A stretch of 64,000 nucleotides of DNA from Boothiomyces macroporosus (GCA_027604185.1 JADGKB010000006.1:1-64000); one strand, 5' to 3'; counted from the first letter of the stretch, positions 1 through 64,000 are shown. A program made the numbers and translations. The notes: generated from the sequence alone by a model not told the origin.

Positions 1-20
1 TACTTTTTCCTAATCTCAAA

Positions 21-834
21 ATGCTAATTACAGAATATTTTGTTGATTTACAGACACCAACTGGACAAATGAGAGTACATGTATTTCACCCTCCAAAGCT
101 AAACAAGTACCCAGGAGTAGCTGTATTCACCGAGATCTACCAAGTAACTGGCCCGGTACAAAGGTTCTGCAGACAAATCTGTTCACAAGGGTACATTGTA
201 GCAACACCAGAATCTTACCATGAATTCTTGCCTTTGGGTCATGTAATTCCTTATGATACACCTGGCACTGACTTGGGTAACAAGTTGAAAATTGAAAAGA
301 GTCTAAAAGGGTATGATGATGATTCTAAAGTCCTCTTGGATTACTTGGAGTCTCTTTCATCTTGTACGGGCTCTCTGGGTGCTACTGGAATGTGTCTAGG
401 GTAATTGTAATTAACAAAGTGGGCATTTGGCTTATAGATGCGCATTTGATAAAAGAGTAAAAGCAGCAGTATGTTACTTTCCAACGGATATCCATAAAGA
501 ATCTCTTTCTTCTGGAAGCGACTCTTTGGAAAGAACTGGAGAAATCAAGGGAGAGTTGCTAATGATATTTGGGAAGCAGGATACCCATATTCCACAAGAA
601 GGAAGGTTGAAAATCTATACTAATTTGGTTGAAAAGAATGTCTTGTTTAGTTGGTGTGAATTCCAGGCTCAGCATGCATTCATTAGAGACGAGTCTAGTA
701 AGGGGAGGTAAATATTACTAATGAGATATGATCCAGCACTAGCAGAGAATTGCTTTCAGTTATTAAAAGAATTGTTCTTTAGGAAGTTGTATCTAGGAAA
801 CCAAGAAATAGTTGAACCAGAGCATGTCTGTTGA
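21..834 (+). CDS. Dienelactone hydrolase family protein
   Basis: Alpha/beta hydrolase of the dienelactone hydrolase family, 258 aa after removal of two introns (401-419, 19 nt; 708-725, 18 nt). The catalytic Cys sits in GMCLGG, whose last Gly is created by the first splice; the Asp is in KQDTHIP and the His in AQHAF, giving the family Cys-Asp-His triad. The start at 21 matches relatives that begin MLITEHYV-like. The second splice restores the conserved end SKGRYDPALAENCF. AATAAA overlaps the stop. The substrate is unknown; fungal relatives are cytosolic hydrolases acting on lactones or esters. Confidence 0.88.
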
Positions 835-950
835 ATAAAATGAGTAATTAAAAAGTGCGGATAAAAACATATCCTTATTGCATGAATTGTTTGGTACAGC
901 CACAGTAAAAGAGTTGTATGATATAAAAGCCACTCTGAAAAAAGTCAATC

Positions 951-1541
951 ATGGAAAAGGAATCTCCAAAGCTACACAAACGCACTGCATCTGCAAAGAC
1001 AGAAACCGAACTATTGGAAGACATCAACCAGCAAAAAACAAGAAACAAACACATGCACAAATGGTTCCTAGGCCTCATACCAGAATACGAAACCTGTATA
1101 GCAGACTTTAGTTGCTGTACAGTGAAATACGGTATTTCACTAGCTGGCAGGCTATACGTTACTCAAAACTTTTGCTTGTTCTTTTCACACATCAACCAGA
1201 CCAAAGATATAGTACACGTTTCGGAAATTACTGGTCTAAGCAAAGGCAGCACTTTGGGGTTACCAATGGACATTGATTTGGAGACTGACAAAGGTGTTTG
1301 GAAACTACGTAATTTCTTGTTTAGAGATAATGCGTACAAGACTATTGAAAGTATTATTAATGGTTACAAGCAACGGATTGATGAAAAACCAGCGGAAATG
1401 AGCTTAAAAGTTCACAGCGATAATCGCATTCTTCATGTGATTATGGTATTGCTGCTTGCGTTCTTTTTGATTAATCTGCAAATGGTTTTCAAAACTATTA
1501 TAATTATGAATCGCTCTGCAATGCTGAATAAACTATTGTAA
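951..1541 (+). CDS. GRAM-domain protein with C-terminal membrane anchor
   Basis: Intronless, 196 aa. Residues about 35-140 read as a GRAM domain: FLGLIPEYETCIADFSC, then GRLYVTQNFCLFFSH, the order seen in GRAMD/Lam lipid-contact proteins. A hydrophobic segment near residues 162-182 (ILHVIMVLLLAFFLINL) would anchor it, most likely in the ER. There is no VASt lipid-transfer domain, so it resembles the short GRAMD2/3 type rather than yeast Lam proteins. A role at ER contact sites is inferred from the family. Confidence 0.75.
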   Translation: MEKESPKLHKRTASAKTETELLEDINQQKTRNKHMHKWFLGLIPEYETCIADFSCCTVKYGISLAGRLYVTQNFCLFFSHINQTKDIVHVSEITGLSKGSTLGLPMDIDLETDKGVWKLRNFLFRDNAYKTIESIINGYKQRIDEKPAEMSLKVHSDNRILHVIMVLLLAFFLINLQMVFKTIIIMNRSAMLNKLL

Positions 1542-1593
1542 ATAACTTTGTCATGTGATCAATACCTGCAACTAAAATGTTTAAAATATTTTC

Positions 1594-2113
1594 ATGTCCA
1601 CAAATTCAATCTTGAATCAGCGGTTAGCACAGGAACGCAAGCAATGGCGAAAAGACCATCCATTCGGCTTTGTCGCTAAACCAAAAACAATCAACAATGC
1701 AGTAGATTTAACCATCTGGGATTGTACAATTCCAGGCAGAGAAGGCGGGCTATGGGAAGGTACGTTTTACTAACAAGGCGGCCAGTATAAATTAACAATC
1801 AAGTTTCCAGAAGAGTATCCTACAAAACCACCCGTTTGTAGATTCACTCCACCCCTGTTTCATCCAAACGTGTACACCGATGGAGAGAGTATCTGTAATT
1901 AACATAGTCTGTTTATCCATTATAAATGAGAGTCTTAGTTGGAAACCTTCGATTTCAGTTAAAGAGATATTGTTGGGGATTCAGGATTTGTTGGAGGATC
2001 CTAACCCTGATTCGCCCGCTAATGGTCCTGCAAACAAGCTGTTTACTAAAGATAGGAGAGCGTATGAAAAAAATGTTAAATTACAAGTACAGAAATTTAC
2101 TGAATTAAATTGA
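1594..2113 (+). CDS. UBC9: SUMO-conjugating enzyme E2 (Ubc9)
   Basis: 160 aa, the normal Ubc9 length. Introns at 1760-1777 (18 nt) and 1889-1907 (19 nt). The N-terminus [17 protein letters not shown] and the segment [17 protein letters not shown] are Ubc9-like. The catalytic Cys is about residue 94 in GEICLSI, a motif formed by the second splice; the downstream [16 protein letters not shown] helix is conserved. It should carry SUMO from the E1 to lysines in psiKxE sites in the nucleus. An apparent early stop at 1899-1901 lies inside the second intron. Confidence 0.93.
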
Positions 2114-2179
2114 ATTTAATTGTATTGTCCTAGTAATGCTTTTTGTTTTGTTTAATTGGTTCTTTAATAGTTCTCGTAA

Positions 2180-2244
2180 TTCTTCTGGTAATTGATTTCT
2201 TCTGGTAGTTGATTTACTGATTCTTCTGGTAGTTGATTTACTGG
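2180..2244. repeat. 24-bp minisatellite, about 2.6 copies
   Basis: Two full 24-bp units (2197-2220, 2221-2244) that differ at the last base, preceded by a partial unit at 2180-2196. It lies in the 385-bp gap after UBC9 (2114-2498), where I see no gene. Confidence 0.8.
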
Positions 2245-2498
2245 TAATTGTTATACTAGTGCGTTATTTCAATGGGACAAGCTATAGTAGGATAAAGTAC
2301 TAGTTCCAAAACATGTTCAGTCAGCTGCCATTCAAAGAAACTGGTTCAAGAGTTACTGAAACTGACTACCGGCAGAATTAAACTCTACTTGCTAAAACCA
2401 ATAATAACCATTTGTACTCTTTAGCTATCATATTTGTCACTCGGTGTTTCTGGACTGGGTCTTTCCATAAAGGATTTGTGTAAGTAGAAAAATTCTTT

Positions 2499-4048
2499 AT
2501 GATTTTACAATCAATCCTCCTATTCACTGGCTTACTGGCTCAGAATCCAGACTGCGACCTGCTAAAGAATGTAATCCTACCGAAAATGAACTATGCTGGT
2601 TCGTTTGATTGTTGCATTTATCAATCAAAGTGCCAGAATAATACTGTCACTGAATTGAAAATGCCTCATGCTAATATGAATGGACAGATTCCTGCTGAAC
2701 TTGGGCAACTGAAATCATTGACTTTGGTTGACCTTTCTTACAACCCTTTTGGGTCTGCTGAATTGCCTGACCTAAGTTCCCTAACTAACCTTCAAGCTTT
2801 GTAATTACTATTAATTCTAGGGTTTTAAACGGCACTCGTGCTTCAGGACATTTTCCTACTTGGATTACTAAACTATCCCAATTGGAAATATTGGATCTGG
2901 GTAATAATCAGCTGCAAGGTGCTATTCCAGATTTAAGCGCTTTATCAACCTTGAAAGAATTGCATCTGGGTTTAAATCAATTCAGTAGCTTACCAGATAT
3001 CTCTAAATTATCAAACTTGGAATTACTTGCAGTTTGTGCAAACAATCTATCTGGTCCACTCCCTGACTTGATGTCCAATTTGAAGTTGAAAAAGATATAC
3101 TTTTGTGAAAACATGTTCAGTGGTGCTCTACCAGATTTAAACAAACTGATTGCTTTGGAAGAAGTCTTTTTGCACAATAATTCACTTAGTGGCACTATTC
3201 CAGATATCAGTAGACTTACACACTTGAAATACTTGTTCATTGGCCAAAACCAATTCACTGGTTTGATTCCAGACTTGAAACCATTACAACTGCTTCAGCA
3301 AGTAGATTTCTCCGACAATCCAGTAACTGGATTCAAAGGTGCCTTTGAAGATTTCAAACTATTACCGCATTTCAATGGATTAGGAATTGGACAAACCTTG
3401 CTCAAACTTGATGGGTTCCCTGATTGGTTATTGAATATCGATATGATATATGTGGACCTTGATGGTATCAATTTTGGAATGGACTTGTTTCCAACTATTT
3501 TGAAATGGAAAAACATGGAATCCTTGTCAATGTCAAACTGCGGACTAACAGGACCTGTACCTTCTGATATCGCAAAACTAGAAAATCTATTTTACTTTAA
3601 TGTATCTGGCAACTCTTTAACTGGTACGATTCCTAAAGAAATTAGTTATCTTTCAGATTTGGATTTTATTGATTTGTCCAATAACCAATTATCTGGAGAC
3701 GTTCCAAAGGAAATCTTGAACATGGAAAGGTATCAATCTTCAAATTACTTGTTTGGGAATCAATCTAGTCCACCAACCAAGTCTCATTTGATGATTTATG
3801 TTATTATTGCTGTTTTAGGTTGCGCCGCCATTGGTGGTTTGGCATTCTTTGTTTTGTACAAGAAAAGAAAAGGAAACCAGGTTTATCCACTTGAACAAGG
3901 CTTTGCTACTCCTGAACCAGTAGTACAATTACCGATAACTGATCAAGCAAAAGCAGCTTCACCAGATGATATTTCTGTTTTGCCAGTATTGGCTCCATCT
4001 GGAGTTTCAGACAAGCAACCTACAGTTGAAATTGACAATTCAAAATAG
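2499..4048 (+). CDS. LRR single-pass membrane protein 1
   Basis: 509 aa. One 20-nt phase-2 intron (2801-2820) follows the first LRR. Signal peptide-like N-terminus MILQSILLFTGLLAQ, then the cap motif DCDLL...CC, about a dozen plant-type LRRs (LxxLxLxxNxLxGxIPDL), a membrane span near LMIYVIIAVLGCAAIGGL, a basic stop-transfer KKRKG and a short tail ending near VLPVLAPSG. It is a paralogue of the four genes at 15.0-22.4 kb but has a shorter tail and an N-terminal signal. It has no kinase domain. A surface recognition role is inferred from architecture. Confidence 0.85.
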
Positions 4049-4201
4049 ACAGATAATAAAGCCAATCATTTATGGACTATTTGAGAATGCTGTTATTCTA
4101 ACGAGTTACTCCACAAGCGTAGGGTATCATTCAATTGAAAGGTACAAATCCAAGTTGATTTTTTGTGTTCTGAAACTTGGATTCCAACACAAAAAGTTCT
4201 A

Positions 4202-4378
4202 ATGATAACACTGAACACAACAGAATCTTGTATTCTGTATGGTACAGCTATTTGCACAACAATCGCTGTTTACTATGTATTTTTCAGAAATAGGAAAGAA
4301 AGTGCTTGTCAAGCCAATCCATCTCTGGGAAATGAATCAATTTCAATCACTATACCAAAAGAAACTTACAGAACTTAA
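4202..4378 (+). CDS. Possible 58-aa membrane microprotein
   Basis: Open frame of 58 aa with an extracellular-like NTTES start, a hydrophobic stretch SCILYGTAICTTIAVYYVFF, then RNRKE. It resembles the transmembrane plus juxtamembrane part of the neighbouring LRR protein without its ectodomain. It could be a real small gene or a relic of a partial duplication. No intron. Confidence 0.35.
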   Translation: MITLNTTESCILYGTAICTTIAVYYVFFRNRKESACQANPSLGNESISITIPKETYRT

Positions 4379-4705
4379 TAAACTATTAGAATAGTTGTTT
4401 GTATCATTTTCCACGCCTTTAACGATTCCATTCCTTTCTTTTATGAATACCATATTGGATTAATAGTTGCACAATGACAATCACCATCATTAAACAGAGC
4501 CTAAAGAATAACGAGCTGCTTTAAAAAAACCAATTAGCAGAACGAACCGCAAACTACACCGCAAACGACACCGCCTAATGCCAAATATATAAAGACTATC
4601 CGCTCGTAGTGTCTATTTCTAAAACATTAAATGATGGCTCGCAATCAGTGTCCACTACGCCATTAGGTTTCACCGCAGAAAAAAACTCATTCATTAGATT
4701 TTTTA
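4379..4705. other. Intergenic, 327 bp
   Basis: No gene supported. A short direct repeat of the type ccgcaaacNacaccgc occurs around 4546-4576. Apparent open frames here are closed by stops at 4628 and 4664 in the TBC gene's frame, which fixes its start at 4706. Confidence 0.5.
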
Positions 4706-5526
4706 ATGGACCTAAAGGATTTTCAGGAACTGCTGAATCAAGAGAGTATAGATTTAAAGAAGCTGTCTCTCTTGGCCATTCAAGGTATTTTTCGCTAACA
4801 AGGCATTCCTGATTCAATTCGACCTAGAGTTTGGGATGCATTGTTAAGTACAAAACAACAAAAATTGGTACAGAATTATGAATCGGATTACTACATGAAA
4901 TCACTCAAGGGTGAGAGTAATCGATACTTTAATCAACGTAAACAGTACTTTCGTAAGGATTTACAGTACCTCTTGGAAAATGTTGTTTCGCTGTATTTAA
5001 TGAACCATTCAATAGAGTACCATCCCTCTCTCGTACGAATGTTTAACCCAGGTGTCTCTATGCGGTCCATTGCTGATGGTTTACCATACAGAAAAAGAAG
5101 TCTATTTCTGCTTTGAAAAAATAATGGAAATTGTGAATTCTATTGATTCGCAAAAGGAAGTATCCAACTTTATGATAATGTTCCGCATGATACTGCCGGA
5201 CTTGTATAACCATTTTCAAGAGGAAGAGATTAATACCCGTGAATGGGTGTTGCCGTGGTTTGAAACCCTGTTGGCAAAACAGCTGCCTATAGAAAATGTA
5301 TTGCGGTTGTGGGATAGGTTGATTTGCATGAATGATATCTTTTACGTTTGCTTGGCGATATTTGTGCACTGCAAGGAAGAGCTGGAAGGTAATTGTTGTT
5401 GATGTAGAACTGGAACAATCTGAAATACATGCGTTTTTGCATAGACTGCCGTTACTGAATATGGATATAGTGTTGTCATTGGCAAATGAAATCAGGCAGG
5501 ATTACGATATATCTGAATATATTTAA
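4706..5526 (+). CDS. TBC-domain protein, TBC1D7-like, catalytic fingers missing
   Basis: 254 aa with introns 4785-4802 (18 nt), 5033-5051 (19) and 5389-5407 (19). N-terminal FQELLNQESIDLKKLS, GIPDSIRPRVWDALL and the C-terminal PWFETLLAKQLP...RLWDRL are TBC landmarks. The Arg finger (IxxDxxR) reads FRKDLQY, and the Gln finger (YxQ) reads YHPSL, so GAP activity of the usual kind is unlikely. Small size and both losses resemble TBC1D7, the third subunit of the TSC complex; TBC1D13 is the other relative I considered. The TSC role is an inference. Confidence 0.65.
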
Positions 5527-5678
5527 GTATTTACTCTTTGTTTATTCGATTCTATAGTTGCTGTATTCGATTCATGTCCAGTTGTATCTGGTTAGGCAAG
5601 TCCGATCGTCCTATTGTTATCAAGCAACATTAACACAAATAATAATACGCGAATAAGAGATCTAGGAATATAGATTTA

Positions 5679-5804
5679 TTATTTGTACGATCCATTAATA
5701 TATTTACGTAGTAGCGACGGATGAAGATCGAAATCATAGTTCTGGAGCTGCTTTTCGCACACCTTTTTGGCAGTCTGCAACTCCTCTTCCTGCTTTCTTT
5801 TCAT
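5679..5804 (-). CDS. Small basic ORF, uncharacterised
   Basis: 41 codons plus stop, rich in Lys/Glu/Gln (KRKQEEELQTAKKVCEKQ) and ending NYDFDLHPSLLRKYINGSYK. The open frame extends about 50 codons further upstream without an ATG, so it may be the 3' exon of a gene whose 5' end I could not find. The rest of 5527-5923 shows no gene. Confidence 0.3.
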   Translation of the reverse strand: MKRKQEEELQTAKKVCEKQLQNYDFDLHPSLLRKYINGSYK

Positions 5805-5923
5805 TAGTTCAAAAGTAAATTTTTTCCTTTTTATGTCCGAGTGGCTAGACTGAAACGGACAAACGCTGATACAGACAATGAGCGAAACTTGAAACGGTAT
5901 GTGATGAAACAGAATATATTAAA

Positions 5924-6781
5924 TTATAATGCCAAGATTACTGCTGCAATGGATAGAACAGAGAATCCGGTGGTGGTTGCGGAAGAGATAATGTTACCTC
6001 CATAAGCAGTTGGGGCTGCTTGTGCTGCTTGCGTTTGAGCTTCTGGAGTGTAGGCAGCTGGTGGGGTTTGAATAACTGGCAAGTTATTGTTTTGTGGAGC
6101 ATTATAACCATATGCTGGTGGAGTTGGGATAACTGGGAGATCAGAGGTTGTTGGTTGATTGCATGGAGTGGTTGTTACTTGAATAATAGGTAGATCGGTC
6201 GTAGTTGGTTGCGGTTGTTCGTTGCAAGGAGTGGTGGTAACTTGAATAACAGGCAAGTCAGATGTAGTGGTTGTTGGTTGTGGTTGTTCGTTGCAAGGAG
6301 TGGTTGTTACTTGAATAATAGGTAGATCGGTCGTAGTTGGTTGTGGTTGTTCGTTGCATGGAGTGGTGGTAACTTGAATAACAGGCAAGTCAGTAGTAGT
6401 AGTAGCTTGGTTGCACGGAGCGGTGGTTTGAACTACTGGCAAGTCAGTAGTAGTTGCTTCGTTGCATGGAGTAGTGGTTGGTTGAGGTTGTTCGTTGCAT
6501 GGAGTAGTTGTTTGGACTTTTGGCAAGTCAGATGTGGTAGTAGCTTGGTTGCATGGTTGAGTAGTAGTAGTTGGTTGGTTGCATGGTTGAGTAGTAGTGG
6601 TTGGTTGTGCGCATGGTTGAGTAGTGGTTGGTTGAGCGCATGGTTGAGTAGTAGTAGTGGTTTCGCATGGTACTTTGGCATGTTCATTTCTATTTTTTCC
6701 ATGTTGTTCGTGTTTTCTATAGCCGTGAGGAGCGGCAGTTGAGAAAGCGACAAGAGTAAGAATAACGACAGACTTGAACAT
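5924..6781 (-). CDS. Thr/Cys-repeat GPI-type surface protein
   Basis: 285 aa, intronless. A clear signal peptide (MFKSVVILTLVAFSTAAP) is followed by a short basic stretch, then imperfect repeats of two kinds: TTTQPCAQ/TTTQPCNQ and a longer unit with DLPVIQVTTTPCNEQPQ. Each unit carries one Cys. The C-terminus ends in a small-residue region and hydrophobic tail (FSVLSIAAVILAL), which fits a GPI-anchor signal. Expected to be O-glycosylated and disulphide-linked at the cell surface. No homologue recognised. Confidence 0.8.
   Translation of the reverse strand: MFKSVVILTLVAFSTAAPHGYRKHEQHGKNRNEHAKVPCETTTTTQPCAQPTTTQPCAQPTTTTQPCNQPTTTTQPCNQATTTSDLPKVQTTTPCNEQPQPTTTPCNEATTTDLPVVQTTAPCNQATTTTDLPVIQVTTTPCNEQPQPTTTDLPIIQVTTTPCNEQPQPTTTTSDLPVIQVTTTPCNEQPQPTTTDLPIIQVTTTPCNQPTTSDLPVIPTPPAYGYNAPQNNNLPVIQTPPAAYTPEAQTQAAQAAPTAYGGNIISSATTTGFSVLSIAAVILAL
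6120..6660. repeat. Coding tandem repeats in the Thr/Cys surface protein
   Basis: Imperfect repeats encoding the PCNEQPQPTTT-DLPVIQVTTT units and shorter PCNQPTTTT units. Two neighbouring long units (about 6170-6240 and 6290-6360) are nearly identical, so copy number probably varies between strains. Confidence 0.75.
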
Positions 6782-7340
6782 ATTTCTAATTTATATAAGT
6801 ATTACTGCTGTGGACTATTTCGTTATATTTATATTTTTTCTTTTCAAACAGGCTCGTGGCGGGGGTATGACTTAAAACATATCCAAGCAGGCTTAATCGA
6901 ATTCCACTAACAGCAATTACATTGGTTTCTTAAATGCTTGTGAATCCTGTAGTTTTATTTTAGAAATCAAAGTAGTATAATGTGTTGGATTTTAGCGAGA
7001 CTTTTCATGTCATCGTGTTTGTCAAATTCAAAGAAAAGCCTCCTGGTACCTGAATGATGTAATAGTTGGGCACAATTTGGTTCAGGGTACATCTAAAAGG
7101 CTATTGCTTGAGAAGGACAGAAAAGTGCAAACTAAAAAAGAGCTTGGTTTAATTCAGCATTGGAACAAGATCCTGCTTTGATAGCCAGACTATCCTACTT
7201 TGGACTACCTTTTGCTGAATTACTTTTCCAGAGAGTAGCAGGAACATCATCCTGATAGAAATTCATATGAAAGAAATGGTTCTCACCCTTAAAATAGCGC
7301 AGATACGGAAAGCTTCTATTCCATTCCATTTGTTCAAAAT
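6782..7340. other. Intergenic, 559 bp
   Basis: No intact gene. Probably includes the eroded 5' part of the fragment at 7341-7505, but I could not align it. Confidence 0.4.
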
Positions 7341-7505
7341 ATGATTATTAGTAGTGCAATTGAATCAGCACCTTGCACCGTTATGAAATCAAATAGCACT
7401 GGTGCTCAATTAGCAATCAAGTATGCGTGTTTGGTAAAGAGTGAAAACAAAGCCTCAAGTAATGTTTGGACTGTTGATAGTAAAGATATGGCTCCAAACG
7501 ACTGA
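7341..7505 (+). pseudogene. Decayed copy of the Cys/N-glycan protein family
   Basis: A 54-codon frame containing CTVMKSNSTGAQ then YACLVKS, which lines up with CIPFKSNTSTVYVHYGCV and CNIVKSGSSQIYIKTGCLV in the next two genes. The N-terminal two thirds and the hydrophobic tail are missing. Best read as a truncated third paralogue; a short functional gene is possible. Confidence 0.45.
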
Positions 7506-7601
7506 TCTGTCCAAAACAATCACACGTCGTGTCATAGCCACCATTTACCATCCTGCCATGGCTATGTGAGAAAGACAATCTGTGCAGTCCAGGCTATGCT
7601 A

Positions 7602-7614
7602 AGAATCAGTACAA
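7602..7614 (+). promoter_or_regulatory. Conserved upstream box, copy 1
   Basis: 13-mer agaatcagtacaa, 34 bp before the ATG at 7649 and repeated exactly before the paralogue at 8190. A TATA-like gatataaaaaaa follows. It may be a promoter element or simply conserved by duplication. Confidence 0.4.
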
Positions 7615-7648
7615 TGGATATAAAAAAAGGGACAAAGTAAATAATTTA

Positions 7649-8053
7649 ATGTCTGTTCAATCGTGCGATCTTCCAAATGAAATAATAGTAATTAATTACA
7701 AAGACCAACATTGCCAAAGCTTTTCAATGGGTGGCATGGGTAGTGAGTATCCATCCAACTTTTCTGACAATGGAGTGATCTACAATTTGCCAAATTCCAC
7801 CATGCTTCAAGTAATATTCCCAACCAACACCATTAATTACACCTTTAGTGGGTTTCCACTGTTGCAATATGACAGCATGATGAACTATACTGCGTTGAAT
7901 AGTACCCAGTGTATTCCGTTCAAGTCAAATACTTCTACTGTCTATGTACATTATGGGTGTGTAACTAATATCAAGTATGGGCCTAATTCTGGCACTACCA
8001 GTAGCTCAAAAGTCTCTTTGCTACTACTTGGTTTATCACTGTTTTTGGTTTAA
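7649..8053 (+). CDS. Small Cys-rich N-glycosylated protein, copy 1
   Basis: 134 aa, intronless. Four Cys, several N-x-S/T sites (NFS, NST, NYT) and a C-terminal hydrophobic tail after Ser residues (KVSLLLLGLSLFLV) suggest a lumenal, perhaps GPI-anchored protein, yet the frame has no N-terminal signal peptide. Either a short upstream exon was missed or targeting depends on the C-terminal segment. Paralogue of the next gene; family not recognised. Confidence 0.7.
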   Translation: MSVQSCDLPNEIIVINYKDQHCQSFSMGGMGSEYPSNFSDNGVIYNLPNSTMLQVIFPTNTINYTFSGFPLLQYDSMMNYTALNSTQCIPFKSNTSTVYVHYGCVTNIKYGPNSGTTSSSKVSLLLLGLSLFLV

Positions 8054-8137
8054 TATACTGCTGTATCTACATTAATTGCTCCATTTATTCTTCAAACAAG
8101 TGATTTCCAAATGAGTCTGGCTATGACAACCGTGCAG

Positions 8138-8150
8138 AGAATCAGTACAA
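8138..8150 (+). promoter_or_regulatory. Conserved upstream box, copy 2
   Basis: Exact second copy of agaatcagtacaa, 39 bp before the ATG at 8190, followed by an A-rich tract. Confidence 0.4.
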
Positions 8151-8189
8151 AAGGTTTAAAAGAAAAAAAAAAGTTAATATTCCAGTATA

Positions 8190-8597
8190 ATGCAAGATTG
8201 CTCTCCTCCAAACCAAATAGCTGTGTACCAGTACAGAGACTCTTTGTGTGCCAACTTCTCAATTGGGTTTAGTTGTTATCCTAATCTTGATACTTTTGAA
8301 GGTATGGGAGTAAACTATGAACTCCCGTCGCAAAATTTACTGCAAATCATATTTCCATCAAATACAGTTAATTACACACTTGGTAATTTTGCAGTAGTGC
8401 AGTACTCTATGTTTGGCCAACTAGAGAACTACAACTTGACTCATGAACAATGCAATATAGTTAAATCCGGGTCTTCTCAGATATATATAAAGACTGGATG
8501 CTTGGTGAATATTCCCCCTAGCAACTCGATTAATAAGCCCAGTGTTTCTTTGCTTTTACTGGCATTCACTTGGCTTTTTACAATAAACCTGATTTGA
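8190..8597 (+). CDS. Small Cys-rich N-glycosylated protein, copy 2
   Basis: 135 aa. Shares with copy 1 the order C-PP/LPNxI-V-Y-D-C-FS, a central LQxIFPxNTxNYT, the QC-KS block and a hydrophobic C-terminus. Same absence of a classical signal peptide. Tandem duplication is evident from order, orientation and conserved upstream box. Confidence 0.7.
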   Translation: MQDCSPPNQIAVYQYRDSLCANFSIGFSCYPNLDTFEGMGVNYELPSQNLLQIIFPSNTVNYTLGNFAVVQYSMFGQLENYNLTHEQCNIVKSGSSQIYIKTGCLVNIPPSNSINKPSVSLLLLAFTWLFTINLI

Positions 8598-8775
8598 TAC
8601 TTCCTATAGTCTTGTCCTAAAGTGCCCCTATACGGTACTAGAGAGAACACACACCAACCACATACTAGATGGTTTACCAATTACTAGACATCTGGAATGG
8701 TAATCTAATAGTACCACCCGTTTTTCATGATTGCTTTCAAGTGTAATTTTTGGCGGTAAAAGTTTGACAAAAGAA

Positions 8776-9594
8776 ATGGAACCAACGTCAGGACCAGAAG
8801 CCCTCCTAGTCTCATTTCTAGTGATATTAGTATCAGAAATAGGCGACAAGACCTTTCTAATAGCAGCCGTAATGGCAATGACACACCCTAGACTGCTAAT
8901 CTTTAGCGCAGCTATGGGTGCGTTAATAGTAATGACTATACTGTCGGCTTTAATGGGCCAAATATTACCGCAATTAATCTCTAAACAGTATACAGAGTTA
9001 CTGGCTTCAGTTCTGTTTCTGGTTTTCGGATTCAAGTTGGTTAAGGATGCTTATGGGATGAGTGGAAATGAGTGTATGGAAGAGTTGGATGAAGTTACTC
9101 AGGAACTGGATAATACCAATAAAGCAGAGGAAGCAGCCTTGATGGAAGAAGGACAGCAAAAGAGGTATGTACTTGCATATCAAAAGTATTAAGTAATACA
9201 GCTCTGCAATATAACTAAATTATTAATCCATACAACAGATTAACATTAGTTGGAAAGAAAGAGTGTTTGGATGGTTATCGCCAGTGTGGGTTCAAACATT
9301 TGTAATGACATTCCTGGCTGAATGGTACTAGTTATTAACCCAGGGGTGACCGTTCCCAAATAGCTACCGTGGCATTATCTGGAGCACAGGATTTCTGGTG
9401 GGTAACTATCGGAGGGTTGGCTGGCCATGCTATCTGTAGCGCTTGTGCAGTAGTTGGAGGCAGAATGGTAAGGTATTTCTAACAAGCTTGCGACAAAGAT
9501 CAGTCCAAAGACTGTAACGTATGTTGGTGCTGTAATATTTTTAATCTTTGGTGTGATTGGAATCTATCACGGTGTACATGAATACGATGAATAA
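8776..9594 (+). CDS. GDT1: Gdt1/TMEM165 family Mn/Ca transporter
   Basis: 231 aa, UPF0016 family. Both signature motifs are present: EIGDKTF near residue 21 and EWGDRSQ in the second half, the latter completed by splicing. Introns: 9165-9249 (85 nt, by far the longest here), 9325-9343 (19) and 9468-9486 (19). Hydrophobic helices flank each motif; a central acidic loop (ECMEELDEVTQELD) separates the halves. Family members exchange Ca/Mn for H+ in the Golgi and support glycosylation. No signal peptide is seen; ATG 8776 places the first motif close to the N-terminus. Confidence 0.9.
9165..9249 (+). other. Long (85-nt) intron of GDT1
   Basis: The only simple intron in the window above 25 nt. Ends with a normal attaacattag. 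Retention adds RYVLAYQKY and a stop after the first transport repeat. I could not divide it cleanly into short units. Confidence 0.6.
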
Positions 9595-9691
9595 AATACT
9601 ACAAGAGATTTAAAGTCGAATAGACACTAGAATTACTTGCCTTTTACTCTAGTTACATGCTAATAGAGTTGTATTCTTCACATAAGTTAAT

Positions 9692-9749
9692 TATAAAGCT
9701 AGCATCACATGACTAGACAAGTTGCACTATAAAGCCAGCATCACCCGAC
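9692..9749. repeat. 22-bp direct repeat before importin beta gene
   Basis: Two copies (9692-9713, 9728-9749), 36 bp apart, of tataaagcNagcatcac followed by NNgac. They lie 80-137 bp upstream of the importin beta start in a 234-bp gap, so they may be promoter elements. Confidence 0.5.
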
Positions 9750-9828
9750 AAGTAAATGGGAGCTAGACTGTCCGGAAATTGTCCGTCTGGGATTTTTTTT
9801 CATTTTTCAATCTCCAAATCAAAAAAGA

Positions 9829-12536
9829 ATGACTATGAGTTTCACCGAACTCTTAAACAACACATTATCTCCAGGTAAGATTAATTAACCCAGTCGCCGC
9901 TACTCGTGAAGGAGCTCAGCAGCAGTTAGAAAACTATTCCAAAGAAAACTTTGTAATTAATTATTAAGTTAGCCGCAATTCATGGGAATGTTGTGCCAAG
10001 AATTAGGCAACGAAGGAATTCATCAGTCAATTAGACAGAGTGCCGGGTTGATGATGAAAAACGCAATTGAAGCCAAAGTAATTGTTTGCTAACCAGAACT
10101 TTGAGCGACAAAGGGAACTCTCTGAACGTTGGATGGGAGTGGATCAGAATACAAGGAACCAGATTAAAACAATGATTTTGCATTCGCTTGGATCTACTGA
10201 TGCTACAGTTGGAACTGTTGCTGGACAAATCGTTGCAGCAATCGCTAATATTGAATTGAACCTTGGGCAGTGGGGCGAACTGATTGGACTTTTATTGGAA
10301 AGAGTACAAAATGCTACTACATCGTTATCTAAAAAATCTGCACTACAATGTCTTGGGTTCATTTGCGAAGTTGTGCAGTCCGATATCTTGACCTCCCAAT
10401 CAAATGCAATCTTGACTGCTGTGGCTGATGGTGCTGCAAAGAAGGAAACGTAAATATTAATTGATCTAGTAATCCTCCAGAAGTAAGATTTACTGCTCTT
10501 CAAGCGCTTGCCAATTCTCTTACTTTTATCAGAGAAAACTTTAATAGAGAAGAAGAACGCAATTATGTTATGCAAATTGTTTGTGAAGCGACTCAAACCC
10601 CAGACTCTGCTGATGTCCAAGTTATGGGTTTTGAATGTCTGGTAAAGATTATTGCAATGTACTATGACTTTATGACTGTTTATATGCAAAAGGCATTGTA
10701 CGGGCTTACCTTGGTTGGAATGAGACACAACAACGAAAGGGTAGTATTGCAAGCTATTGAATTCTGGTCTACTATTTGCGAAATTGAATGCGATCGCAAC
10801 TATGCTATTCAAGATGTAATATAAATTAACCATAGGGAGATACGTCTATGCCTTGCTATCACTTTGCTATGGGTGCTGCTCCAGAGACTATTCCTGTATT
10901 ATTGCACATCATGACTACTCAAGAGGAGGATGAAGATGGTGACGAGTGGACTCCTTCTATGGCTGCTGCTACCTGTTTGCAATTGTTTGCAAGTGTTTGC
11001 GGATCCAACATTATTCAATATGTATTGCCATTTATCAAACAACATATCGTACACGAAAACTGGAGGTATAGAGACACTGCATGCATGGCTTTTGGTTCCA
11101 TTATTGATGGGCCAGAGCCACAGGAAATGTCTCAATTGGTTACTGAAGCGCTTCCGGTCTTACTACAACTGGTTAGTGACCAATCTCCAGTTGTTAAAGA
11201 TTCAGCAGCATGGACTTTGGGTAGAATTTGCGAAAATTTACTTGAAGTAATTCAGCCTCAGGAAATTCAAGCTATTGTAGATGCAGTTATTAGGGGATTG
11301 AATGACACACCAAAGATTGCTGGAAGTTGTGCATGGAGTATTACTTGTTTAGCTGAACAGTTGGGAACAAAGAATCACCAAGATGCAACCAGCTCACTCA
11401 GTCCATACTTTGAACCGCTAGTTGGTGCTTTGATGACTGCATCCCAAAAACCTGGAGTTGATACTAATTTCCAGCAATCGGCATTTGAAGCCATTTCAGT
11501 TCTGATTGAAAACAGTGCAAAAGATTGTTCACCTCTAATTGCGAATTTGTGCCAGATGACCGTAGACAGACTTGCTTATACTGTTACTCAGGTTGGTAAC
11601 TTGGTTGGAGACGATGAAAGACGTGCTTACTACCAAAACCAGGCTAATTTGTGCAGCATTTTGACTAGTATCATCCATTATGACCCTGTTCCTATTCGTG
11701 CTGGTGCTGATATTATTATGCAAAATCTTTTGGTTGTTATCAGCAATGCTCATAAAGATTCTACAGTCAAGGAAGAAGCATTTGTTGCAATTGGTGCCGT
11801 TGCCAGCGCTGTTGAAGGAGACTTTTTACGCTACATGGATTCTCTGATGCCGTTTATTTTGGCTGCTTTAACCAATTATGAAGACTACACTGTCTGCTCT
11901 ATTGTTTTGGGTGTCTTGGGAGATGTTTGCAGAGCATTGGGTGATTCAATCTTGAGCTACTGTGAACCGCTAATCAATTCTATTGGTCAACTATTAAGCT
12001 ATCCTAATCTTCACCGCAAAGTCCGTCCATCATGTCTTTCTGCAATAGGTGATCTTAGTTTGGCAATCGGTGGTAAATTTGAAGTTTATGTTCATCCTGC
12101 GATGGGAATTATTGGAGATATTTCCAACCAGTTAATGTATATTCCTCAGGTAATTTTATCTTTATTCTAGTTTACTCAAGAACAATATGATTATGTCGTT
12201 GAAACCAGAGAAGCTATTGCTGAGGCTTATGTTGGTATCTGCCAAGGGTTGAAGCAAGCTGAAAAGGGGGCTTTGCTAGTAAACTATGCTAATCAAATAT
12301 TTGGATTCTTGGAAGTTGCAACCCAAGAAGCTGAAAAGAGCGAATCATATGTCAAGATTATGATGGGTTTGCTTGGAGATTTGGCAGATACTATTCCGCC
12401 TGGTCACTTGAAAGCATTCTTTGGGGCTCCATGGGTTGCGCAATTTATCAAGGATGTCAAAACTGACCGTCACTGCAACCCTGAAACCAAGAACTATGCC
12501 CGCTGGACCAGAGAACTTATCCGAAGACAACTTTAA
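9829..12536 (+). CDS. KAP95: Importin subunit beta-1 (karyopherin Kap95)
   Basis: 862 aa after six introns: 9875-9893 (19), 9953-9972 (20), 10078-10096 (19), 10450-10469 (20), 10816-10835 (20), 12150-12170 (21). Length matches yeast Kap95 (861 aa). HEAT-repeat helices run through the protein, with the acidic EEDEDGDEWTPSMAAATCL loop of HEAT 8 that contacts importin alpha, and RYRDTACMAFGSI just after. The end YARWTRELIRRQL is typical. It carries importin alpha-bound cargo through nuclear pores and releases it on RanGTP. Confidence 0.95.
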
Positions 12537-12863
12537 TATTTTTGCATACCCTTTACCTCTTCCCTCCTCATTCTTTATTCTCTTTGGCAAAAATAATTTC
12601 CTGAATAAAAATATGTTTTTTAACATTTTAATGTTTGGTTATCTGTTGTACTGTTTGGTTATCTATTGGTCTCAAGATACTGCTGGTAAGTTTGGGCTGT
12701 AGTCGCTGGTAGATGGATCCATCTCAAACTGACAGAATATTCCAAATTTATCCATTCCAACTAGTCTGTCATCCCATGGCAAGACCAAATAGTCGCAAGA
12801 ATTGTCTATTTTCCCTTTCATTTAAGTGTAATTCACCAGCCACACATAATTTAAACTTTTTAA
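12537..12863. other. Intergenic, 327 bp
   Basis: 3' region of the importin gene (T-rich) and promoter of ERG7; no gene or repeat seen. Confidence 0.5.
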
Positions 12864-15026
12864 ATGCAATCAACAAACCTGAATTACTGGCGATTAAAAG
12901 TAGACCATGGAAGGCAGACTTGGCACTACCTCGAAACAGAAAAGGAACGCAAGGAAACCCCACAGTCAGATATAGATCGGTACTGGCTTGGTCTTAAAAC
13001 CTCAATGAAACAGCTGTCAAAACCCAAAACTCCTCTTGAATCTGCACGCAACGGGTTATTATTTTATCAGCATTTACAAACACAAGATGGACATTTTGCG
13101 GGCGAATACGGCGGTCCAATGTTTTTGATTCCTGGACTGGTTATCGTAATGTACATTACTAAAACACCGTTTCCGCCTGGATACCGCGCTGAAATTGCTA
13201 GATATTTGGTAAACATGGCACACAAGGAGGATGGTGGATGGGGAATACACACAGAAGGTGAATCGACTGTTTTTGGGACTAGCTTGAATTATGTCGCGTT
13301 AAGGTTGTTGGGCTACCCTGCTGACCATCCTGTTTGTACAAAAGCGAGAAATACACTATGGAAGCTTGGAGGTTCAACCGGGGTACCTACTTGGGGCAAG
13401 TTTTGGCTATCGGTTATTGGGTTGTATGAATGGGAAGGACAGAATCCAATTCCACCGGAATTATGGATCCTTCCGTATTTCGCACCGGTTCATGCTGGGC
13501 GAATGTGGTGTCATACCAGAATGGTGTACCTGCCAATGTCGTACCTTTATAGCAAACGGTATGTTGCCCCAATTGATGATTTAATTCTGTCGCTAAGACA
13601 AGAAATTTATGTTGAAGAATACTCTGAAATCAACTGGTCAGCACAGAGGGACAATGTTGCTGTAAAAGAACTGTATGCACCTTCTTCACCGATCTTGAAT
13701 TTTGTCAATGGAGTGTTGAACATTTACGAAAAGCTGCCAAATGGGTTTATCAGAAAGACTGCTGTGGATGAGGCACTTCGTCAAATTAGGTTTGAAGATG
13801 AAAACACATTGTTTTTGGACATTGGGCCTGTCAACAAGATGATGAATATGTTGATTGTGTATATTGAAGATGGTCCTGACTCTGAGACTTTCAAGAAGCA
13901 TGTTGATAGAGTGCCAGACTTTATGTGGATGAGTGGTGAAGGAATGATGATGAATGGCACCAATGGCTCTCAACTGTGGGATACCGCATTTGCAGTACAA
14001 GCAGCACTTGAAGGCGATTTGGTAAATGAGCCAGAGTTTAAAAAGATGATTATTCATTCGCTAGAGTTTTTGGACGACATGCAGGTAGATTTCATTTAAT
14101 CTAGATCCGAGAGAATATCCGAAATGCAGCAGAGTGCTATAGACACGAAAGGAAAGGGGCTTGGCCGTTTTCTACCAGAGATCAAGGGTATACAGTGTCA
14201 GACTGTACTGCAGAAGGTTTAAAGTCAGTGTTACTGTTACAGAAACTTTCGTATGCTGATTACTAACTCTAGATTCACACCAAAGTTGGTTGGCAAAGAA
14301 CGACTGTGTGATGCCGTGAATGTATTATTGACCATGCAAAATGCTGATGGTGGGTTTGCAAGCTATGAGCTGCAAAGAGGTCCAGAATGGCTAGAATTGT
14401 TCAACCCTGCTCAAGTGTTTGGCAAGATTATGGTCGAATACAGTTATCCAGAGTGCACAACTGCTGCTCTGCTTGGATTGACTACCTTTAAAAAACTGTA
14501 TCCAAACCATCGAACAGCCGAGATTCAACAGACTATAGACAGAGCCATTCAGTTTATTTTGAAATCGCAAAAAGAAGACGGCTCATGGTACGGAAGCTGG
14601 GGAATCTGCTTCACTTATGCAATGTTTTTCGCCATGGAGAGTTTATCTAGCGTCGGCCAAACTGTAAAGCAAGAACATATCCGTCGCGCATGTGAATTCC
14701 TCGTTTCTAAACAAATGGCAGATGGTGGCTGGGGTGAAAGCTACAAGTCTTGTGAAACTGGCGAGTGGCATAATCTTCCTACTTCACAAGTTGTGCAAAC
14801 TTCATGGGCACTTTTGGCATTAATGGCTGCAAAATATGACAACAAGCAAGTAATCAAGAAGGGCATTCAACTTATTATGAACAGGCAACAGGGTAATGGT
14901 GAGTGGCTGCAGGAGAATATTGAAGGTGTGTTCAACAAAAACTGCATGATATCATACCCAAACTACAAATTTGCGTTCCCTATCTGGGCATTATCAAGGT
15001 ACTCCAAGATTTATGGTAACGAATAA
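12864..15026 (+). CDS. ERG7: Lanosterol synthase (oxidosqualene cyclase)
   Basis: 706 aa; introns 14085-14104 (20) and 14251-14272 (22). N-terminal [18 protein letters not shown] matches fungal Erg7. QW repeats are visible ([27 protein letters not shown]). The catalytic acid is in VSDCTAEG, and [18 protein letters not shown] is conserved. It converts 2,3-oxidosqualene to lanosterol at ER or lipid droplets. The first splice gives [13 protein letters not shown], the second LLLQKLS-FTPKLVG. Convergent with the next gene, 19 bp between stop codons. Confidence 0.94.
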
Positions 15027-15045
15027 ACATGTTCTTTATTCTGAT

Positions 15046-16874
15046 CTAAAATGGTTTAGAAATTAAAGGGGGTTGATCTTCTACTTCTATCTTTGCAGTT
15101 TCCAACCCAGTGCTTTCATGTTTTTGAAATTCTATAACTGGTGGTTGCGTGATTTCTTGTTGACTCATCAAATCAGCGTATGGAGACTGTGGAGGCGAAA
15201 TAATAGGAAGTTGCCCAATTTCTGCAGATATTGGTTGAACGTGTTGATACGGCGAAACCTGGCTGATTCTTGAGTTTGAATTTTGGCTGCCGTGTGGGGA
15301 ATCGTTTCCTACCGGTGTCTGAGGTGAGGGAACATAAGAGAGCCTTTGAGGAGAATAATTGTTTACACCTTGATTTGGAGATTCTTGAAATGCAATTGGG
15401 CTGCTTGCAAATGAAGACGATACGGTTTGTGTTGGGGACATGATTGGTTGAATTGGACTACTAGAGAATTGGGTGTATTGATCATAACCTGCTGTGCTTA
15501 ATCGGTTTTGGTTCTGATAAATGGAAGGGTTCTGCAAATAAGCATCTGGCGAAGCGACGTTTGTTTGGTAAACAGGTTGCATAGGTAAAGCGTTAACTGG
15601 TTGCTGAATCCCTTGCGTTGGGACAGAATTAGTTTGATAAGGTGCAGTTTGTAGTACAGTTTGCGGTGCAGTCTGTAGTGCAGTTCCATATGGCAGGTTG
15701 GCTGGAGCAGTGTTTGGATACACTGGCTGAGGATATGAAGATTGCCCAAGTGGTTGTGGAGATACCTGATTGTTTTGGAAGCCATAGTTTGGGAATTGCT
15801 TTTTGCGTTGATTGTTTCTATAAAAAGCAAAGCCAATAATTGCCAACACCAATATTATTCCACCCGCGATAACTATATAAACTAGATTTCCAACACCGGA
15901 TGTACTTGGCAATGGAGTTTGATCACTGAATTGAAAATTCTGAGAATTGTAAGTAGGCATTTGCAGAATGGCTGGTGGTACCGTTCCTTCAAAGTGGTTA
16001 TGGCTAAGGTCAAGAGCTGTCAATTGCTTCAGATTTGCAATTTCTGGAGGAATACTGCCAGATAAATCGTTATGATCCAAATAAAGAGTCTGGAGGTTGC
16101 TCAAATATTGAATGTCAGATGTAACAGGGCCTGAAATATTGCAATTGGAAAGCGAAAGGTACTCTAAATGAACTAGGCGAGTGATATCTGGAAAAACTGT
16201 CCCAGGCATTACTGTATTGTCCAATATAATGTCGTACAAGCTAGTCATGCCCAACAGCCAGGTTGGGAATGAGCTTTGTTGAAAATTGTTGAATCCAAGA
16301 TACAAGTAATTCATATTTGTCAAAGCACTAAGGTCTGGAATGGCGCCTGTCAATTTGTTTGACATTACATTGAGGTAAAACAATTGGGGTAAAGTGGATA
16401 GGTCTGGTAGTCTACCACTGAGATTATTGCTGTGCAAATTCAAGCTTTTCAGTTGGGTAAGTCCGGTAATCCAAGTTGGAAAACTGTCAGTCACTTTTGC
16501 ACCAAAAACACCTCTAAAGTTAGCAACAATTACAGATATGCAAGATTGGTCAAACTGCCAAGGTTGGGAAGCGGATTGGCTGGAAAGGGATTGTCAGAAA
16601 GGTTAAGATGCACCAAGTTTGTTAATTGAGTCAGTTGGGATGGAATAATACCAGTCATTCCACTGTGATTCAAGTACAAATGTGTAATGTGTCCGCTGGC
16701 ATCGCAGTACACCTTGTCGTTGTCACAGCATTGTATGTTTCCCGGGTACTGTAATGCTTTTGCAATGGTGTTTGTTAATAGCTGGCAGTCACTGGAGTTG
16801 GTATTGCTTGCCATTAATTGTTCAAATCTCCAGTGCGCTTTTTGGGCGAAGCGTGGATCAGGATCTCGGTACAT
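15046..16874 (-). CDS. LRR single-pass membrane protein 2
   Basis: 602 aa from 16874, or 582 aa if translation starts at 16814 (MASNTNSSDC), which matches its paralogues. Intron 16514-16533 (20 nt, phase 2). Order: DCQLL...CC cap, about nine LRRs, span near GNLVYIVIAGGIILVLAI, then RKK and a Gln/Pro/Ser-rich tail of over 200 aa. The tail holds QLPIISPPQSPYADLM and two QPP motifs (QPPVI, QPPLI). No classical signal peptide with either start. Probable surface sensor by architecture. Confidence 0.82.
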
Positions 16875-16942
16875 GAAAGAGTTGGCTTACTGGTGAATGA
16901 CTCATGTAAAGTGTCTAATCAATGCACAAGGCCATTTTTATT

Positions 16943-18696
16943 CTATTCGATTCTATAGTCGAGGAGTATTGGAGGTTGAAGACAATCTCTTTCTTCAATT
17001 TGAGTAGGAGCATTGAATGGGGCGAGAATAGGCGGTTGAAACTCAATCTCGTCTTGAAGATCAGTAGGAATTTTCATTACAGGCGGCTGCAATACTTGTT
17101 CAATCATGATTGGTGATGTTGGATAGTTGTCAAACATTGGAGCTGCTGGATAGTTGTCAAACATTGGAGCTGCTGGATAGTTGTCAAACATTGGAGTTGC
17201 TGTGGAACTAAAAGTCTTTTGATCAATTGGAATTCTAGGATACAATGTTCCAGTGCTCTTTCTGCCTAGGGTTGTACCCCTGCCATGGTAACCGAGATTA
17301 CGGGACATGACTTCACTTGAACTGCCAGATTGTACATTTAACTTACGTGTCAAGCCTTGAGTTTCCTGAGAGCTTACAACAGATTCCCCGTTCCTTTGCG
17401 AAAGTGAAGGTGCATGGGATAATTCTGTTTCTTGGAATGACTGAGCAGAGAAAGATGCATCTCTGGCCAAATCTGCTGGCGAATTGGTGTTGTAAAAGTA
17501 TATTGGATCCAGTGGAATGTTTCCTACAGAATCAAGAGCGTTCCCAGGAATATTGTGACTTTGCGGAGAGCTTTTAGGGACATTTTTGAAGCTATTTGGA
17601 GGGCTTAATGGAGGTTGTTGATTATAAAAGTCATTCTTGTTGCTTTGAGCTCTCTTCTTTCTTCGCAGATAGTAGATATACCCACCTGTAGCAGTCAAAA
17701 TTGTAACCACGACCGCAGATACTGCACAAGCTATTGGAAGGTAGTTGCTTGAATTTGGTGGAGGAGGGTGTGTTTGATTGTTTACAGGAGAGACATTTGA
17801 TGGTGACGGATCAATTACAAACGTTGATGAGTTGTAATGCGGCATTTGACGAATTCCTGGAGGATAATTTCCATTCAGTTCATTCCCTGTGAGATTCAAG
17901 TTTGTCATATTCACTAAATTGACGATTTCTGGAGGAACTGAACCAGTCAAATGGTTTCCAGCCAAATATAATTGCTGCAAGTTGATCAATTGGCCTATAT
18001 CCGAAGTAATGCTTCCTGTAAGCCCACAATTGTTCAGCTCAAGTATCTTGAGGTTGGGGAGCGCTGTGATAAAAGGAAACAATTGGGAAGAGAGATCAAT
18101 GTTGTCCAACACAAGCTTCCATAGTGAGGGAGCATAAGTTAACCAACCAGGAAATCCTGTTGCCTTGATGGGATTATCCTGCGCGAGAAATATTTGCATT
18201 GTTTTAGCGGTATTGGATGATATATCAGGGAAACTCGTAAACTGGTTATTTGAAATATCAATCTTTGCCAATTGGTTGTTTGAATTTGTAATCCCCTCCA
18301 AGCTGGCTAGCTTGTTGTTATCAACTTTCAAGATTACCAACAAATTCGATGTGATGAGGGGAAATTCGCCATAGATGTTGGTGTTTGATAATTGACTAGT
18401 ATCAGTAAGATTTACATTTGGCGGAGTAGGTTCAAGTTGGAGATATTGGGGAACACCTGAGGTTTGAATGGATTGTTTGCCAAATTTAACGTTTGCAAAG
18501 CTTCCAATTGGTTGATTTCAGAAGGAATAGTCCCCGCCAAATTGTAGTTTGGAAACACCACGTCTGTTATTCCAACATCAGGAATGCAAGTGGTCGTAAC
18601 GTTACAACAATTGCTAGGTCCTTGGTAGCCCATAGCAGGCAAGATGGTTTTAAACAAGAGATTGCAGTCAGATTGCACTATTGGCGTTAGTGACAT
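16943..18696 (-). CDS. LRR single-pass membrane protein 3
   Basis: 577 aa; intron 18396-18415 (20 nt, phase 2), same site as paralogues. Cap DCNLL...CC, LRRs, Pro-rich stalk (HPPPPNSSN), span LPIACAVSAVVVTILTATGG, then LRRKKR. The long tail contains three PMFDNYP repeats and three QPP motifs (QPPVM, QPPIL, QPPIL), more than any relative. Its LRR region is the most diverged of the array, with short degenerate repeats after the intron. No signal peptide. Confidence 0.82.
17119..17202. repeat. 27-bp tandem repeat, three copies, coding
   Basis: Encodes three copies of a nine-residue unit around MFDNYPAAP in the tail of LRR protein 3. Copies are nearly identical, indicating recent expansion. Confidence 0.8.
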
Positions 18697-18858
18697 TTAA
18701 AACTCTAAAATAATCGTGCAACTTCAAGTTGGGTGTTTTGTGCCTTTTGTAACTCGTACAATAGTCACAACTAGCGAATCTTCTGGATAGAAAAAACTCT
18801 GTTGGCAGAACAAAGCAGAGGCTTTACATCGCTTAATCTGAATTAGAGTAAACCGAGT

Positions 18859-18916
18859 GGAAATCGCGTCTAATTTCTAGTTGTTACGAGAAAGGGGAAA
18901 TCGCGTCTAATTTCTA
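18859..18916. repeat. Perfect 21-bp direct repeat between LRR genes 3 and 4
   Basis: Copies at 18859-18879 and 18896-18916, containing gaaatcgcgtctaatttct, 37 bp apart. It lies between the start of LRR gene 3 (18696) and the end of LRR gene 4 (18939), so it may act in the promoter of gene 3. Confidence 0.6.
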
Positions 18917-18938
18917 ATGGATTTATTCTGTAACCAAT

Positions 18939-20698
18939 TTAAAACAATAATGGAGGCTGGCTATCTATTTCTATCTCTTCTTTCTTTGACACTGGACCGT
19001 TTGAGTCATTTCTTGCTAAAACAGGAGGCTGTAGGTGATCTGGTTGAAGCAAAAGATCAGCAAATGGAGACTGTACTGCTGAGAGAACGGGTAATTCGGC
19101 TTTACTGGTAGAAAGACTTTGGTGATTTGAATATGGAGAATTCAAGTTAACACTTTGGTATGAAGTATTTGTTACGACCAATGTTTGTTCTGGCGAGGAA
19201 CCAGGAGAGTGTCTTTGGGGAGAATATTTCTCTGTTAAGGGGGAATCTTGGGCTCCCAAAAATTGCGCGTTTGGATACTGTTGTTGCAAAGTTTGTTCCA
19301 CTTGTCCATTAGAATACACTTGCATTTGAGCGGGATGGTATTGGGCACTTTGAATGTATTGATTAGGATGACCTTGGGGAGTTGAATAAGGTTGATCAAA
19401 TGCTGTTCCTCGATTCAATTCTGGAGGCTGCTGTTGTGCAAACATTTGCGGTGGGGTTTGAATGAAAGGTTGAGGCTGCACTTGATTGAAAGGCGGAGAT
19501 TGGGGTTGGTTAACAATTTGTGGCTGCCCTTGGTTATAGCTGTCTTTTTGCGCATTGCTTTTAGTCTTTTTCATTTTCAACGAATATAGATAAAACCCAG
19601 CACCAGCTATTCCCAGAATTACCACAACTACCACCGCAATGATAATATACATTGATCCACTGCCACCACCTGCAGATACAGGAGGAACACCTGTAGATAC
19701 AGGTGGAACAGATTGGTTGGCAAACAAGAAATTATTTGGGTCATAATTCTTCATTTGCTTGATTGCCAAAGGGACAGTTGGATCAAGTTCATTATTACTG
19801 AGGTCTAAATAAGACAAATCTGCAATAAGGGAAATCTCTTGCGGAATTGGCCCAGTTAGTTGATTGTGATCCAAATACAGAGTTTGCAAGTTCTTTAAAT
19901 ACTGAATATCCAAAGTAATGTTGCCAGTAACGTTGCAGTAGGACAGAGATAGAACTTGAAGACCTACCAACTTTGAAATACCAGGGAAAATTGGCCCAGG
20001 CATATAGCTGGAATCTAGATACAGTTCAATCAAGTTTGACATTTGAAATATCCACTTTGGGAAAGAATCTTGCTCAAAGTTGTTGCCGTGCAGCAGCAGA
20101 TACTGCAATTTTGAAAAGCTACTAAAGTCCGGGATGGTGCCAGCAAGCTTGTTGTTTCCGGCGTTAAAGTAGAACAAGTTTGACAAAGAACCAAGGTCTG
20201 GTATGCTACCGCGCAATTTGTTTGATGACAGGTTGATAAAAGCCAAAGATGGCACGTTTGAAATCCACGATGGAAATTTACCAGACAGACCAGCACTAAA
20301 CGCATCCCTTAATTAGAACAAGATTACAATATTTGAAGACTCTTGAGGGAAGTCAAATCCGGTAAATTGGAAGAAGATAACGGATTGTCAGACACATTCA
20401 AGTGCACTAAGTTGGAGAGTTGTGAAATTTGTGGCGGTATAGTTCCGGTTAACTGACTGCTGTTTAAATACAACTTTGTAATGCTGTTGCTTTTGTCGCA
20501 GACAACAATATTATTGTCGCAACACTGACCAGGACCTTTGTAGTTCAGTGAGGAAAATATGGCGCTGGAAAGTAATTGACAATCCTGCGAAGTTGTGTTG
20601 CTTGCCATGATGCTTTTTGGGGAAAGATTCTTGCGACTCTGGGCGTAGTCTTTGTGTTTGATTCTGGGGTCCTTGACTATTAAAAGGTTGGATTTCAA
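18939..20698 (-). CDS. LRR single-pass membrane protein 4
   Basis: 579 aa from 20698 or 549 aa from 20608 (MASNTTSQDC, preferred by comparison with paralogues). Intron 20308-20327 (20 nt, phase 2). Cap DCQLL...CC, LRRs, span SMYIIIAVVVVVILGIAGAG, then KMKK and a Gln/Pro-rich tail. The tail carries ELPVLSAVQSPFADLL, closely matching QLPIISPPQSPYADLM of protein 2, and ends with QPPVL and a terminal QPPLLF. No signal peptide. Confidence 0.82.
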
Positions 20699-20897
20699 GA
20701 CTGGTCATTTAATTGTTTCATCAACATCCTAAGCGTTGGTGTGGTAAACTCAAAGAACGCTGCAGTTCTCAGTCCCGCCCAGAGCATTACTAGAGGCTAT
20801 AACCCCTGCTTCCAAAGTTCGATACCAAATGAAACGCGAAAGAGTTGAAAAAGTATTTAGAAATCTAATAGCTCTTTATTGGGAATAACGTCGTGGT

Positions 20898-22435
20898 CTA
20901 TTTAAGCCAAGGCTCAGTTGCATTATTGCCTGGTACAGATCGAGGTTGGTTATTTTGCGGTGAAAGTTCCAGAGCAGACGTGTATCCATATTGCGCATTA
21001 ACTTGAATAGGGAGTTGCGCTACTGGTGGTGTTTGAGGAGCGTACTGTGATGGAGGGAAGGATTGTACCGGACTTGGGTACTGTTGGCCATAAGTTTGAG
21101 GAGATTGGGAATAGACAGAAGATTGCTGAGGACTATAGTTTGATCCAACTGGAGATTGAGAAGGAATTTGAAATTGAGCAGCTTGTGGTGAATATTGGTA
21201 TCCCTGTTGAACAGGTACAGAGGATGGCTGATTGCCAAATTGAGTTTGATTAAGTTGGTTGGCAAGCTGAGGTTGATTTGCTGCATTTGGGAATACTGCT
21301 TGAGTTGAATACTGAGGCTGATTTGCTTGGTTTACAAACTGGGTTGAATTTAGTTGATTTCCCCCTTGGGCTTGATCATGCTGATAGCTGTTAAATTGGT
21401 TTTGTTGGAACTGCGGTTTAGGCTGATTCCCAGTTGATGACTTCTTTTTGGAATTGTACAAAAAGAATGCAGCACCAGCAATTGCCAGTACAACAACAGC
21501 CGCAACGACTATAACAATGTACAGGGACGCGCCTTTAAGCGCTGAGCTCGAACTGCCACCTCCAGAGTTTCCCAAAGATGTTCCATTACTCGCACTTGAA
21601 CCTCCAGAGTTTAGCGGAGTTTGCCCGTCAAAGAAAAAGTTGTTTGGGCTGTAATTAGGCAGAGATTTAATACTTTGTGGAACAACCGGATCTAAATGAT
21701 TGCTACTCAAATCCAGAGAAACCAGTTGAGAAAGTTTACCAATTTCTGATGGAATCGCACCAGTCAATTGATTATGATCGAGGTACAGGTTGGTCATACC
21801 AGTCAAAGTTTGTATATCCGGTGTGATTTCACCAGTGATTCCGCAGAATGACGCAGAGAAAAACGTCAAGCCTGAAAGTTTAGTAATGCTTGGGAATACA
21901 GGGCCAGGTAAAGTACTGTTATCCAAGATAACTTCTTGCAGATTCGGCATGTTGAAAATCCAATTTGGGAAGCTATCTTGAGCAAAGTTGTTGTATCCAA
22001 TAAACATTGTCTCTAGGGCAGTCAAGCTGGATAAATCAGCGTAGGGTCCATACATGTTGTTGAAATCCAAATTCAAATAGGTTAATCCAGATAGACTAGC
22101 TATCCAAGAGGGGAAACCTCCAGTCAACTGAGCCTTTTTTGCGCTTCTAATGTCAGAATCATTTACAAGACGTGTAAATTTGATAAACCACCAAGATTTG
22201 GCAATGGTCCTGGCTGGAACTGGTTTTCGGTTAAATTCAACGTGTACAACTGAGTCAACTGTCCGATTTCCTTTGGAATGATGCCAGTAGCTGACGAACT
22301 GTTTACTCTTAAACCGATAATGTTTCCACTTGTATCGCAAAGTACAATTTTACCATCGCAACAAGTGACGCCGGTTAATTTCATTGCCGGGAGGATAGTG
22401 TTTGTTAACAAGGTGCAATCGCTCGAGTTGGACAT
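20898..22435 (-). CDS. LRR single-pass membrane protein 5
   Basis: 505 aa from ATG 22435; intron 22147-22166 (20 nt, phase 2). Begins MSNSSDCTLL, then the CC pair, about nine LRRs, span ASLYIVIVVAAVVVLAIAG, then SKKKS and a tail of Asn/Gln repeats (NQPQYSTQ, NQPQLANQ). It lacks the QPP motifs but keeps TPPVAQLPIQ. It heads the array of four same-strand genes (15046-22435). Confidence 0.82.
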
Positions 22436-22747
22436 TCTATTTTCGAGACAGTGGTGAATACATCACCACTTTTTTAATGGACTGGTGCGGGTCCTCCTTT
22501 GTTGGCTCAAAGAGTAAAATGCCGAATTGATACTTTGAACTGACTGTATTGTAGCACAATCTCGGCTGGTTGAATGTAGCACGTTATGCTGCTCTTGTCT
22601 GCATTGACTCTTGCATCTGCATCACGTCTGCATATGGACTACATCATTAATAATGGAAACTGCTTATTAGACGCGAGTGCATTAATTCAGACTATCGAAT
22701 ACTTGATTTTAGCAAGGCAACCACAAAGCGAGATGTCAAATAAGAAT
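22436..22747. other. Intergenic, 312 bp
   Basis: Upstream region of LRR gene 5 and 3' side of the lipase gene. A plus-strand frame from 22586 begins like a signal peptide but runs into the antisense of the lipase; not accepted. Confidence 0.4.
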
Positions 22748-24634
22748 TTATTGGTTTCGTTTATGATATTCTACAAGCCAGTCGTGTGCCTTTCGCAAGG
22801 CATTGTCATATTTGTTGTTGAAGTGATGGAAAATCATATCAACTTTGAAATGTACATCATCAAAATGCTCAGGTATTGATCGTTCTACCACATAATGAGG
22901 CTCTTCGTCATCCAAGATTGGATTGCCGGTATTATTCTTGTGTAGACCTTTCTTTAATAATGATGAGGTTGGATCTAAGCGATTTGTTTTGTACATGAAA
23001 AAGACTTTTCCAGGAAGGAAGAGCCTTGGGTGTTTGTTTGTCTTTTTGTGTAGAATATTCTTTTCGTGTATTAGCCGTAAACGCTCCTTCTTTGAGATGG
23101 AAGAGTCCTTTGACAATTCAGCATTATACACCAATAGCTCCTTCAAGTCTACAAGAGACCCATAACTACATTTTGGCACAACATCATAGTCGTTTATATA
23201 AGTGTAGATGTTTTCTTTGTAAAGGTCTAGCAGTTCAACTGATATACAAGGAGCAGAGGCAAAATTGTACGATTTAAACGCAAAGTCTTGTCCTACAAAT
23301 TCGTGTATCTCCTCTTTAGCTAAAATGTAAAACAACGATGACACAGCTCCACCTAACGAATGGCCGACGCAATAGAACCCTTCAGCCTTGTATTCCTTGA
23401 TCCAATCTTTGATTTTTTGCATATAATGCTCCTGTATCCAGAGGGCAGATTGCACTGATCCCCCATGTGCAGATCCACCTTGGAATGGAACATATTCGGC
23501 ATTAATATCAGTAATCGCATCTGCAATCCCCAACGTTCCCCTAATAGACATAATGATGGATTTCGAGTGGACGTCGTAACAAATAAAGAAATTTGGCTTG
23601 TGAGTAAATAGCCCCTCAGAATCGAACTCCCAGGCTAGCATATGCTTCTTGTCCATCTTCAAGTGTGCGAGTGCAGCTTTTCGGTTTTGGTCAATCTTTA
23701 AAACATCAGTAAGCTTTCCATAACCAAAGTAGTTTAAAACGGCAGCACCATAAGAAGGATGTGAGAAATTCAAAAAGTATGCAGCAATCCGAAGTTCTTG
23801 ATCATCAGTGACAACATCAAATGTTCTTGGAGTAGGGTAGAACTTGTAATATTCAGACATTGCAGCAAGACCTTTAACAAAGTCAACTTTGGATATTTTC
23901 CAACCAGTGGCAGTGAAGGCGGCATATAGTTGGGAAATTGCTTGCAAGCCTTCTTTGCTGCTTCTTTTGGTATAAGACATCGAGGTTGATGCTCTAGTGA
24001 CCACCCTTCTACCTCCAGGGTTTGTGTTTCCATCAGATGTAGATGAGCGATTGGAATCTTCAAATCCTTGTACTTCCTTGTTGTACAAATCTATATAATC
24101 GTCTGATTCAGAGTCGTTACCATCAGAACCAAACTTGGAGGAGAGAGGGGTGTTCACATAAGGGATATCCAAGTCAAACCTTTTGCCTTGTTGATGATAT
24201 TCACCATATTCGAATTTCAATTGCAATTCTATTTGGCCAACTTCCTTTGACTTTGTGGCCATGTCAACCAGTGCAAAAGTATAGAGGTTATCTCCATGCA
24301 GCACGGGTAGCTCTGATAGCTTGACTGTTGCTTGTGCTACTTTGGAGTGGGATAAAAGGTTTTGCTTCAAGATATTAATCTTTACGACATCAAACATTAA
24401 CGAATGGTAGGATAATTCCAATTCTGTTGAATGCGCATATGGAATCGCAGATACGGTCTTGTTGATGCTTCTGTACTTGATATTCACTCTAGCTGGCTTT
24501 TGATTCATTGTGATTGAGTGGATTTGAATTGTAACTGAAGTTGGATGGTTTTCAGATGAAATTCCCTTTTCATGGAACGAGTGCGAGTGCTCCCGGATTG
24601 CTCTGGTCTGGGTTTGGATTCTCAAATTCATCAT
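22748..24634 (-). CDS. Class 3 lipase with N-terminal C2-like region
   Basis: 628 aa, intronless. Residues about 25-150 look like a C2-type beta domain (VTIQIHSI...VKINILKQNLLSHSKVAQATVKLSEL read in pieces). The lipase core has the oxyanion segment SIRGTLG, the nucleophile elbow CVGHSLGGAVSS (Ser about residue 426), an Asp candidate in NDYDVVPKC and a His candidate in DDVHFKVD. Closest in style to sn1-specific diacylglycerol lipases, but without their four N-terminal membrane spans. A membrane lipid substrate is inferred. Confidence 0.85.
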   Translation of the reverse strand: MMNLRIQTQTRAIREHSHSFHEKGISSENHPTSVTIQIHSITMNQKPARVNIKYRSINKTVSAIPYAHSTELELSYHSLMFDVVKINILKQNLLSHSKVAQATVKLSELPVLHGDNLYTFALVDMATKSKEVGQIELQLKFEYGEYHQQGKRFDLDIPYVNTPLSSKFGSDGNDSESDDYIDLYNKEVQGFEDSNRSSTSDGNTNPGGRRVVTRASTSMSYTKRSSKEGLQAISQLYAAFTATGWKISKVDFVKGLAAMSEYYKFYPTPRTFDVVTDDQELRIAAYFLNFSHPSYGAAVLNYFGYGKLTDVLKIDQNRKAALAHLKMDKKHMLAWEFDSEGLFTHKPNFFICYDVHSKSIIMSIRGTLGIADAITDINAEYVPFQGGSAHGGSVQSALWIQEHYMQKIKDWIKEYKAEGFYCVGHSLGGAVSSLFYILAKEEIHEFVGQDFAFKSYNFASAPCISVELLDLYKENIYTYINDYDVVPKCSYGSLVDLKELLVYNAELSKDSSISKKERLRLIHEKNILHKKTNKHPRLFLPGKVFFMYKTNRLDPTSSLLKKGLHKNNTGNPILDDEEPHYVVERSIPEHFDDVHFKVDMIFHHFNNKYDNALRKAHDWLVEYHKRNQ

Positions 24635-25930
24635 GTCGTTGAATTGAATTGTGTTGTTTTATATCGTCAATGCGCCACACCTTGTTTGAAAAGGGATCTC
24701 AGCCTGTCATGAAGAATCAGTTAATCAAAGCAAAGCCAACGAGATTCATCTGCCTGCGAATCTGGTAATGCATCTTACAGGCTTTTTTATTCTTGTATTT
24801 ACTGGTTTGAAGTCTATTTGCAAATTCAAAAATAATTCTTGGTTACACAAAATGAAGCAAGGGAAAAAAGGAGATGGCAAGCGGCCACAACGCACAGACA
24901 AAATTTGGTATTTTCTGTCCGATTTCATCGAGAATTTCGCACTTTAAGCACTCCTATCCTTCAAGTCTAATCCAAGCGAGCTTATTTACATGGTAGTTTA
25001 ATTGTAGTAAATAATAGATGTTGGTCTTGTGCTTTTCAACCTTTGTGCAACCAGACCGCACTCACACCTGGACACAGATATACCTTAAAAATGCTCAATT
25101 TTATGGATAACTAACCAGACCAACATGAAACAGACGCATCGATCGATATACCAAGAATATATTCTTGCACTGTCTTTTAAACGCACCGATTTCTAGTTTT
25201 AAAAGTGTCTTTGAATTCCACGATCACCAGACCATTTCCAAAAATAGGATTTTGGCTCGTGAAAAGAATTCCAGTTGAACACAAGCATCATGAGCACAAG
25301 ACTTTAGATTGTAGCTCATATTTACTTTTAGAAACGAATATAAATCCGGAGCGATCCAAATTCTCGTAAAACTCATAAAGCAGAATTACATAAATAGTCG
25401 GGTTTTTGCAAACTATTCAAATCGCTATTCTAATCGAATTCAGTACAATAACGAAATCACATGCTTTAATCTTTGATAACCCTACCGAGACTATCAGAAT
25501 CCCGAGTGGTTTTCTAAAAGCAGAGCGTACAAATGAAGTCTATTAACGGTGTCTACAATTTGCTTTTACAGATTGCTCGGAATATTTCAACCGCAATAAT
25601 CAATACTGTAAGCTGTTCAATAGTTGAATACAATTTCTGCCAACTGACATTTCAAGCTAACCGTAATGGCTCATCCTGTATTTCTAGTTCAGGTTTCAAA
25701 ATCATAAAAGACAAGGTTCTGATTCTGGCACTCCAAAACTGAGCCATCAGCAAATGGAGCATGATGCTTTGAATGAATACTTGATCCACTATAGCAAAGT
25801 GTTCCCACTCTCTTGGTTGACAGTTTGCTGCAATCTTTGGCGGACAAATTTTGCTCATTATCTCAGTATTACCAAATGGTCACCTCATGTCTTAGCCCAA
25901 CCATATATTCATAGATCTTGTAAAATCTGC
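24635..25930. other. Intergenic, about 1.3 kb
   Basis: No supported gene on either strand. Open frames reaching into the HMG gene from 25754 have no family support before MTKIPNKPKRPINAF at 25931. This long, eroded stretch is unusual in so compact a region and borders the HMG pair. Confidence 0.5.
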
Positions 25931-26287
25931 ATGACAAAAATACCAAACAAACCGAAGCGACCAATAAATGCATTCTTTCGATACAAGCGAGCAATGCGTG
26001 ATTATATCAAACAGAAATATAACGTCACAAAGAATAGTGATATTGCAATTATCGGAGCTCGACTATGGGAGAACGAAGATCAAGCGGTTAAAAAAAAGTA
26101 TGCTAAAGATTCAGAAGAGGAATATGCAAAGTATAACGCAATCATCAACACGTTAGTCGTTCAAAGAGAAAGCGTTTGTTCTTCATATTTCAGTATTGAT
26201 GTGAAAACAGGCTTCACGCCATCAGTTGAGGAATGCGAACCGATTTTAAGATACATTCAAAGTAAAAATTTAATCAATGAAATATAA
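25931..26287 (+). CDS. HMG-box protein, MATA_HMG-like, copy 1
   Basis: 118 aa, intronless. HMG box from residue about 4: NKPKRPINAFFRYKRAMRD, YNVTKNSDIAIIGARLWENE, then a Lys/Glu helix. Start chosen at 25931 because the paralogue at 27430 begins at the same place and is exactly the same length. After the box comes a block shared only with that paralogue: TGFTPSVEECEPILRYI. Relatives include fungal mating-type HMG proteins; it should bind and bend DNA. Confidence 0.82.
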   Translation: MTKIPNKPKRPINAFFRYKRAMRDYIKQKYNVTKNSDIAIIGARLWENEDQAVKKKYAKDSEEEYAKYNAIINTLVVQRESVCSSYFSIDVKTGFTPSVEECEPILRYIQSKNLINEI

Positions 26288-26318
26288 TTTAACGACTAAT
26301 AAGTTTTAACACATTTTT

Positions 26319-26486
26319 TCAATTAAGCAGCTGTTGGTTATCATACTCCACTACATCCAAGACCTCAGTGTTGAAATCTGAACCATTAGGGTTTTCAGGC
26401 ATTGTTTTGAATTGTTCATCTTTTCCCACAATGTCTGTCTGGCTTTGATAGTTGGAGTCAAAGAAACCTCGCCCATTAAAGAACAA
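26319..26486 (-). pseudogene. Orphan 3' coding remnant
   Basis: A 55-codon minus-strand frame with no start codon that ends at a normal stop and is protein-like (Asn, Asp, Gln and Glu-rich; NGRGFFDSNYQSQTD). Its upstream edge falls beside the repeat at 26494. It looks like the tail of a gene cut by rearrangement; no homologue recognised. Confidence 0.3.
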
Positions 26487-26493
26487 TCAATCT

Positions 26494-26608
26494 AACCGCA
26501 AGTTTGGTGGTATTAAATTACTTGTAATCAATTTCTGTGTTACTTGTGTCAAGTATAAAAGAAAATGTTTTGATCGTAATAAACAACGTGTTCTTCTTAA
26601 ATTACTTA
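26494..26608 (+). mobile_element. Dispersed repeat, copy A
   Basis: About 115 bp that recurs inverted at 50404-50520 with roughly 90% identity by eye. In this copy a frame stays open through INFCVTCVKYKRKCFDRNKQR (read in pieces), which suggests a decayed protein-coding mobile element or gene fragment. No terminal repeats seen. Confidence 0.5.
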
Positions 26609-27429
26609 CTCTCTTGGATATACTGATTCTTGAATTAGTTCAAAAACATTAACATTGGTTTGAGTAGCCCATCATGCAACTTGTTAATTTAATCATAACT
26701 GTTTGCTATATCCAATGTACAAGTCTTTTGAATACTACTCGGGCCAACTCTAGCGGCGTTAGTATGTAGCACCACATGCAAGTTTCAAAGTGTTATATTT
26801 CAGCGGCTCTTAATGGATTAAGGTAACTAAGGGACTTTCTGAGCCCGAGACCGGTACCCATTAAACATTTTTCAATCTGCCATTAGCATTATATTTGCTT
26901 GACATTCCTTCATTTCCATAGTTTGACTGAATGACGATCAGTTGATCTTATTCTTATGATCTTTGACTCGAAATTGAAACAGTTGGCGAGCTTTCTTCCC
27001 AAAAAGTATGGATAAATAGAGTAGCATAAAGTATTTTCAAAAGCTAATGTCTGTTGCTGGTTCTAGCAACTCGTAAAGTCAGAACTTGCTCACAAATTGG
27101 TTTTTTAAGAAATACGGCTCATCAATGACATCATCATCCAAACGTTTCATGTACGGTAAGAACACGAGTTCCCTAGTGACCCAGATTCCTTTGAGCCAAT
27201 TTCAACAGTACATCAATTGAATCAAGTCTACAGCTTATAAAGTAATAGAAAATACAAAACACGACAAGCATACAGGCATTCTCGATACGCGTGTGAAAAT
27301 CCTAACAGATTACGAAAAAATACCAATGATTATACCAAATAACATTTCTATTCACCGTCGCCTCAAAAGTAACACAACTAGCCCATAAATCAAGTATAAA
27401 AGAGATAGATCACCATATGAACAACTAAA
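26609..27429. other. Gene-free stretch between the HMG genes
   Basis: About 0.8 kb with no supported gene. Together with the remnant and repeat it makes a 1.14-kb decayed spacer between two paralogues. Confidence 0.5.
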
Positions 27430-27786
27430 ATGAAAGCAAAATCCGATATAAAACCAAAACGCCCAATTAATGCCTTCTTTAGATATAAACGCGACATGCG
27501 GGAAGTAATTGCAAAGAAATACAATGTACAAAAGAACAGTGAAATAGCATCTCTTTGTGCTACATTGTGGGAAAACGAACATCCAGATGTAAAGCTGCAC
27601 TATGCTAAAGAAACAGAGAGAGAGTTTTCTAGATATCGCTCTCATATTTTAAAATTAGAATCTGCGCCAAAGTCTATAGACTTGGCTGCTCTACAACATT
27701 TTCATATAGACGATCTCACTACGGGGTTCACGCCAAGATTAGAGCAGTGCGAACCAATACTAGATTTTATTTCAGGCCAATGTTAA
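27430..27786 (+). CDS. HMG-box protein, MATA_HMG-like, copy 2
   Basis: 118 aa, intronless. HMG box DIKPKRPINAFFRYKRDMRE, then YNVQKNSEIASLCATLWENE. The C-terminal block TGFTPRLEQCEPILDFI matches copy 1. Divergence outside the box is substantial, so the pair is not a recent duplication. Ends 10 bp from the stop of the convergent METTL gene. Confidence 0.84.
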   Translation: MKAKSDIKPKRPINAFFRYKRDMREVIAKKYNVQKNSEIASLCATLWENEHPDVKLHYAKETEREFSRYRSHILKLESAPKSIDLAALQHFHIDDLTTGFTPRLEQCEPILDFISGQC

Positions 27787-27796
27787 TAAATGTATA

Positions 27797-28759
27797 TCAG
27801 TTTATTGGTTTTTTGAATTTAGCTTGAACCCAATTACGATACATTTTTAGTTTCTTGCTGCGGTTCACCAGCAATCTTTTGTCAGCACCATTCTGTAACT
27901 GTTCAAACTGACTGAATATTTCTGTTAGTTCCTCATTAGTAAAAAAGTAGCATCTGGTACCATCACCTCGACAGTAAAAGTTATCATCCAGCAGGCGTTT
28001 CTTTTTCATTCGCAATTGAGCCAAGTCATATCTAGCATTAGGCATAATCACCTTCCATAATCTCTAAAAAGCAACAAGCCTCCTGGTTTAAGCATATTAA
28101 AGATATTTTCACTTGCTTGTTTCCAGTCTCATTAGATTGATTCTACCTCTTGGATTAATCGCGGACAAAACAAAGATACAAACAACTACATCGATAGACT
28201 CTTTTTCCACTATGATATCCTTGCTTGTAATGTCATAAACCATAGCTTTACACTTTTTCGTGTCATATAATTCGTTGCTCTTTACAACATTCACCGCCTC
28301 TGATGAATAATCAAAGGCGTATACAAATGCATCTGGCCGTTCTTGCAAGAATGGGAAAACAGTATTCCCAGCACCGCACCCCAATTCAACAATAGTCTGG
28401 TTATAAAAAAGTACCTTTGCGCTCTCCTCAAACAATTCCGGAAACTCAATCTTTAACCAATGTCTATCTTTGAAAAACTTGTTGCTGTTCTTTGAATAGA
28501 ATTGGTTCCAAAATTCGTTTGGGGTTTCATCCAATTCTTTGACTTTATCTTCTTCCAATTTCGATTCTTTTTGTATCTGGATTTGCTGCTTTGCATTCTC
28601 CAACATTTCATCGTCAAATTCTACGTTATCCCTGAATTAACATGAATTACCTGAGTTAAGTCAAATTACCTTGATTAGTAATTATTACCATGCGTTATGG
28701 TCGAATACATCCTCTTCGTTTTCCAGTTTCCTAGTTCCAAATTCTGAAAGCGACGACAT
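27797..28759 (-). CDS. METTL2/8-type tRNA (m3C) methyltransferase
   Basis: 288 aa; introns 28632-28688 (57 nt, three 19-nt units), 28128-28146 (19) and 28032-28051 (20). Key blocks: FGTRKL, HNAWDNVEF across the triple intron, [20 protein letters not shown] site [25 protein letters not shown] across a splice, [20 protein letters not shown], and [11 protein letters not shown]. These identify the METTL2/METTL8/Trm140 family, which makes 3-methylcytidine at tRNA position 32. Start at 28759; the divergent neighbour starts 44 bp away. Confidence 0.9.
28632..28688 (-). other. Triple tandem 19-nt intron with zero-length exons
   Basis: Read on the minus strand, the interval splits without remainder into gtaataattactaatcaag (28670-28688), gtaatttgacttaactcag (28651-28669) and gtaattcatgttaattcag (28632-28650). 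Each has its own GT, branch-like TAA(T/C) and AG. Only removal of all 57 nt restores HNAW-DNVEF; removing one or two leaves a frameshift. Confidence 0.85.
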
Positions 28760-28803
28760 TTTGCCTTCTGTTTGTTTCCTCTTTTTCTCCATTTTCAAAA
28801 AAA

Positions 28804-29454
28804 ATGGATTATGAAATTCAAAAACCAAATAATTTCAATGATTACCTTGCTGAAAAAAGAGAGTTCAAGATCAGGAACAAGGAACAGATTTTGAATGATT
28901 TGATGGAGCGTCAGATTAAAAATAAACGAAAGCATAAAGTTACTGGAATTATTAGGAGGAATGATAGGTTGGATGAAAAGAAACCAAGGATGGATGAGGA
29001 TTACTATGCCTTGCCACAAGATATCTACGAACGTGGGGCGGATATGGATAAATCTAAATCAAAAAGAGAAGTTGACTTCACACCACCTATAATTACTGGA
29101 GATGTAAAAAACAAACCAGCAGTAAATACTGGGGAAGATGCCTACCAACAAAGGCTCGCAAAAACAGTTAATCACAAAGATACCCAATCAAATAGCAAAA
29201 GCTCATTTAAAGACCCCAGCAATCAACCACAGAACCAACCAAAAGAAAAACCAAAGAAATTCCCTCTAGAGCTTCGTAATATCGAAAAAACAGAATACCT
29301 CAAAGAAGATCTAAAGGAACTAGTCCCATATTGCACAAACATAATAATTGATGACAACATATACCTAATATTCAGTAATGAGAGTGATCGTGATCGATGT
29401 AGGCAAGAAATAAGTGGTAAAATCTTTGGTAAAAAGCGAATAAAGATTGTTTAG
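28804..29454 (+). CDS. Possible SPF45/RBM17-like splicing factor
   Basis: 216 aa, intronless, highly charged. N-terminal PNNFNDYLAEKREFKIRN recalls the PNDYE...R segment of SPF45; TGEDAYQQRLA recalls its TGEEAY-RR motif. The C-terminal 60 residues (LRNIEKTEYLKEDLKELV, then IYLIFSNESDRDR, GKIFGKKRIKI) fit a shortened RRM/UHM fold. No G-patch is visible, so the call is tentative. Shares a 44-bp promoter interval with the METTL gene; its stop abuts the next convergent gene. Confidence 0.45.
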   Translation: MDYEIQKPNNFNDYLAEKREFKIRNKEQILNDLMERQIKNKRKHKVTGIIRRNDRLDEKKPRMDEDYYALPQDIYERGADMDKSKSKREVDFTPPIITGDVKNKPAVNTGEDAYQQRLAKTVNHKDTQSNSKSSFKDPSNQPQNQPKEKPKKFPLELRNIEKTEYLKEDLKELVPYCTNIIIDDNIYLIFSNESDRDRCRQEISGKIFGKKRIKIV

Positions 29455-30705
29455 TCAAGGTACTACTGAATCAAATAAAGTTTGTTCAAGGAATTGATCA
29501 AATATTGCACTTGGGCTTTTTGGAAACTTTTTTGTTTGGGTTTCTTGTGGTTGTTGAACTGGAGGATCATTTGGTTCTTGAATAGTAATTGATGGTACTG
29601 TAATGTCTTGAGGGCTTGGTGGGTTAATCATTTGAAGAGGAATTGGTTCTAAAAGCACTTCAATTGGATCAAGTGTTTGCATTAATGGAGATTCCAAGGG
29701 GTCATTTAGTAATTCATTTGATTCTCTAGACCCGTTATTGTTTTCAGGAACTGCTTGAGCATCTATAATTATATTGTATTTACCTTGTATTATTGAACTG
29801 GTCAATACATTGGCTTCACCTATGGCATTAGCTGCTGGCAAATCATTTGAATTGGTAATACTTTTGGTATCTTGAATATCTGATTGATCAATTATTTGGT
29901 TGCAATTTGCCGTTAATTTTTGTGGGTTTACTTCTGGAATGGCACTATTTACATTTTGATTCGTTTCTACCTCAGTGTTTGACAGTTGAGGAATAGCAAC
30001 CTTTACCAACATCTTTTTCTTTCTACCAACTTTAGGAGGAATGTCTGGTTGTTCTAATTTTACTGCAGGTTCCTTTGATTTTTGTACTTTATCTTTCGGT
30101 TTGCGTTTTCTTTTCTTTGGTGCAGAACCAACTGTATTATTTGGGGTAGGATTTAATATTTCTGTATTGCTAGCTGGTTCTACTAACTTGCTTGCTTGTA
30201 ACTGTGTATCGACATATTCAATTCCAAATAGCCTAGGGCTCAGCACTTGATATCCCTCAATCTTTTTGTTCAAATATTGTTCATTGAATGATTGGGAACG
30301 ATTTTTGAATACAGATGTGTCTACTTTGATTAGCATATCGGTAGACTGTAAATCTATTGTTGGCTGGTGGTTTACATTCAGCGGTGCATCATATAGTTCT
30401 AGTGGAAATTGGTATGGTGGTTGAAAATTACAGTATTGGTTAAAATGGGGAAAGTAGCTTTGGCAGCACATTAGATGGGGTAATGGTGGGGTTTGAGGAA
30501 ATATTGGCTCTTTGATGGATTCTTCTACAGGCTCTGTTTTAACATCTTGATAGTCAATCAACAACTGTCTCTTTTCACTAGGGGAAAGCTTTTTATAGTT
30601 TTGAGACAACATCCTATTGATATTCAATTTGCTCAATCCAGGATTTTCTGTCTTTAGTTTATCCGAATTGACTTTTTTGTATATCGTCCAAGCAGTGATT
30701 GTCAT
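29455..30705 (-). CDS. HMG-box nuclear protein with disordered tail
   Basis: 416 aa, intronless. An HMG box starts at residue 4: AWTIYKKVNSDKLKTENPGL, then NINRMLSQNYKKLSPSEK. The rest is disordered, rich in Pro/Gln/Asn/Ser, with basic nuclear-localisation stretches (KKRKRKPKDK, GRKKKMLVK) and acidic/hydrophobic segments that could activate transcription. Not closely related to the two 118-aa HMG proteins upstream. Start codon lies 82 bp from the divergent INTS9-like gene. Confidence 0.7.
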   Translation of the reverse strand: MTITAWTIYKKVNSDKLKTENPGLSKLNINRMLSQNYKKLSPSEKRQLLIDYQDVKTEPVEESIKEPIFPQTPPLPHLMCCQSYFPHFNQYCNFQPPYQFPLELYDAPLNVNHQPTIDLQSTDMLIKVDTSVFKNRSQSFNEQYLNKKIEGYQVLSPRLFGIEYVDTQLQASKLVEPASNTEILNPTPNNTVGSAPKKRKRKPKDKVQKSKEPAVKLEQPDIPPKVGRKKKMLVKVAIPQLSNTEVETNQNVNSAIPEVNPQKLTANCNQIIDQSDIQDTKSITNSNDLPAANAIGEANVLTSSIIQGKYNIIIDAQAVPENNNGSRESNELLNDPLESPLMQTLDPIEVLLEPIPLQMINPPSPQDITVPSITIQEPNDPPVQQPQETQTKKFPKSPSAIFDQFLEQTLFDSVVP

Positions 30706-30787
30706 TAAAGTTCCATCTCTTTACTCGTATTTAAATTCATTCTTATCGCTCATGTGACTGTTAACCTTATTTTATCAAACTTTTTAG

Positions 30788-31808
30788 ATGCAAATCAAGT
30801 ACAGGTATGAAAAGGAAGGAGTTTTACTAGAGATCAACCATTACAAAATCGCAATTAATTTAATAACGCACTGCGATGTCTTACTATTAACAAAGCCAAT
30901 AGAAATAGAGGGAACTTTACCAAAGAAACGGTACTGCACCTTACCAACCAAAGAGTACTTGAATTTATTCCAGCGACAGGACAATAAGGCCGAATCAGAA
31001 TTCGAAACAATCTTTTACAATTCAACAATCAATTTCACGAATGAACTGAAATTCATTTTCAGTTCAAGCGGAACAGGAATAGGATTCGCAAATATTACAA
31101 TCTACTACGGATCAGTTTCCTTATTCTACTTGGATACTGCAAGGAAATCAGTTTATACGGAATTTAAACCCAATATCATTGAGCCTGATTACATGATTGT
31201 TTCTGGGAATCTAGTTGCACCAACCGATTTCAATATACCGTTTAAAACCACAGTAATTTACTGCTCTGGATTGCAAGTTATTGAATTGATTGAACGATTT
31301 AAAAAAGTTCATTTTGTGTCTCCCATTGCGCAGAACTTGGTTTTACTTACAAATGTGTTTAGCGAATGGTAATTACTGTTAACCCAGGATGACTTTGAAA
31401 CAGCAAAACAACACTCTCTTGGCTAAACCGCCTTTGCTCATTGGAGAACTACTCTTACAAAAACAGCTGATCTGCCACCCCAACATCAGCAGCCTATTTG
31501 AATACGACCCAAAAATAATTGTAACAACGAGCAAGAAAATATTGGCTCAATTACAAAAGATAAACAAGTACCACGACTTTCACTTTATCGACGTACCAAA
31601 CAACAGCATAACAAAGCAAGAATACCTAAAGATTTGTAATACATTAAAACCCAAAGAACTCATTAATGCAGGAGAAGGAGAAATCGATATCGCAGACTTC
31701 AATACAACAATTAAATTCCCCAACAAAATCCTAAATTCCAAGCCAGGTTATTTTGAAGGTTTAATTGAATTGGACAAGAATAACGGACCGGCATTACTAA
31801 ACTTTTAA
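30788..31808 (+). CDS. Reduced INTS9-like beta-CASP protein
   Basis: 333 aa with one 19-nt intron (31369-31387). FVSPIAQNLVLLTNVFSEW-MTLKQQ, completed by the splice, matches ISPVANSSLEFSQIFAEWL of Integrator subunit 9; upstream FSSSGTGIGFANITIYYGSV matches the SSGYALGSSNWIIQ block. Metallo-beta-lactamase metal ligands are absent, as in INTS9 and CPSF100, which are inactive partners of INTS11 and CPSF73. It is about half the length of animal INTS9. CPSF100/Cft2 is the alternative. Confidence 0.55.
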
Positions 31809-31820
31809 GCAAATAATATA

Positions 31821-33755
31821 TTACCATGAAGGTTCAAACAAATCAACAGGCTCTTGTTTAACTCTTTTAGTTTTTTGTCGTTTTTTCTGGTGCAGTTCAT
31901 TCTCATAATTCATCTTTAGTTCTGATAGCTGGTTCTTCAAATTAGTATTTTCACTTTTTAATTGTTCAATCAGTTTACCATTCTTTAGTTCTTTGATTTG
32001 CTGTTCAAGGTGTTTAGTAGATTCAATTTGACTGCTGATTTCGTGATGTAAAGATTCTTTTTCAGACTGCAGTTCCTTGTTCTGGATTGCTATTGATGTA
32101 TTTATAGCTTCCAATTCAGTATATTTGGTTAGCAAGGCATGATACTCTGTGGTAGTTATTTTTGAAGTTTCCGAAATACTTGCATTTTCCAATTTATAAG
32201 ATTCAAGTCTAATTAATTAAAATTACTGTTGAGTGATACTAGACAGTTTTTGTGAAAGATCTTGAACTACCAAAGCCTTTTCAGTCTGTATTGAGCTTAA
32301 TTCAACGTGTAATGCTTCACAGCTCTTCTTGAGCAATATAATTTCTTGTTCCTTTTTACAAATTAATTCGTTGGTATCAAGCAACTCTTTTTGGCTGCTA
32401 TTTCTTTCATTAGTTACCGATTCAATTTTGGATTGTAACTTTACAATATCTTGATGTTTACTGTTAATTTCAAGCGTCAATTTATCAACTGTCTTTTGAA
32501 ATTCTTTACTGGTACTAGAGTTTGAAGAATATAAAGATTCCAGTTTTGTATTCACTCCCTTTAAATCTTTTTTGTAGTTATCAATTTCGCTTTCCAAAGT
32601 TGCAATAATACTGTTCTTTTCTGCTAGTTGGTTCAAGATAGAAGCTTCATATTTACCAGCACTTTCTTGTTGATTAACAATCTTTTCCCTTTCCAACTCT
32701 ATTTCAGTCAAGAGAGTTGTAATTTTTGTATTTGACTGAGCCAATTCTTTGGTTTTCAAAATCAAGTCGGATTCCAATTCTAGACATTTGTTTTCAAGGT
32801 TTTTAATAGTGTTCGTTGCAACTGTCATTTCGGATGATAGCTTCGCTTCACGAGTAGTTAATCCCAATACTTGCTTGTTGCATTTATCCAGATCATTCAT
32901 CAATTCCTTTACTTTGACTTCTCTTTCTTTGGAGTCCTTTAACAGAATTTCATTTTCTAATCTTAATCAAATGCTACCTTTAACAAAAACAAGTGAATTT
33001 TGTAAATCTCGTTCAAGTAATTTTTTCTGCTCTTTTACATTATTCAGTGCTTCAAAAATACTTGCTTTTGAATTTTCTAGAGTTGATAGTTGATTATCGC
33101 GACTTTCTTTGTTATCAATTTGGGCATTCAACTCCTTTTCGGTCTTGTCAAGTTTCTGTTTGAGTTCATTAATCTGTTTCTGAAGTACTAAAGTTTGATT
33201 TTTAGATTTCCTTATTGTTTGACTATTGTTCGATTCGTTATTTGATACCTGTTTTAAAAATTGAAGTTGTAGTTTGTAAAACTCGTCCATCCTGGATTCA
33301 TAACTATGAATGTAGTCGTTAATGTAGCTGGGAAAGTTCTTTGTATCGATAGTGAACCTTTCATTGTTCATTGGTAGTGGATCATTTATAACTGGTGGGT
33401 GAGGTGAACTAGATCCTCTAAACTGCTTATCTGGTAATGAATTGAAATTTGGTAAACTATCAGCCTTTTGGATGGCAACATCTGGCTTTGAAATGAAATT
33501 TGGTTTTACTTTGGGAGTTGAGGCAGTATCCACATCTTCAGAAAATCGAAATAGTTCAGTGTTAATCTTTTCTTCTTGAATATTTTTTTGAACTTTAAAA
33601 TGGTCTTTAGATTTATCTTGTTCCGAATGGCTGAATGGGAACTGCCTTCCATGGGTCTTGTCATTCAATCTATTCTTTGAGTTTAAGTTTGAGAATATTT
33701 GGGATGGTGATTTAAATTTCTGGTTTTGATTAGGGTTTGTGAATTGAAATGACAT
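31821..33755 (-). CDS. Coiled-coil protein, 631 aa
   Basis: Introns 32957-32977 (21) and 32209-32226 (18). Residues 1-150 are disordered and polar (SFQFTNPNQNQKFKSPSQ); from about residue 160 (ESRMDEFYKLQLQFLKQV) almost to the end it is continuous coiled coil with Lys/Glu/Gln heptads, ending with a basic patch KRQKTKRVKQEP. This layout fits spindle-pole, nuclear-envelope or Golgi scaffolds, but nothing distinguishes between them. Convergent with the INTS9-like gene, 12 bp between stops. Confidence 0.7.
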
Positions 33756-34149
33756 GCAAACAAATATCGATTCTAGGTTAAATACAGTTTGAGCAAATCA
33801 CATGGTGTCAAACTTTAAAATAAGCTTTCTCACATTTCTTTCAAAGTTACTTTGTCTTTTAGATGAAATAAAATACACCAGCCAACTGTAGAGTGATCCG
33901 AAACAATTTGGCTCTACATTGTGTGTTCATTATTCGCAATTGTGGCACATTTATTTCCCAAATGCCAATATCCAGAATCAAATAGGAATACAAACCCATA
34001 GCAGTAATACCTCACCACCTGCAAACATCAAACGTCAAACCCCGGATTTTTTTGTTGGGGATTCGAGCAACTGAACGTGAAACACAATTCTTTTAGTTAA
34101 TGGAGCCCGGTACTTGAAAATATATCTTTGGGCATTTTGTCTAATTACC
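33756..34149. other. Intergenic, 394 bp
   Basis: Divergent promoter region between the coiled-coil gene and the first mucin-like gene. No repeat or RNA gene recognised. Confidence 0.5.
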
Positions 34150-35220
34150 ATGCGATTTTATTTATTTGTTATATCTGTGCTCTGTCAAAATAGCACAGTT
34201 ACCAGCAGCACATTTTCTGTACCAACAACAATAGAAAATAACCGGACGACCTTGGCGGAAACCACTACCCCAACTACTATACAAGTTGTTCCAACCACTA
34301 CTGCTAGACAATCGAAACCTGCCCCTCCAGTAATAATACGGACAACAGCCCCACCTCAAATAGCTACCAAGCAAAAATCACCTACCACAACAGTCAGCAT
34401 ATCACCAACAGCTAGCAGTACAACAGTATTCACTGCAAGTCAAACAACGGACAACGCAACACCATCCCCAACTACTCTAGATACAAAAAGCACCAATTCT
34501 CCTACTGAATCTCACACTCCTTTTAGTTCCCCAACAAAGGAAGATAATAGTCCCGATGCACTCTCTACAGGAGGAATAATTGTGCTTGTGCTAGCATTTT
34601 TAGTATTGGCAGCGATAGTTGCAGGATTTCTATACATGAAACACAAAGAACTGAAAAGAGAGATTAGCAAGCAGGATATTCTGTCGCCAAATAGTGCCTC
34701 CATACTTCCTACTTATTCATCTAGCTCAGATGAAAGTTTGAAGCCATCTTATCCTACCTCAAGACCAGAGAGCTTGGTGTACATGGCAAATGTCAGTCAG
34801 CAATTCGAACAGGAAAGCCATCCCGCACTAAATCCATTCAGAACACAAAAAAACATTGTTTATAAAGACAAATCAGATACTCAAATAGAACCAAGCCAAA
34901 GGTTTTCATCAATGTTTGATGATACATCTTCTATATACTCACTGCCAGACCAGTCAAGCAACCCATATTTAAACCCAAAGACCGAAAACCCGTTTGATGA
35001 TCAATTCGATAGTAATATTGTATCGATGATGTCTGGCGGCCAAGTAAGCAAATTAGAAGCAATCCCAGAAGAGTCTGAAGACTTGTTTTACAAAGAATTC
35101 TATTCGCAATACTACACTGCCAGAAGGAACTCGTCGTTACGAAGACGCAGTATTAGTACTGTTCAGGACAACCCAGTTATGCCTAAATATTTATCAAGAA
35201 ACTCACTCGACTTAGAATAA
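34150..35220 (+). CDS. Mucin-like single-pass membrane protein A
   Basis: 356 aa, intronless. Start at the ATG at 34150 gives the signal peptide MRFYLFVISVLCQ. A Thr/Ser/Pro-rich ectodomain of about 130 aa is followed by a span near GIIVLVLAFLVLAAIVAG, basic KHKELKRE and a tail with Pro, Ser and Tyr motifs. Near the C-terminus EFYSQYYTARRNSS...RRRSIS closely resembles a motif in protein E (56252). Architecture resembles fungal wall sensors and mucins; no cysteine domain is present. Confidence 0.75.
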   Translation: MRFYLFVISVLCQNSTVTSSTFSVPTTIENNRTTLAETTTPTTIQVVPTTTARQSKPAPPVIIRTTAPPQIATKQKSPTTTVSISPTASSTTVFTASQTTDNATPSPTTLDTKSTNSPTESHTPFSSPTKEDNSPDALSTGGIIVLVLAFLVLAAIVAGFLYMKHKELKREISKQDILSPNSASILPTYSSSSDESLKPSYPTSRPESLVYMANVSQQFEQESHPALNPFRTQKNIVYKDKSDTQIEPSQRFSSMFDDTSSIYSLPDQSSNPYLNPKTENPFDDQFDSNIVSMMSGGQVSKLEAIPEESEDLFYKEFYSQYYTARRNSSLRRRSISTVQDNPVMPKYLSRNSLDLE

Positions 35221-35398
35221 ACCCATATTAATGACTGATAATCATTTTGAGGACCCTTGGCATGTTTGAAACGGGACATCCCTTTGTTTTGCATAGTGAA
35301 CTCATTGGCGTTCCACCCCTCCAAAGAGCAGCGGTAGGAGCCCAATGCTGAATCAAGCAATAAAATGAACGTGCATGCTGTTTCTCCTTGGTTTTGGA

Positions 35399-36637
35399 AT
35401 GCGAACATTATTGTTAATTTATTCAGTTGTTTGTCAAATAACGAAAACCAAGACAAGAAGGCATCTGACCATTACACCATTGCCTGCGCCTTCAACCACT
35501 GCCGACACTCTGATTGATACAATCACAGCAAATTCGACTTTAAGCACTGATTCATTCAATGCAACAACCGCTGATTCATCCAATGCAACAACCACTGGCT
35601 CAGCAACCAGTGATTACATTACAACCACTGATTTACTTTACACTGAAACGCCAACTCAGATACTGGATAGTATACCAATCCCTACATTTACAGCTGCACC
35701 AAATGTAAACTCTAGCAACATAGACAACACCCAATCACCCGTCCCTGCTTCATCGTACCTGTTCCTCTTTATTGGTCTGGCAGCACTAGCAGTTACAATG
35801 GCGCTAGTTATAATAGTTGCCATTCGCTCATTCAAAAAGAATGATGTGAAGGCACTCTTGGAAAAGGTGGACTCTCGAACAGCCATTTCTAGGCATTCAT
35901 TTGATGCATATCACCAAAAAACTATTCCCAGGAGATTCTCTTCTCTTTCTACACTATCAAGTAACCCAGCTACTGCTGCTGCCAGACAATCGTATATGCC
36001 ATCTCAAGCTGAGCTAATGGCATATCCTCATCCACAGTTCGACCCAAGATTTTCGTACATGTATTCAGATCCAAGGCATTCATACGTCCCAACTATGGAT
36101 TTGCAAATGTATAGCGACCCTAGGCACACTTATCTCTACATGAACAGTAATGAACCTATAGGGCTGCATAGAATATCAAGTATGTATGCACCCTCGATAA
36201 CTAGTATGGCACCTATACCCCCACTTCCTCTAGTTCCAACTACCACGCTAGAAGCAACCCTCGAAAGACACCGCAAAAAGTCTTTAGTTTCAGACTCGCT
36301 CTCTGAAAACTTTGATGCAAAAGATCAAGCAAGTGTGAGTGCAACAAAGTGGGAAAATGAAAATGTAGATAGAGATGACTCAAAGAAAACACGGGATTCC
36401 ATGCACTGGCAGAATGTATTTGCACCTAAAGTCGAACCAATAAATCGGCCATTGTCTGGGTTTGATTTCCCGCCACCTCCATCAGACCCGCCATCTGTAT
36501 TTGACTATCCACCAAAGGATACTAATATCAAGAGAACAGAGTCGCCAGAGATTGTTGAAGAAAGGAAATTCAGTTTCGACTATGGACCAGAAGTACTCCA
36601 GAGATTTGCTACTCCATTATCACCAATTCAAGAATAA
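35399..36637 (+). CDS. Mucin-like single-pass membrane protein B
   Basis: 412 aa from ATG 35399 (signal MRTLLLIYSVVCQ, like proteins A and E); an upstream in-frame ATG at 35375 is possible. Thr/Ser-rich ectodomain with DSFNATTADSSNATTTGS repeats and N-glycan sites, span YLFLFIGLAALAVTMALVII, then RSFKK. The tail holds repeats of YSDPRHSYVP/YSDPRHTYLY and a Pro-rich stretch FDFPPPPSDPPSVFDYPP that could bind WW or SH3 domains. Confidence 0.75.
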   Translation: MRTLLLIYSVVCQITKTKTRRHLTITPLPAPSTTADTLIDTITANSTLSTDSFNATTADSSNATTTGSATSDYITTTDLLYTETPTQILDSIPIPTFTAAPNVNSSNIDNTQSPVPASSYLFLFIGLAALAVTMALVIIVAIRSFKKNDVKALLEKVDSRTAISRHSFDAYHQKTIPRRFSSLSTLSSNPATAAARQSYMPSQAELMAYPHPQFDPRFSYMYSDPRHSYVPTMDLQMYSDPRHTYLYMNSNEPIGLHRISSMYAPSITSMAPIPPLPLVPTTTLEATLERHRKKSLVSDSLSENFDAKDQASVSATKWENENVDRDDSKKTRDSMHWQNVFAPKVEPINRPLSGFDFPPPPSDPPSVFDYPPKDTNIKRTESPEIVEERKFSFDYGPEVLQRFATPLSPIQE

Positions 36638-36665
36638 ATAAAATGAAACTGTTTATTAATACAAA

Positions 36666-37796
36666 CTAATAACGATAAGACGGCTGTCCTTCCCAAATTG
36701 CATTCTCATCATAGTTGCCGTTTTGTCTGTATGCTGAGTAAGGCTGATTAGAATATTGCTGATTTTGATACACTTGCGAATTGTATTTTTCATAATCTTC
36801 GTTTGTATATGTTGATGGATAGGAGTAATGTTCATTTGAAGAGTATCCCCATACATCTTGGTCATTTCCGTATGTCTTAGATCCCACTGGAGAAGTGTAT
36901 TGACGATCTTGGTCGAGATTTGGAGTGTATTGCTGAGTTTGCGAGAGTGAACGTACAGGTGCCATGTATGCAGGTCTATTGTATCTTTGCGATTGCGCTC
37001 TAATAGGTTCTGCTCCTGGTCTCTTGCCGCTCCAACCTGGAGCATTAGTACTCAAGTAAAGAGATTCTTTTGGTGATTGTTCGATCCTTGTAGGTCCAGA
37101 ATCTAGGGATTGATTTTGGGAAGCAACTTCTTCTGTAAAAACGGGAATATCCTCCAATTTGGGCACGGCAGAGTAAGAATTATTAGGAGATCTGCTTGAA
37201 GAAGGAGCAAACTTTTCCATCCCATCCATAGGATGTAGATCACTGAACGCTTCACTGTTGGGCTTGCGTTTACCGGTATTCAGGATAAGATACAAGAAAC
37301 AACCAAAGGCAATCAATGCTGCAATAACGTATACAGCAATAAACCCGCCAGACGTAAAATTAATGGCATTATTTTGAGCTGAATTGGTCACTGATGGAGC
37401 ATTTGTTGGTGTAACGGTATTTCCATCAATTACAGTAGATCCAGGCGCGGCAACTCCATTATTAACTGCAGCAGTTGGTAAGGGGTTTGAGTTGGCATTT
37501 GGTGCATTATTATTGTTTGGTGCCTGAGTTTGGCTTGGAGAATTGTTGCCGTTTGCTTGTGGTTGGGTAGGATTGGCAGCTGGAGGGTTAGCAGGAGGAT
37601 TTCTATTGCCATTGTCATTCCCATTACTTGAAGTACCACCGCTGCCAGTTGTACCACTGCTTCCTTGGGTAACTTGAGGAGCTGGTGCTTGGGTTTGAGG
37701 AGGCGGGTTAGGAGGTGGTGCTGCGGTTGCCTTTGGAGGACTAGCTGGAGGATTAGTTGGTGTATCTGGAACTCTTTTGAAAATTCTATTCAACAT
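36666..37796 (-). CDS. Mucin-like single-pass membrane protein C
   Basis: 376 aa, intronless. About 160 aa of Pro/Asn/Gln/Thr low complexity precede a span (GGFIAVYVIAALIAFGCFLY) and TGKRK. No signal peptide: the N-terminus is MLNRIFKRVPDTPTNPP. The tail has VPKLEDIPVFTEEV and NAPGWS, both shared with protein D, then a Tyr/Gln/Asn-rich end. Convergent with protein B (28 bp between stops). Confidence 0.72.
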   Translation of the reverse strand: MLNRIFKRVPDTPTNPPASPPKATAAPPPNPPPQTQAPAPQVTQGSSGTTGSGGTSSNGNDNGNRNPPANPPAANPTQPQANGNNSPSQTQAPNNNNAPNANSNPLPTAAVNNGVAAPGSTVIDGNTVTPTNAPSVTNSAQNNAINFTSGGFIAVYVIAALIAFGCFLYLILNTGKRKPNSEAFSDLHPMDGMEKFAPSSSRSPNNSYSAVPKLEDIPVFTEEVASQNQSLDSGPTRIEQSPKESLYLSTNAPGWSGKRPGAEPIRAQSQRYNRPAYMAPVRSLSQTQQYTPNLDQDRQYTSPVGSKTYGNDQDVWGYSSNEHYSYPSTYTNEDYEKYNSQVYQNQQYSNQPYSAYRQNGNYDENAIWEGQPSYRY

Positions 37797-38158
37797 AGTT
37801 TGAGAAAGGTAATTTAAAAATTTCCTTATTTTTTTAAGTTGGGCGGCGTTTTTATATTCCCGCCCTTAATTCTGTTGAGCAGAAATTGGAATCAATTTTA
37901 AAACACACAATTGCTGTGGCCCGAATGAGCAAACGTAAATACCAAAAGCGAATATGATTGATGGTGTCATTTTCACCATGAGTGGGATTTTGAATTCTTT
38001 GAAGTAAAGTTCGGGTGAAAGTTCCGCTGGTCGATTTAGGACCATTTCAAAGGACTACCCAAAAAAACGCCAAATAGTGCATTCACTAACTATGGCTTTG
38101 TAAAAGATGAATCATTAATTTTACATGTGGTATCTTTTGCAAATTTGAATAGAATGAT

Positions 38159-38995
38159 TTATTGCTTTTGGTCGTAATTATAGTACTGCTGATGATTACC
38201 ATGGGGCGGGTACTGCTGATACTGGCTTTGGTCATAGTACTGCATTTGACTTTGATCATGGTACTGCCCGTTAGGATCAGCATAGCTCTGATCATAATAG
38301 CCTGCATTTTCATAGTAATTGAGATCATAGCCATCGGGGTGTTGCTGATAGACACTGTTCTGTGGGTCGACGGGAGGGTTGGGCAACGGCCTGGCATAAT
38401 TTGGTTCTGGGCTTGATCGATTTTGCAGTTGTGCTGATGGTGGTACTGGGTACTGTGCATATTGTTGCTGTGGTGTCTTGACTTTTGGACCCTAAGTTTA
38501 ATTCATCAATACGCTCCATCCAGGTGCATTCTCTTGTGCGTATACATTTGAAGACGGCATTGGATGTCTATCAGGAATAGTTTCAGTTAAGAATGGCAAA
38601 TCGGTCAATACTGGGACTTTGTTTGTCGGTGGTGGAGGGGCAGTTCCGCTGGCTGCTTGTAGATCACGTAGCGATTCTTTACTCTTTGATCTGGATCTAT
38701 ACAATACAAATAGGACAAAAATAACAAAGATAGCCCCTGCTACAATGTAGGCAATAATGAATCCTGTTGATTTGAAATCTATATCGCTTGAGGAATTGCC
38801 ACTACTTGGTGTACTGGTGGTTCCAGCAGAAGTAGTTGCAAGTACGACGCTATTGACACTTGTTACTTTTGGTGACAGCTGTGTGGAGGTTGATCCAGCT
38901 ATGCTTCCAGATGAAGTAGCGGGGCTGAGTGTAGTTATAGTTGTTGCAGCATTAGTAGATGTTTCAATGTTGGTAGTTGCGGTGCTGTTAGACAT
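38159..38995 (-). CDS. Mucin-like single-pass membrane protein D
   Basis: 271 aa; one 21-nt intron (38492-38512) directly after NAPGWS. N-terminus MSNSTATTNIETSTNAATT, Thr/Ser-rich, without signal peptide; span STGFIIAYIVAGAIFVIFVL, then YRSRSKSK. The tail has VPVLTDLPFLTETI and NAPGWS, aligning with protein C, followed by a Tyr/Gln-rich end (QYYDQSQYQQYPP). Without the intron the frame appears to stop after SVLMN, which would hide the last 110 residues. Confidence 0.78.
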
Positions 38996-39422
38996 TAGTA
39001 AACTCCATGTTTCAATTTTCGCCTTTATTTACATCAATCCACGTTAGGCTGTGTATCAGCATCAACAATTTACCATATGACCATCATAAGGTACTGGCTG
39101 AATTCAAGCTTATTGTGGATTAATTTTGATGCTATAATTATCTTGTATTATTGTGAACTAGCATTGTATGGATATAAATGGTTTAAAAATCGAGCACCAA
39201 AATATCGACTAATATAGGGCAGCTTCTTTCCTTTATGCGATCATAATGTTCTTTCATACTGGTTTAAAAGTGGGATTTTTTGTGCATCATCTGCCGCGTT
39301 CTACATTGTTGTTTTGGTAGCTGACCAAGAAACTAAATCAAAGCATCAATGGCAAAATAAATCAATACTATATTTGAGCAATATTATTGGTTCAGAGCGA
39401 CATTAAGAATGCCCAAAGTAAG
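38996..39422. other. Intergenic, 427 bp
   Basis: No gene recognised; promoter of protein D and possible 3' continuation of the small gene at 39423. Confidence 0.4.
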
Positions 39423-39641
39423 TCACACCCGAGGTTCCAATTCAATAGGAGTGGGTGCCTGCTCTTGGACCTGCTTTAATCTGCGATGTCGAAGAATATA
39501 AACTACGATTAGAGAACCAATTATAATGTAAATGACAACAAACCCTTTCGATCCATAATCAATACTTGTTGAGACTGGGGCTGCGGTGCTGCTGGGTATG
39601 TATGTAGATGTGGTTGGCATTTGGTAGGTGAGAATTTCCAT
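39423..39641 (-). CDS. Small mucin-like membrane protein (72 aa)
   Basis: 72 aa: a short Thr/Ser/Pro N-terminus, a span with the family start (SKGFVVIYIIIGSLIVVYIL), then RHRRLK and a short tail ending EPRV. The span resembles those of proteins C, D and E, where the segment also opens (S/T/G)GF or SF(V/I). It may be a minimal member or the first exon of a longer one; no convincing downstream exon found. Confidence 0.5.
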   Translation of the reverse strand: MEILTYQMPTTSTYIPSSTAAPVSTSIDYGSKGFVVIYIIIGSLIVVYILRHRRLKQVQEQAPTPIELEPRV

Positions 39642-39715
39642 GATTTGATTTTACCATGTTAAGCTGCATTGTTTTGGCAAACATTGGAAAACCAAAAAGT
39701 ACAAGGAATACAGGT

Positions 39716-40358
39716 TTATTTTGGAAATTGAAACACGTGGCAATTCTCATTGACACTTCGTTGAGTGAAGTTACCAAGTAACTCTGTCATTGCCAGCAGG
39801 TACCGCTGATAATTCTTTGTGAGCTCAAAGCTGCGACTTTTTTCACATTCCAGTATCCCCAGAGCATCATAAATATCTTGTACATGATTGGTTTCATCTT
39901 GCTTTTCATGCAAATAAAGTATATCTATACAAAAATTGGGATTCTTTGCGTAAAATTCCTTGACCTGAGGTTAACAGTGCATACTTTGTCTTGATTGATT
40001 TCCGGCATGACTATACTCCTCGCGTATATCAGTATAACTCGTAATCCGTCTTCTAGTCCATGCAGGCATTCAAAGAGACTTGATGCGTCTAATTAAATTG
40101 GTTTTACTCCATGAAAACGATTCGGCAGTTTGAATGGCATCGATCGCATGAAACAGGGTGCTCTGATCAGACGAGAGAGCCAAGTGCCAGAGTGTGCTAT
40201 CAGTCAATAGCAAAATTCCAAATTCTTGCGGATGGAGATACTGCTTCTGAATAATGAACCGCTTCAGCAGCTTCTTTGTGGTTTCCAGTTTCTTTTGATC
40301 GAGCGAAGCATCGATTGCGAACAGCTGCGTCAATTATACTTACAATCCTTTCCTTCAT
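39716..40358 (-). CDS. BABAM1/MERIT40-like protein
   Basis: 194 aa after three introns: 40325-40343 (19), 40089-40107 (19), 39965-39984 (20). The VWA-like fold is visible as ERILFAIDASLDQKKLETTK, EFGILLLTDSTLWHLALSSD, LRVILIYARSIVMP and FCIDILYLHEKQDE, ending LLAMTELLGNFTQR; these line up with human BABAM1 (LDLSEEM, FALVVVNDDTAWLSGLTSD, ILVYSR, FFFDVVYIH, MAKLLAHPLQRP). BABAM1 scaffolds the K63-specific deubiquitinase complexes BRISC and BRCA1-A. The start codon is 34 bp from that of delta-COP. Confidence 0.75.
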
Positions 40359-40392
40359 TGATTTTTACGTGGCAAAAACTTGCTTGAAAAAA

Positions 40393-42062
40393 ATGGTAAT
40401 CGTTAGTAACCCAGGTTGTACTTGCCGCTTCCATATGCACTAAACAAGGAAAAGGTATTTGATTACTAAGACAGCAATATTGTCTCGTCAGTTTGTGGAA
40501 ATGACCAGGTCAAGAATTGAGGGGTTGTTGAGCGCATTTCCAAAATTGCTTGGTAGTGCTGACCAACACACCTTTGTGGAAACGGAAGCTGTCCGCTATG
40601 TTTATCAAGTAGTTGGAACTAACCGCAGCCATTAGATGAGCTCTATATCATCTTGATTACAAACAAGAATTCAAATATTTTGCAGGATATTGACACACTT
40701 CATTTGTTTGCGCGGGTTGTTTCTGAATATTGTAAATCAACCGATGAAAAGGAGATTGTGAAGCAGAGATTCGAACTGATTTTGGTTTTTGATGAGGTGA
40801 TTTCACTTGGATTCAGGGAAAATATTAACCTGGGGTATCCCTTTTTAATGATAGACAAATCAAGACCATATCCACCATGGAAAGTAATGACGAAAGAATT
40901 CAAGCCGAAATTGAAAAGAATAAAGAAATTGAAGCGAGGGAAGAGATGAAGAGAAGAGCGCAGTTGAATGATCTAAAAAAGACTGATGGGAGGACTCCTG
41001 GTGGCTATCCATCTGGAGGATTCTCTTCTAGTGCAAGCACAGGATCATACTCTAGCAATGCTGCAACAGCCGGTGGATTCAGCAGTACCAGCTCGTACTC
41101 TACTTCTCAATTTAATTCCTATAACCCACCTGCAGCAAAAGCAACCCCGCCAAGTATGGGTAAAGGTATGCAGTTAGGAAAGAAAACTGTGCAATCGTCT
41201 CTTTTGGAAACTATAAAAGCAGAGGAGGGAGTAAAAGATGCTGCCCCAATCCAGCAGCCTGAACCTGAACCAGTTGTCGATGAAGAAGGGTAAATTATAT
41301 TAACCAAGAATTCATGTGATAATCGAAGAGAAAATATCGGCAACTGCAAACAAAGATGGAGGATTATCCAGTATGGAGGTAAATGGAAGTATGCTTCTTA
41401 AAGTAAACGACGAAGAAAAAGCCAGAGTTAAATTGGGAGTTACCTTCAATCAAGAATTGGGATTGCAATTCAAGGTATTTTGCTTTAACGCAGACTCATC
41501 CAAATGTCGATAAGGGATTGTGGGGATCCAATTCAGTTCTAGCTCTAAGAGATCCAAATAGACCATTCCCAGTAGCTCAACCACTTGGTATCTTGAAATG
41601 GAGATACAGCAGCAAAGATGAGTCTGCCCTTCCGCTTTTAGTAAACTGTTGGCCTTCACCAACGCAATCTGGCTGCGATGTAACTATTGAATATGACCTC
41701 CAAAAAGTAATGACGCTAAAGAACGTGTCTATAATTATTCCATATACTGGGGTAAATCCTCCAACTGCAACAGCTCCAGAGTATGGCCAATACCATATTG
41801 ACAGAAACTCCAAAACTATAGTATGGCAAATCCCCAGCATTAATTCTGAAAACACTAGCAGCTTATTTGAATTTAATGTTGAAACTGACGATATAAGCAG
41901 CCTCTATCCCATCCAAGTGCATTTCACCAGCTCGCAATCCTTCAGCGATATTCAAGTAATCAACAATTAATATAGGTCCAAAGTGTTGCAAGAGTCGATG
42001 GAGGTGATGTTGAGTTTTCCAACCAAGTTTCACTCGTCACTGATGGATTTGAAATCGTATAA
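40393..42062 (+). CDS. RET2: Coatomer subunit delta (archain)
   Basis: 510 aa with seven introns: 40396-40414 (19), 40455-40474 (20), 40609-40628 (20), 40835-40854 (20), 41290-41308 (19), 41475-41493 (19), 41956-41975 (20). The first coding exon is the ATG alone. N-terminal longin-like domain ([29 protein letters not shown]), a Gly/Ser linker and a C-terminal mu-homology domain ([20 protein letters not shown]) are all present at the usual length (human 511 aa). Part of the COPI coat for Golgi-to-ER traffic. Confidence 0.96.
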
Positions 42063-42156
42063 TAAAAAAGTCGATCTAGATTCCGGTTGAGCTATGCATA
42101 GTTTGCCTATGATGGTATCTTTTCAATGTAATGACATAATATGTATCAAATTGTTT

Positions 42157-43327
42157 TTATTCACCGTAATATACTCCATGTCTCCAGGGCGGATAATATT
42201 CTGGGTAGTAATGGTAATAGTTGTGATAGTACTGCTCAGAGTGTCGATCAGGGGCAGGGTAATAATGTCCATAACTCCCATAGTATGATTTGTAAGGATA
42301 ACTGCCCGCTGTAGAATTCAGTGGTTGCTCAGATGGATTTGCCTTAATATCTGGCTCATTGTGGTCTTTGTAGCTTTCACCAATTTGACTACTAATTGAA
42401 ACATTGCAAGATTCTTCACACTTTGTTGAAGCAACAGATTGACCACTAACTATAGGCTCTTCAGATTTAGCACTAGACCACTTGTTTACTTTTCTCCTCT
42501 TCTTTTCTATTTTAGATCCATCAGAGTCGCTATTATCTAGAATTTTCTTTACTTTGCGATTGTTAATTTCTCGTTTAGAATCAGATACAAAGCCAATCTG
42601 GTTTTCAATGATCCAATTATTTCCAATTTAAGAAAAATTTACCTTGATTGTCGCTTTAATTTCATTTTAAGACCTTGCTCGGCAAAAGAACGGGAAAGTT
42701 TGGAAGGTATCAAAGGGGGTAGATTGTAGAGCTTTGCAATTGGAAATACCTCGAACGGATCGGTAATTATTTCACCAACTTGAGTCACTTTGGACGGAAC
42801 CTCGAATCCATTAGAATTACTTGTTTAGAGTGACGATACCTTTCGAGAATATACAGTACAACTTTTAGTTGATATTTTCCAGCTACCCTAACAGAAAGGT
42901 TAGGGAATACTAGAAAAGCGTGGATTTCAAAATTGTTTTCCGGATCTTCCATGAGGTGAAGACCAGAAGTAGTTAGACCATATGTGATACGTATGTTTGT
43001 ATCAGGAATGTAGTTTATCTCTTCATGCGCATTTCCAGCAAGCAACACAGCGGCGCCGAAAAGAACAGAGGATTTGATATTATTGGTATCCAGATGCGTT
43101 ACTTCCACTAAGTAAGTCAACAGTAACCTATAGTAGCTGGCTCTAATACTTTTCTACTGTCTACAGTTAAAATAGAAATACTGTTATTTGAGTTCAGTGG
43201 AAACTCCACTGCTCGAGTTGGTGACTGTCTAATAATTAACTCTGCTTTTCCACTGCCATCCAAGTTTGCACAGGGTTGCTATACGTCAATCTAAAGTTAC
43301 TTTTCCCTGATTAATTTCAGAAATCAT
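42157..43327 (-). CDS. Velvet-domain protein 1 (VosA-like, diverged)
   Basis: 355 aa. Introns 43279-43300 (22), 43161-43181 (21), 43108-43127 (20), 42820-42839 (20), 42623-42642 (20). Velvet blocks: LIIRQSPTRAVEF, VLEPATIVEV, HAFLVFPNLSVRVAGKYQLK, then PSKLSRSFAEQGLKMKLKRQ. FPNLSVRVAG departs from FPDISVRKEG in its paralogues. The fifth intron ends GG, not AG. The tail has a basic stretch (KKRRKVNKW) and a Tyr/Pro/His-rich end. Velvet proteins bind DNA as dimers and link development to metabolism. Confidence 0.85.
42623..42642 (-). other. 20-nt intron with GG 3' end
   Basis: Sequence gtaaatttttcttaaattgg. Removing exactly these 20 nt joins KRQSR to NNWIIEN, matching QPRSNWIIEN of velvet protein 3. 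The nearest AG downstream (45-nt intron) shifts the frame to an early stop. Confidence 0.6.
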
Positions 43328-44109
43328 TTGAAAGGTTGAAATTTTTTATTTTGTGGAAAAGGTTTCAGTAAAACCCAAAAATTTCAAAACAGCTGTAATC
43401 GTAGCAAAAACTAACAGGAATGCTATATCATGGATTGGAAATGTAATTTCAACTGCTTGTTGCATTGACTTTTCCCTGTTTATTCTTACAATTTAGACAA
43501 AAAACACAATAGAAAGCGGGAATGGGCAAATATGGTTAATACCCAGCATATATCAATATATTACAGCAAATATATCATTTGGCGGTTCGGATCTAATTCT
43601 TCACGTATAGCGGATTTTCTTTTCCGCCTTTTTGACCAATAGGATTTCTTGAGGGTCAAATATTGGCAATATCAAATCATAAAATACACAAAATACAGAC
43701 AGGCACAGTTATTCAATAATATTCTAGCCTAGAAATCACTTTTGGAACGTTAGCAATTGGGAGACTGTCGATCGATTAAATAGCACTAAATTTCATCTCT
43801 GTGGACTGAAAATTCCACTGAAAAATTCGAAATGCCAATTTGCTCCTTAATGTAACTGGAACCGGGATGAGTCAACAATCAATATAGATAGGGTCGTCTG
43901 ATTTAGTTTCCAAGTCAGAGGTGCCAAACTTCTCTTAATCAGGCAAAGTGCAATTGTTCGTTATACAAATGATCGGATGTTGGCTGATCAGCACCGTATT
44001 TAGCACAGGAACCCTTACTTCAATTACATATCAACGGCAGACTGTGAATCTGTTTTAGAAATTGTTTTTCGTTCTATACATGTCATTTATTTTAAAAAAA
44101 GAGTACATT
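43328..44109. other. Intergenic, 782 bp
   Basis: Between velvet genes 1 and 2. No gene or strong repeat seen; A+T-rich. Confidence 0.5.
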
Positions 44110-45268
44110 TCACTGATAATATAGGGAACTCTTCACATACGGTATTCTTTGGTGTTCAAATTCATTATATGCAAGATGGGGAGGACATGTGTATTTTTGA
44201 GGGTTATACTCATCATAAATATGACGATTATCCTTCGACTTTTCAGCAGCTCTAGCAAACTGGAAACCAGATTCATAGTAATGCTGCATATCCCTGTGCT
44301 GCCGCATTCGGTCATGCATAGTTGGTTGTGAAAGGTGGTGGGGATATGGCTGATAGTACCTCTGTGGTGGCAAAGCAGGGTAGTATTCGGCATTGTGATA
44401 AGGTGTCGAAAGCTTTGGTTTGGTTATATCCCTCTGTTTTTTTGGTCCATTTGCTTCGTTGGATACAGCGTTCCCTCGATTTACTTTTGCCGTTGGTGTA
44501 ACTGCTTCATTGTTTACAAACATCTTTCGAGTTCTTTGTTAAACAAGTTATACTTTGCTTGCCGTTTCAACTTCATTTTCACACCTTGCTCCGAAAAGCT
44601 AACCGATAGTACTGGAGGCTTCAAACATGCTAGGAGATCTGGATTAGTCCATCAATACAAGAACAAGAATAGATTTCGAATAGCTCTGTGTATACGGAAC
44701 AAAGTTGGGTAACATTGCGAAAACTTTTCAGCGGATCAGACATTCCACTATGTCAATTACAATTTACCCATCAATTTTAAACAGGGTTATTTTCAGCCTG
44801 TATATGCCCTCTTGACGAACGGATATGTCTGGAAAAACAAAAAACTTGCCAAATGATAGATTCATTTCTGGGTCGTTTAATGTATATAGGGAGGAGGATA
44901 AAGACCCCGCAAGTACTTTTTCCCGCTTATCTACTGTACGGATAATTTCTTCAAGAGAATCTTTATCCACCAAGGTAGCATATGCAAACAAGGTTGGTTG
45001 ATACCGCAAGCATGGCTGATGTTCGGGGTTAGGTACTACATTCAGCTCAACTATAATTAATATCTATTCACCGATTGTAGCCGGGTCAAGTACTTTTCTT
45101 GGAACTATAATTAACACGCAAATACCAAGCTTATCTTGAGAAGTTGCCACAGAAGACTGAATAGGATTTTGTCGTACTCGAAGTGAGTAACTAGCGTTTT
45201 GAGTTATATGCTCGATGGCACCCTAGTTTAGAGGATAGTATTACAGAATTGAGACCTGATTTTATCAT
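44110..45268 (-). CDS. Velvet-domain protein 2 (VosA-like)
   Basis: 344 aa. Introns 45223-45244 (22), 45105-45125 (21), 45051-45071 (21), 44748-44767 (20), 44639-44658 (20), 44534-44553 (20). Blocks: YSLRVRQNPIQSSVA, DPATIVELNV, YQPTLFAYATLVDK, FGKFFVFPDISVRQEGIYRL, then VLSVSFSEQGVKMKLKRQ. Exons 2 and 3 are 97 and 33 nt, as in velvet genes 1, 3 and 5. The tail of about 150 aa is Tyr/Pro/His-rich (YYPALPPQRYYQPYP). Expected to be nuclear. Confidence 0.88.
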
Positions 45269-45778
45269 GGCGGGACTTGTGGAGAACGTAACGCGTTTTT
45301 TAAAAAGATAAACTTGCATTGACACACCTTCCCACCATGAATAATATCAGTATTTCACATTATTGATTTCACGAATACGTATAATATTTTGTGGAGGGAA
45401 AAACAGCATCCTGCCGATCCTTGAGGTAAAACCAGTAAGAAACAAGGATTTTCCAAATATGGTCTGCAATATTTCTGTTGAGCTTGAAGAAACTGTTTAT
45501 AATGTCGTAATTTCTGTTTTCAAGTATTCAGACACGAGCCAGCAATTATTCCATGTACCTGGAATTTTTCCCTCGTACTTGTAACTCCAAATATAGCAGC
45601 AATGCCACTCTTGGATATCCAAAATATTCAATATGAGTCTACAGCAACTCTATTAAAAAACTTTACTGGCACGATTTTGTATCTAATGTGCTTACAACCC
45701 AGTAAATGGAGATGAATGTCGAAATGCGGAGATATTTGAATGCAGCTTCAATTAAAAACAGATTCTTTCAAAGTTTTA
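45269..45778. other. Intergenic, 510 bp
   Basis: Between velvet genes 2 and 3. A 74-codon plus-strand frame at 45363-45584 has no family support and was not accepted. Confidence 0.45.
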
Positions 45779-47316
45779 TTACTGTAAATTTTCATGTGCT
45801 GCCCTATAATAGTTCTCTGGATAGTATGGCATTCGATATCCACCGCCGTATTTATGGGGATATTCATAACTTCTGTCTTCCAAGTTCTGCCAATATCGCA
45901 AATACGGGGAATTTTTAGAATATGGTTTGCCTTCCGCATTGTAATAACCGTAATCAAAGTTTGGGAGTGGATACGGTGTAGATTCAGAAATTGAGCGGAT
46001 TGGAGGTAATCGTGGGCCAGGAGAATGGCTGTATCTGTACAAGTCTTGAGGCTCTTCTTTTACTGCATCCATATATGGGTCCCTTGACCGAAAATCATCT
46101 TCAAATTTGGAATGAAAATGATTAGCCTGCTCCTGTAGATAAGAATTATATTGCTGTCTATGATAGTCATCGTGAGCTGGTAGATAATAGTCCCCATATC
46201 TTTTGAGTCTGGGTAAACTGGAAGTTCGATAATGATCTTTAGGATCACTTATGCACCCTTTTTTGTATTCAAAATGTTCACTATGTTCATACTTTTCTAG
46301 TCTACCATCCTTCACAACCTGATTGTTTGTAGAATCCCACTTTTGGCTTTCAATCTCATTTCCAGCATTTAGCAAGTCAGATATGCGACTTTTTGAATTC
46401 TTTGATGACTGAGGGGAAGATTCTTCCTTTTGGGTATCGTGGAATTCATTATCATCGCTTTCGTTATCGATTACTTTTGGCTTGGCTAATCGTGCCGCTC
46501 GGACTTTTTTCTTATCAGACTCTTCTTCTGGGTTGTCTGAATCCTGTGCCCGTCGCTTTAGAGGAGGACTGTTTTCAGCATTTTCTATTATCCAGTTAGA
46601 TCTGGGGTTAAAATAGGTTTACCGTGGTTGTCGCTTGAGTTTCATACGAATTCCTTGTTGAGAAAATGATCGTGAAAGAGCAGTAGGAGGCAGTTTCTTC
46701 TTTTTCAAAGCTGTGCTAGAAAATATTTCAAAAGTGTCTGTAATTACATCGGCTTGCTGCAAAACTTTTCGACTTGTGGATAACGGATTTGGGGACCCAC
46801 TAAATTAATGTGTATTACCCTTCTATTTTGAACATGACGATTTTTAGCTTATACCTTCCTTCTTTTCTTACGCAAATGTCAGGGAATATCAGAAACATGC
46901 CGGTCGAGAGCTCATTGTCAGGGTCTAGTAAATAATGAACACTGGAGGACGTAGAGCCAGTTAAAACTGGAGTAGACTTGTCTTCAAGGAAATGTACTTC
47001 TTTAAGCGTTTCGGCATCGAGTAGCACAGCAGTAGCAAAGAGAAAAGGCTGATATGCAACTTCGGTTGGATTTAGTTCAATTTGAGTAATTTCAACTATG
47101 TTAGTGAGCAGTCACCTATTGCGGCAGGCTCTAGCTGCTTTTTATCTTCTAGCATTAAGATATATTACTGTCATTTCCTCCTATCGGAGAAACTTCGGCT
47201 TGAATAGGCGACTGCCTTAATTTCAAACAACAGCTATTAGTGGAGGTAGCTGCTTGCTCGGTTAACTGTATGTTAGCGGTTTTCTTTACAATTTGGCTGC
47301 TCTCACTGGATTCCAT
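45779..47316 (-). CDS. Velvet-domain protein 3 (VosA-like)
   Basis: 477 aa. Introns 47266-47289 (24), 47149-47168 (20), 47096-47115 (20), 46800-46818 (19), 46602-46622 (21). Blocks: CLKLRQSPIQAEVS, KQLEPAAIVEI, YQPFLFATAVLLDAETLKEV, FPDICVRKEGRYKLKIVMF, ALSRSFSQQGIRMKLKRQPR. The first intron is a multiple of three without a stop, so it is inferred from the matching intron of its paralogues. The tail has KKKVRAARLAKPK, acidic/Ser stretches and a Tyr-rich end. Confidence 0.88.
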
Positions 47317-48267
47317 TGATACGCTTGAATTTCTACTGAATTATTTTAGGGTAAAATTTTTCGGGTCCATATTCTTATAAACAGGAACGTTTGATTAGAA
47401 AATGGTCGTAGGGTTGCAGTCGCTATTGGTAGAAGCTACTAGCATCCTATATTTACTAATTATAAGAAGAATGGAACGTGCAGGCACGTATATTTGGAGA
47501 TGAGAGCAATTAGTCGCGGTCTTACTTTAAACTCAAAATGAAGATGTCAAAATGTTATAATCAAGGTAAACATGCAATTTTGCGTTTGTACTGTTTCTCA
47601 CGGATGTGATATCCAAAATCGTATATTTGGCGAATCTGGTCCAGCAAAATCCAGCACGAAGGGTAGCAGTGATAATTTGGGATATCCCCTAACGAGATAC
47701 CAAGTCGATCCACCGATTATGTACCATAATTTCGGTCGCAAACCAAGTATTTTTCAGGATTTTCAGTTGTTTTGAAACAAAAATGGTCAACCACATAGCC
47801 AAGAATATTGGGGCTTTGAGAAACGCTTTTTCATCTGACCACAAATTTTAAACGTAGAAATGAGGAAATATCGGCTAGAATAGAGAGCAATTCATTAATC
47901 AATTGTTTTATCCTTTTCAGAAACTAAATTCCGGAATGTTCCACTTTATTTGGGAGATATATTTGCTGTTTAGCATATACACTCAAAAACCTCTTGAACG
48001 GTGGGGTTCAACTCATAATCATTGATAGGAATATTTACCGAGATGAATATTCCACTCTTGGTGAGTTCCTCACTGCTTCTTTTTGTTTTGACTCCGCCAG
48101 TGGGTCACACAAAAGGCTTGATTTTCACACAAGGATAGATTTTGCAAGCCCACAGTTACTTTAACGCAAGGAATACTGCCATATTGATTCATATCAAATG
48201 CCCTCGAATTCGCTGATCTCTTACAAATTTTATAACGGAATTATATTAACATAACCATTTTCCAATA
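47317..48267. other. Intergenic, 951 bp
   Basis: Between velvet genes 3 and 4. No supported gene; size would fit a fully eroded gene. Confidence 0.45.
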
Positions 48268-49644
48268 TTAATTTTCAGGATAATCATAATGAGGATAGTA
48301 ACCTGGGTAAGGCGGTCCTGAATATCCAGGGGCATAATAGTATGCATCGTGGTAAGTTGCAGGAGGAAAATAATAAGGGTGATATTCATACCATCCTCTC
48401 TGATCCCCATGATGCCAAGTAGGTGAATCTGCAAAAGTAAGATTGGAAATTGGAGGTAAAAAAGTTACATGTTCTTGATCTACATTAATTGGAATTACTG
48501 TTTTGTACAGCTGGAGAGTTTTCTGAAAGAGTTAGACGCTTATTTGTGGTATTCACAGAGCTTAATTGCAAAGCCTGTTCTTTAGATGATGGGTTAATTT
48601 GTGCTCTTGGAGTGGAATTAGATTCAGAGTATTCAGATTCAGATTTTGGAGACGGTTTCAACTTTAACCCTTTCTCAATACATTTGATTTTTCCTGATCT
48701 CTTATGATGTAGTTTTCCCTTGTGTCTAGAGCAATTAGTTATCTTCCGTAGTTCTTTGTCAGAGGGTGTCGGCGGGTCCATTTCCCGCAAAGCCAAGTCA
48801 ACTTTGAGATTTTTCGGAAATATCTCGGATTCATTTTTTGAAACACCTGGAGCAGCAGCGACTCTTTTCTTGCCACAAATATCAAACTGCGGAAAGTCTA
48901 CTACCCATTTTGATCTATGTTTGAACTTGTTTACCTTGGTTGGCGTCTTAATTTCATTCTTACTCCCTGGTCGGCAAAAGATCTGGATATTATTGACGGT
49001 ACAGCGCGGTTGTACTTTTTCGAGTCTCCGTAATCCCCGGAATATATTCGAAAAGACTCTGTCAGTATTTCGTTTAGTTTTGTTACTTTACTGAAAGGAT
49101 TCTGAGGGTCTGTAATTGCACTAAGTTAGAAATATGTACTTCATTGTGTATAAAACAATCTTTAGCTTATAGCACCCTTCTTTTCTCACATATATGTCTG
49201 GAAAGACAAGAAATGAGCTGAAACCAACATTGGAATCATTTTCAGGATCAATCAGCTCATGAATGGCAGATTTTGTAGAACCACTTAATATAGGAGTTTT
49301 CATATCTTCCAGGAAGTGTATTTCACGAAAGTTCAGCTCATCTACTAGTACAGCAACAGCAAAGTAAAAATCTGGGATTTCACTTTTCTTCCGGGGAACA
49401 TGTACCTGTACTACGCATCAACAAAGATTACCTATTGCGGCGGGCTCGAGAATTCGAAGATATTCTATTGTTATTTACATTTACTATCTTTGCCCTCCTC
49501 CACTTTAATACCTTGGCTTGGACTTTGTCTTAAAATCATAGAGTATTCTGATGGTATGGATATAGGCTCATCAGCACGCTATAATTAGGATCATTATACA
49601 CTATGATTACTATTATCGCTAATGATAGTATTTCTTCTTTCCAT
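48268..49644 (-). CDS. Velvet-domain protein 4 (VosA-like)
   Basis: 418 aa. Introns 49579-49599 (21), 49465-49484 (20), 49411-49431 (21), 49121-49139 (19), 48915-48934 (20), 48480-48498 (19). Blocks: YSMILRQSPSQGIKVE, RILEPAAIVQVHVPRK, FLVFPDIYVRKEGCYKLKIV, IISRSFADQGVRMKLRRQPR. Exon 3 is again 33 nt; exon 2 is 94 nt, one codon shorter than in its relatives. The last intron moves the end of the protein into a Tyr/Pro-rich stretch (GYSGPPYPGYYPHYDYP). Confidence 0.86.
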
Positions 49645-50403
49645 TTTACAATTGTTTTGGGAAAAAATTATAGTACTTTTTTCGTTTTGTGGTTCCTATG
49701 AATTTCCTTTTATACCCACCTAAATAAAACTCTGGATGATATTATTGATATGCGGACTTGAAAGTGCTATGACTTGATAATCTCGTATATTGTGGAGTTT
49801 TGTTCCAAAAATGATCGCGCGGAAATCACAAGGAATTCTAGCTGTACTCGTTTCTAGGATATGGTTAGCACTTGCTGCTACTTGCATTATATGTTAATCG
49901 TATAATAAGGACAATAATTGTAGGAACGCTGAAACACATAGCCAGGTTATTGGTGGCTCGTCGTTTCCGCGAATCATTACACAAGCCTAAAGTCAGCCGG
50001 TGCAAAATGACTTTTTAATTTTACAAAAGACGGGCTCAACTATTATTCTATGCATACCGACAGCCATTTTGGGTTACCAGCCGACGAATTATTTTTGATC
50101 GAATCCCATCCTTATTTCCACCCTTATTCCGTCGTGTAACAAATACAATAAATATGTTAATTAATAAAACGCATGCTTGGCTCATTTCTATTATATTTCT
50201 TGATGCATTTGGCAAAATGTTTTCCATATTACAGATCAAGCACAACCTTTTTAAAGATTTTTTGGAATTTAATTTTACCCAATTAAGGTTACAAAGGTCT
50301 AGAAAATCGACGTATGGTTTCAGTATATATCAAAAGGAAATATTGCAATTATAATATCGGTATTTCAGATTTATTTCTTCCCAGATCTCAGGTTAAGAAT
50401 TAG
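49645..50403. other. Intergenic stretch upstream of velvet gene 4
   Basis: About 760 bp without a supported gene on either strand. Confidence 0.45.
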
Positions 50404-50520
50404 TCAGTAATTTAAGTTGAACACGTTGTTTATTTCGATCAAAACATTTTCTTTTATACTTGACACAAGTAACACAGAAATTGATTACACAATTAATTTA
50501 ACACCCCCAAACTTGTGGTT
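50404..50520 (-). mobile_element. Dispersed repeat, copy B
   Basis: Inverted relative of 26494-26608. On the minus strand the frame continues upstream to about 50700 (TYPAGRIFEYTWRGSN, NGRGRANHKFGGVKL), so this copy keeps more of the 5' coding part. Relative to copy A it has two extra bases that put a stop after KLIV, so it is broken. Family not recognised. Confidence 0.5.
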
Positions 50521-50893
50521 AGCTCTACCACGACCATTTCGATGAAATTTTGGATCAATCCTCCAAAAAAGTTCACTTAGAATAACGCTTCTTTGCTTTA
50601 AATGAACCCCAATAATCAAAAATAACCCCAAGGAATTGGACCCACGCCAAGTATATTCAAATATCCTACCCGCTGGATATGTCACTGGGTGGCCAGTTGC
50701 GAATTCTCGGATTCAATTTTCTAAAGAAGCTCCCATTTTAATGTGCTTTTCTGAAAAAAAGTTGCAGTAATTGAATTATTTTCAAGAGTTTGACATCAAT
50801 TGGCAGCAAGATGAATAGTATGGCTTACTCAGAAATTTCTAAAAAGGGATAAAAATCATCTTCAGCTACATAATTATGAATATATTCTAGTAA

Positions 50894-52894
50894 TTACTGT
50901 TCTTCTTTCACCCATGGCCATTGCTTTTTTTCCAGTGGTGGAGGCTGGCGATCATAGTCGCCTGGATGTGAAGGTAGAGGGGGATTACCAGATGGAGGAT
51001 ATGGGGGGCGATGGGCATCTCCTCTGTCACCTACATTGTCTGGCTCTCTGTGTGGAGGTCTGGGGTAGTAGGGAGGGTATGCTCCGGGAGGAGGGTAGTA
51101 TGGAGCATGATGCGGATATGGTGGTGGGTAATGCATATCGTGTGGTGGTCTTGGTCTGACAGGATATGGCGGTCTGTAATAATCTTGCTGGCCTTCCTTT
51201 GGTGGATAATGGGGAGGATATCCATAAGGAGGATAAGGATAGTAATACTGTGGTGGTGGTCGGTAGTATGCTGGTGGCGGGTATGGTGCACTTGGGTGAC
51301 TCAGTAGTTGAGGTGGAGATCCCCGCTTCTCATAGCCAGAGTGCAAACTATGTTCATCATTTCTAGGTGGATTCCTTGGTTCGGGAGCTTCACTATCAGC
51401 TGGGGTTGCAATCGGTGGCAAAACATTTGACTTGCCATCTATTGAAGGAAGTGCGTAGTCTCTGGTGATGTCTCTTGGACGCACCTCTAACCTTCGCTTC
51501 TTTACAGTCTGCGTGCTTGGATCCAGTTCTTTCGATGGAGAGTTGTCATGCCTTACCATACCATCCTGATCAATTTTTTGTTCTCCACTCCCTTTCGAAT
51601 GAGGAGAATCAGAGATTGGTTTTGGCTGATAATTGTAGTCATTTTTGAAATCCTCTGATACAGAAGAGTTGGAAATATTTACTCTCTGGGACGAATGATA
51701 TTCAGCAGCCTTCTGTAGTACAGCAAGCGGACCTTCGTCAGCGTGAACCTCAGGATAGCCTGCAGTTTGTGGCTTTTCTTCATACTGTGTCTTTATGTCT
51801 TTGCTATCGAAAGATCTGGCGTAACTTCCTTCACGTTCTAAATATGGCATTGGTCTTGGTGGTATTTGATCTGGCCGAACATTTCTAGGAGGATAATTAG
51901 ATTTTCCAGTTGAATCATACGGATAAGGTGGGTAGTTTGGATAGTATCCAGGAGGTGGCCTGTAACCCGGCTGAGAGTATGTTTCATACGATGGCGGCCT
52001 GGCTGTGTAACTTGGAGATTGAACGTATGCACTTTTTCCGGAAACTTTGGCTACTTCTGATTTTTTTGTTTTCTTGGCTTTTTTGCCGCCCGAAAAAGAT
52101 TCATCATCTGAGCTTTCGTTATCCTTTTTGGCTCCATTTCTACAATTAACTAAGCGTACCTATGCTGCTTGCGTAGTTTCAACTTTAGGCCCTGCTCGGC
52201 AAACGATCGCGAAAGCAGTGTGGCAGCAGCTGGGGCAGGAAAGCCTGCATTAACACAAAATTACTCTTTGACGAATAAACTTCAAATGGCTCGGTCATTA
52301 TACTTGCTTTCTGCGTAACCTTCCTTGGAAGCAATGGATCTCCGTTGCCCCTACATATAAGCGGTAAAATACCCCTCCATCCTGTATAGAGCAATCTTCA
52401 ATCTAAATACTCCTTCCTTTCTTACTGAAATGTCGGGGAAAACGAAAAATGATCCAAAATTTGGTGGATTTTCTGGATCTTTCAAACTGTACATTGATGA
52501 TGCGAGAACACCTGATAAAATTCTTGTAGACTCATCCGCAAGAAAGGAAAGCTCTTCAAAAGTTTGATGATCTACAAGTGTTGCATAAGCGAATAAAAAC
52601 GGTTGAAAACGCAACCTCGCGGCTTCTGCAGAAACTGCTTCATCTTCGTGAATTTTCAGTTCAACTAGAGTAAATAATGCAAAATACCAATAGCCGCAGG
52701 CTCTAGCGGCTTCTTATCTCCTAGAATCAATGGTTGACTTACCAACTTTGTCTGTTATCGCAGAAACACGAGCGTGTATGGGACTTTGTCGTAATATGAT
52801 TGTGTATGTACCGTCTGTTGGATTCGCAGCTTGTGAATTCTACGACTGCTTAAAAACAATGTACCCTTTCAAGATTTCCGTCTACGTTCGCCAT
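50894..52894 (-). CDS. Velvet-domain protein 5 (VosA-like, longest)
   Basis: 622 aa. Introns 52840-52864 (25), 52721-52742 (22), 52665-52687 (23), 52349-52370 (22), 52245-52264 (20), 52140-52159 (20). The clearest velvet match: YTIILRQSPIHARVS, KPLEPAAIVELKI, FQPFLFAYATLVD, GSFFVFPDISVRKEGVFRL, TLLSRSFAEQGLKLKLRKQH. The tail of about 410 aa has Lys-rich signals (KKAKKTKKSE), a Ser/Asp segment with RPRDITRDYALP, and a Pro/Tyr/His-rich end. Introns are slightly longer than in neighbouring genes. Confidence 0.9.
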
Positions 52895-53159
52895 TAAAAT
52901 TCCTGGATTTCAATAAGTTGGGAACGAAGAAGAAAAATTGGTCAACAAGCCACAAATTGATCAATAGCAAACAACAATTTGGATGAAATCTAGTGGACCA
53001 GATCACTCATAATGACAAATTTGAGGCCGCTGACAGGAGGGGTAATATTTCCTTAGGCCAGTTGCTGGCGATGATTGAGCAATCGTTGCACCACCAAGTT
53101 AGTAAAGGAATACCAAGTGCAAGTGAATCTCTGGATGGGCAAAGAGCTATCAGCGCTCC

Positions 53160-55936
53160 ATGATTTTTAGTTTCAATTTTTTTGAAATGTCGAAATCCAC
53201 ACTTGCAGTCACAGTAGTTTCAGTTTTTGTATTGCTCCTGTCGATATATTCCAAATTCAACTATGGGATTGATCCAAAGCACTGCGATGGGACGTATATC
53301 TATCCTGGATATTCACTCTTGGATTTCAAAAGCTCCAACCCAGCATTAAATCGCCGATATCAACTTTACAAGCACCACGAAGCCGGTCGAGATGTGATAT
53401 TTAGCTAATACCAGGTCAGGGGAATTCCCGTGCTATTCATTCCGGGAAATGCAGGGAATTATACTCAAGTAAAGTCGTTAGGTTCAGTTGCCTACAGATT
53501 GTGGTTAAAACGTAACCAAAGTGACCATCCGCTGGATTTGTATACTAGTAATACATGCTTAAATCAGTGAATACAAAAGGTGAATTGGCAGCGTTTCATT
53601 CTAATCTCTTGGAGGACCAAGCGTTTTATGCCAACGAAGCCATCCAGTATATTTTAGAGTCTTATCCAAAAAATATACAACCAGAAAGTGTGATTATATT
53701 GGGGCATTCGATGGTATATTTTGGTTTACTGTAGGGAGGGATTGTTGCGCGTTCCATCCCCAAACTGAAAAATTACCAGCCTGGAACCATCAAAGATATT
53801 TTTACGCTATCATCGCCGCACAAAGAAGCACCGATACCAATTACGCGTTCAATAGTTAAACTATACAGGAATTTGAATACATTCTGGAGACAGGAACACA
53901 GGGATGGAGGAGGTTTGGAGAATATTACATTCGTATCAATTGCAGGGGGGTCAAGAGATACCATTTTAGATTCTGATACAACCTATATCAACAGTTTTGC
54001 GGATCCTTCACGGTCATATCATGGTATTTCAACTGGAATTCCCCATGTTTGGACATCAGGTGATCACGAAGGTAAGTTGATATAACATAGGGGCTGTTTG
54101 GTGCGACCAAATTCTCCAAAAGATTGTTTCTGGGGCATTTGAAGTTTCAAAAAAACCAAATGCTTCTGTGAATGAAAGGATGGCTCTATTGAATCACTTG
54201 TACGTTGGCCCCAAAGCTCCTTTACCACTACCAAAGTTTGGAGACGTGAAGATTCATTTGAGAAACCTTCGTGTATTGCTCAATGAAAACTACGTAGAAT
54301 TGCCAACTTTGACAACGGCCGAATATGAAGACCGATATATTCGGATTACACTCCCGCCTTATGAAACTCGCCACATGTACGAACTGCATCTCATTTCTAA
54401 TATTGAAAGTCTAAATGTTCTAGGGTGTGCTAAGGAGACTGTAGATTCTGAACTTCAATGTAAGGCAATTAACGGTTACATTAATCCTCTTCCAGTACCT
54501 GATAAAGGAGATTTCAAGATTGTATTCAGAGATCCAATGAATATGAAAACACCCAACAGGAGTTTTTGGGTTTCACTGGATATGTCTGTGGGAGGCCATG
54601 ATGAGTTAGATACAATTGTATTCCATGTTCCTCCTCAAAAATCTGGGTTTCTGTATGCAGATATTAGATTTCCCCAAAAAAGGGTGGAAAATGATCTTAC
54701 TACCAGTAAACAAAAACTAAATTAGAGCTACTTTTAGGGGCTGGCTTAACTATAACGCCTTCCTCTGTTAAAACTAATGTCAAATTTCTTCCAATCAAAG
54801 ATCCAATAGTCAAATACAAACTGAAGATTCAGCGGTTGAAAGGAAAATCTGCCGTTACAGGATTAGATCATCAAATACCAACCAATTTTCCAATGTTGGT
54901 AATGCAAAAAATTGCGAACGAGTCAAGACCAATATCATTGGTAAATAACCAGGTTGTATTCTTTTATGTTGATCGAAACCACGAATTAAACAATGGACTT
55001 GAATTTGATATATGGTCAGATCCGCACACAGATCCATATGAATTCTTGTTACAGGTAGATGTACTGGGTTCTTTGTCAGCATTTACGACGTTCTTCAAAA
55101 CTATCTGGGTGTCTTTAGGGTTTTGTTCTGTATTGCTGTCATTTACAAGTGATAAATTGGAATCTCCTTATGAGACACTCAATGCTCATATGAATATTAG
55201 ACTCTCGGCAGTGATGCTGGCCATATCTGCTATTCATTCAGTTTTTGGAGGAATGATGTCGGATGCTTTAAATGGCAATCGTGATTTGATATTCATCCCA
55301 TTGTACACAGTTCAATTCTACTTATCGTCTGGATTGGTAAACGGGATATTTCTGGTGGTCTATAAATTGGTGGAAGTTGCTGGAAGGAACAGCCTGATAA
55401 GTCACGTCACAATCAACAGTCCATACTTTAAACTTGGTTTTATTGTGTTGCTAATGTTCTTGCAGCTTGTGCTATCCACCACCTTATTACTTCCATTTGT
55501 TTTATTCCATTCCTTCATGGTGTGCGCAATTTCACTTGGGAAATACAAAACTAAGGTCATCAAAAGCTAATGATAGAAGTCAAACATTTTACAAATCCTA
55601 TGCTTGATTCTACAGATTATTTTAGTAGGATTCAAATTTCCTTCGCTAATACAATCATTTAGCTATCTGGTTGGAGGAATACCAAACCCATTAGGAAACG
55701 ATCTGTTTGGTTTCGCTATTCACGTAATTTTCTCAGTGTACTTGACTGAAATTCCAAAACGTGAATATCAATTAAAGTATCCCGTATGGGTCATAACGGC
55801 GATTATATTTATTTATGGGTGGAAGTATACGTATCTGGTCAATGAGCTCGGATTGTTGTTCATGACACTTGTCATTGTCTCTGATAGAATACGGCTCAGT
55901 AAAAAGGACAATAGTGAATTCTTAAAAAATGAATAA
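53160..55936 (+). CDS. BST1: GPI inositol-deacylase (Bst1/PGAP1)
   Basis: 884 aa from 53160 (a start at 53187 is also possible). Introns 53394-53414 (21), 53548-53567 (20), 53714-53734 (21), 54072-54090 (19), 54706-54725 (20), 55556-55576 (21). N-terminal anchor, [20 protein letters not shown], catalytic GHSMGGIVARS (Ser about 170, spliced inside the motif), [16 protein letters not shown] with the likely catalytic His, and a multi-span C-terminus. It removes the inositol acyl chain of GPI anchors in the ER, fitting the GPI-type surface protein seen at 5924. Confidence 0.92.
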
Positions 55937-56251
55937 AGGTGACCATTGGCTTATTTACCTGTCCCAGCACTAACTAAATCAAGTTGGGAACTCAGTGAAT
56001 GAGGCGACATGTTTCACATACACAAAAACTGTCAAACCGCCAACTCAACCACATTCTCGACCACATTCTCTTACAGAAAAGATAAAGGATGCTGTTAACA
56101 TTAGATCCAGTCCTAATTACCTCTTATAGGATCTCCGAAGCTTGGCATTTCTGGTCTATGAATGTCAGACCTAGTAGTTGGTAGGGCTCACCTAAAACGC
56201 CCAACCTTCGCAAATATAAGCCAAGCTATGCTGATTACTTTTTCAGATAGA
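55937..56251. other. Intergenic, 315 bp
   Basis: Promoter of the mucin-like gene E; contains a short near-repeat of ctcgaccacattctc around 56050-56080. No gene. Confidence 0.5.
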
Positions 56252-57571
56252 ATGAGACTAGCACTAGTACTTTTGTATGTAAGAGCGCAGACAGCAAATA
56301 ATACAGTTACTATCGAACCTTCAAATTCGCAAGTACAGACAACTGTTGAGGCGACCACAGTGATACAAACAACAATTTCCCCTACAACAAACGCCAAACC
56401 AACTATAGCAAAAACTACAGTATTGGCAACTACGACGACTTCAGCCATTAAGCCTTCAAGCAGCACTAGTGGAGATGTGCTTGTTAACATTGATGGCAAA
56501 CAGACCCAGGTGACAACTCAAAGTACAACAACAGTCATACCTAGCATTGCAGCAGTGTCCTCTTCGGATTCATCTTCATCCAATTCATTTGTTGTCATCT
56601 ATGTATTCACTGGATTTCTTATCAGTGCTTTCGTTGCAACAGGATTTGCATTCTTTCTAATTCGAAGAAAAGAAAGTGACAGGAAGGTAGGCAGAGTACT
56701 GGCTCTTGAAGAGCAGCAAGTTAACTCTGACAAGACTATTTATGATGATAAAACGATGCGTAGTGAAGCATACAGTCATCCAGTTTCCCCTCCATATGAT
56801 CCCAACACATTGGCGTACTCTAATCTCCCAGTAGATTCTCACACAAACCCGTATCAGCCTAATTTTGATCCAAATTATTATGATAGTTCCTATTATCAAG
56901 AATATCAGCCCTACGACATGTACACTATGAATGCTCCTCCTGTTCCAAGCTATCCTCATGACATGTATTCTTTCAACTACGATCAACATCCACCTCAAGA
57001 GTTTCTAGTGAATGAACAGCCGTTGCACTCGAAACAAGAGGACACTTACCAAGACTCTGACGAAAAGCTAAGGCCACCTTCTAAACTTCAAAAAGCCCTT
57101 TCGAAAATTGATACAAATGCTCAAGATAAAGCACTAACATTTGACATTCTTTTGAACGAATTAAACGACAGTGCAGAGATTCTTTCTCCAGACAGTCTCA
57201 ATAGTGCTCCATTTGAATTCACTCACTACAATCTGCCTTCAGGCGGTGCTGATCCTGTGATAAGACAGTCTTCTATTGATGATTTGGCACTGTACTCAGA
57301 GTATTACACTACACCAAGAAATCCAAATTACAGAGTCTCAATTTCTGACACCGCTGGCTACACGTTCTTTATGAGAGAATCAAAAGATTCATCCAGCCGA
57401 TTGTTCAAAACCACATCTAGGATGTCCATTGACACTGTAGTTACCAGGAGATCCACGAGAATGTCTAGGTATGACACATTGCGTTCCCGACTTTCACTCA
57501 AACCAAACCAACCCCTCCATTTCAAGGCTTCTGTGGCTACACTAGCTACGGAAGTAGATCCATCTGAATAA
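56252..57571 (+). CDS. Mucin-like single-pass membrane protein E
   Basis: 439 aa from ATG 56252, chosen because it yields the signal MRLALVLLYVRAQ seen in proteins A and B; the frame is open upstream to 56162. Thr/Ser-rich ectodomain of about 105 aa, span SFVVIYVFTGFLISAFVATG, then IRRKES. The 300-aa tail has a Tyr/Pro-rich part (YYDSSYYQEYQPYDMYTMN), helix-forming KLQKALSKI, and LYSEYYTTPRNPNYRVSIS matching protein A, then Arg/Ser-rich STRMSRYDTLRSRLS, likely phosphorylated. Confidence 0.76.
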   Translation: MRLALVLLYVRAQTANNTVTIEPSNSQVQTTVEATTVIQTTISPTTNAKPTIAKTTVLATTTTSAIKPSSSTSGDVLVNIDGKQTQVTTQSTTTVIPSIAAVSSSDSSSSNSFVVIYVFTGFLISAFVATGFAFFLIRRKESDRKVGRVLALEEQQVNSDKTIYDDKTMRSEAYSHPVSPPYDPNTLAYSNLPVDSHTNPYQPNFDPNYYDSSYYQEYQPYDMYTMNAPPVPSYPHDMYSFNYDQHPPQEFLVNEQPLHSKQEDTYQDSDEKLRPPSKLQKALSKIDTNAQDKALTFDILLNELNDSAEILSPDSLNSAPFEFTHYNLPSGGADPVIRQSSIDDLALYSEYYTTPRNPNYRVSISDTAGYTFFMRESKDSSSRLFKTTSRMSIDTVVTRRSTRMSRYDTLRSRLSLKPNQPLHFKASVATLATEVDPSE

Positions 57572-57641
57572 ATTAATTATTGTTATACAAGTGACAAAAG
57601 AATTCTATACATATTTATTGAAAGACTGCCATATTGTGGCC

Positions 57642-60600
57642 TTAAAATTCCAAATTGGAAGGAGTATGTTGTAACGGAAATGGCTCGTCTTGATCAACTT
57701 TCTCTGACCCACTAGACTTTATCTGTTCCCTTCTTGAACTTTCTGGAGTAGATTCTGGGAGCGTTTCTGATGGCTCTATCTTTAAATGAGTAGGTTTATA
57801 GAATGACCCAGGAACTAGCTTGGCTGATCGAGGTTTAGATTCTTGAATTTCGGAATCTATATGATCCATCTGTCTAGTTAGCTTATCAAGCTTGACACTG
57901 ATTGGCGAAATCAAGTTTTCAATGTTTTGGTGATTGACTTTGGCATCGGTCTCTTCTTTCACACCAGCCATTTCCGTTTGAAGTTTAGCATTTTCAACCA
58001 TCACTTTGGAGAGCTCATTCTTCAAATTCTTTATTTCGGCTGCAATTTGTTCGTTACTCTTATGGCATTCTTTTTGACGATTATCAATCTTGTCCTTTAA
58101 TTGGCTCTGCAAGTCATTAAACATTTTTGATTTGGTTTGCAGTTCCAAGTTGACTATTGTCATTTGATTCGCACTTTCAGCAAGTTTGCTTTCCAACAGC
58201 TGCTCTTGCGAATGAACCGTCTTTCGCAGTCTATCTACTTCAGAAGAGTTTGATTCGATTTGCATAGTTATTTTTTTCACCTTGGTGTCTAGATCCTGAA
58301 CAGAATTGTTGGAATTAGCGATAAACTTGACTTGCTCCATCCACAAATCGTGCTCCTCAACTTTATTCCTCAGTCCGTCCAATTCTGCGTTTATAGTTTC
58401 CATTCCTTTATTTTCGGTTTCAGTCTGGTTATTCAGAATCAAAATTGCTTTGGAATTAGCTTCTACTGTTGCAGTAATTTTTTCTTGTTCTTTCTTTGTA
58501 GAGTCAATTATCTCTAATATTTCTTTTTCTTTTGCCCCTACTACTTCATCTGCATATTCTCTCGATACAGCTGCCATATCGATCAATGATTTTGACAGTT
58601 TAGTGTTTGTTTCATTCAGCAGCTCCGTCAATCTTTTAGTTGTCTCTCCTACAGAATTAATATGCTTCTGGCACTGCGTAACTGCATCTTTGTTTTTCAC
58701 ATTTTCATCAATGATGTAAGCCTCCAGCTCGTTTCTAGATTTGGAAATAGTTCTATGTTGCTCTGCAATTTTCTCCAACAACTCTGCGTTTTGTGCTGAA
58801 CACTGGGCAACTTCCTGTTCGATCTTTTTGACGTCCTTTTGCAACTGTTTTTCCGTGGAAGCTACTTCTACTAACAACACATTCTTTTTAGATTCATTCT
58901 CTAAAATATTTTGGTCCAGTTCCGACAGCCTCATATTTGTACTATCTATTTTCTCCACTAGTTCATTTATCCGAGTAAATGCTTTCTTTTCAAACTCTTG
59001 AGACACTTGGCTAATTTCCAGCTTGTTTTTTTCAAGTTGCGTTGACAAGGACAACTTGGTATCAGAAATCAACTTTTCTGAACTGTCTACCCTTACCGTC
59101 AAGTTTGACAGTAGAAGCTTTGTATCTTCTAGATCTTCGGCAGAAACAAATTTACCAATCCTTTCTTCCAGTTTGTCCAAGTCTTGTTTCGCCTGATTTT
59201 TTACATCATTTACGGCAGCATTCAATTCACCAGACTTCTCTTGGAATTCATTTATGGTACATTTTCCAGCTAAATCTACTTTCAATGCTTCAAAGGTGGC
59301 ATCCAAATGTGCAAGTTGAACATTTGCAGCTTTTTGGGTGTCTTCCTTCAGTGTTGATAAATCTTGCGTTAGCGATATGACTTGATCAGAATTACTCTGC
59401 ACAAGGGTCTCTAAACCTTTAAACGTCTTTAGATTTTCCTCCTGATTCACTTTTGCAATCTGATGTAGGTTCTCTAGTAATTCTTGCCTTGTCCCATTCA
59501 TTTGGTTTTCAAGGATCACTTTGTTTTTAGATACTTGATTCTTTACACCACTTATCTCAGTTTCCAACGTGCTAGTCCAGCGATCTTGAGATTTTGAAAG
59601 TTGAAGCGCCGTAGATTTAATTAAATTCAAAATCTTTGCATTTTCTTGCTTATGCTCTTCCATTCCTGCTTGGATACTTTCGATTTGAGTTTGAATTCCA
59701 GAAAATTTCGCTTCACACAGAGAAGAAAGTTCGCCAAGTTTACTATCAGTGTCCATTCTAGATTTGATTTCCGCACGCAAAACATCCTCGAGGGATTTTA
59801 TTTTATCCAAAAGCGTCTTTTCTGATAATAAAATAGACTCGTGTACAATTTTTTGAACAGCAACAACATTCTTATTTACATCCTTGTATCGCTTCTCATT
59901 CTTTTCTTCCGACTGGATAAGCCCTGCTTCAAATTGATGCGAAAGCTCAGAAACAAAAGTCACCATTCTGGTTTCCAACTTTTTGTTTGAATGTTCCAAA
60001 TCTTGCAATTGAGTGTCCAGTAATTGCAATCTTTGGCTTATTAATTGAGCAAGTTGTTCTTGCCCATCAAATGTTGTGGATTCCAAGCGTAGTAGCTTTG
60101 TTTGCAAAGCATTTGCGATTTTTTCAAATTCCTGTCTATCAGAATCAATCTGAGAGCTTGTTGCATGCTGCAATGAATCAACTCTATCTACAAACTGCCG
60201 CTCAATCATTCTTCGATATTCTTGAGTATCATGGTGAATGCTTTCTTCTAGTAGTCTCCTTGCTCTAGCTTCTTGTTCAATCTTTTGAAACAACTCATTA
60301 GCCGCTACCTGCATTTTCTTTGATAGAGCCTCAGAAGTGGTTCCTACAGCTTCTGATAGCGCATTTAAAGCATTTTCATGCATTTTGATTGATTTTAACG
60401 AATCGCTTTGTTTTCTAGCTTCCATACTCAACTCTCTAGATTGAAAATTCAAAGAGTTTCCAACTTCATTAGTTTTTTGCGCATAAGTCTCTAATTTGGA
60501 AGTTAGGATATTAATCTTGTCATTCAAAGCTTTAATTTGACCATCTTGCTCTGTTCCTACAATACTTTCGCGTTGTTTGCTGGCTGCCAGTTCAGAAACG

Positions 60601-61222
60601 AGACGCTGGACTTTTTGAGATTCCATTTCCAACTTTTGTGTCAACCTCGCTAGTGCTTCCCGGGCTTCTTGGTCCCTTTGGCTGAAATGCTTGGTTATTT
60701 CCAGTCTGTTTGCATTTTCGTTTCTAATGCTTTCCTGCAGACTATCTACTTTGGCAGATAACGTTGCTATTAGATACTTGCCACTCTGCAACTCATTCTC
60801 AACAACCGCCCTAGCCCTTCTTTCCTGCAGTATTTGGTTTTCAGAAAATTGCAGTTTAGTTGAAATTTCCTCTGGCATAATTCTGGGATAAGGGTCAGTG
60901 CTGATTAATGGGAGAGTAGTAAGCGGCTCTATTCCTGCTATCGTTGGTAATGGAATTAAACTGTTTGTAATTGTTGCGGGTACAGCTGGGACACTCGCTG
61001 GTAGGGTTTTGATTGGCTTCAATGGAGGCGAGTCGTTTACTCCCAGCACAATCTTTCTATAAGCTTCCCTTTCGTCAATCTTTTCTTGTTTTTTTCTGCA
61101 TTAAATTACCTGTACCTCTTCTTTACTTCCTCGTTCTGCTGGATAAGAAAATCTTTCAGTTCCTTTGCTTGCTGCTTGACTTTTAATTGTCTGCTGTCTA
61201 TATCATCCCATTTCAATGACAT
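57642..61222 (-). CDS. Long coiled-coil protein (1186 aa)
   Basis: One 20-nt intron near the 5' end (61096-61115) joins VKKR to KKQEKIDERE. Start at 61222 (MSLKWDDIDSRQLKVKQQ). A Pro-rich linker (residues about 60-105) precedes roughly 1000 residues of nearly unbroken coiled coil, with VENELQSGKYLIATLSAKVD and QILQERRARAVVE, then a short Pro/Ser-rich tail. The pattern suits a cytoskeletal, basal-body or tethering scaffold; no specific family recognised. Confidence 0.75.
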
Positions 61223-61266
61223 TTGACAATCTAAATAATTTCCATTGTTTTTTTTTTGTTTACAGA

Positions 61267-61552
61267 ATGGCTCAAGGACAGCATAAACCAAAATCCAGCG
61301 CAAAGCAAAACAAAGTAGTTAAAAACAATAGAGTGTCTAGAGGTAATACAAGCTAATCCAGGGATACGAAAGGCGCCGAAATCACAAGCCTTGCAAAAGG
61401 AAATTGCAATGCAAAAGAAGCTATCAGCCAGGAATATTCAGAATACAGAAAAGCAAATGTCAGTCAAAGCCGCTTCTACTGGTAAATTGACGATAATGAA
61501 ATCCATCGCAGACAAGGCTGCTAAAGAAACTACAGACAAGAAAAAGAAATAA
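61267..61552 (+). CDS. LYDG10/UPF0390-like small basic protein
   Basis: 88 aa; intron 61343-61361 (19 nt). MAQGQHKPKSSAKQNK matches the MAQGQ start of the Leydig cell tumour 10-kDa (C19orf53) family; Lys-rich throughout, with GIRKAPKSQALQKE after the splice and a KKKK end. Family members are nucleolar in animals, with no defined reaction. The start codon is 44 bp from the divergent coiled-coil gene. Confidence 0.75.
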
Positions 61553-61572
61553 ACTTGTGTATTTTGAATATA

Positions 61573-62853
61573 TTAATATCCTAACGAATCGGTTGGATCT
61601 TCTTGGATCAATTCGTCGCCTTCTCTTAATTTAAACAGCTTTTCTTTTTCTTCCTGTTCTTGGGCAACTTCATCTTCTAAATCAGGCAATCCAAAATGCA
61701 GTATGGCTGCAATACCAGTCAGTTGAGTAAGCTGCTCCCCGGATGTGTGCAAACTAGAAAATACATGGACACTTGCTCCATTTTCTTTGGCTTTCTCCAC
61801 CAGAGCAATATACCGTCTTCTTTCTTGTATATTCGATGATCTTGTCAACACCAACTTACCTAAAGAGTCCATCGGTGACCATAAGAGTTTGAATTGCACC
61901 CCGTTCACTAGCCTTCAGCACATACTCATAGCCATAAAATGCCTTTGACGGATCATTTCCTAGAGTCCTATAGAATTCTTCCAATGCTTTGATTTCTTTT
62001 TGATATTTGGTGTCAGATAGTTTAGATTGTACTTGCGGCTCTTGCAAAATCTCTTGCAACGCGTGTTTATGTCCAGAAGAAGAATGAACGAGAATTATTT
62101 TATCTCTATGATCCAAAATTACTTTTTGCTGTTCTTTAAGGGCTAAATCAATGATATACTTGTACAATGCCTCCTTTATAAACCCTTTGTTAGTATAAAT
62201 CACCTGGGCTGGCGATAATCAATACTTTGACGATATCAAAATTGATATGATGAATGATTCCTTGATATACTTGATGAAAGAATCTAATGACTCCCTTGTC
62301 ATGATCGGTAGTAGTTCCTCTTCTCTTTTTAGGAACATTTGTCTCTATTCGTTGCCTAACGATAGTCATATTCTCCGTAACAAGACAAATTTGAGCCAAG
62401 CCTTCCTGTAGTACCACTGCACCGATATCTGCCTTGTTTTGGACATTGCAACAGTCATTGATCCTATCAAGATGAATAATATCCCACTCTTCTTTTTCAA
62501 TGGTAAACGGACGATGTAATTCCAAATCTGAATTAGTTTAATTTACCAAGAGTGTGATACTGTCCCATTTTGACATATTTGTTTTCCTCGATATTCTTCC
62601 CATTCACTCTCAGTACGGAAGCCTGTACGTCGAAAAACACAGTCTCTACTTTAATAGTGAGAGTGGTCTTTTGGGAAAGTTTTTCTGTTGACCCAGTGTT
62701 GGTTTCGGATACCACTCTTCTAACAGTAGTGGCTTTTAGAATGTCATCCTTGAACAGCAAGTTGTATGTGTGCCACAGGTCCTCTGTATCTTCCGCTATC
62801 AGCTTTACGAATCCAGAAGAATTCTTTTCCAATTTCTTTGAAACTAATTTCAT
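61573..62853 (-). CDS. DOM34: Pelota/Dom34 ribosome rescue factor
   Basis: 407 aa; introns 62528-62546 (19), 62185-62203 (19), 61841-61859 (19). N-terminal Sm-like domain (GFVKLIAEDTEDLWHTYNL, TTVRRVVSETNTGS), central domain (NVPKKRRGTTTDHDKGVIRF, VYQGIIHHINFD, IIASPGFIKEA across a splice) and a C-terminal eL30-like domain (HTSGEQLTQLTGIAAILHF). It lacks the GGQ of eRF1, as expected. With Hbs1 it splits stalled ribosomes. Confidence 0.95.
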
Positions 62854-62872
62854 TCTCTGATCTTTTTCAAAA

Positions 62873-63310
62873 ATGACTGAAATATTTTATGAAAAGATAG
62901 AGGACGGACGAGCGAATAACCTCAAGATTAATCTTAAAGACGGGACATACAGACTGGTTGGCAGGCGGAAAGGGAATACTTTTGATGTGTTTGCAAGCGT
63001 GGAAGTGGATCCTGCAGAAATGGAAACAGAAAGGAATTACTTTGAAAAATACCAGCACAAGGGCACAGTATTACAAGATCCACAAGACAGAGAATTTATT
63101 TTTGCAAACAGTAATATAACTGACTCTATGGAAACCCTTGTTCAGGACAGACCAATTGCAGAAAAAGTTCAAGGCTTGCTTCGATCCAACCAAGGCTTTA
63201 CTTTAGAGTATCTGGAAAGCCAGCTGAACCAGAAGCTAGCTGGAACCTTGCAAGAACTTCAAGCGGATTTTATTATTTATGAAACGGACGGTAAATACTA
63301 CACGCTGTGA
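62873..63310 (+). CDS. Uncharacterised protein with possible winged helix
   Basis: 145 aa, intronless. N-terminal part looks beta-rich (LKINLKDGTYRLVGRRKGN, FDVFASVEVD); the C-terminal 60 residues (AEKVQGLLRSNQGFTLEYLE, LQADFIIYETDGKYYTL) could be a winged helix. I do not recognise the family. Its start lies only 19 bp from that of the divergent Pelota gene. Confidence 0.7.
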   Translation: MTEIFYEKIEDGRANNLKINLKDGTYRLVGRRKGNTFDVFASVEVDPAEMETERNYFEKYQHKGTVLQDPQDREFIFANSNITDSMETLVQDRPIAEKVQGLLRSNQGFTLEYLESQLNQKLAGTLQELQADFIIYETDGKYYTL

Positions 63311-63430
63311 ATATAGATTATTGAGATCTATTTACAATCTGATTCAACCGGTCAAGATATCTGCCTGTAATACCTGCTAGCTGAGCTAGATATCTCTAAT
63401 ATATTTACTTTTTTTTCTAATCAAAAACAA

Positions 63431-63970
63431 ATGGAAAAATCAAGCTCAAGGCTCCCAAACAAAGAATTGATTAATGCATTGGAACTGACTTCCAAGCCAG
63501 TTCAGGAATCGAAAAAGCCAGAGGAATTTACCAGGCATCACCAGAGCCACTTTACAAATACCAATGTAATAATGAATCAAGAAAATATAATTCATGATAT
63601 TCAACCTGTGTTCCTTCAACAGTCAGCTGCTCAAGATGGGCAAGGCGTGCTTGAGTTACTGCGGTCTGGTAATTTTACAAACGAGACTGAAGAATATACA
63701 ATGAGGAAAACGGAATTCCCAATGGATAATGAACTGGAAAATCCACAAGTAACTATACATTCAATAGTAAGAGATGGCCAAGACATAATCAATTACTTGA
63801 AGCTAAATCGATATGCTATTGATATGGAGAGGAAAGAAGACTTTGATTTGACTAGTCTGATCAATGAATTTGAGCAGGCGGAAAAGGCAGAGGATAAGCC
63901 AAGACTCAGGAGCGCTCTATCTAGACTGCAGATGCTTAAAAGGCATATTAGTAAAGAAAATTTTAAATAA
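63431..63970 (+). CDS. Uncharacterised 179-aa protein with twofold DGQ motif
   Basis: 179 aa, intronless, polar. Two similar segments, QDGQGVLELLRSGNF and RDGQDIINYLKLNRY, lie about 53 residues apart, suggesting an internal repeat. The C-terminal helix (NEFEQAEKAEDKPRLRSALS) is charged. No family recognised; the rest of the window to 64000 is its 3' side. Confidence 0.65.
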   Translation: MEKSSSRLPNKELINALELTSKPVQESKKPEEFTRHHQSHFTNTNVIMNQENIIHDIQPVFLQQSAAQDGQGVLELLRSGNFTNETEEYTMRKTEFPMDNELENPQVTIHSIVRDGQDIINYLKLNRYAIDMERKEDFDLTSLINEFEQAEKAEDKPRLRSALSRLQMLKRHISKENFK

Positions 63971-64000
63971 AGATAATGGTGAAATTGGAAATGCAACCCT

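Follow-up and report, generated by a model that had tools for sequence, protein, structure and literature searches.

The window, the 64,000-nt stretch of DNA analysed here, contains genes on both strands that are interrupted by very short putative introns. These were called with a coding-potential gene finder, used either with all lengths from 10 to 120 nt weighted equally and GT/AG ends as the sole requirement (flat prior) or with a learned motif and length prior (motif-trained run). On the plus strand, a gene of the dienelactone hydrolase family contains a 19-nt (401..419) and an 18-nt intron (708..725, missed by the gene finder), both with junctions within the Pfam DLH domain (residues 18-240 of the spliced protein). 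The UBC9 gene follows with introns of 18 nt (1760..1777) and 19 nt (1889..1907), and its spliced product aligned with the PDB UBC9 chains without gaps. A 20-nt intron in a leucine-rich-repeat (LRR) gene (2801..2820) was called in both the flat-prior and motif-trained runs. The RabGAP-TBC gene has three introns from the motif-trained run: one restored the frame just upstream of the TBC domain at residues 30-214 (18 nt, 4785..4802), one has its junction within this domain (19 nt, 5033..5051) and one restored the frame at its end (19 nt, 5389..5407). Six introns were located in the importin-beta gene: 9875..9893 (19 nt), 9953..9972 (20 nt), 10078..10096 (19 nt), 10450..10469 and 10816..10835 (20 nt each, flat prior) and 12150..12170 (21 nt, with an in-frame TAG). 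Two introns of a squalene/oxidosqualene cyclase family gene (20 nt, 14085..14104; 22 nt, 14251..14272; motif-trained run) lie within the SQHop_cyclase_C domain (369-700), and a gene without named function carries one of 19 nt (31369..31387, flat prior). On the minus strand, a coiled-coil-like gene has flat-prior introns of 18 nt (32209..32226, GT...AG ends and branch checked) and 21 nt (32957..32977).

In the second half of the window, the plus strand carries an adaptor/coatomer gene, which we take to be delta-COP-like. Two of its introns (20 nt each, 40609..40628 and 40835..40854) are within the Clat_adaptor_s domain (21-107) and three within the Adap_comp_sub domain (244-466), namely 41290..41308 and 41475..41493 (19 nt each, flat prior) and 41956..41975 (20 nt). 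The PGAP1-like gene, also on the plus strand, has a 21-nt intron at the start of the PGAP1 domain at residues 70-291 (53394..53414, motif-trained run), three within this domain (20 nt, 53548..53567; 21 nt, 53714..53734; 19 nt, 54072..54090) and a further one of 20 nt (54706..54725, flat prior and motif-trained run). The remaining genes are on the minus strand. In a gene without named function a 21-nt intron (38492..38512) was called by the flat-prior and motif-trained runs, and another motif run preferred 54 nt. A second gene without named function has two 20-nt introns (52140..52159 and 52245..52264, motif-trained run). The motif-trained run placed a 20-nt intron (61096..61115) close to the 5' end of a gene whose second exon is 3.4 kb long; two other runs chose 14 nt here, so its 3' end is uncertain. 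Finally, the Pelota/eRF1-like gene, covered by Pfam eRF1 domains over residues 1-368, is interrupted by three 19-nt introns at 61841..61859 (motif-trained run), 62185..62203 (flat prior) and 62528..62546 (flat prior, GT...AG ends and branch checked).

Two groups of paralogs, all on the minus strand, kept homologous intron position, phase and a length of 19-22 nt, at 32-46% protein identity in the LRR set. Four tandem LRR paralogs share place, phase and length of a 20-nt intron (16514..16533, 18396..18415, 20308..20327, the third from the flat prior, and 22147..22166), and the intron sequences differ. Among three velvet genes, the first has a 20-nt intron that is homologous in position and phase in all three (44534..44553) and three introns at positions homologous in the three genes (20 nt, 44748..44767; 21 nt, 45051..45071 and 45105..45125); a 22-nt intron (45223..45244) came from the motif-trained run and paralog comparison. 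Homologous positions are occupied in velvet gene 2 at 46602..46622 (21 nt), 46800..46818 (19 nt, flat prior), 47096..47115 and 47149..47168 (20 nt each), and in velvet gene 3 at 48915..48934 (20 nt), 49121..49139 (19 nt, flat prior), 49411..49431 (21 nt) and 49465..49484 (20 nt), with a further one (21 nt, 49579..49599) from the motif-trained run and paralog comparison. One intron is specific to velvet gene 1 (20 nt, 44639..44658) and one to velvet gene 3 (19 nt, 48480..48498), both from the motif-trained run.

When the window was analysed together with 20 other 10-kb stretches using the flat prior, 106 of the 234 introns were 18-22 nt long, and in the window alone 20 of 38. With six decoy end pairs, GC-AG and AT-AC among them, 53 of 1299 fell in this size class (5-11 of 206-230 for each pair; Fisher p = 2e-57); the peak expected of U2-type introns belongs to GT-AG ends. 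The other 128 flat-prior calls were evenly spread and fewer than in the decoys; some of them may be genuine longer introns. A plain scan for GTA...YTAAY...AG spans, compared with 60 third-order Markov resamples, revealed 26 spans of 19 nt (resample mean 3.4, maximum 8) and 15 of 20 nt (mean 2.8, maximum 7). Spans of 18 nt showed no excess over the resamples (4 vs 2.7), and the 18-nt introns therefore depend on protein homology. With learned motif and length prior, 66 of 67 introns in the window fell at 18-22 nt; three of these 66, which follow one another directly at 28632-28688 within a 'gene' of 66 nt, are plainly artefacts. When the motif was combined with the flat prior, 250 of 310 introns measured 18-24 nt and 60 had other sizes. 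The intron load amounted to 368 in 276 kb, about 1.7 per kb of coding sequence. For nearly all introns the length distribution is narrow and lies below 25 nt, and the predicted introns of this chytrid, mostly about 18-22 nt, are near the shortest on record for any organism. The preliminary description had given a range of 18-25 nt; the ultrashort class was confirmed, and the range proved tighter, 18-22 nt with a mode of 20. Of the 79 introns it counted, all seven that were checked (401-419, 708-725, 1760-1777, 4785-4802, 9875-9893, 32209-32226 and 62528-62546) have GT...AG ends and a YTAAY-type branch, including the four introns described as 18 nt long (708-725, 1760-1777, 4785-4802 and 32209-32226).

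The conserved proteins, as predicted from the sequence, require removal of the intervals. Of 328 introns, 247 would break the reading frame if retained and another 71 contain a stop in frame; the latter come from the 81 with a length divisible by three, a class in which the finder is biased towards those with a stop. After intron removal the junctions were gapless and UBC9, importin-beta, Prp8, Pelota, PGAP1 and others were restored, UBC9 by taking out its 18- and 19-nt introns and importin-beta and Prp8 by taking out six each; 9/9 spliced proteins exceeded the Pfam cut-off. The spliced importin-beta N-terminus, at 9875..9893, was colinear with a Globomyces pollinis-pini protein. For 10 of the 12 introns of importin-beta and Prp8 the encoded residues were absent from the public proteins of relatives, and two were read as coding. 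The residues encoded by 9953..9972 (junction gapless), 10078..10096, 10450..10469 and 10816..10835 are lacking in the protein of Boothiomyces sp. JEL0838, and at 12150..12170 both P0002 and the JEL0838 protein show a gap of exactly 7 residues. The public importin-beta of JEL0838 includes 9875-9893 as coding sequence (VRLINP). Judged by its proteins, the host is a chytrid fungus adjoining Boothiomyces (Rhizophydiales, Terramycetaceae) with a 15.2-Mb genome. Importin-beta was identical to that of JEL0838 at 845/850 positions and Prp8 to that of JEL0866 at 2303/2336, and for these two compared proteins the closest named homologs came from this family. The genome, called fungal-like before, can accordingly be assigned to a chytrid close to Boothiomyces.

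Intron geometry was rigid, and this is new here. In the motif-trained set, 320 of 327 introns have their branch A 13-15 nt downstream of the first G, and in 325 of 327 it precedes the last G by 4-6 nt. The 5' end reads GTA, mostly followed by A, with G at +5 in only 19%, and the branch motif is YTRAY. Among motif-free calls (14-40 nt, no motif or length preference), YTRAY was present in 108 of 140 and lacking in 32. In these 108, the first G and the branch A were 13 nt apart in 44, 14 in 38, 15 in 7 and 12 in none, so that 89 had this U2-matching motif near the 3' end at 13-15 nt. The 1991 GT...AG spans of the whole window showed no preference for a branch distance of 13-15 nt. The distance between first G and branch A thus has a sharp floor at 13 nt. 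An 11-13 nt gap between 5' site and branch had been estimated in the preliminary description, close to the 12-14 intervening nt found in 320/327 introns, and its statement that a polypyrimidine tract is absent agrees with the 3-5 nt from branch A to AG in 325/327.

The splicing parts that were checked (U1, U2, U6, SF1, U2AF65, Prp8, Cwc25) look ordinary in their predicted sequences. U1 was detected with the 5' end ATACTTACCTG and a score just under the gathering threshold (68.8 vs 69.5), U2 in two copies over the cut-off, both with GTAGTA, and U6 over the cut-off with ACAGAGA. Of the U2AF, SF1, U1 and U2 genes named earlier as worth examining, U1, U2, SF1 (SF1-HH over the cut-off) and a U2AF65-like protein with three RRMs (match 230.7, below the cut-off of 310.3) were found; U2AF35 was not found among the 14 of 17 zf-CCCH matches examined and was the exception in the handful of factors sought, which also included Prp8, Isy1 and Cwc25. 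The Cwc25 N-terminus MGGGDLNLKKSWHP is identical to the human chain. The 13-nt floor, the ordinary snRNAs and factors, the conserved lengths in paralogs and the absence of most intron-encoded residues from the relatives' proteins had all escaped the preliminary description.

Altogether, this chytrid near Boothiomyces very probably has ordinary spliceosomal introns of the U2 type (GT-AG) at these intervals, nearly all of them shrunk to 18-22 nt. Their earlier designation as spliceosomal is supported by the GT-AG peak, the branch motif and the restored proteins; excision would occur from RNA, for which protein homology served as a stand-in. U1 would pair first with positions +1 to about +6, and SF1, then U2, would bind the branch motif. 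Because the branch is 3-6 nt from the AG, there would be no space for a U2AF65-bound pyrimidine tract, and SF1/U2 pairing with the nearby YAG would set the 3' end. U1 and U2 would lie side by side on about 12 nt, a crowding that would call for prompt handover from U1 to U6. The proposed handover and steric constraints are drawn from general features of the spliceosome. The 13-nt floor may mark the shortest distance at which the U6/5'-site helix can still meet the U2/branch helix within a single active site, with deletion bias pressing length down against it. Assembly would proceed by intron definition, because several introns flank kilobase exons (4.2 kb in Prp8; 3.4 kb, 57642-61095).

That the excess is a product of the gene finder, or of mis-annotated in-frame AT-rich inserts, is hardly credible: the learned motif and length prior did create at least three obvious artefacts (28632-28688), but the peak persisted without motif under the flat prior, was absent in decoys, reappeared in the plain motif scan, and homologs lack the inserted residues. 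DNA-level excision resembling that of IES, or assembly and sequencing indels, would also yield short, frame-breaking intervals in most genes, as observed. This origin is nevertheless very improbable given GT-AG ends and a branch motif at fixed distances, the lack of such a class with the six decoy end pairs, the canonical U1, U2, U6 and splicing factors that this genome also encodes and homologous positions in diverged paralogs. Furthermore, since the JEL0838 protein reads 9875-9893 as coding, a second, independent assembly contains that interval too.

If removal by splicing is accepted, the introns could be recognised across exons, so that U1 and U2 never bind one tiny intron together. The roughly 12 nt between first G and branch A look tight for simultaneous binding, yet many genes combine a single intron with exons of great length (of 149 confident genes, 33 are single-intron; Prp8 has an internal exon of 4.2 kb and the gene at 57642-61222 an exon of 3.4 kb), which makes exon definition unlikely. 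A stronger competitor, to which we grant about one chance in three, is that the tight size reflects selection on the gene, through economy or decay-triggering retention, and that the spliceosome would accept much longer introns. The checked splicing parts look unmodified, so nothing obvious blocks longer introns, and the in-frame stops in 71 of 81 divisible-by-three introns would be expected if retention is policed, although the finder favours such introns. Simple economy, however, does not predict branch distances as narrow as the lengths. More speculatively, the otherwise canonical spliceosome of this chytrid lineage might act as a molecular ruler that holds nearly all introns, about 20,000 if the 368 in 276 kb are scaled to the genome, at 13-15 plus 4-6 nt. 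In that case 13 nt would be the general physical limit of a U2-type spliceosome without modifications, and lower values would be confined to lineages with altered factors such as Cwc25 (Stentor); this generalisation is tentative and less likely than not.

No report of chytrid introns of similar size was found in the literature searched. According to the consulted passages of PMC4035089, PMC9505925 and PMC10245619, comparable sizes occur mainly in chlorarachniophyte nucleomorphs and some ciliates, as noted before, to which mikrocytids (16-17 nt) should be added. In the passages on the heterotrich Stentor coeruleus, a free-living organism that like the chytrid has uniform tiny introns, the 15-nt introns have the branch A at position 10, 5 nt from the last G (PMC9505925). 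Stentor introns of 15-16 nt span 9-10 nt from first G to branch A, whereas the chytrid has 13-15; instead of intron position 10-11, the branch A of the chytrid occupies position 14-16 in 320/327. A distinct Cwc25 N-terminal plug is reported for Stentor (PMC9505925), in contrast to the unchanged chytrid N-terminus. Mikrocytos mackini shares very uniform ultrashort GT-AG introns (PMC10245619), but this parasite is described there with 16-17 nt, only 224 introns and a highly reduced spliceosome (17-19 proteins), whereas in the chytrid introns are much more numerous, with 368 in 276 kb, and all sought factors but U2AF35 were found. Within the fungal lineage, the short introns that come nearest are those of microsporidia; in the sections of PMC10245619 consulted, microsporidia have few introns per genome and a reduced spliceosome, whereas each kb of coding sequence in the chytrid holds about 1.7 introns. 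Other fungi and chytrids share GT-AG ends and the YTRAY branch, but mean lengths in the published excerpts are far longer: Cryptococcus neoformans averages 63 bp (PMC8476143) and Rhizopus oryzae 79 (PMC2699053); the literature passages searched gave no figure for Batrachochytrium. In size band, uniformity and intron density, the chytrid resembles the nucleomorphs of Bigelowiella natans and Lotharella oceanica, the latter with 1,011 GT-AG introns, most of 18-23 nt (PMC4035089, PMC10245619), although these are remnant endosymbiont nuclei of 0.37-0.61 Mb and the chytrid has a 15.2-Mb fungal genome.

The seven intervals identifiable from the preliminary description (401-419, 708-725, 1760-1777, 4785-4802, 9875-9893, 32209-32226 and 62528-62546) were all present in the sequence, each bounded by GT and AG and containing a branch of TTAAY/CTAAY type. 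Introns were then called with a gene finder that used coding potential alone and accepted any GT...AG intron of 10-120 nt under a flat length prior and without a branch motif. With these settings, 20 of the 38 introns in the window had a length of 18-22 nt, as did 106/234 when twenty 10-kb stretches on other contigs were included (the assembly comprises 15.2 Mb in 216 contigs, and its contig 6 begins with the 64 kb of the window). The same finder run with decoy end pairs placed few calls at 18-22 nt: 10 for TG/GA, 6 for CA/TC, 11 for GA/TG, 10 for AC/GA, 11 for AT/AC and 5 for GC/AG, pooled 53 of 1299 (Fisher p = 2e-57 versus GT/AG). A plain scan for GTA...YTAAY...AG spans, compared with 60 third-order Markov resamples, counted 19-nt spans 26 times against an expectation of 3.4 and 20-nt spans 15 times against 2.8, with no excess at other lengths, 18 nt included.

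With a self-trained motif model and no length preference, 250 of the 310 introns called measured 18-24 nt. When a length prior was added, the share was 360/368, and 66 of 67 introns in the window were 18-22 nt long; this last run serves annotation, not proof, and is not free of artefacts, among them three introns called back to back at 28632-28688. The ultrashort class described previously was recovered, while the range of 18-25 nt given for it narrowed to mostly 18-22 nt in the window. In the flat-length calls a second, longer class was not visible, since GT-AG calls at 23-120 nt (118) were fewer than those of TG/GA, the decoy recounted (209), although individual long introns may occur.

The branch motif YTRAY was found in 108 of 140 introns of 14-40 nt called without motif and with flat length. 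Within these 108, the branch A lay 13 nt from the first G in 44 introns, 14 nt in 38, 15 nt in 7 and never 12 nt, other values occurring at most twice each; its distance to the last G was 5 in 45, 6 in 35 and 4 in 7. As a control, the first of these distances was taken over all 1991 YTRAY-containing GT...AG spans of the window, which still include the true introns; there it was spread over 6-36, with 93 at 12 and 152 at 13. The larger motif-trained set gave the same picture, with first distances of 13 (147), 14 (140), 15 (33), 16 (5), 12 (1) and 17 (1) and second distances of 5 (171), 6 (141), 4 (13) and 7 (2). Visual inspection of the four introns of 18 nt in the preliminary description gave spacers of 13 and 4. 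Both spacer distributions are narrow, and intron length thus amounts to two almost constant spacers added together. In the larger set the 5' site reads GTA in 93% of introns, with A at +4 in 63% and G at +5 in just 19%, and 280 of 327 introns have a pyrimidine at position -3.

Removal of the introns restored conserved proteins. UBC9 without its 18-nt and 19-nt introns has 160 residues and aligned gapless at both junctions to solved UBC9 chains. Importin-beta without six introns matched 845/850 aligned residues of karyopherin beta from Boothiomyces sp. JEL0838 and 557/864 of the Globomyces pollinis-pini protein; in the latter alignment a one-residue gap lies about 3 residues from the 10450-10469 junction, the junctions themselves being gapless. 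The 21-nt importin-beta intron 12150-12170 contains an in-frame TAG. An exact seven-residue gap at this place was shown only by the JEL0838 protein and by P0002, a metagenome relative; the Entophlyctis protein P0006 lacks 7 residues, divided between two nearby gaps, and P0003 lacks 8. On a separate contig, Prp8 has six introns of 19-22 nt, and its spliced product agreed with that of Boothiomyces sp. JEL0866 in 2303/2336 positions. Nine spliced proteins of the window were compared with Pfam, and all nine scored above the curated cut-off, many junctions falling within domains; the matches were DLH, TBC, cyclase, adaptor/coatomer, three velvets, PGAP1 and Pelota/eRF1. The 149 confident genes contained 328 short introns, of which 247 change the reading frame, 71 have an in-frame stop and 10 could be read through. 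The 71 stops fall in 81 introns of 3n length; the finder is blind to open 3n introns, and selection for stops is therefore not claimed.

Intron length was also conserved between paralogs. Four tandem leucine-rich-repeat genes (15046-22435, minus strand; 32-46% identity) each have a single phase-2 intron at the same position, 20 nt long in every copy and differing in sequence. Three tandem velvet-factor genes (44110-49644), members of a family of fungal regulators that has expanded locally, have four intron positions and phases in common, with lengths by position of 20-21, 20-21, 19-20 and 20-21 nt.

Following the preliminary description, which had pointed to SF1, U2AF, U1 and U2, we looked for splicing components elsewhere in the genome, the window itself giving zero matches from Rfam at gathering threshold or from ARAGORN. 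Two U2 genes, one U6 gene and one U1 gene (slightly below gathering score) were found, with canonical key motifs: ATACTTACCTG in U1, GTAGTA in U2 and ACAGAGA in U6. The two U2 genes have the branch-binding region in common and diverge further downstream. SF1 scored above cut-off and its domains look intact. A U2AF65-like protein with three RRMs scored below the family cut-off because its exons matched separately, in a family search that also scores in two bacterial controls; U2AF35 was not recognised among the 14 of 17 zf-CCCH matches examined. Prp8, Isy1 and Cwc25 were found as well. From residue 43 onward, the core of Isy1 agrees with ISY1 chains of known structure, and its first exon (about 1259-1299 of stretch L036) contains two candidate introns 1-4 nt apart, either with a micro-exon or nested; a changed Isy1 N-terminus like the one reported for Stentor was considered but is not claimed. 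Two 3.1-kb stretches, on contigs 49 and 100, have the same gene models, and one of these contigs may therefore be a duplicate or a second haplotype.

Several other origins of the short intervals were considered. Assembly indels were rejected, as the intervals have GT-AG ends and a branch at fixed distances, and the decoy end pairs show no such size class. A gene-finder artefact was likewise rejected, given that the peak persists without motif or length preference and is missing from the decoys. Excision at the DNA level was also rejected, in view of the fixed GT-AG/branch geometry, the canonical snRNAs in the genome and the homologous positions in paralogs. We read the elements as U2-type introns whose recognition would proceed by intron definition, at the tightest spacing that still works. 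With about 12 nt between first G and branch A, the U6/5'-site and U2/branch helices would abut with almost nothing between them, and U1 would have to hand over to U6 promptly. The distribution stops sharply at 13 and tails off above it, a shape consistent with deletions pushing against a hard limit, which may set intron length. Alternatively, economy or quality control instead of a spliceosomal limit could set the size; we consider this less likely than not, and it is not fully exclusive of the hard-limit reading.

The claim of a fungal-like genome was borne out, as the closest named matches of Prp8 and importin-beta belong to Boothiomyces (Chytridiomycota, Rhizophydiales, Terramycetaceae). 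In a protein collection clustered at 90% identity, the best named Prp8 match among those listed was JEL0866 (99%), followed by other chytrids such as Spizellomyces and Powellomyces (86-87%, partial coverage) and Batrachochytrium (84%); importin-beta matched JEL0838 (99%), Globomyces (64%), Gorgonomyces (52%) and Batrachochytrium (46-47%). The JEL0866 Prp8 (P0047) is without the residues encoded by five of six introns and, in the comparison with 712-1023 of the Prp8 stretch L027, has seven additional residues precisely where the first junction lies, LSFTNCR, probably a stop-free, unspliced 21-nt intron retained as coding. Similarly, the JEL0838 importin-beta (P0167) is without the residues of five of six introns; the sixth is read as VRLINP, the translation of 9875-9893. 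Via this 19-nt intron read as coding, an upstream gene carrying Pfam PF01169 in precomputed domains is joined to importin-beta (window 8776-9893). Comparison of these proteins indicates that the short introns are partly present already in public gene models of close strains, with 2 of 12 read as coding and two genes fused at one. Every intron below 30 bp was discarded in a survey that covered over 3000 eukaryotic genomes (PMC10639083), which hence could not have detected ultrashort introns in chytrids. Given this filter, the two introns read as coding and the gene fusion, such lineages are likely to have wrong gene models and wrong numbers of introns on record.

No description of ultrashort introns in chytrids was found in a search of open-access literature. 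As far as the open-access literature shows, introns of this size, here recognised from sequence, appear to be new to the fungal kingdom. The fungus can be grown in culture, and the minimum-intron question could be tested in a fungal setting, namely which distance from 5' site to branch is required and which changes are needed to go lower; transformation is reported for another chytrid, Spizellomyces punctatus (PMC7213984). Introns this short had previously been described in remnant nuclei, in a group of parasites and in ciliates. The present genome is that of a fungus and contains them in thousands, and the splicing components looked for give no sign of a stripped spliceosome. Published introns are 18-23 nt in nucleomorphs (PMC4035089), 16-17 nt in mikrocytids (PMC10245619) and 15-16 nt in heterotrichs (PMC9505925). 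Stentor, a heterotrich whose introns have the branch A at position 10 or 11, is reported to possess a distinct Cwc25 plug (PMC9505925), whereas the N-terminus of the chytrid Cwc25 is identical to the human chain over 14 residues.
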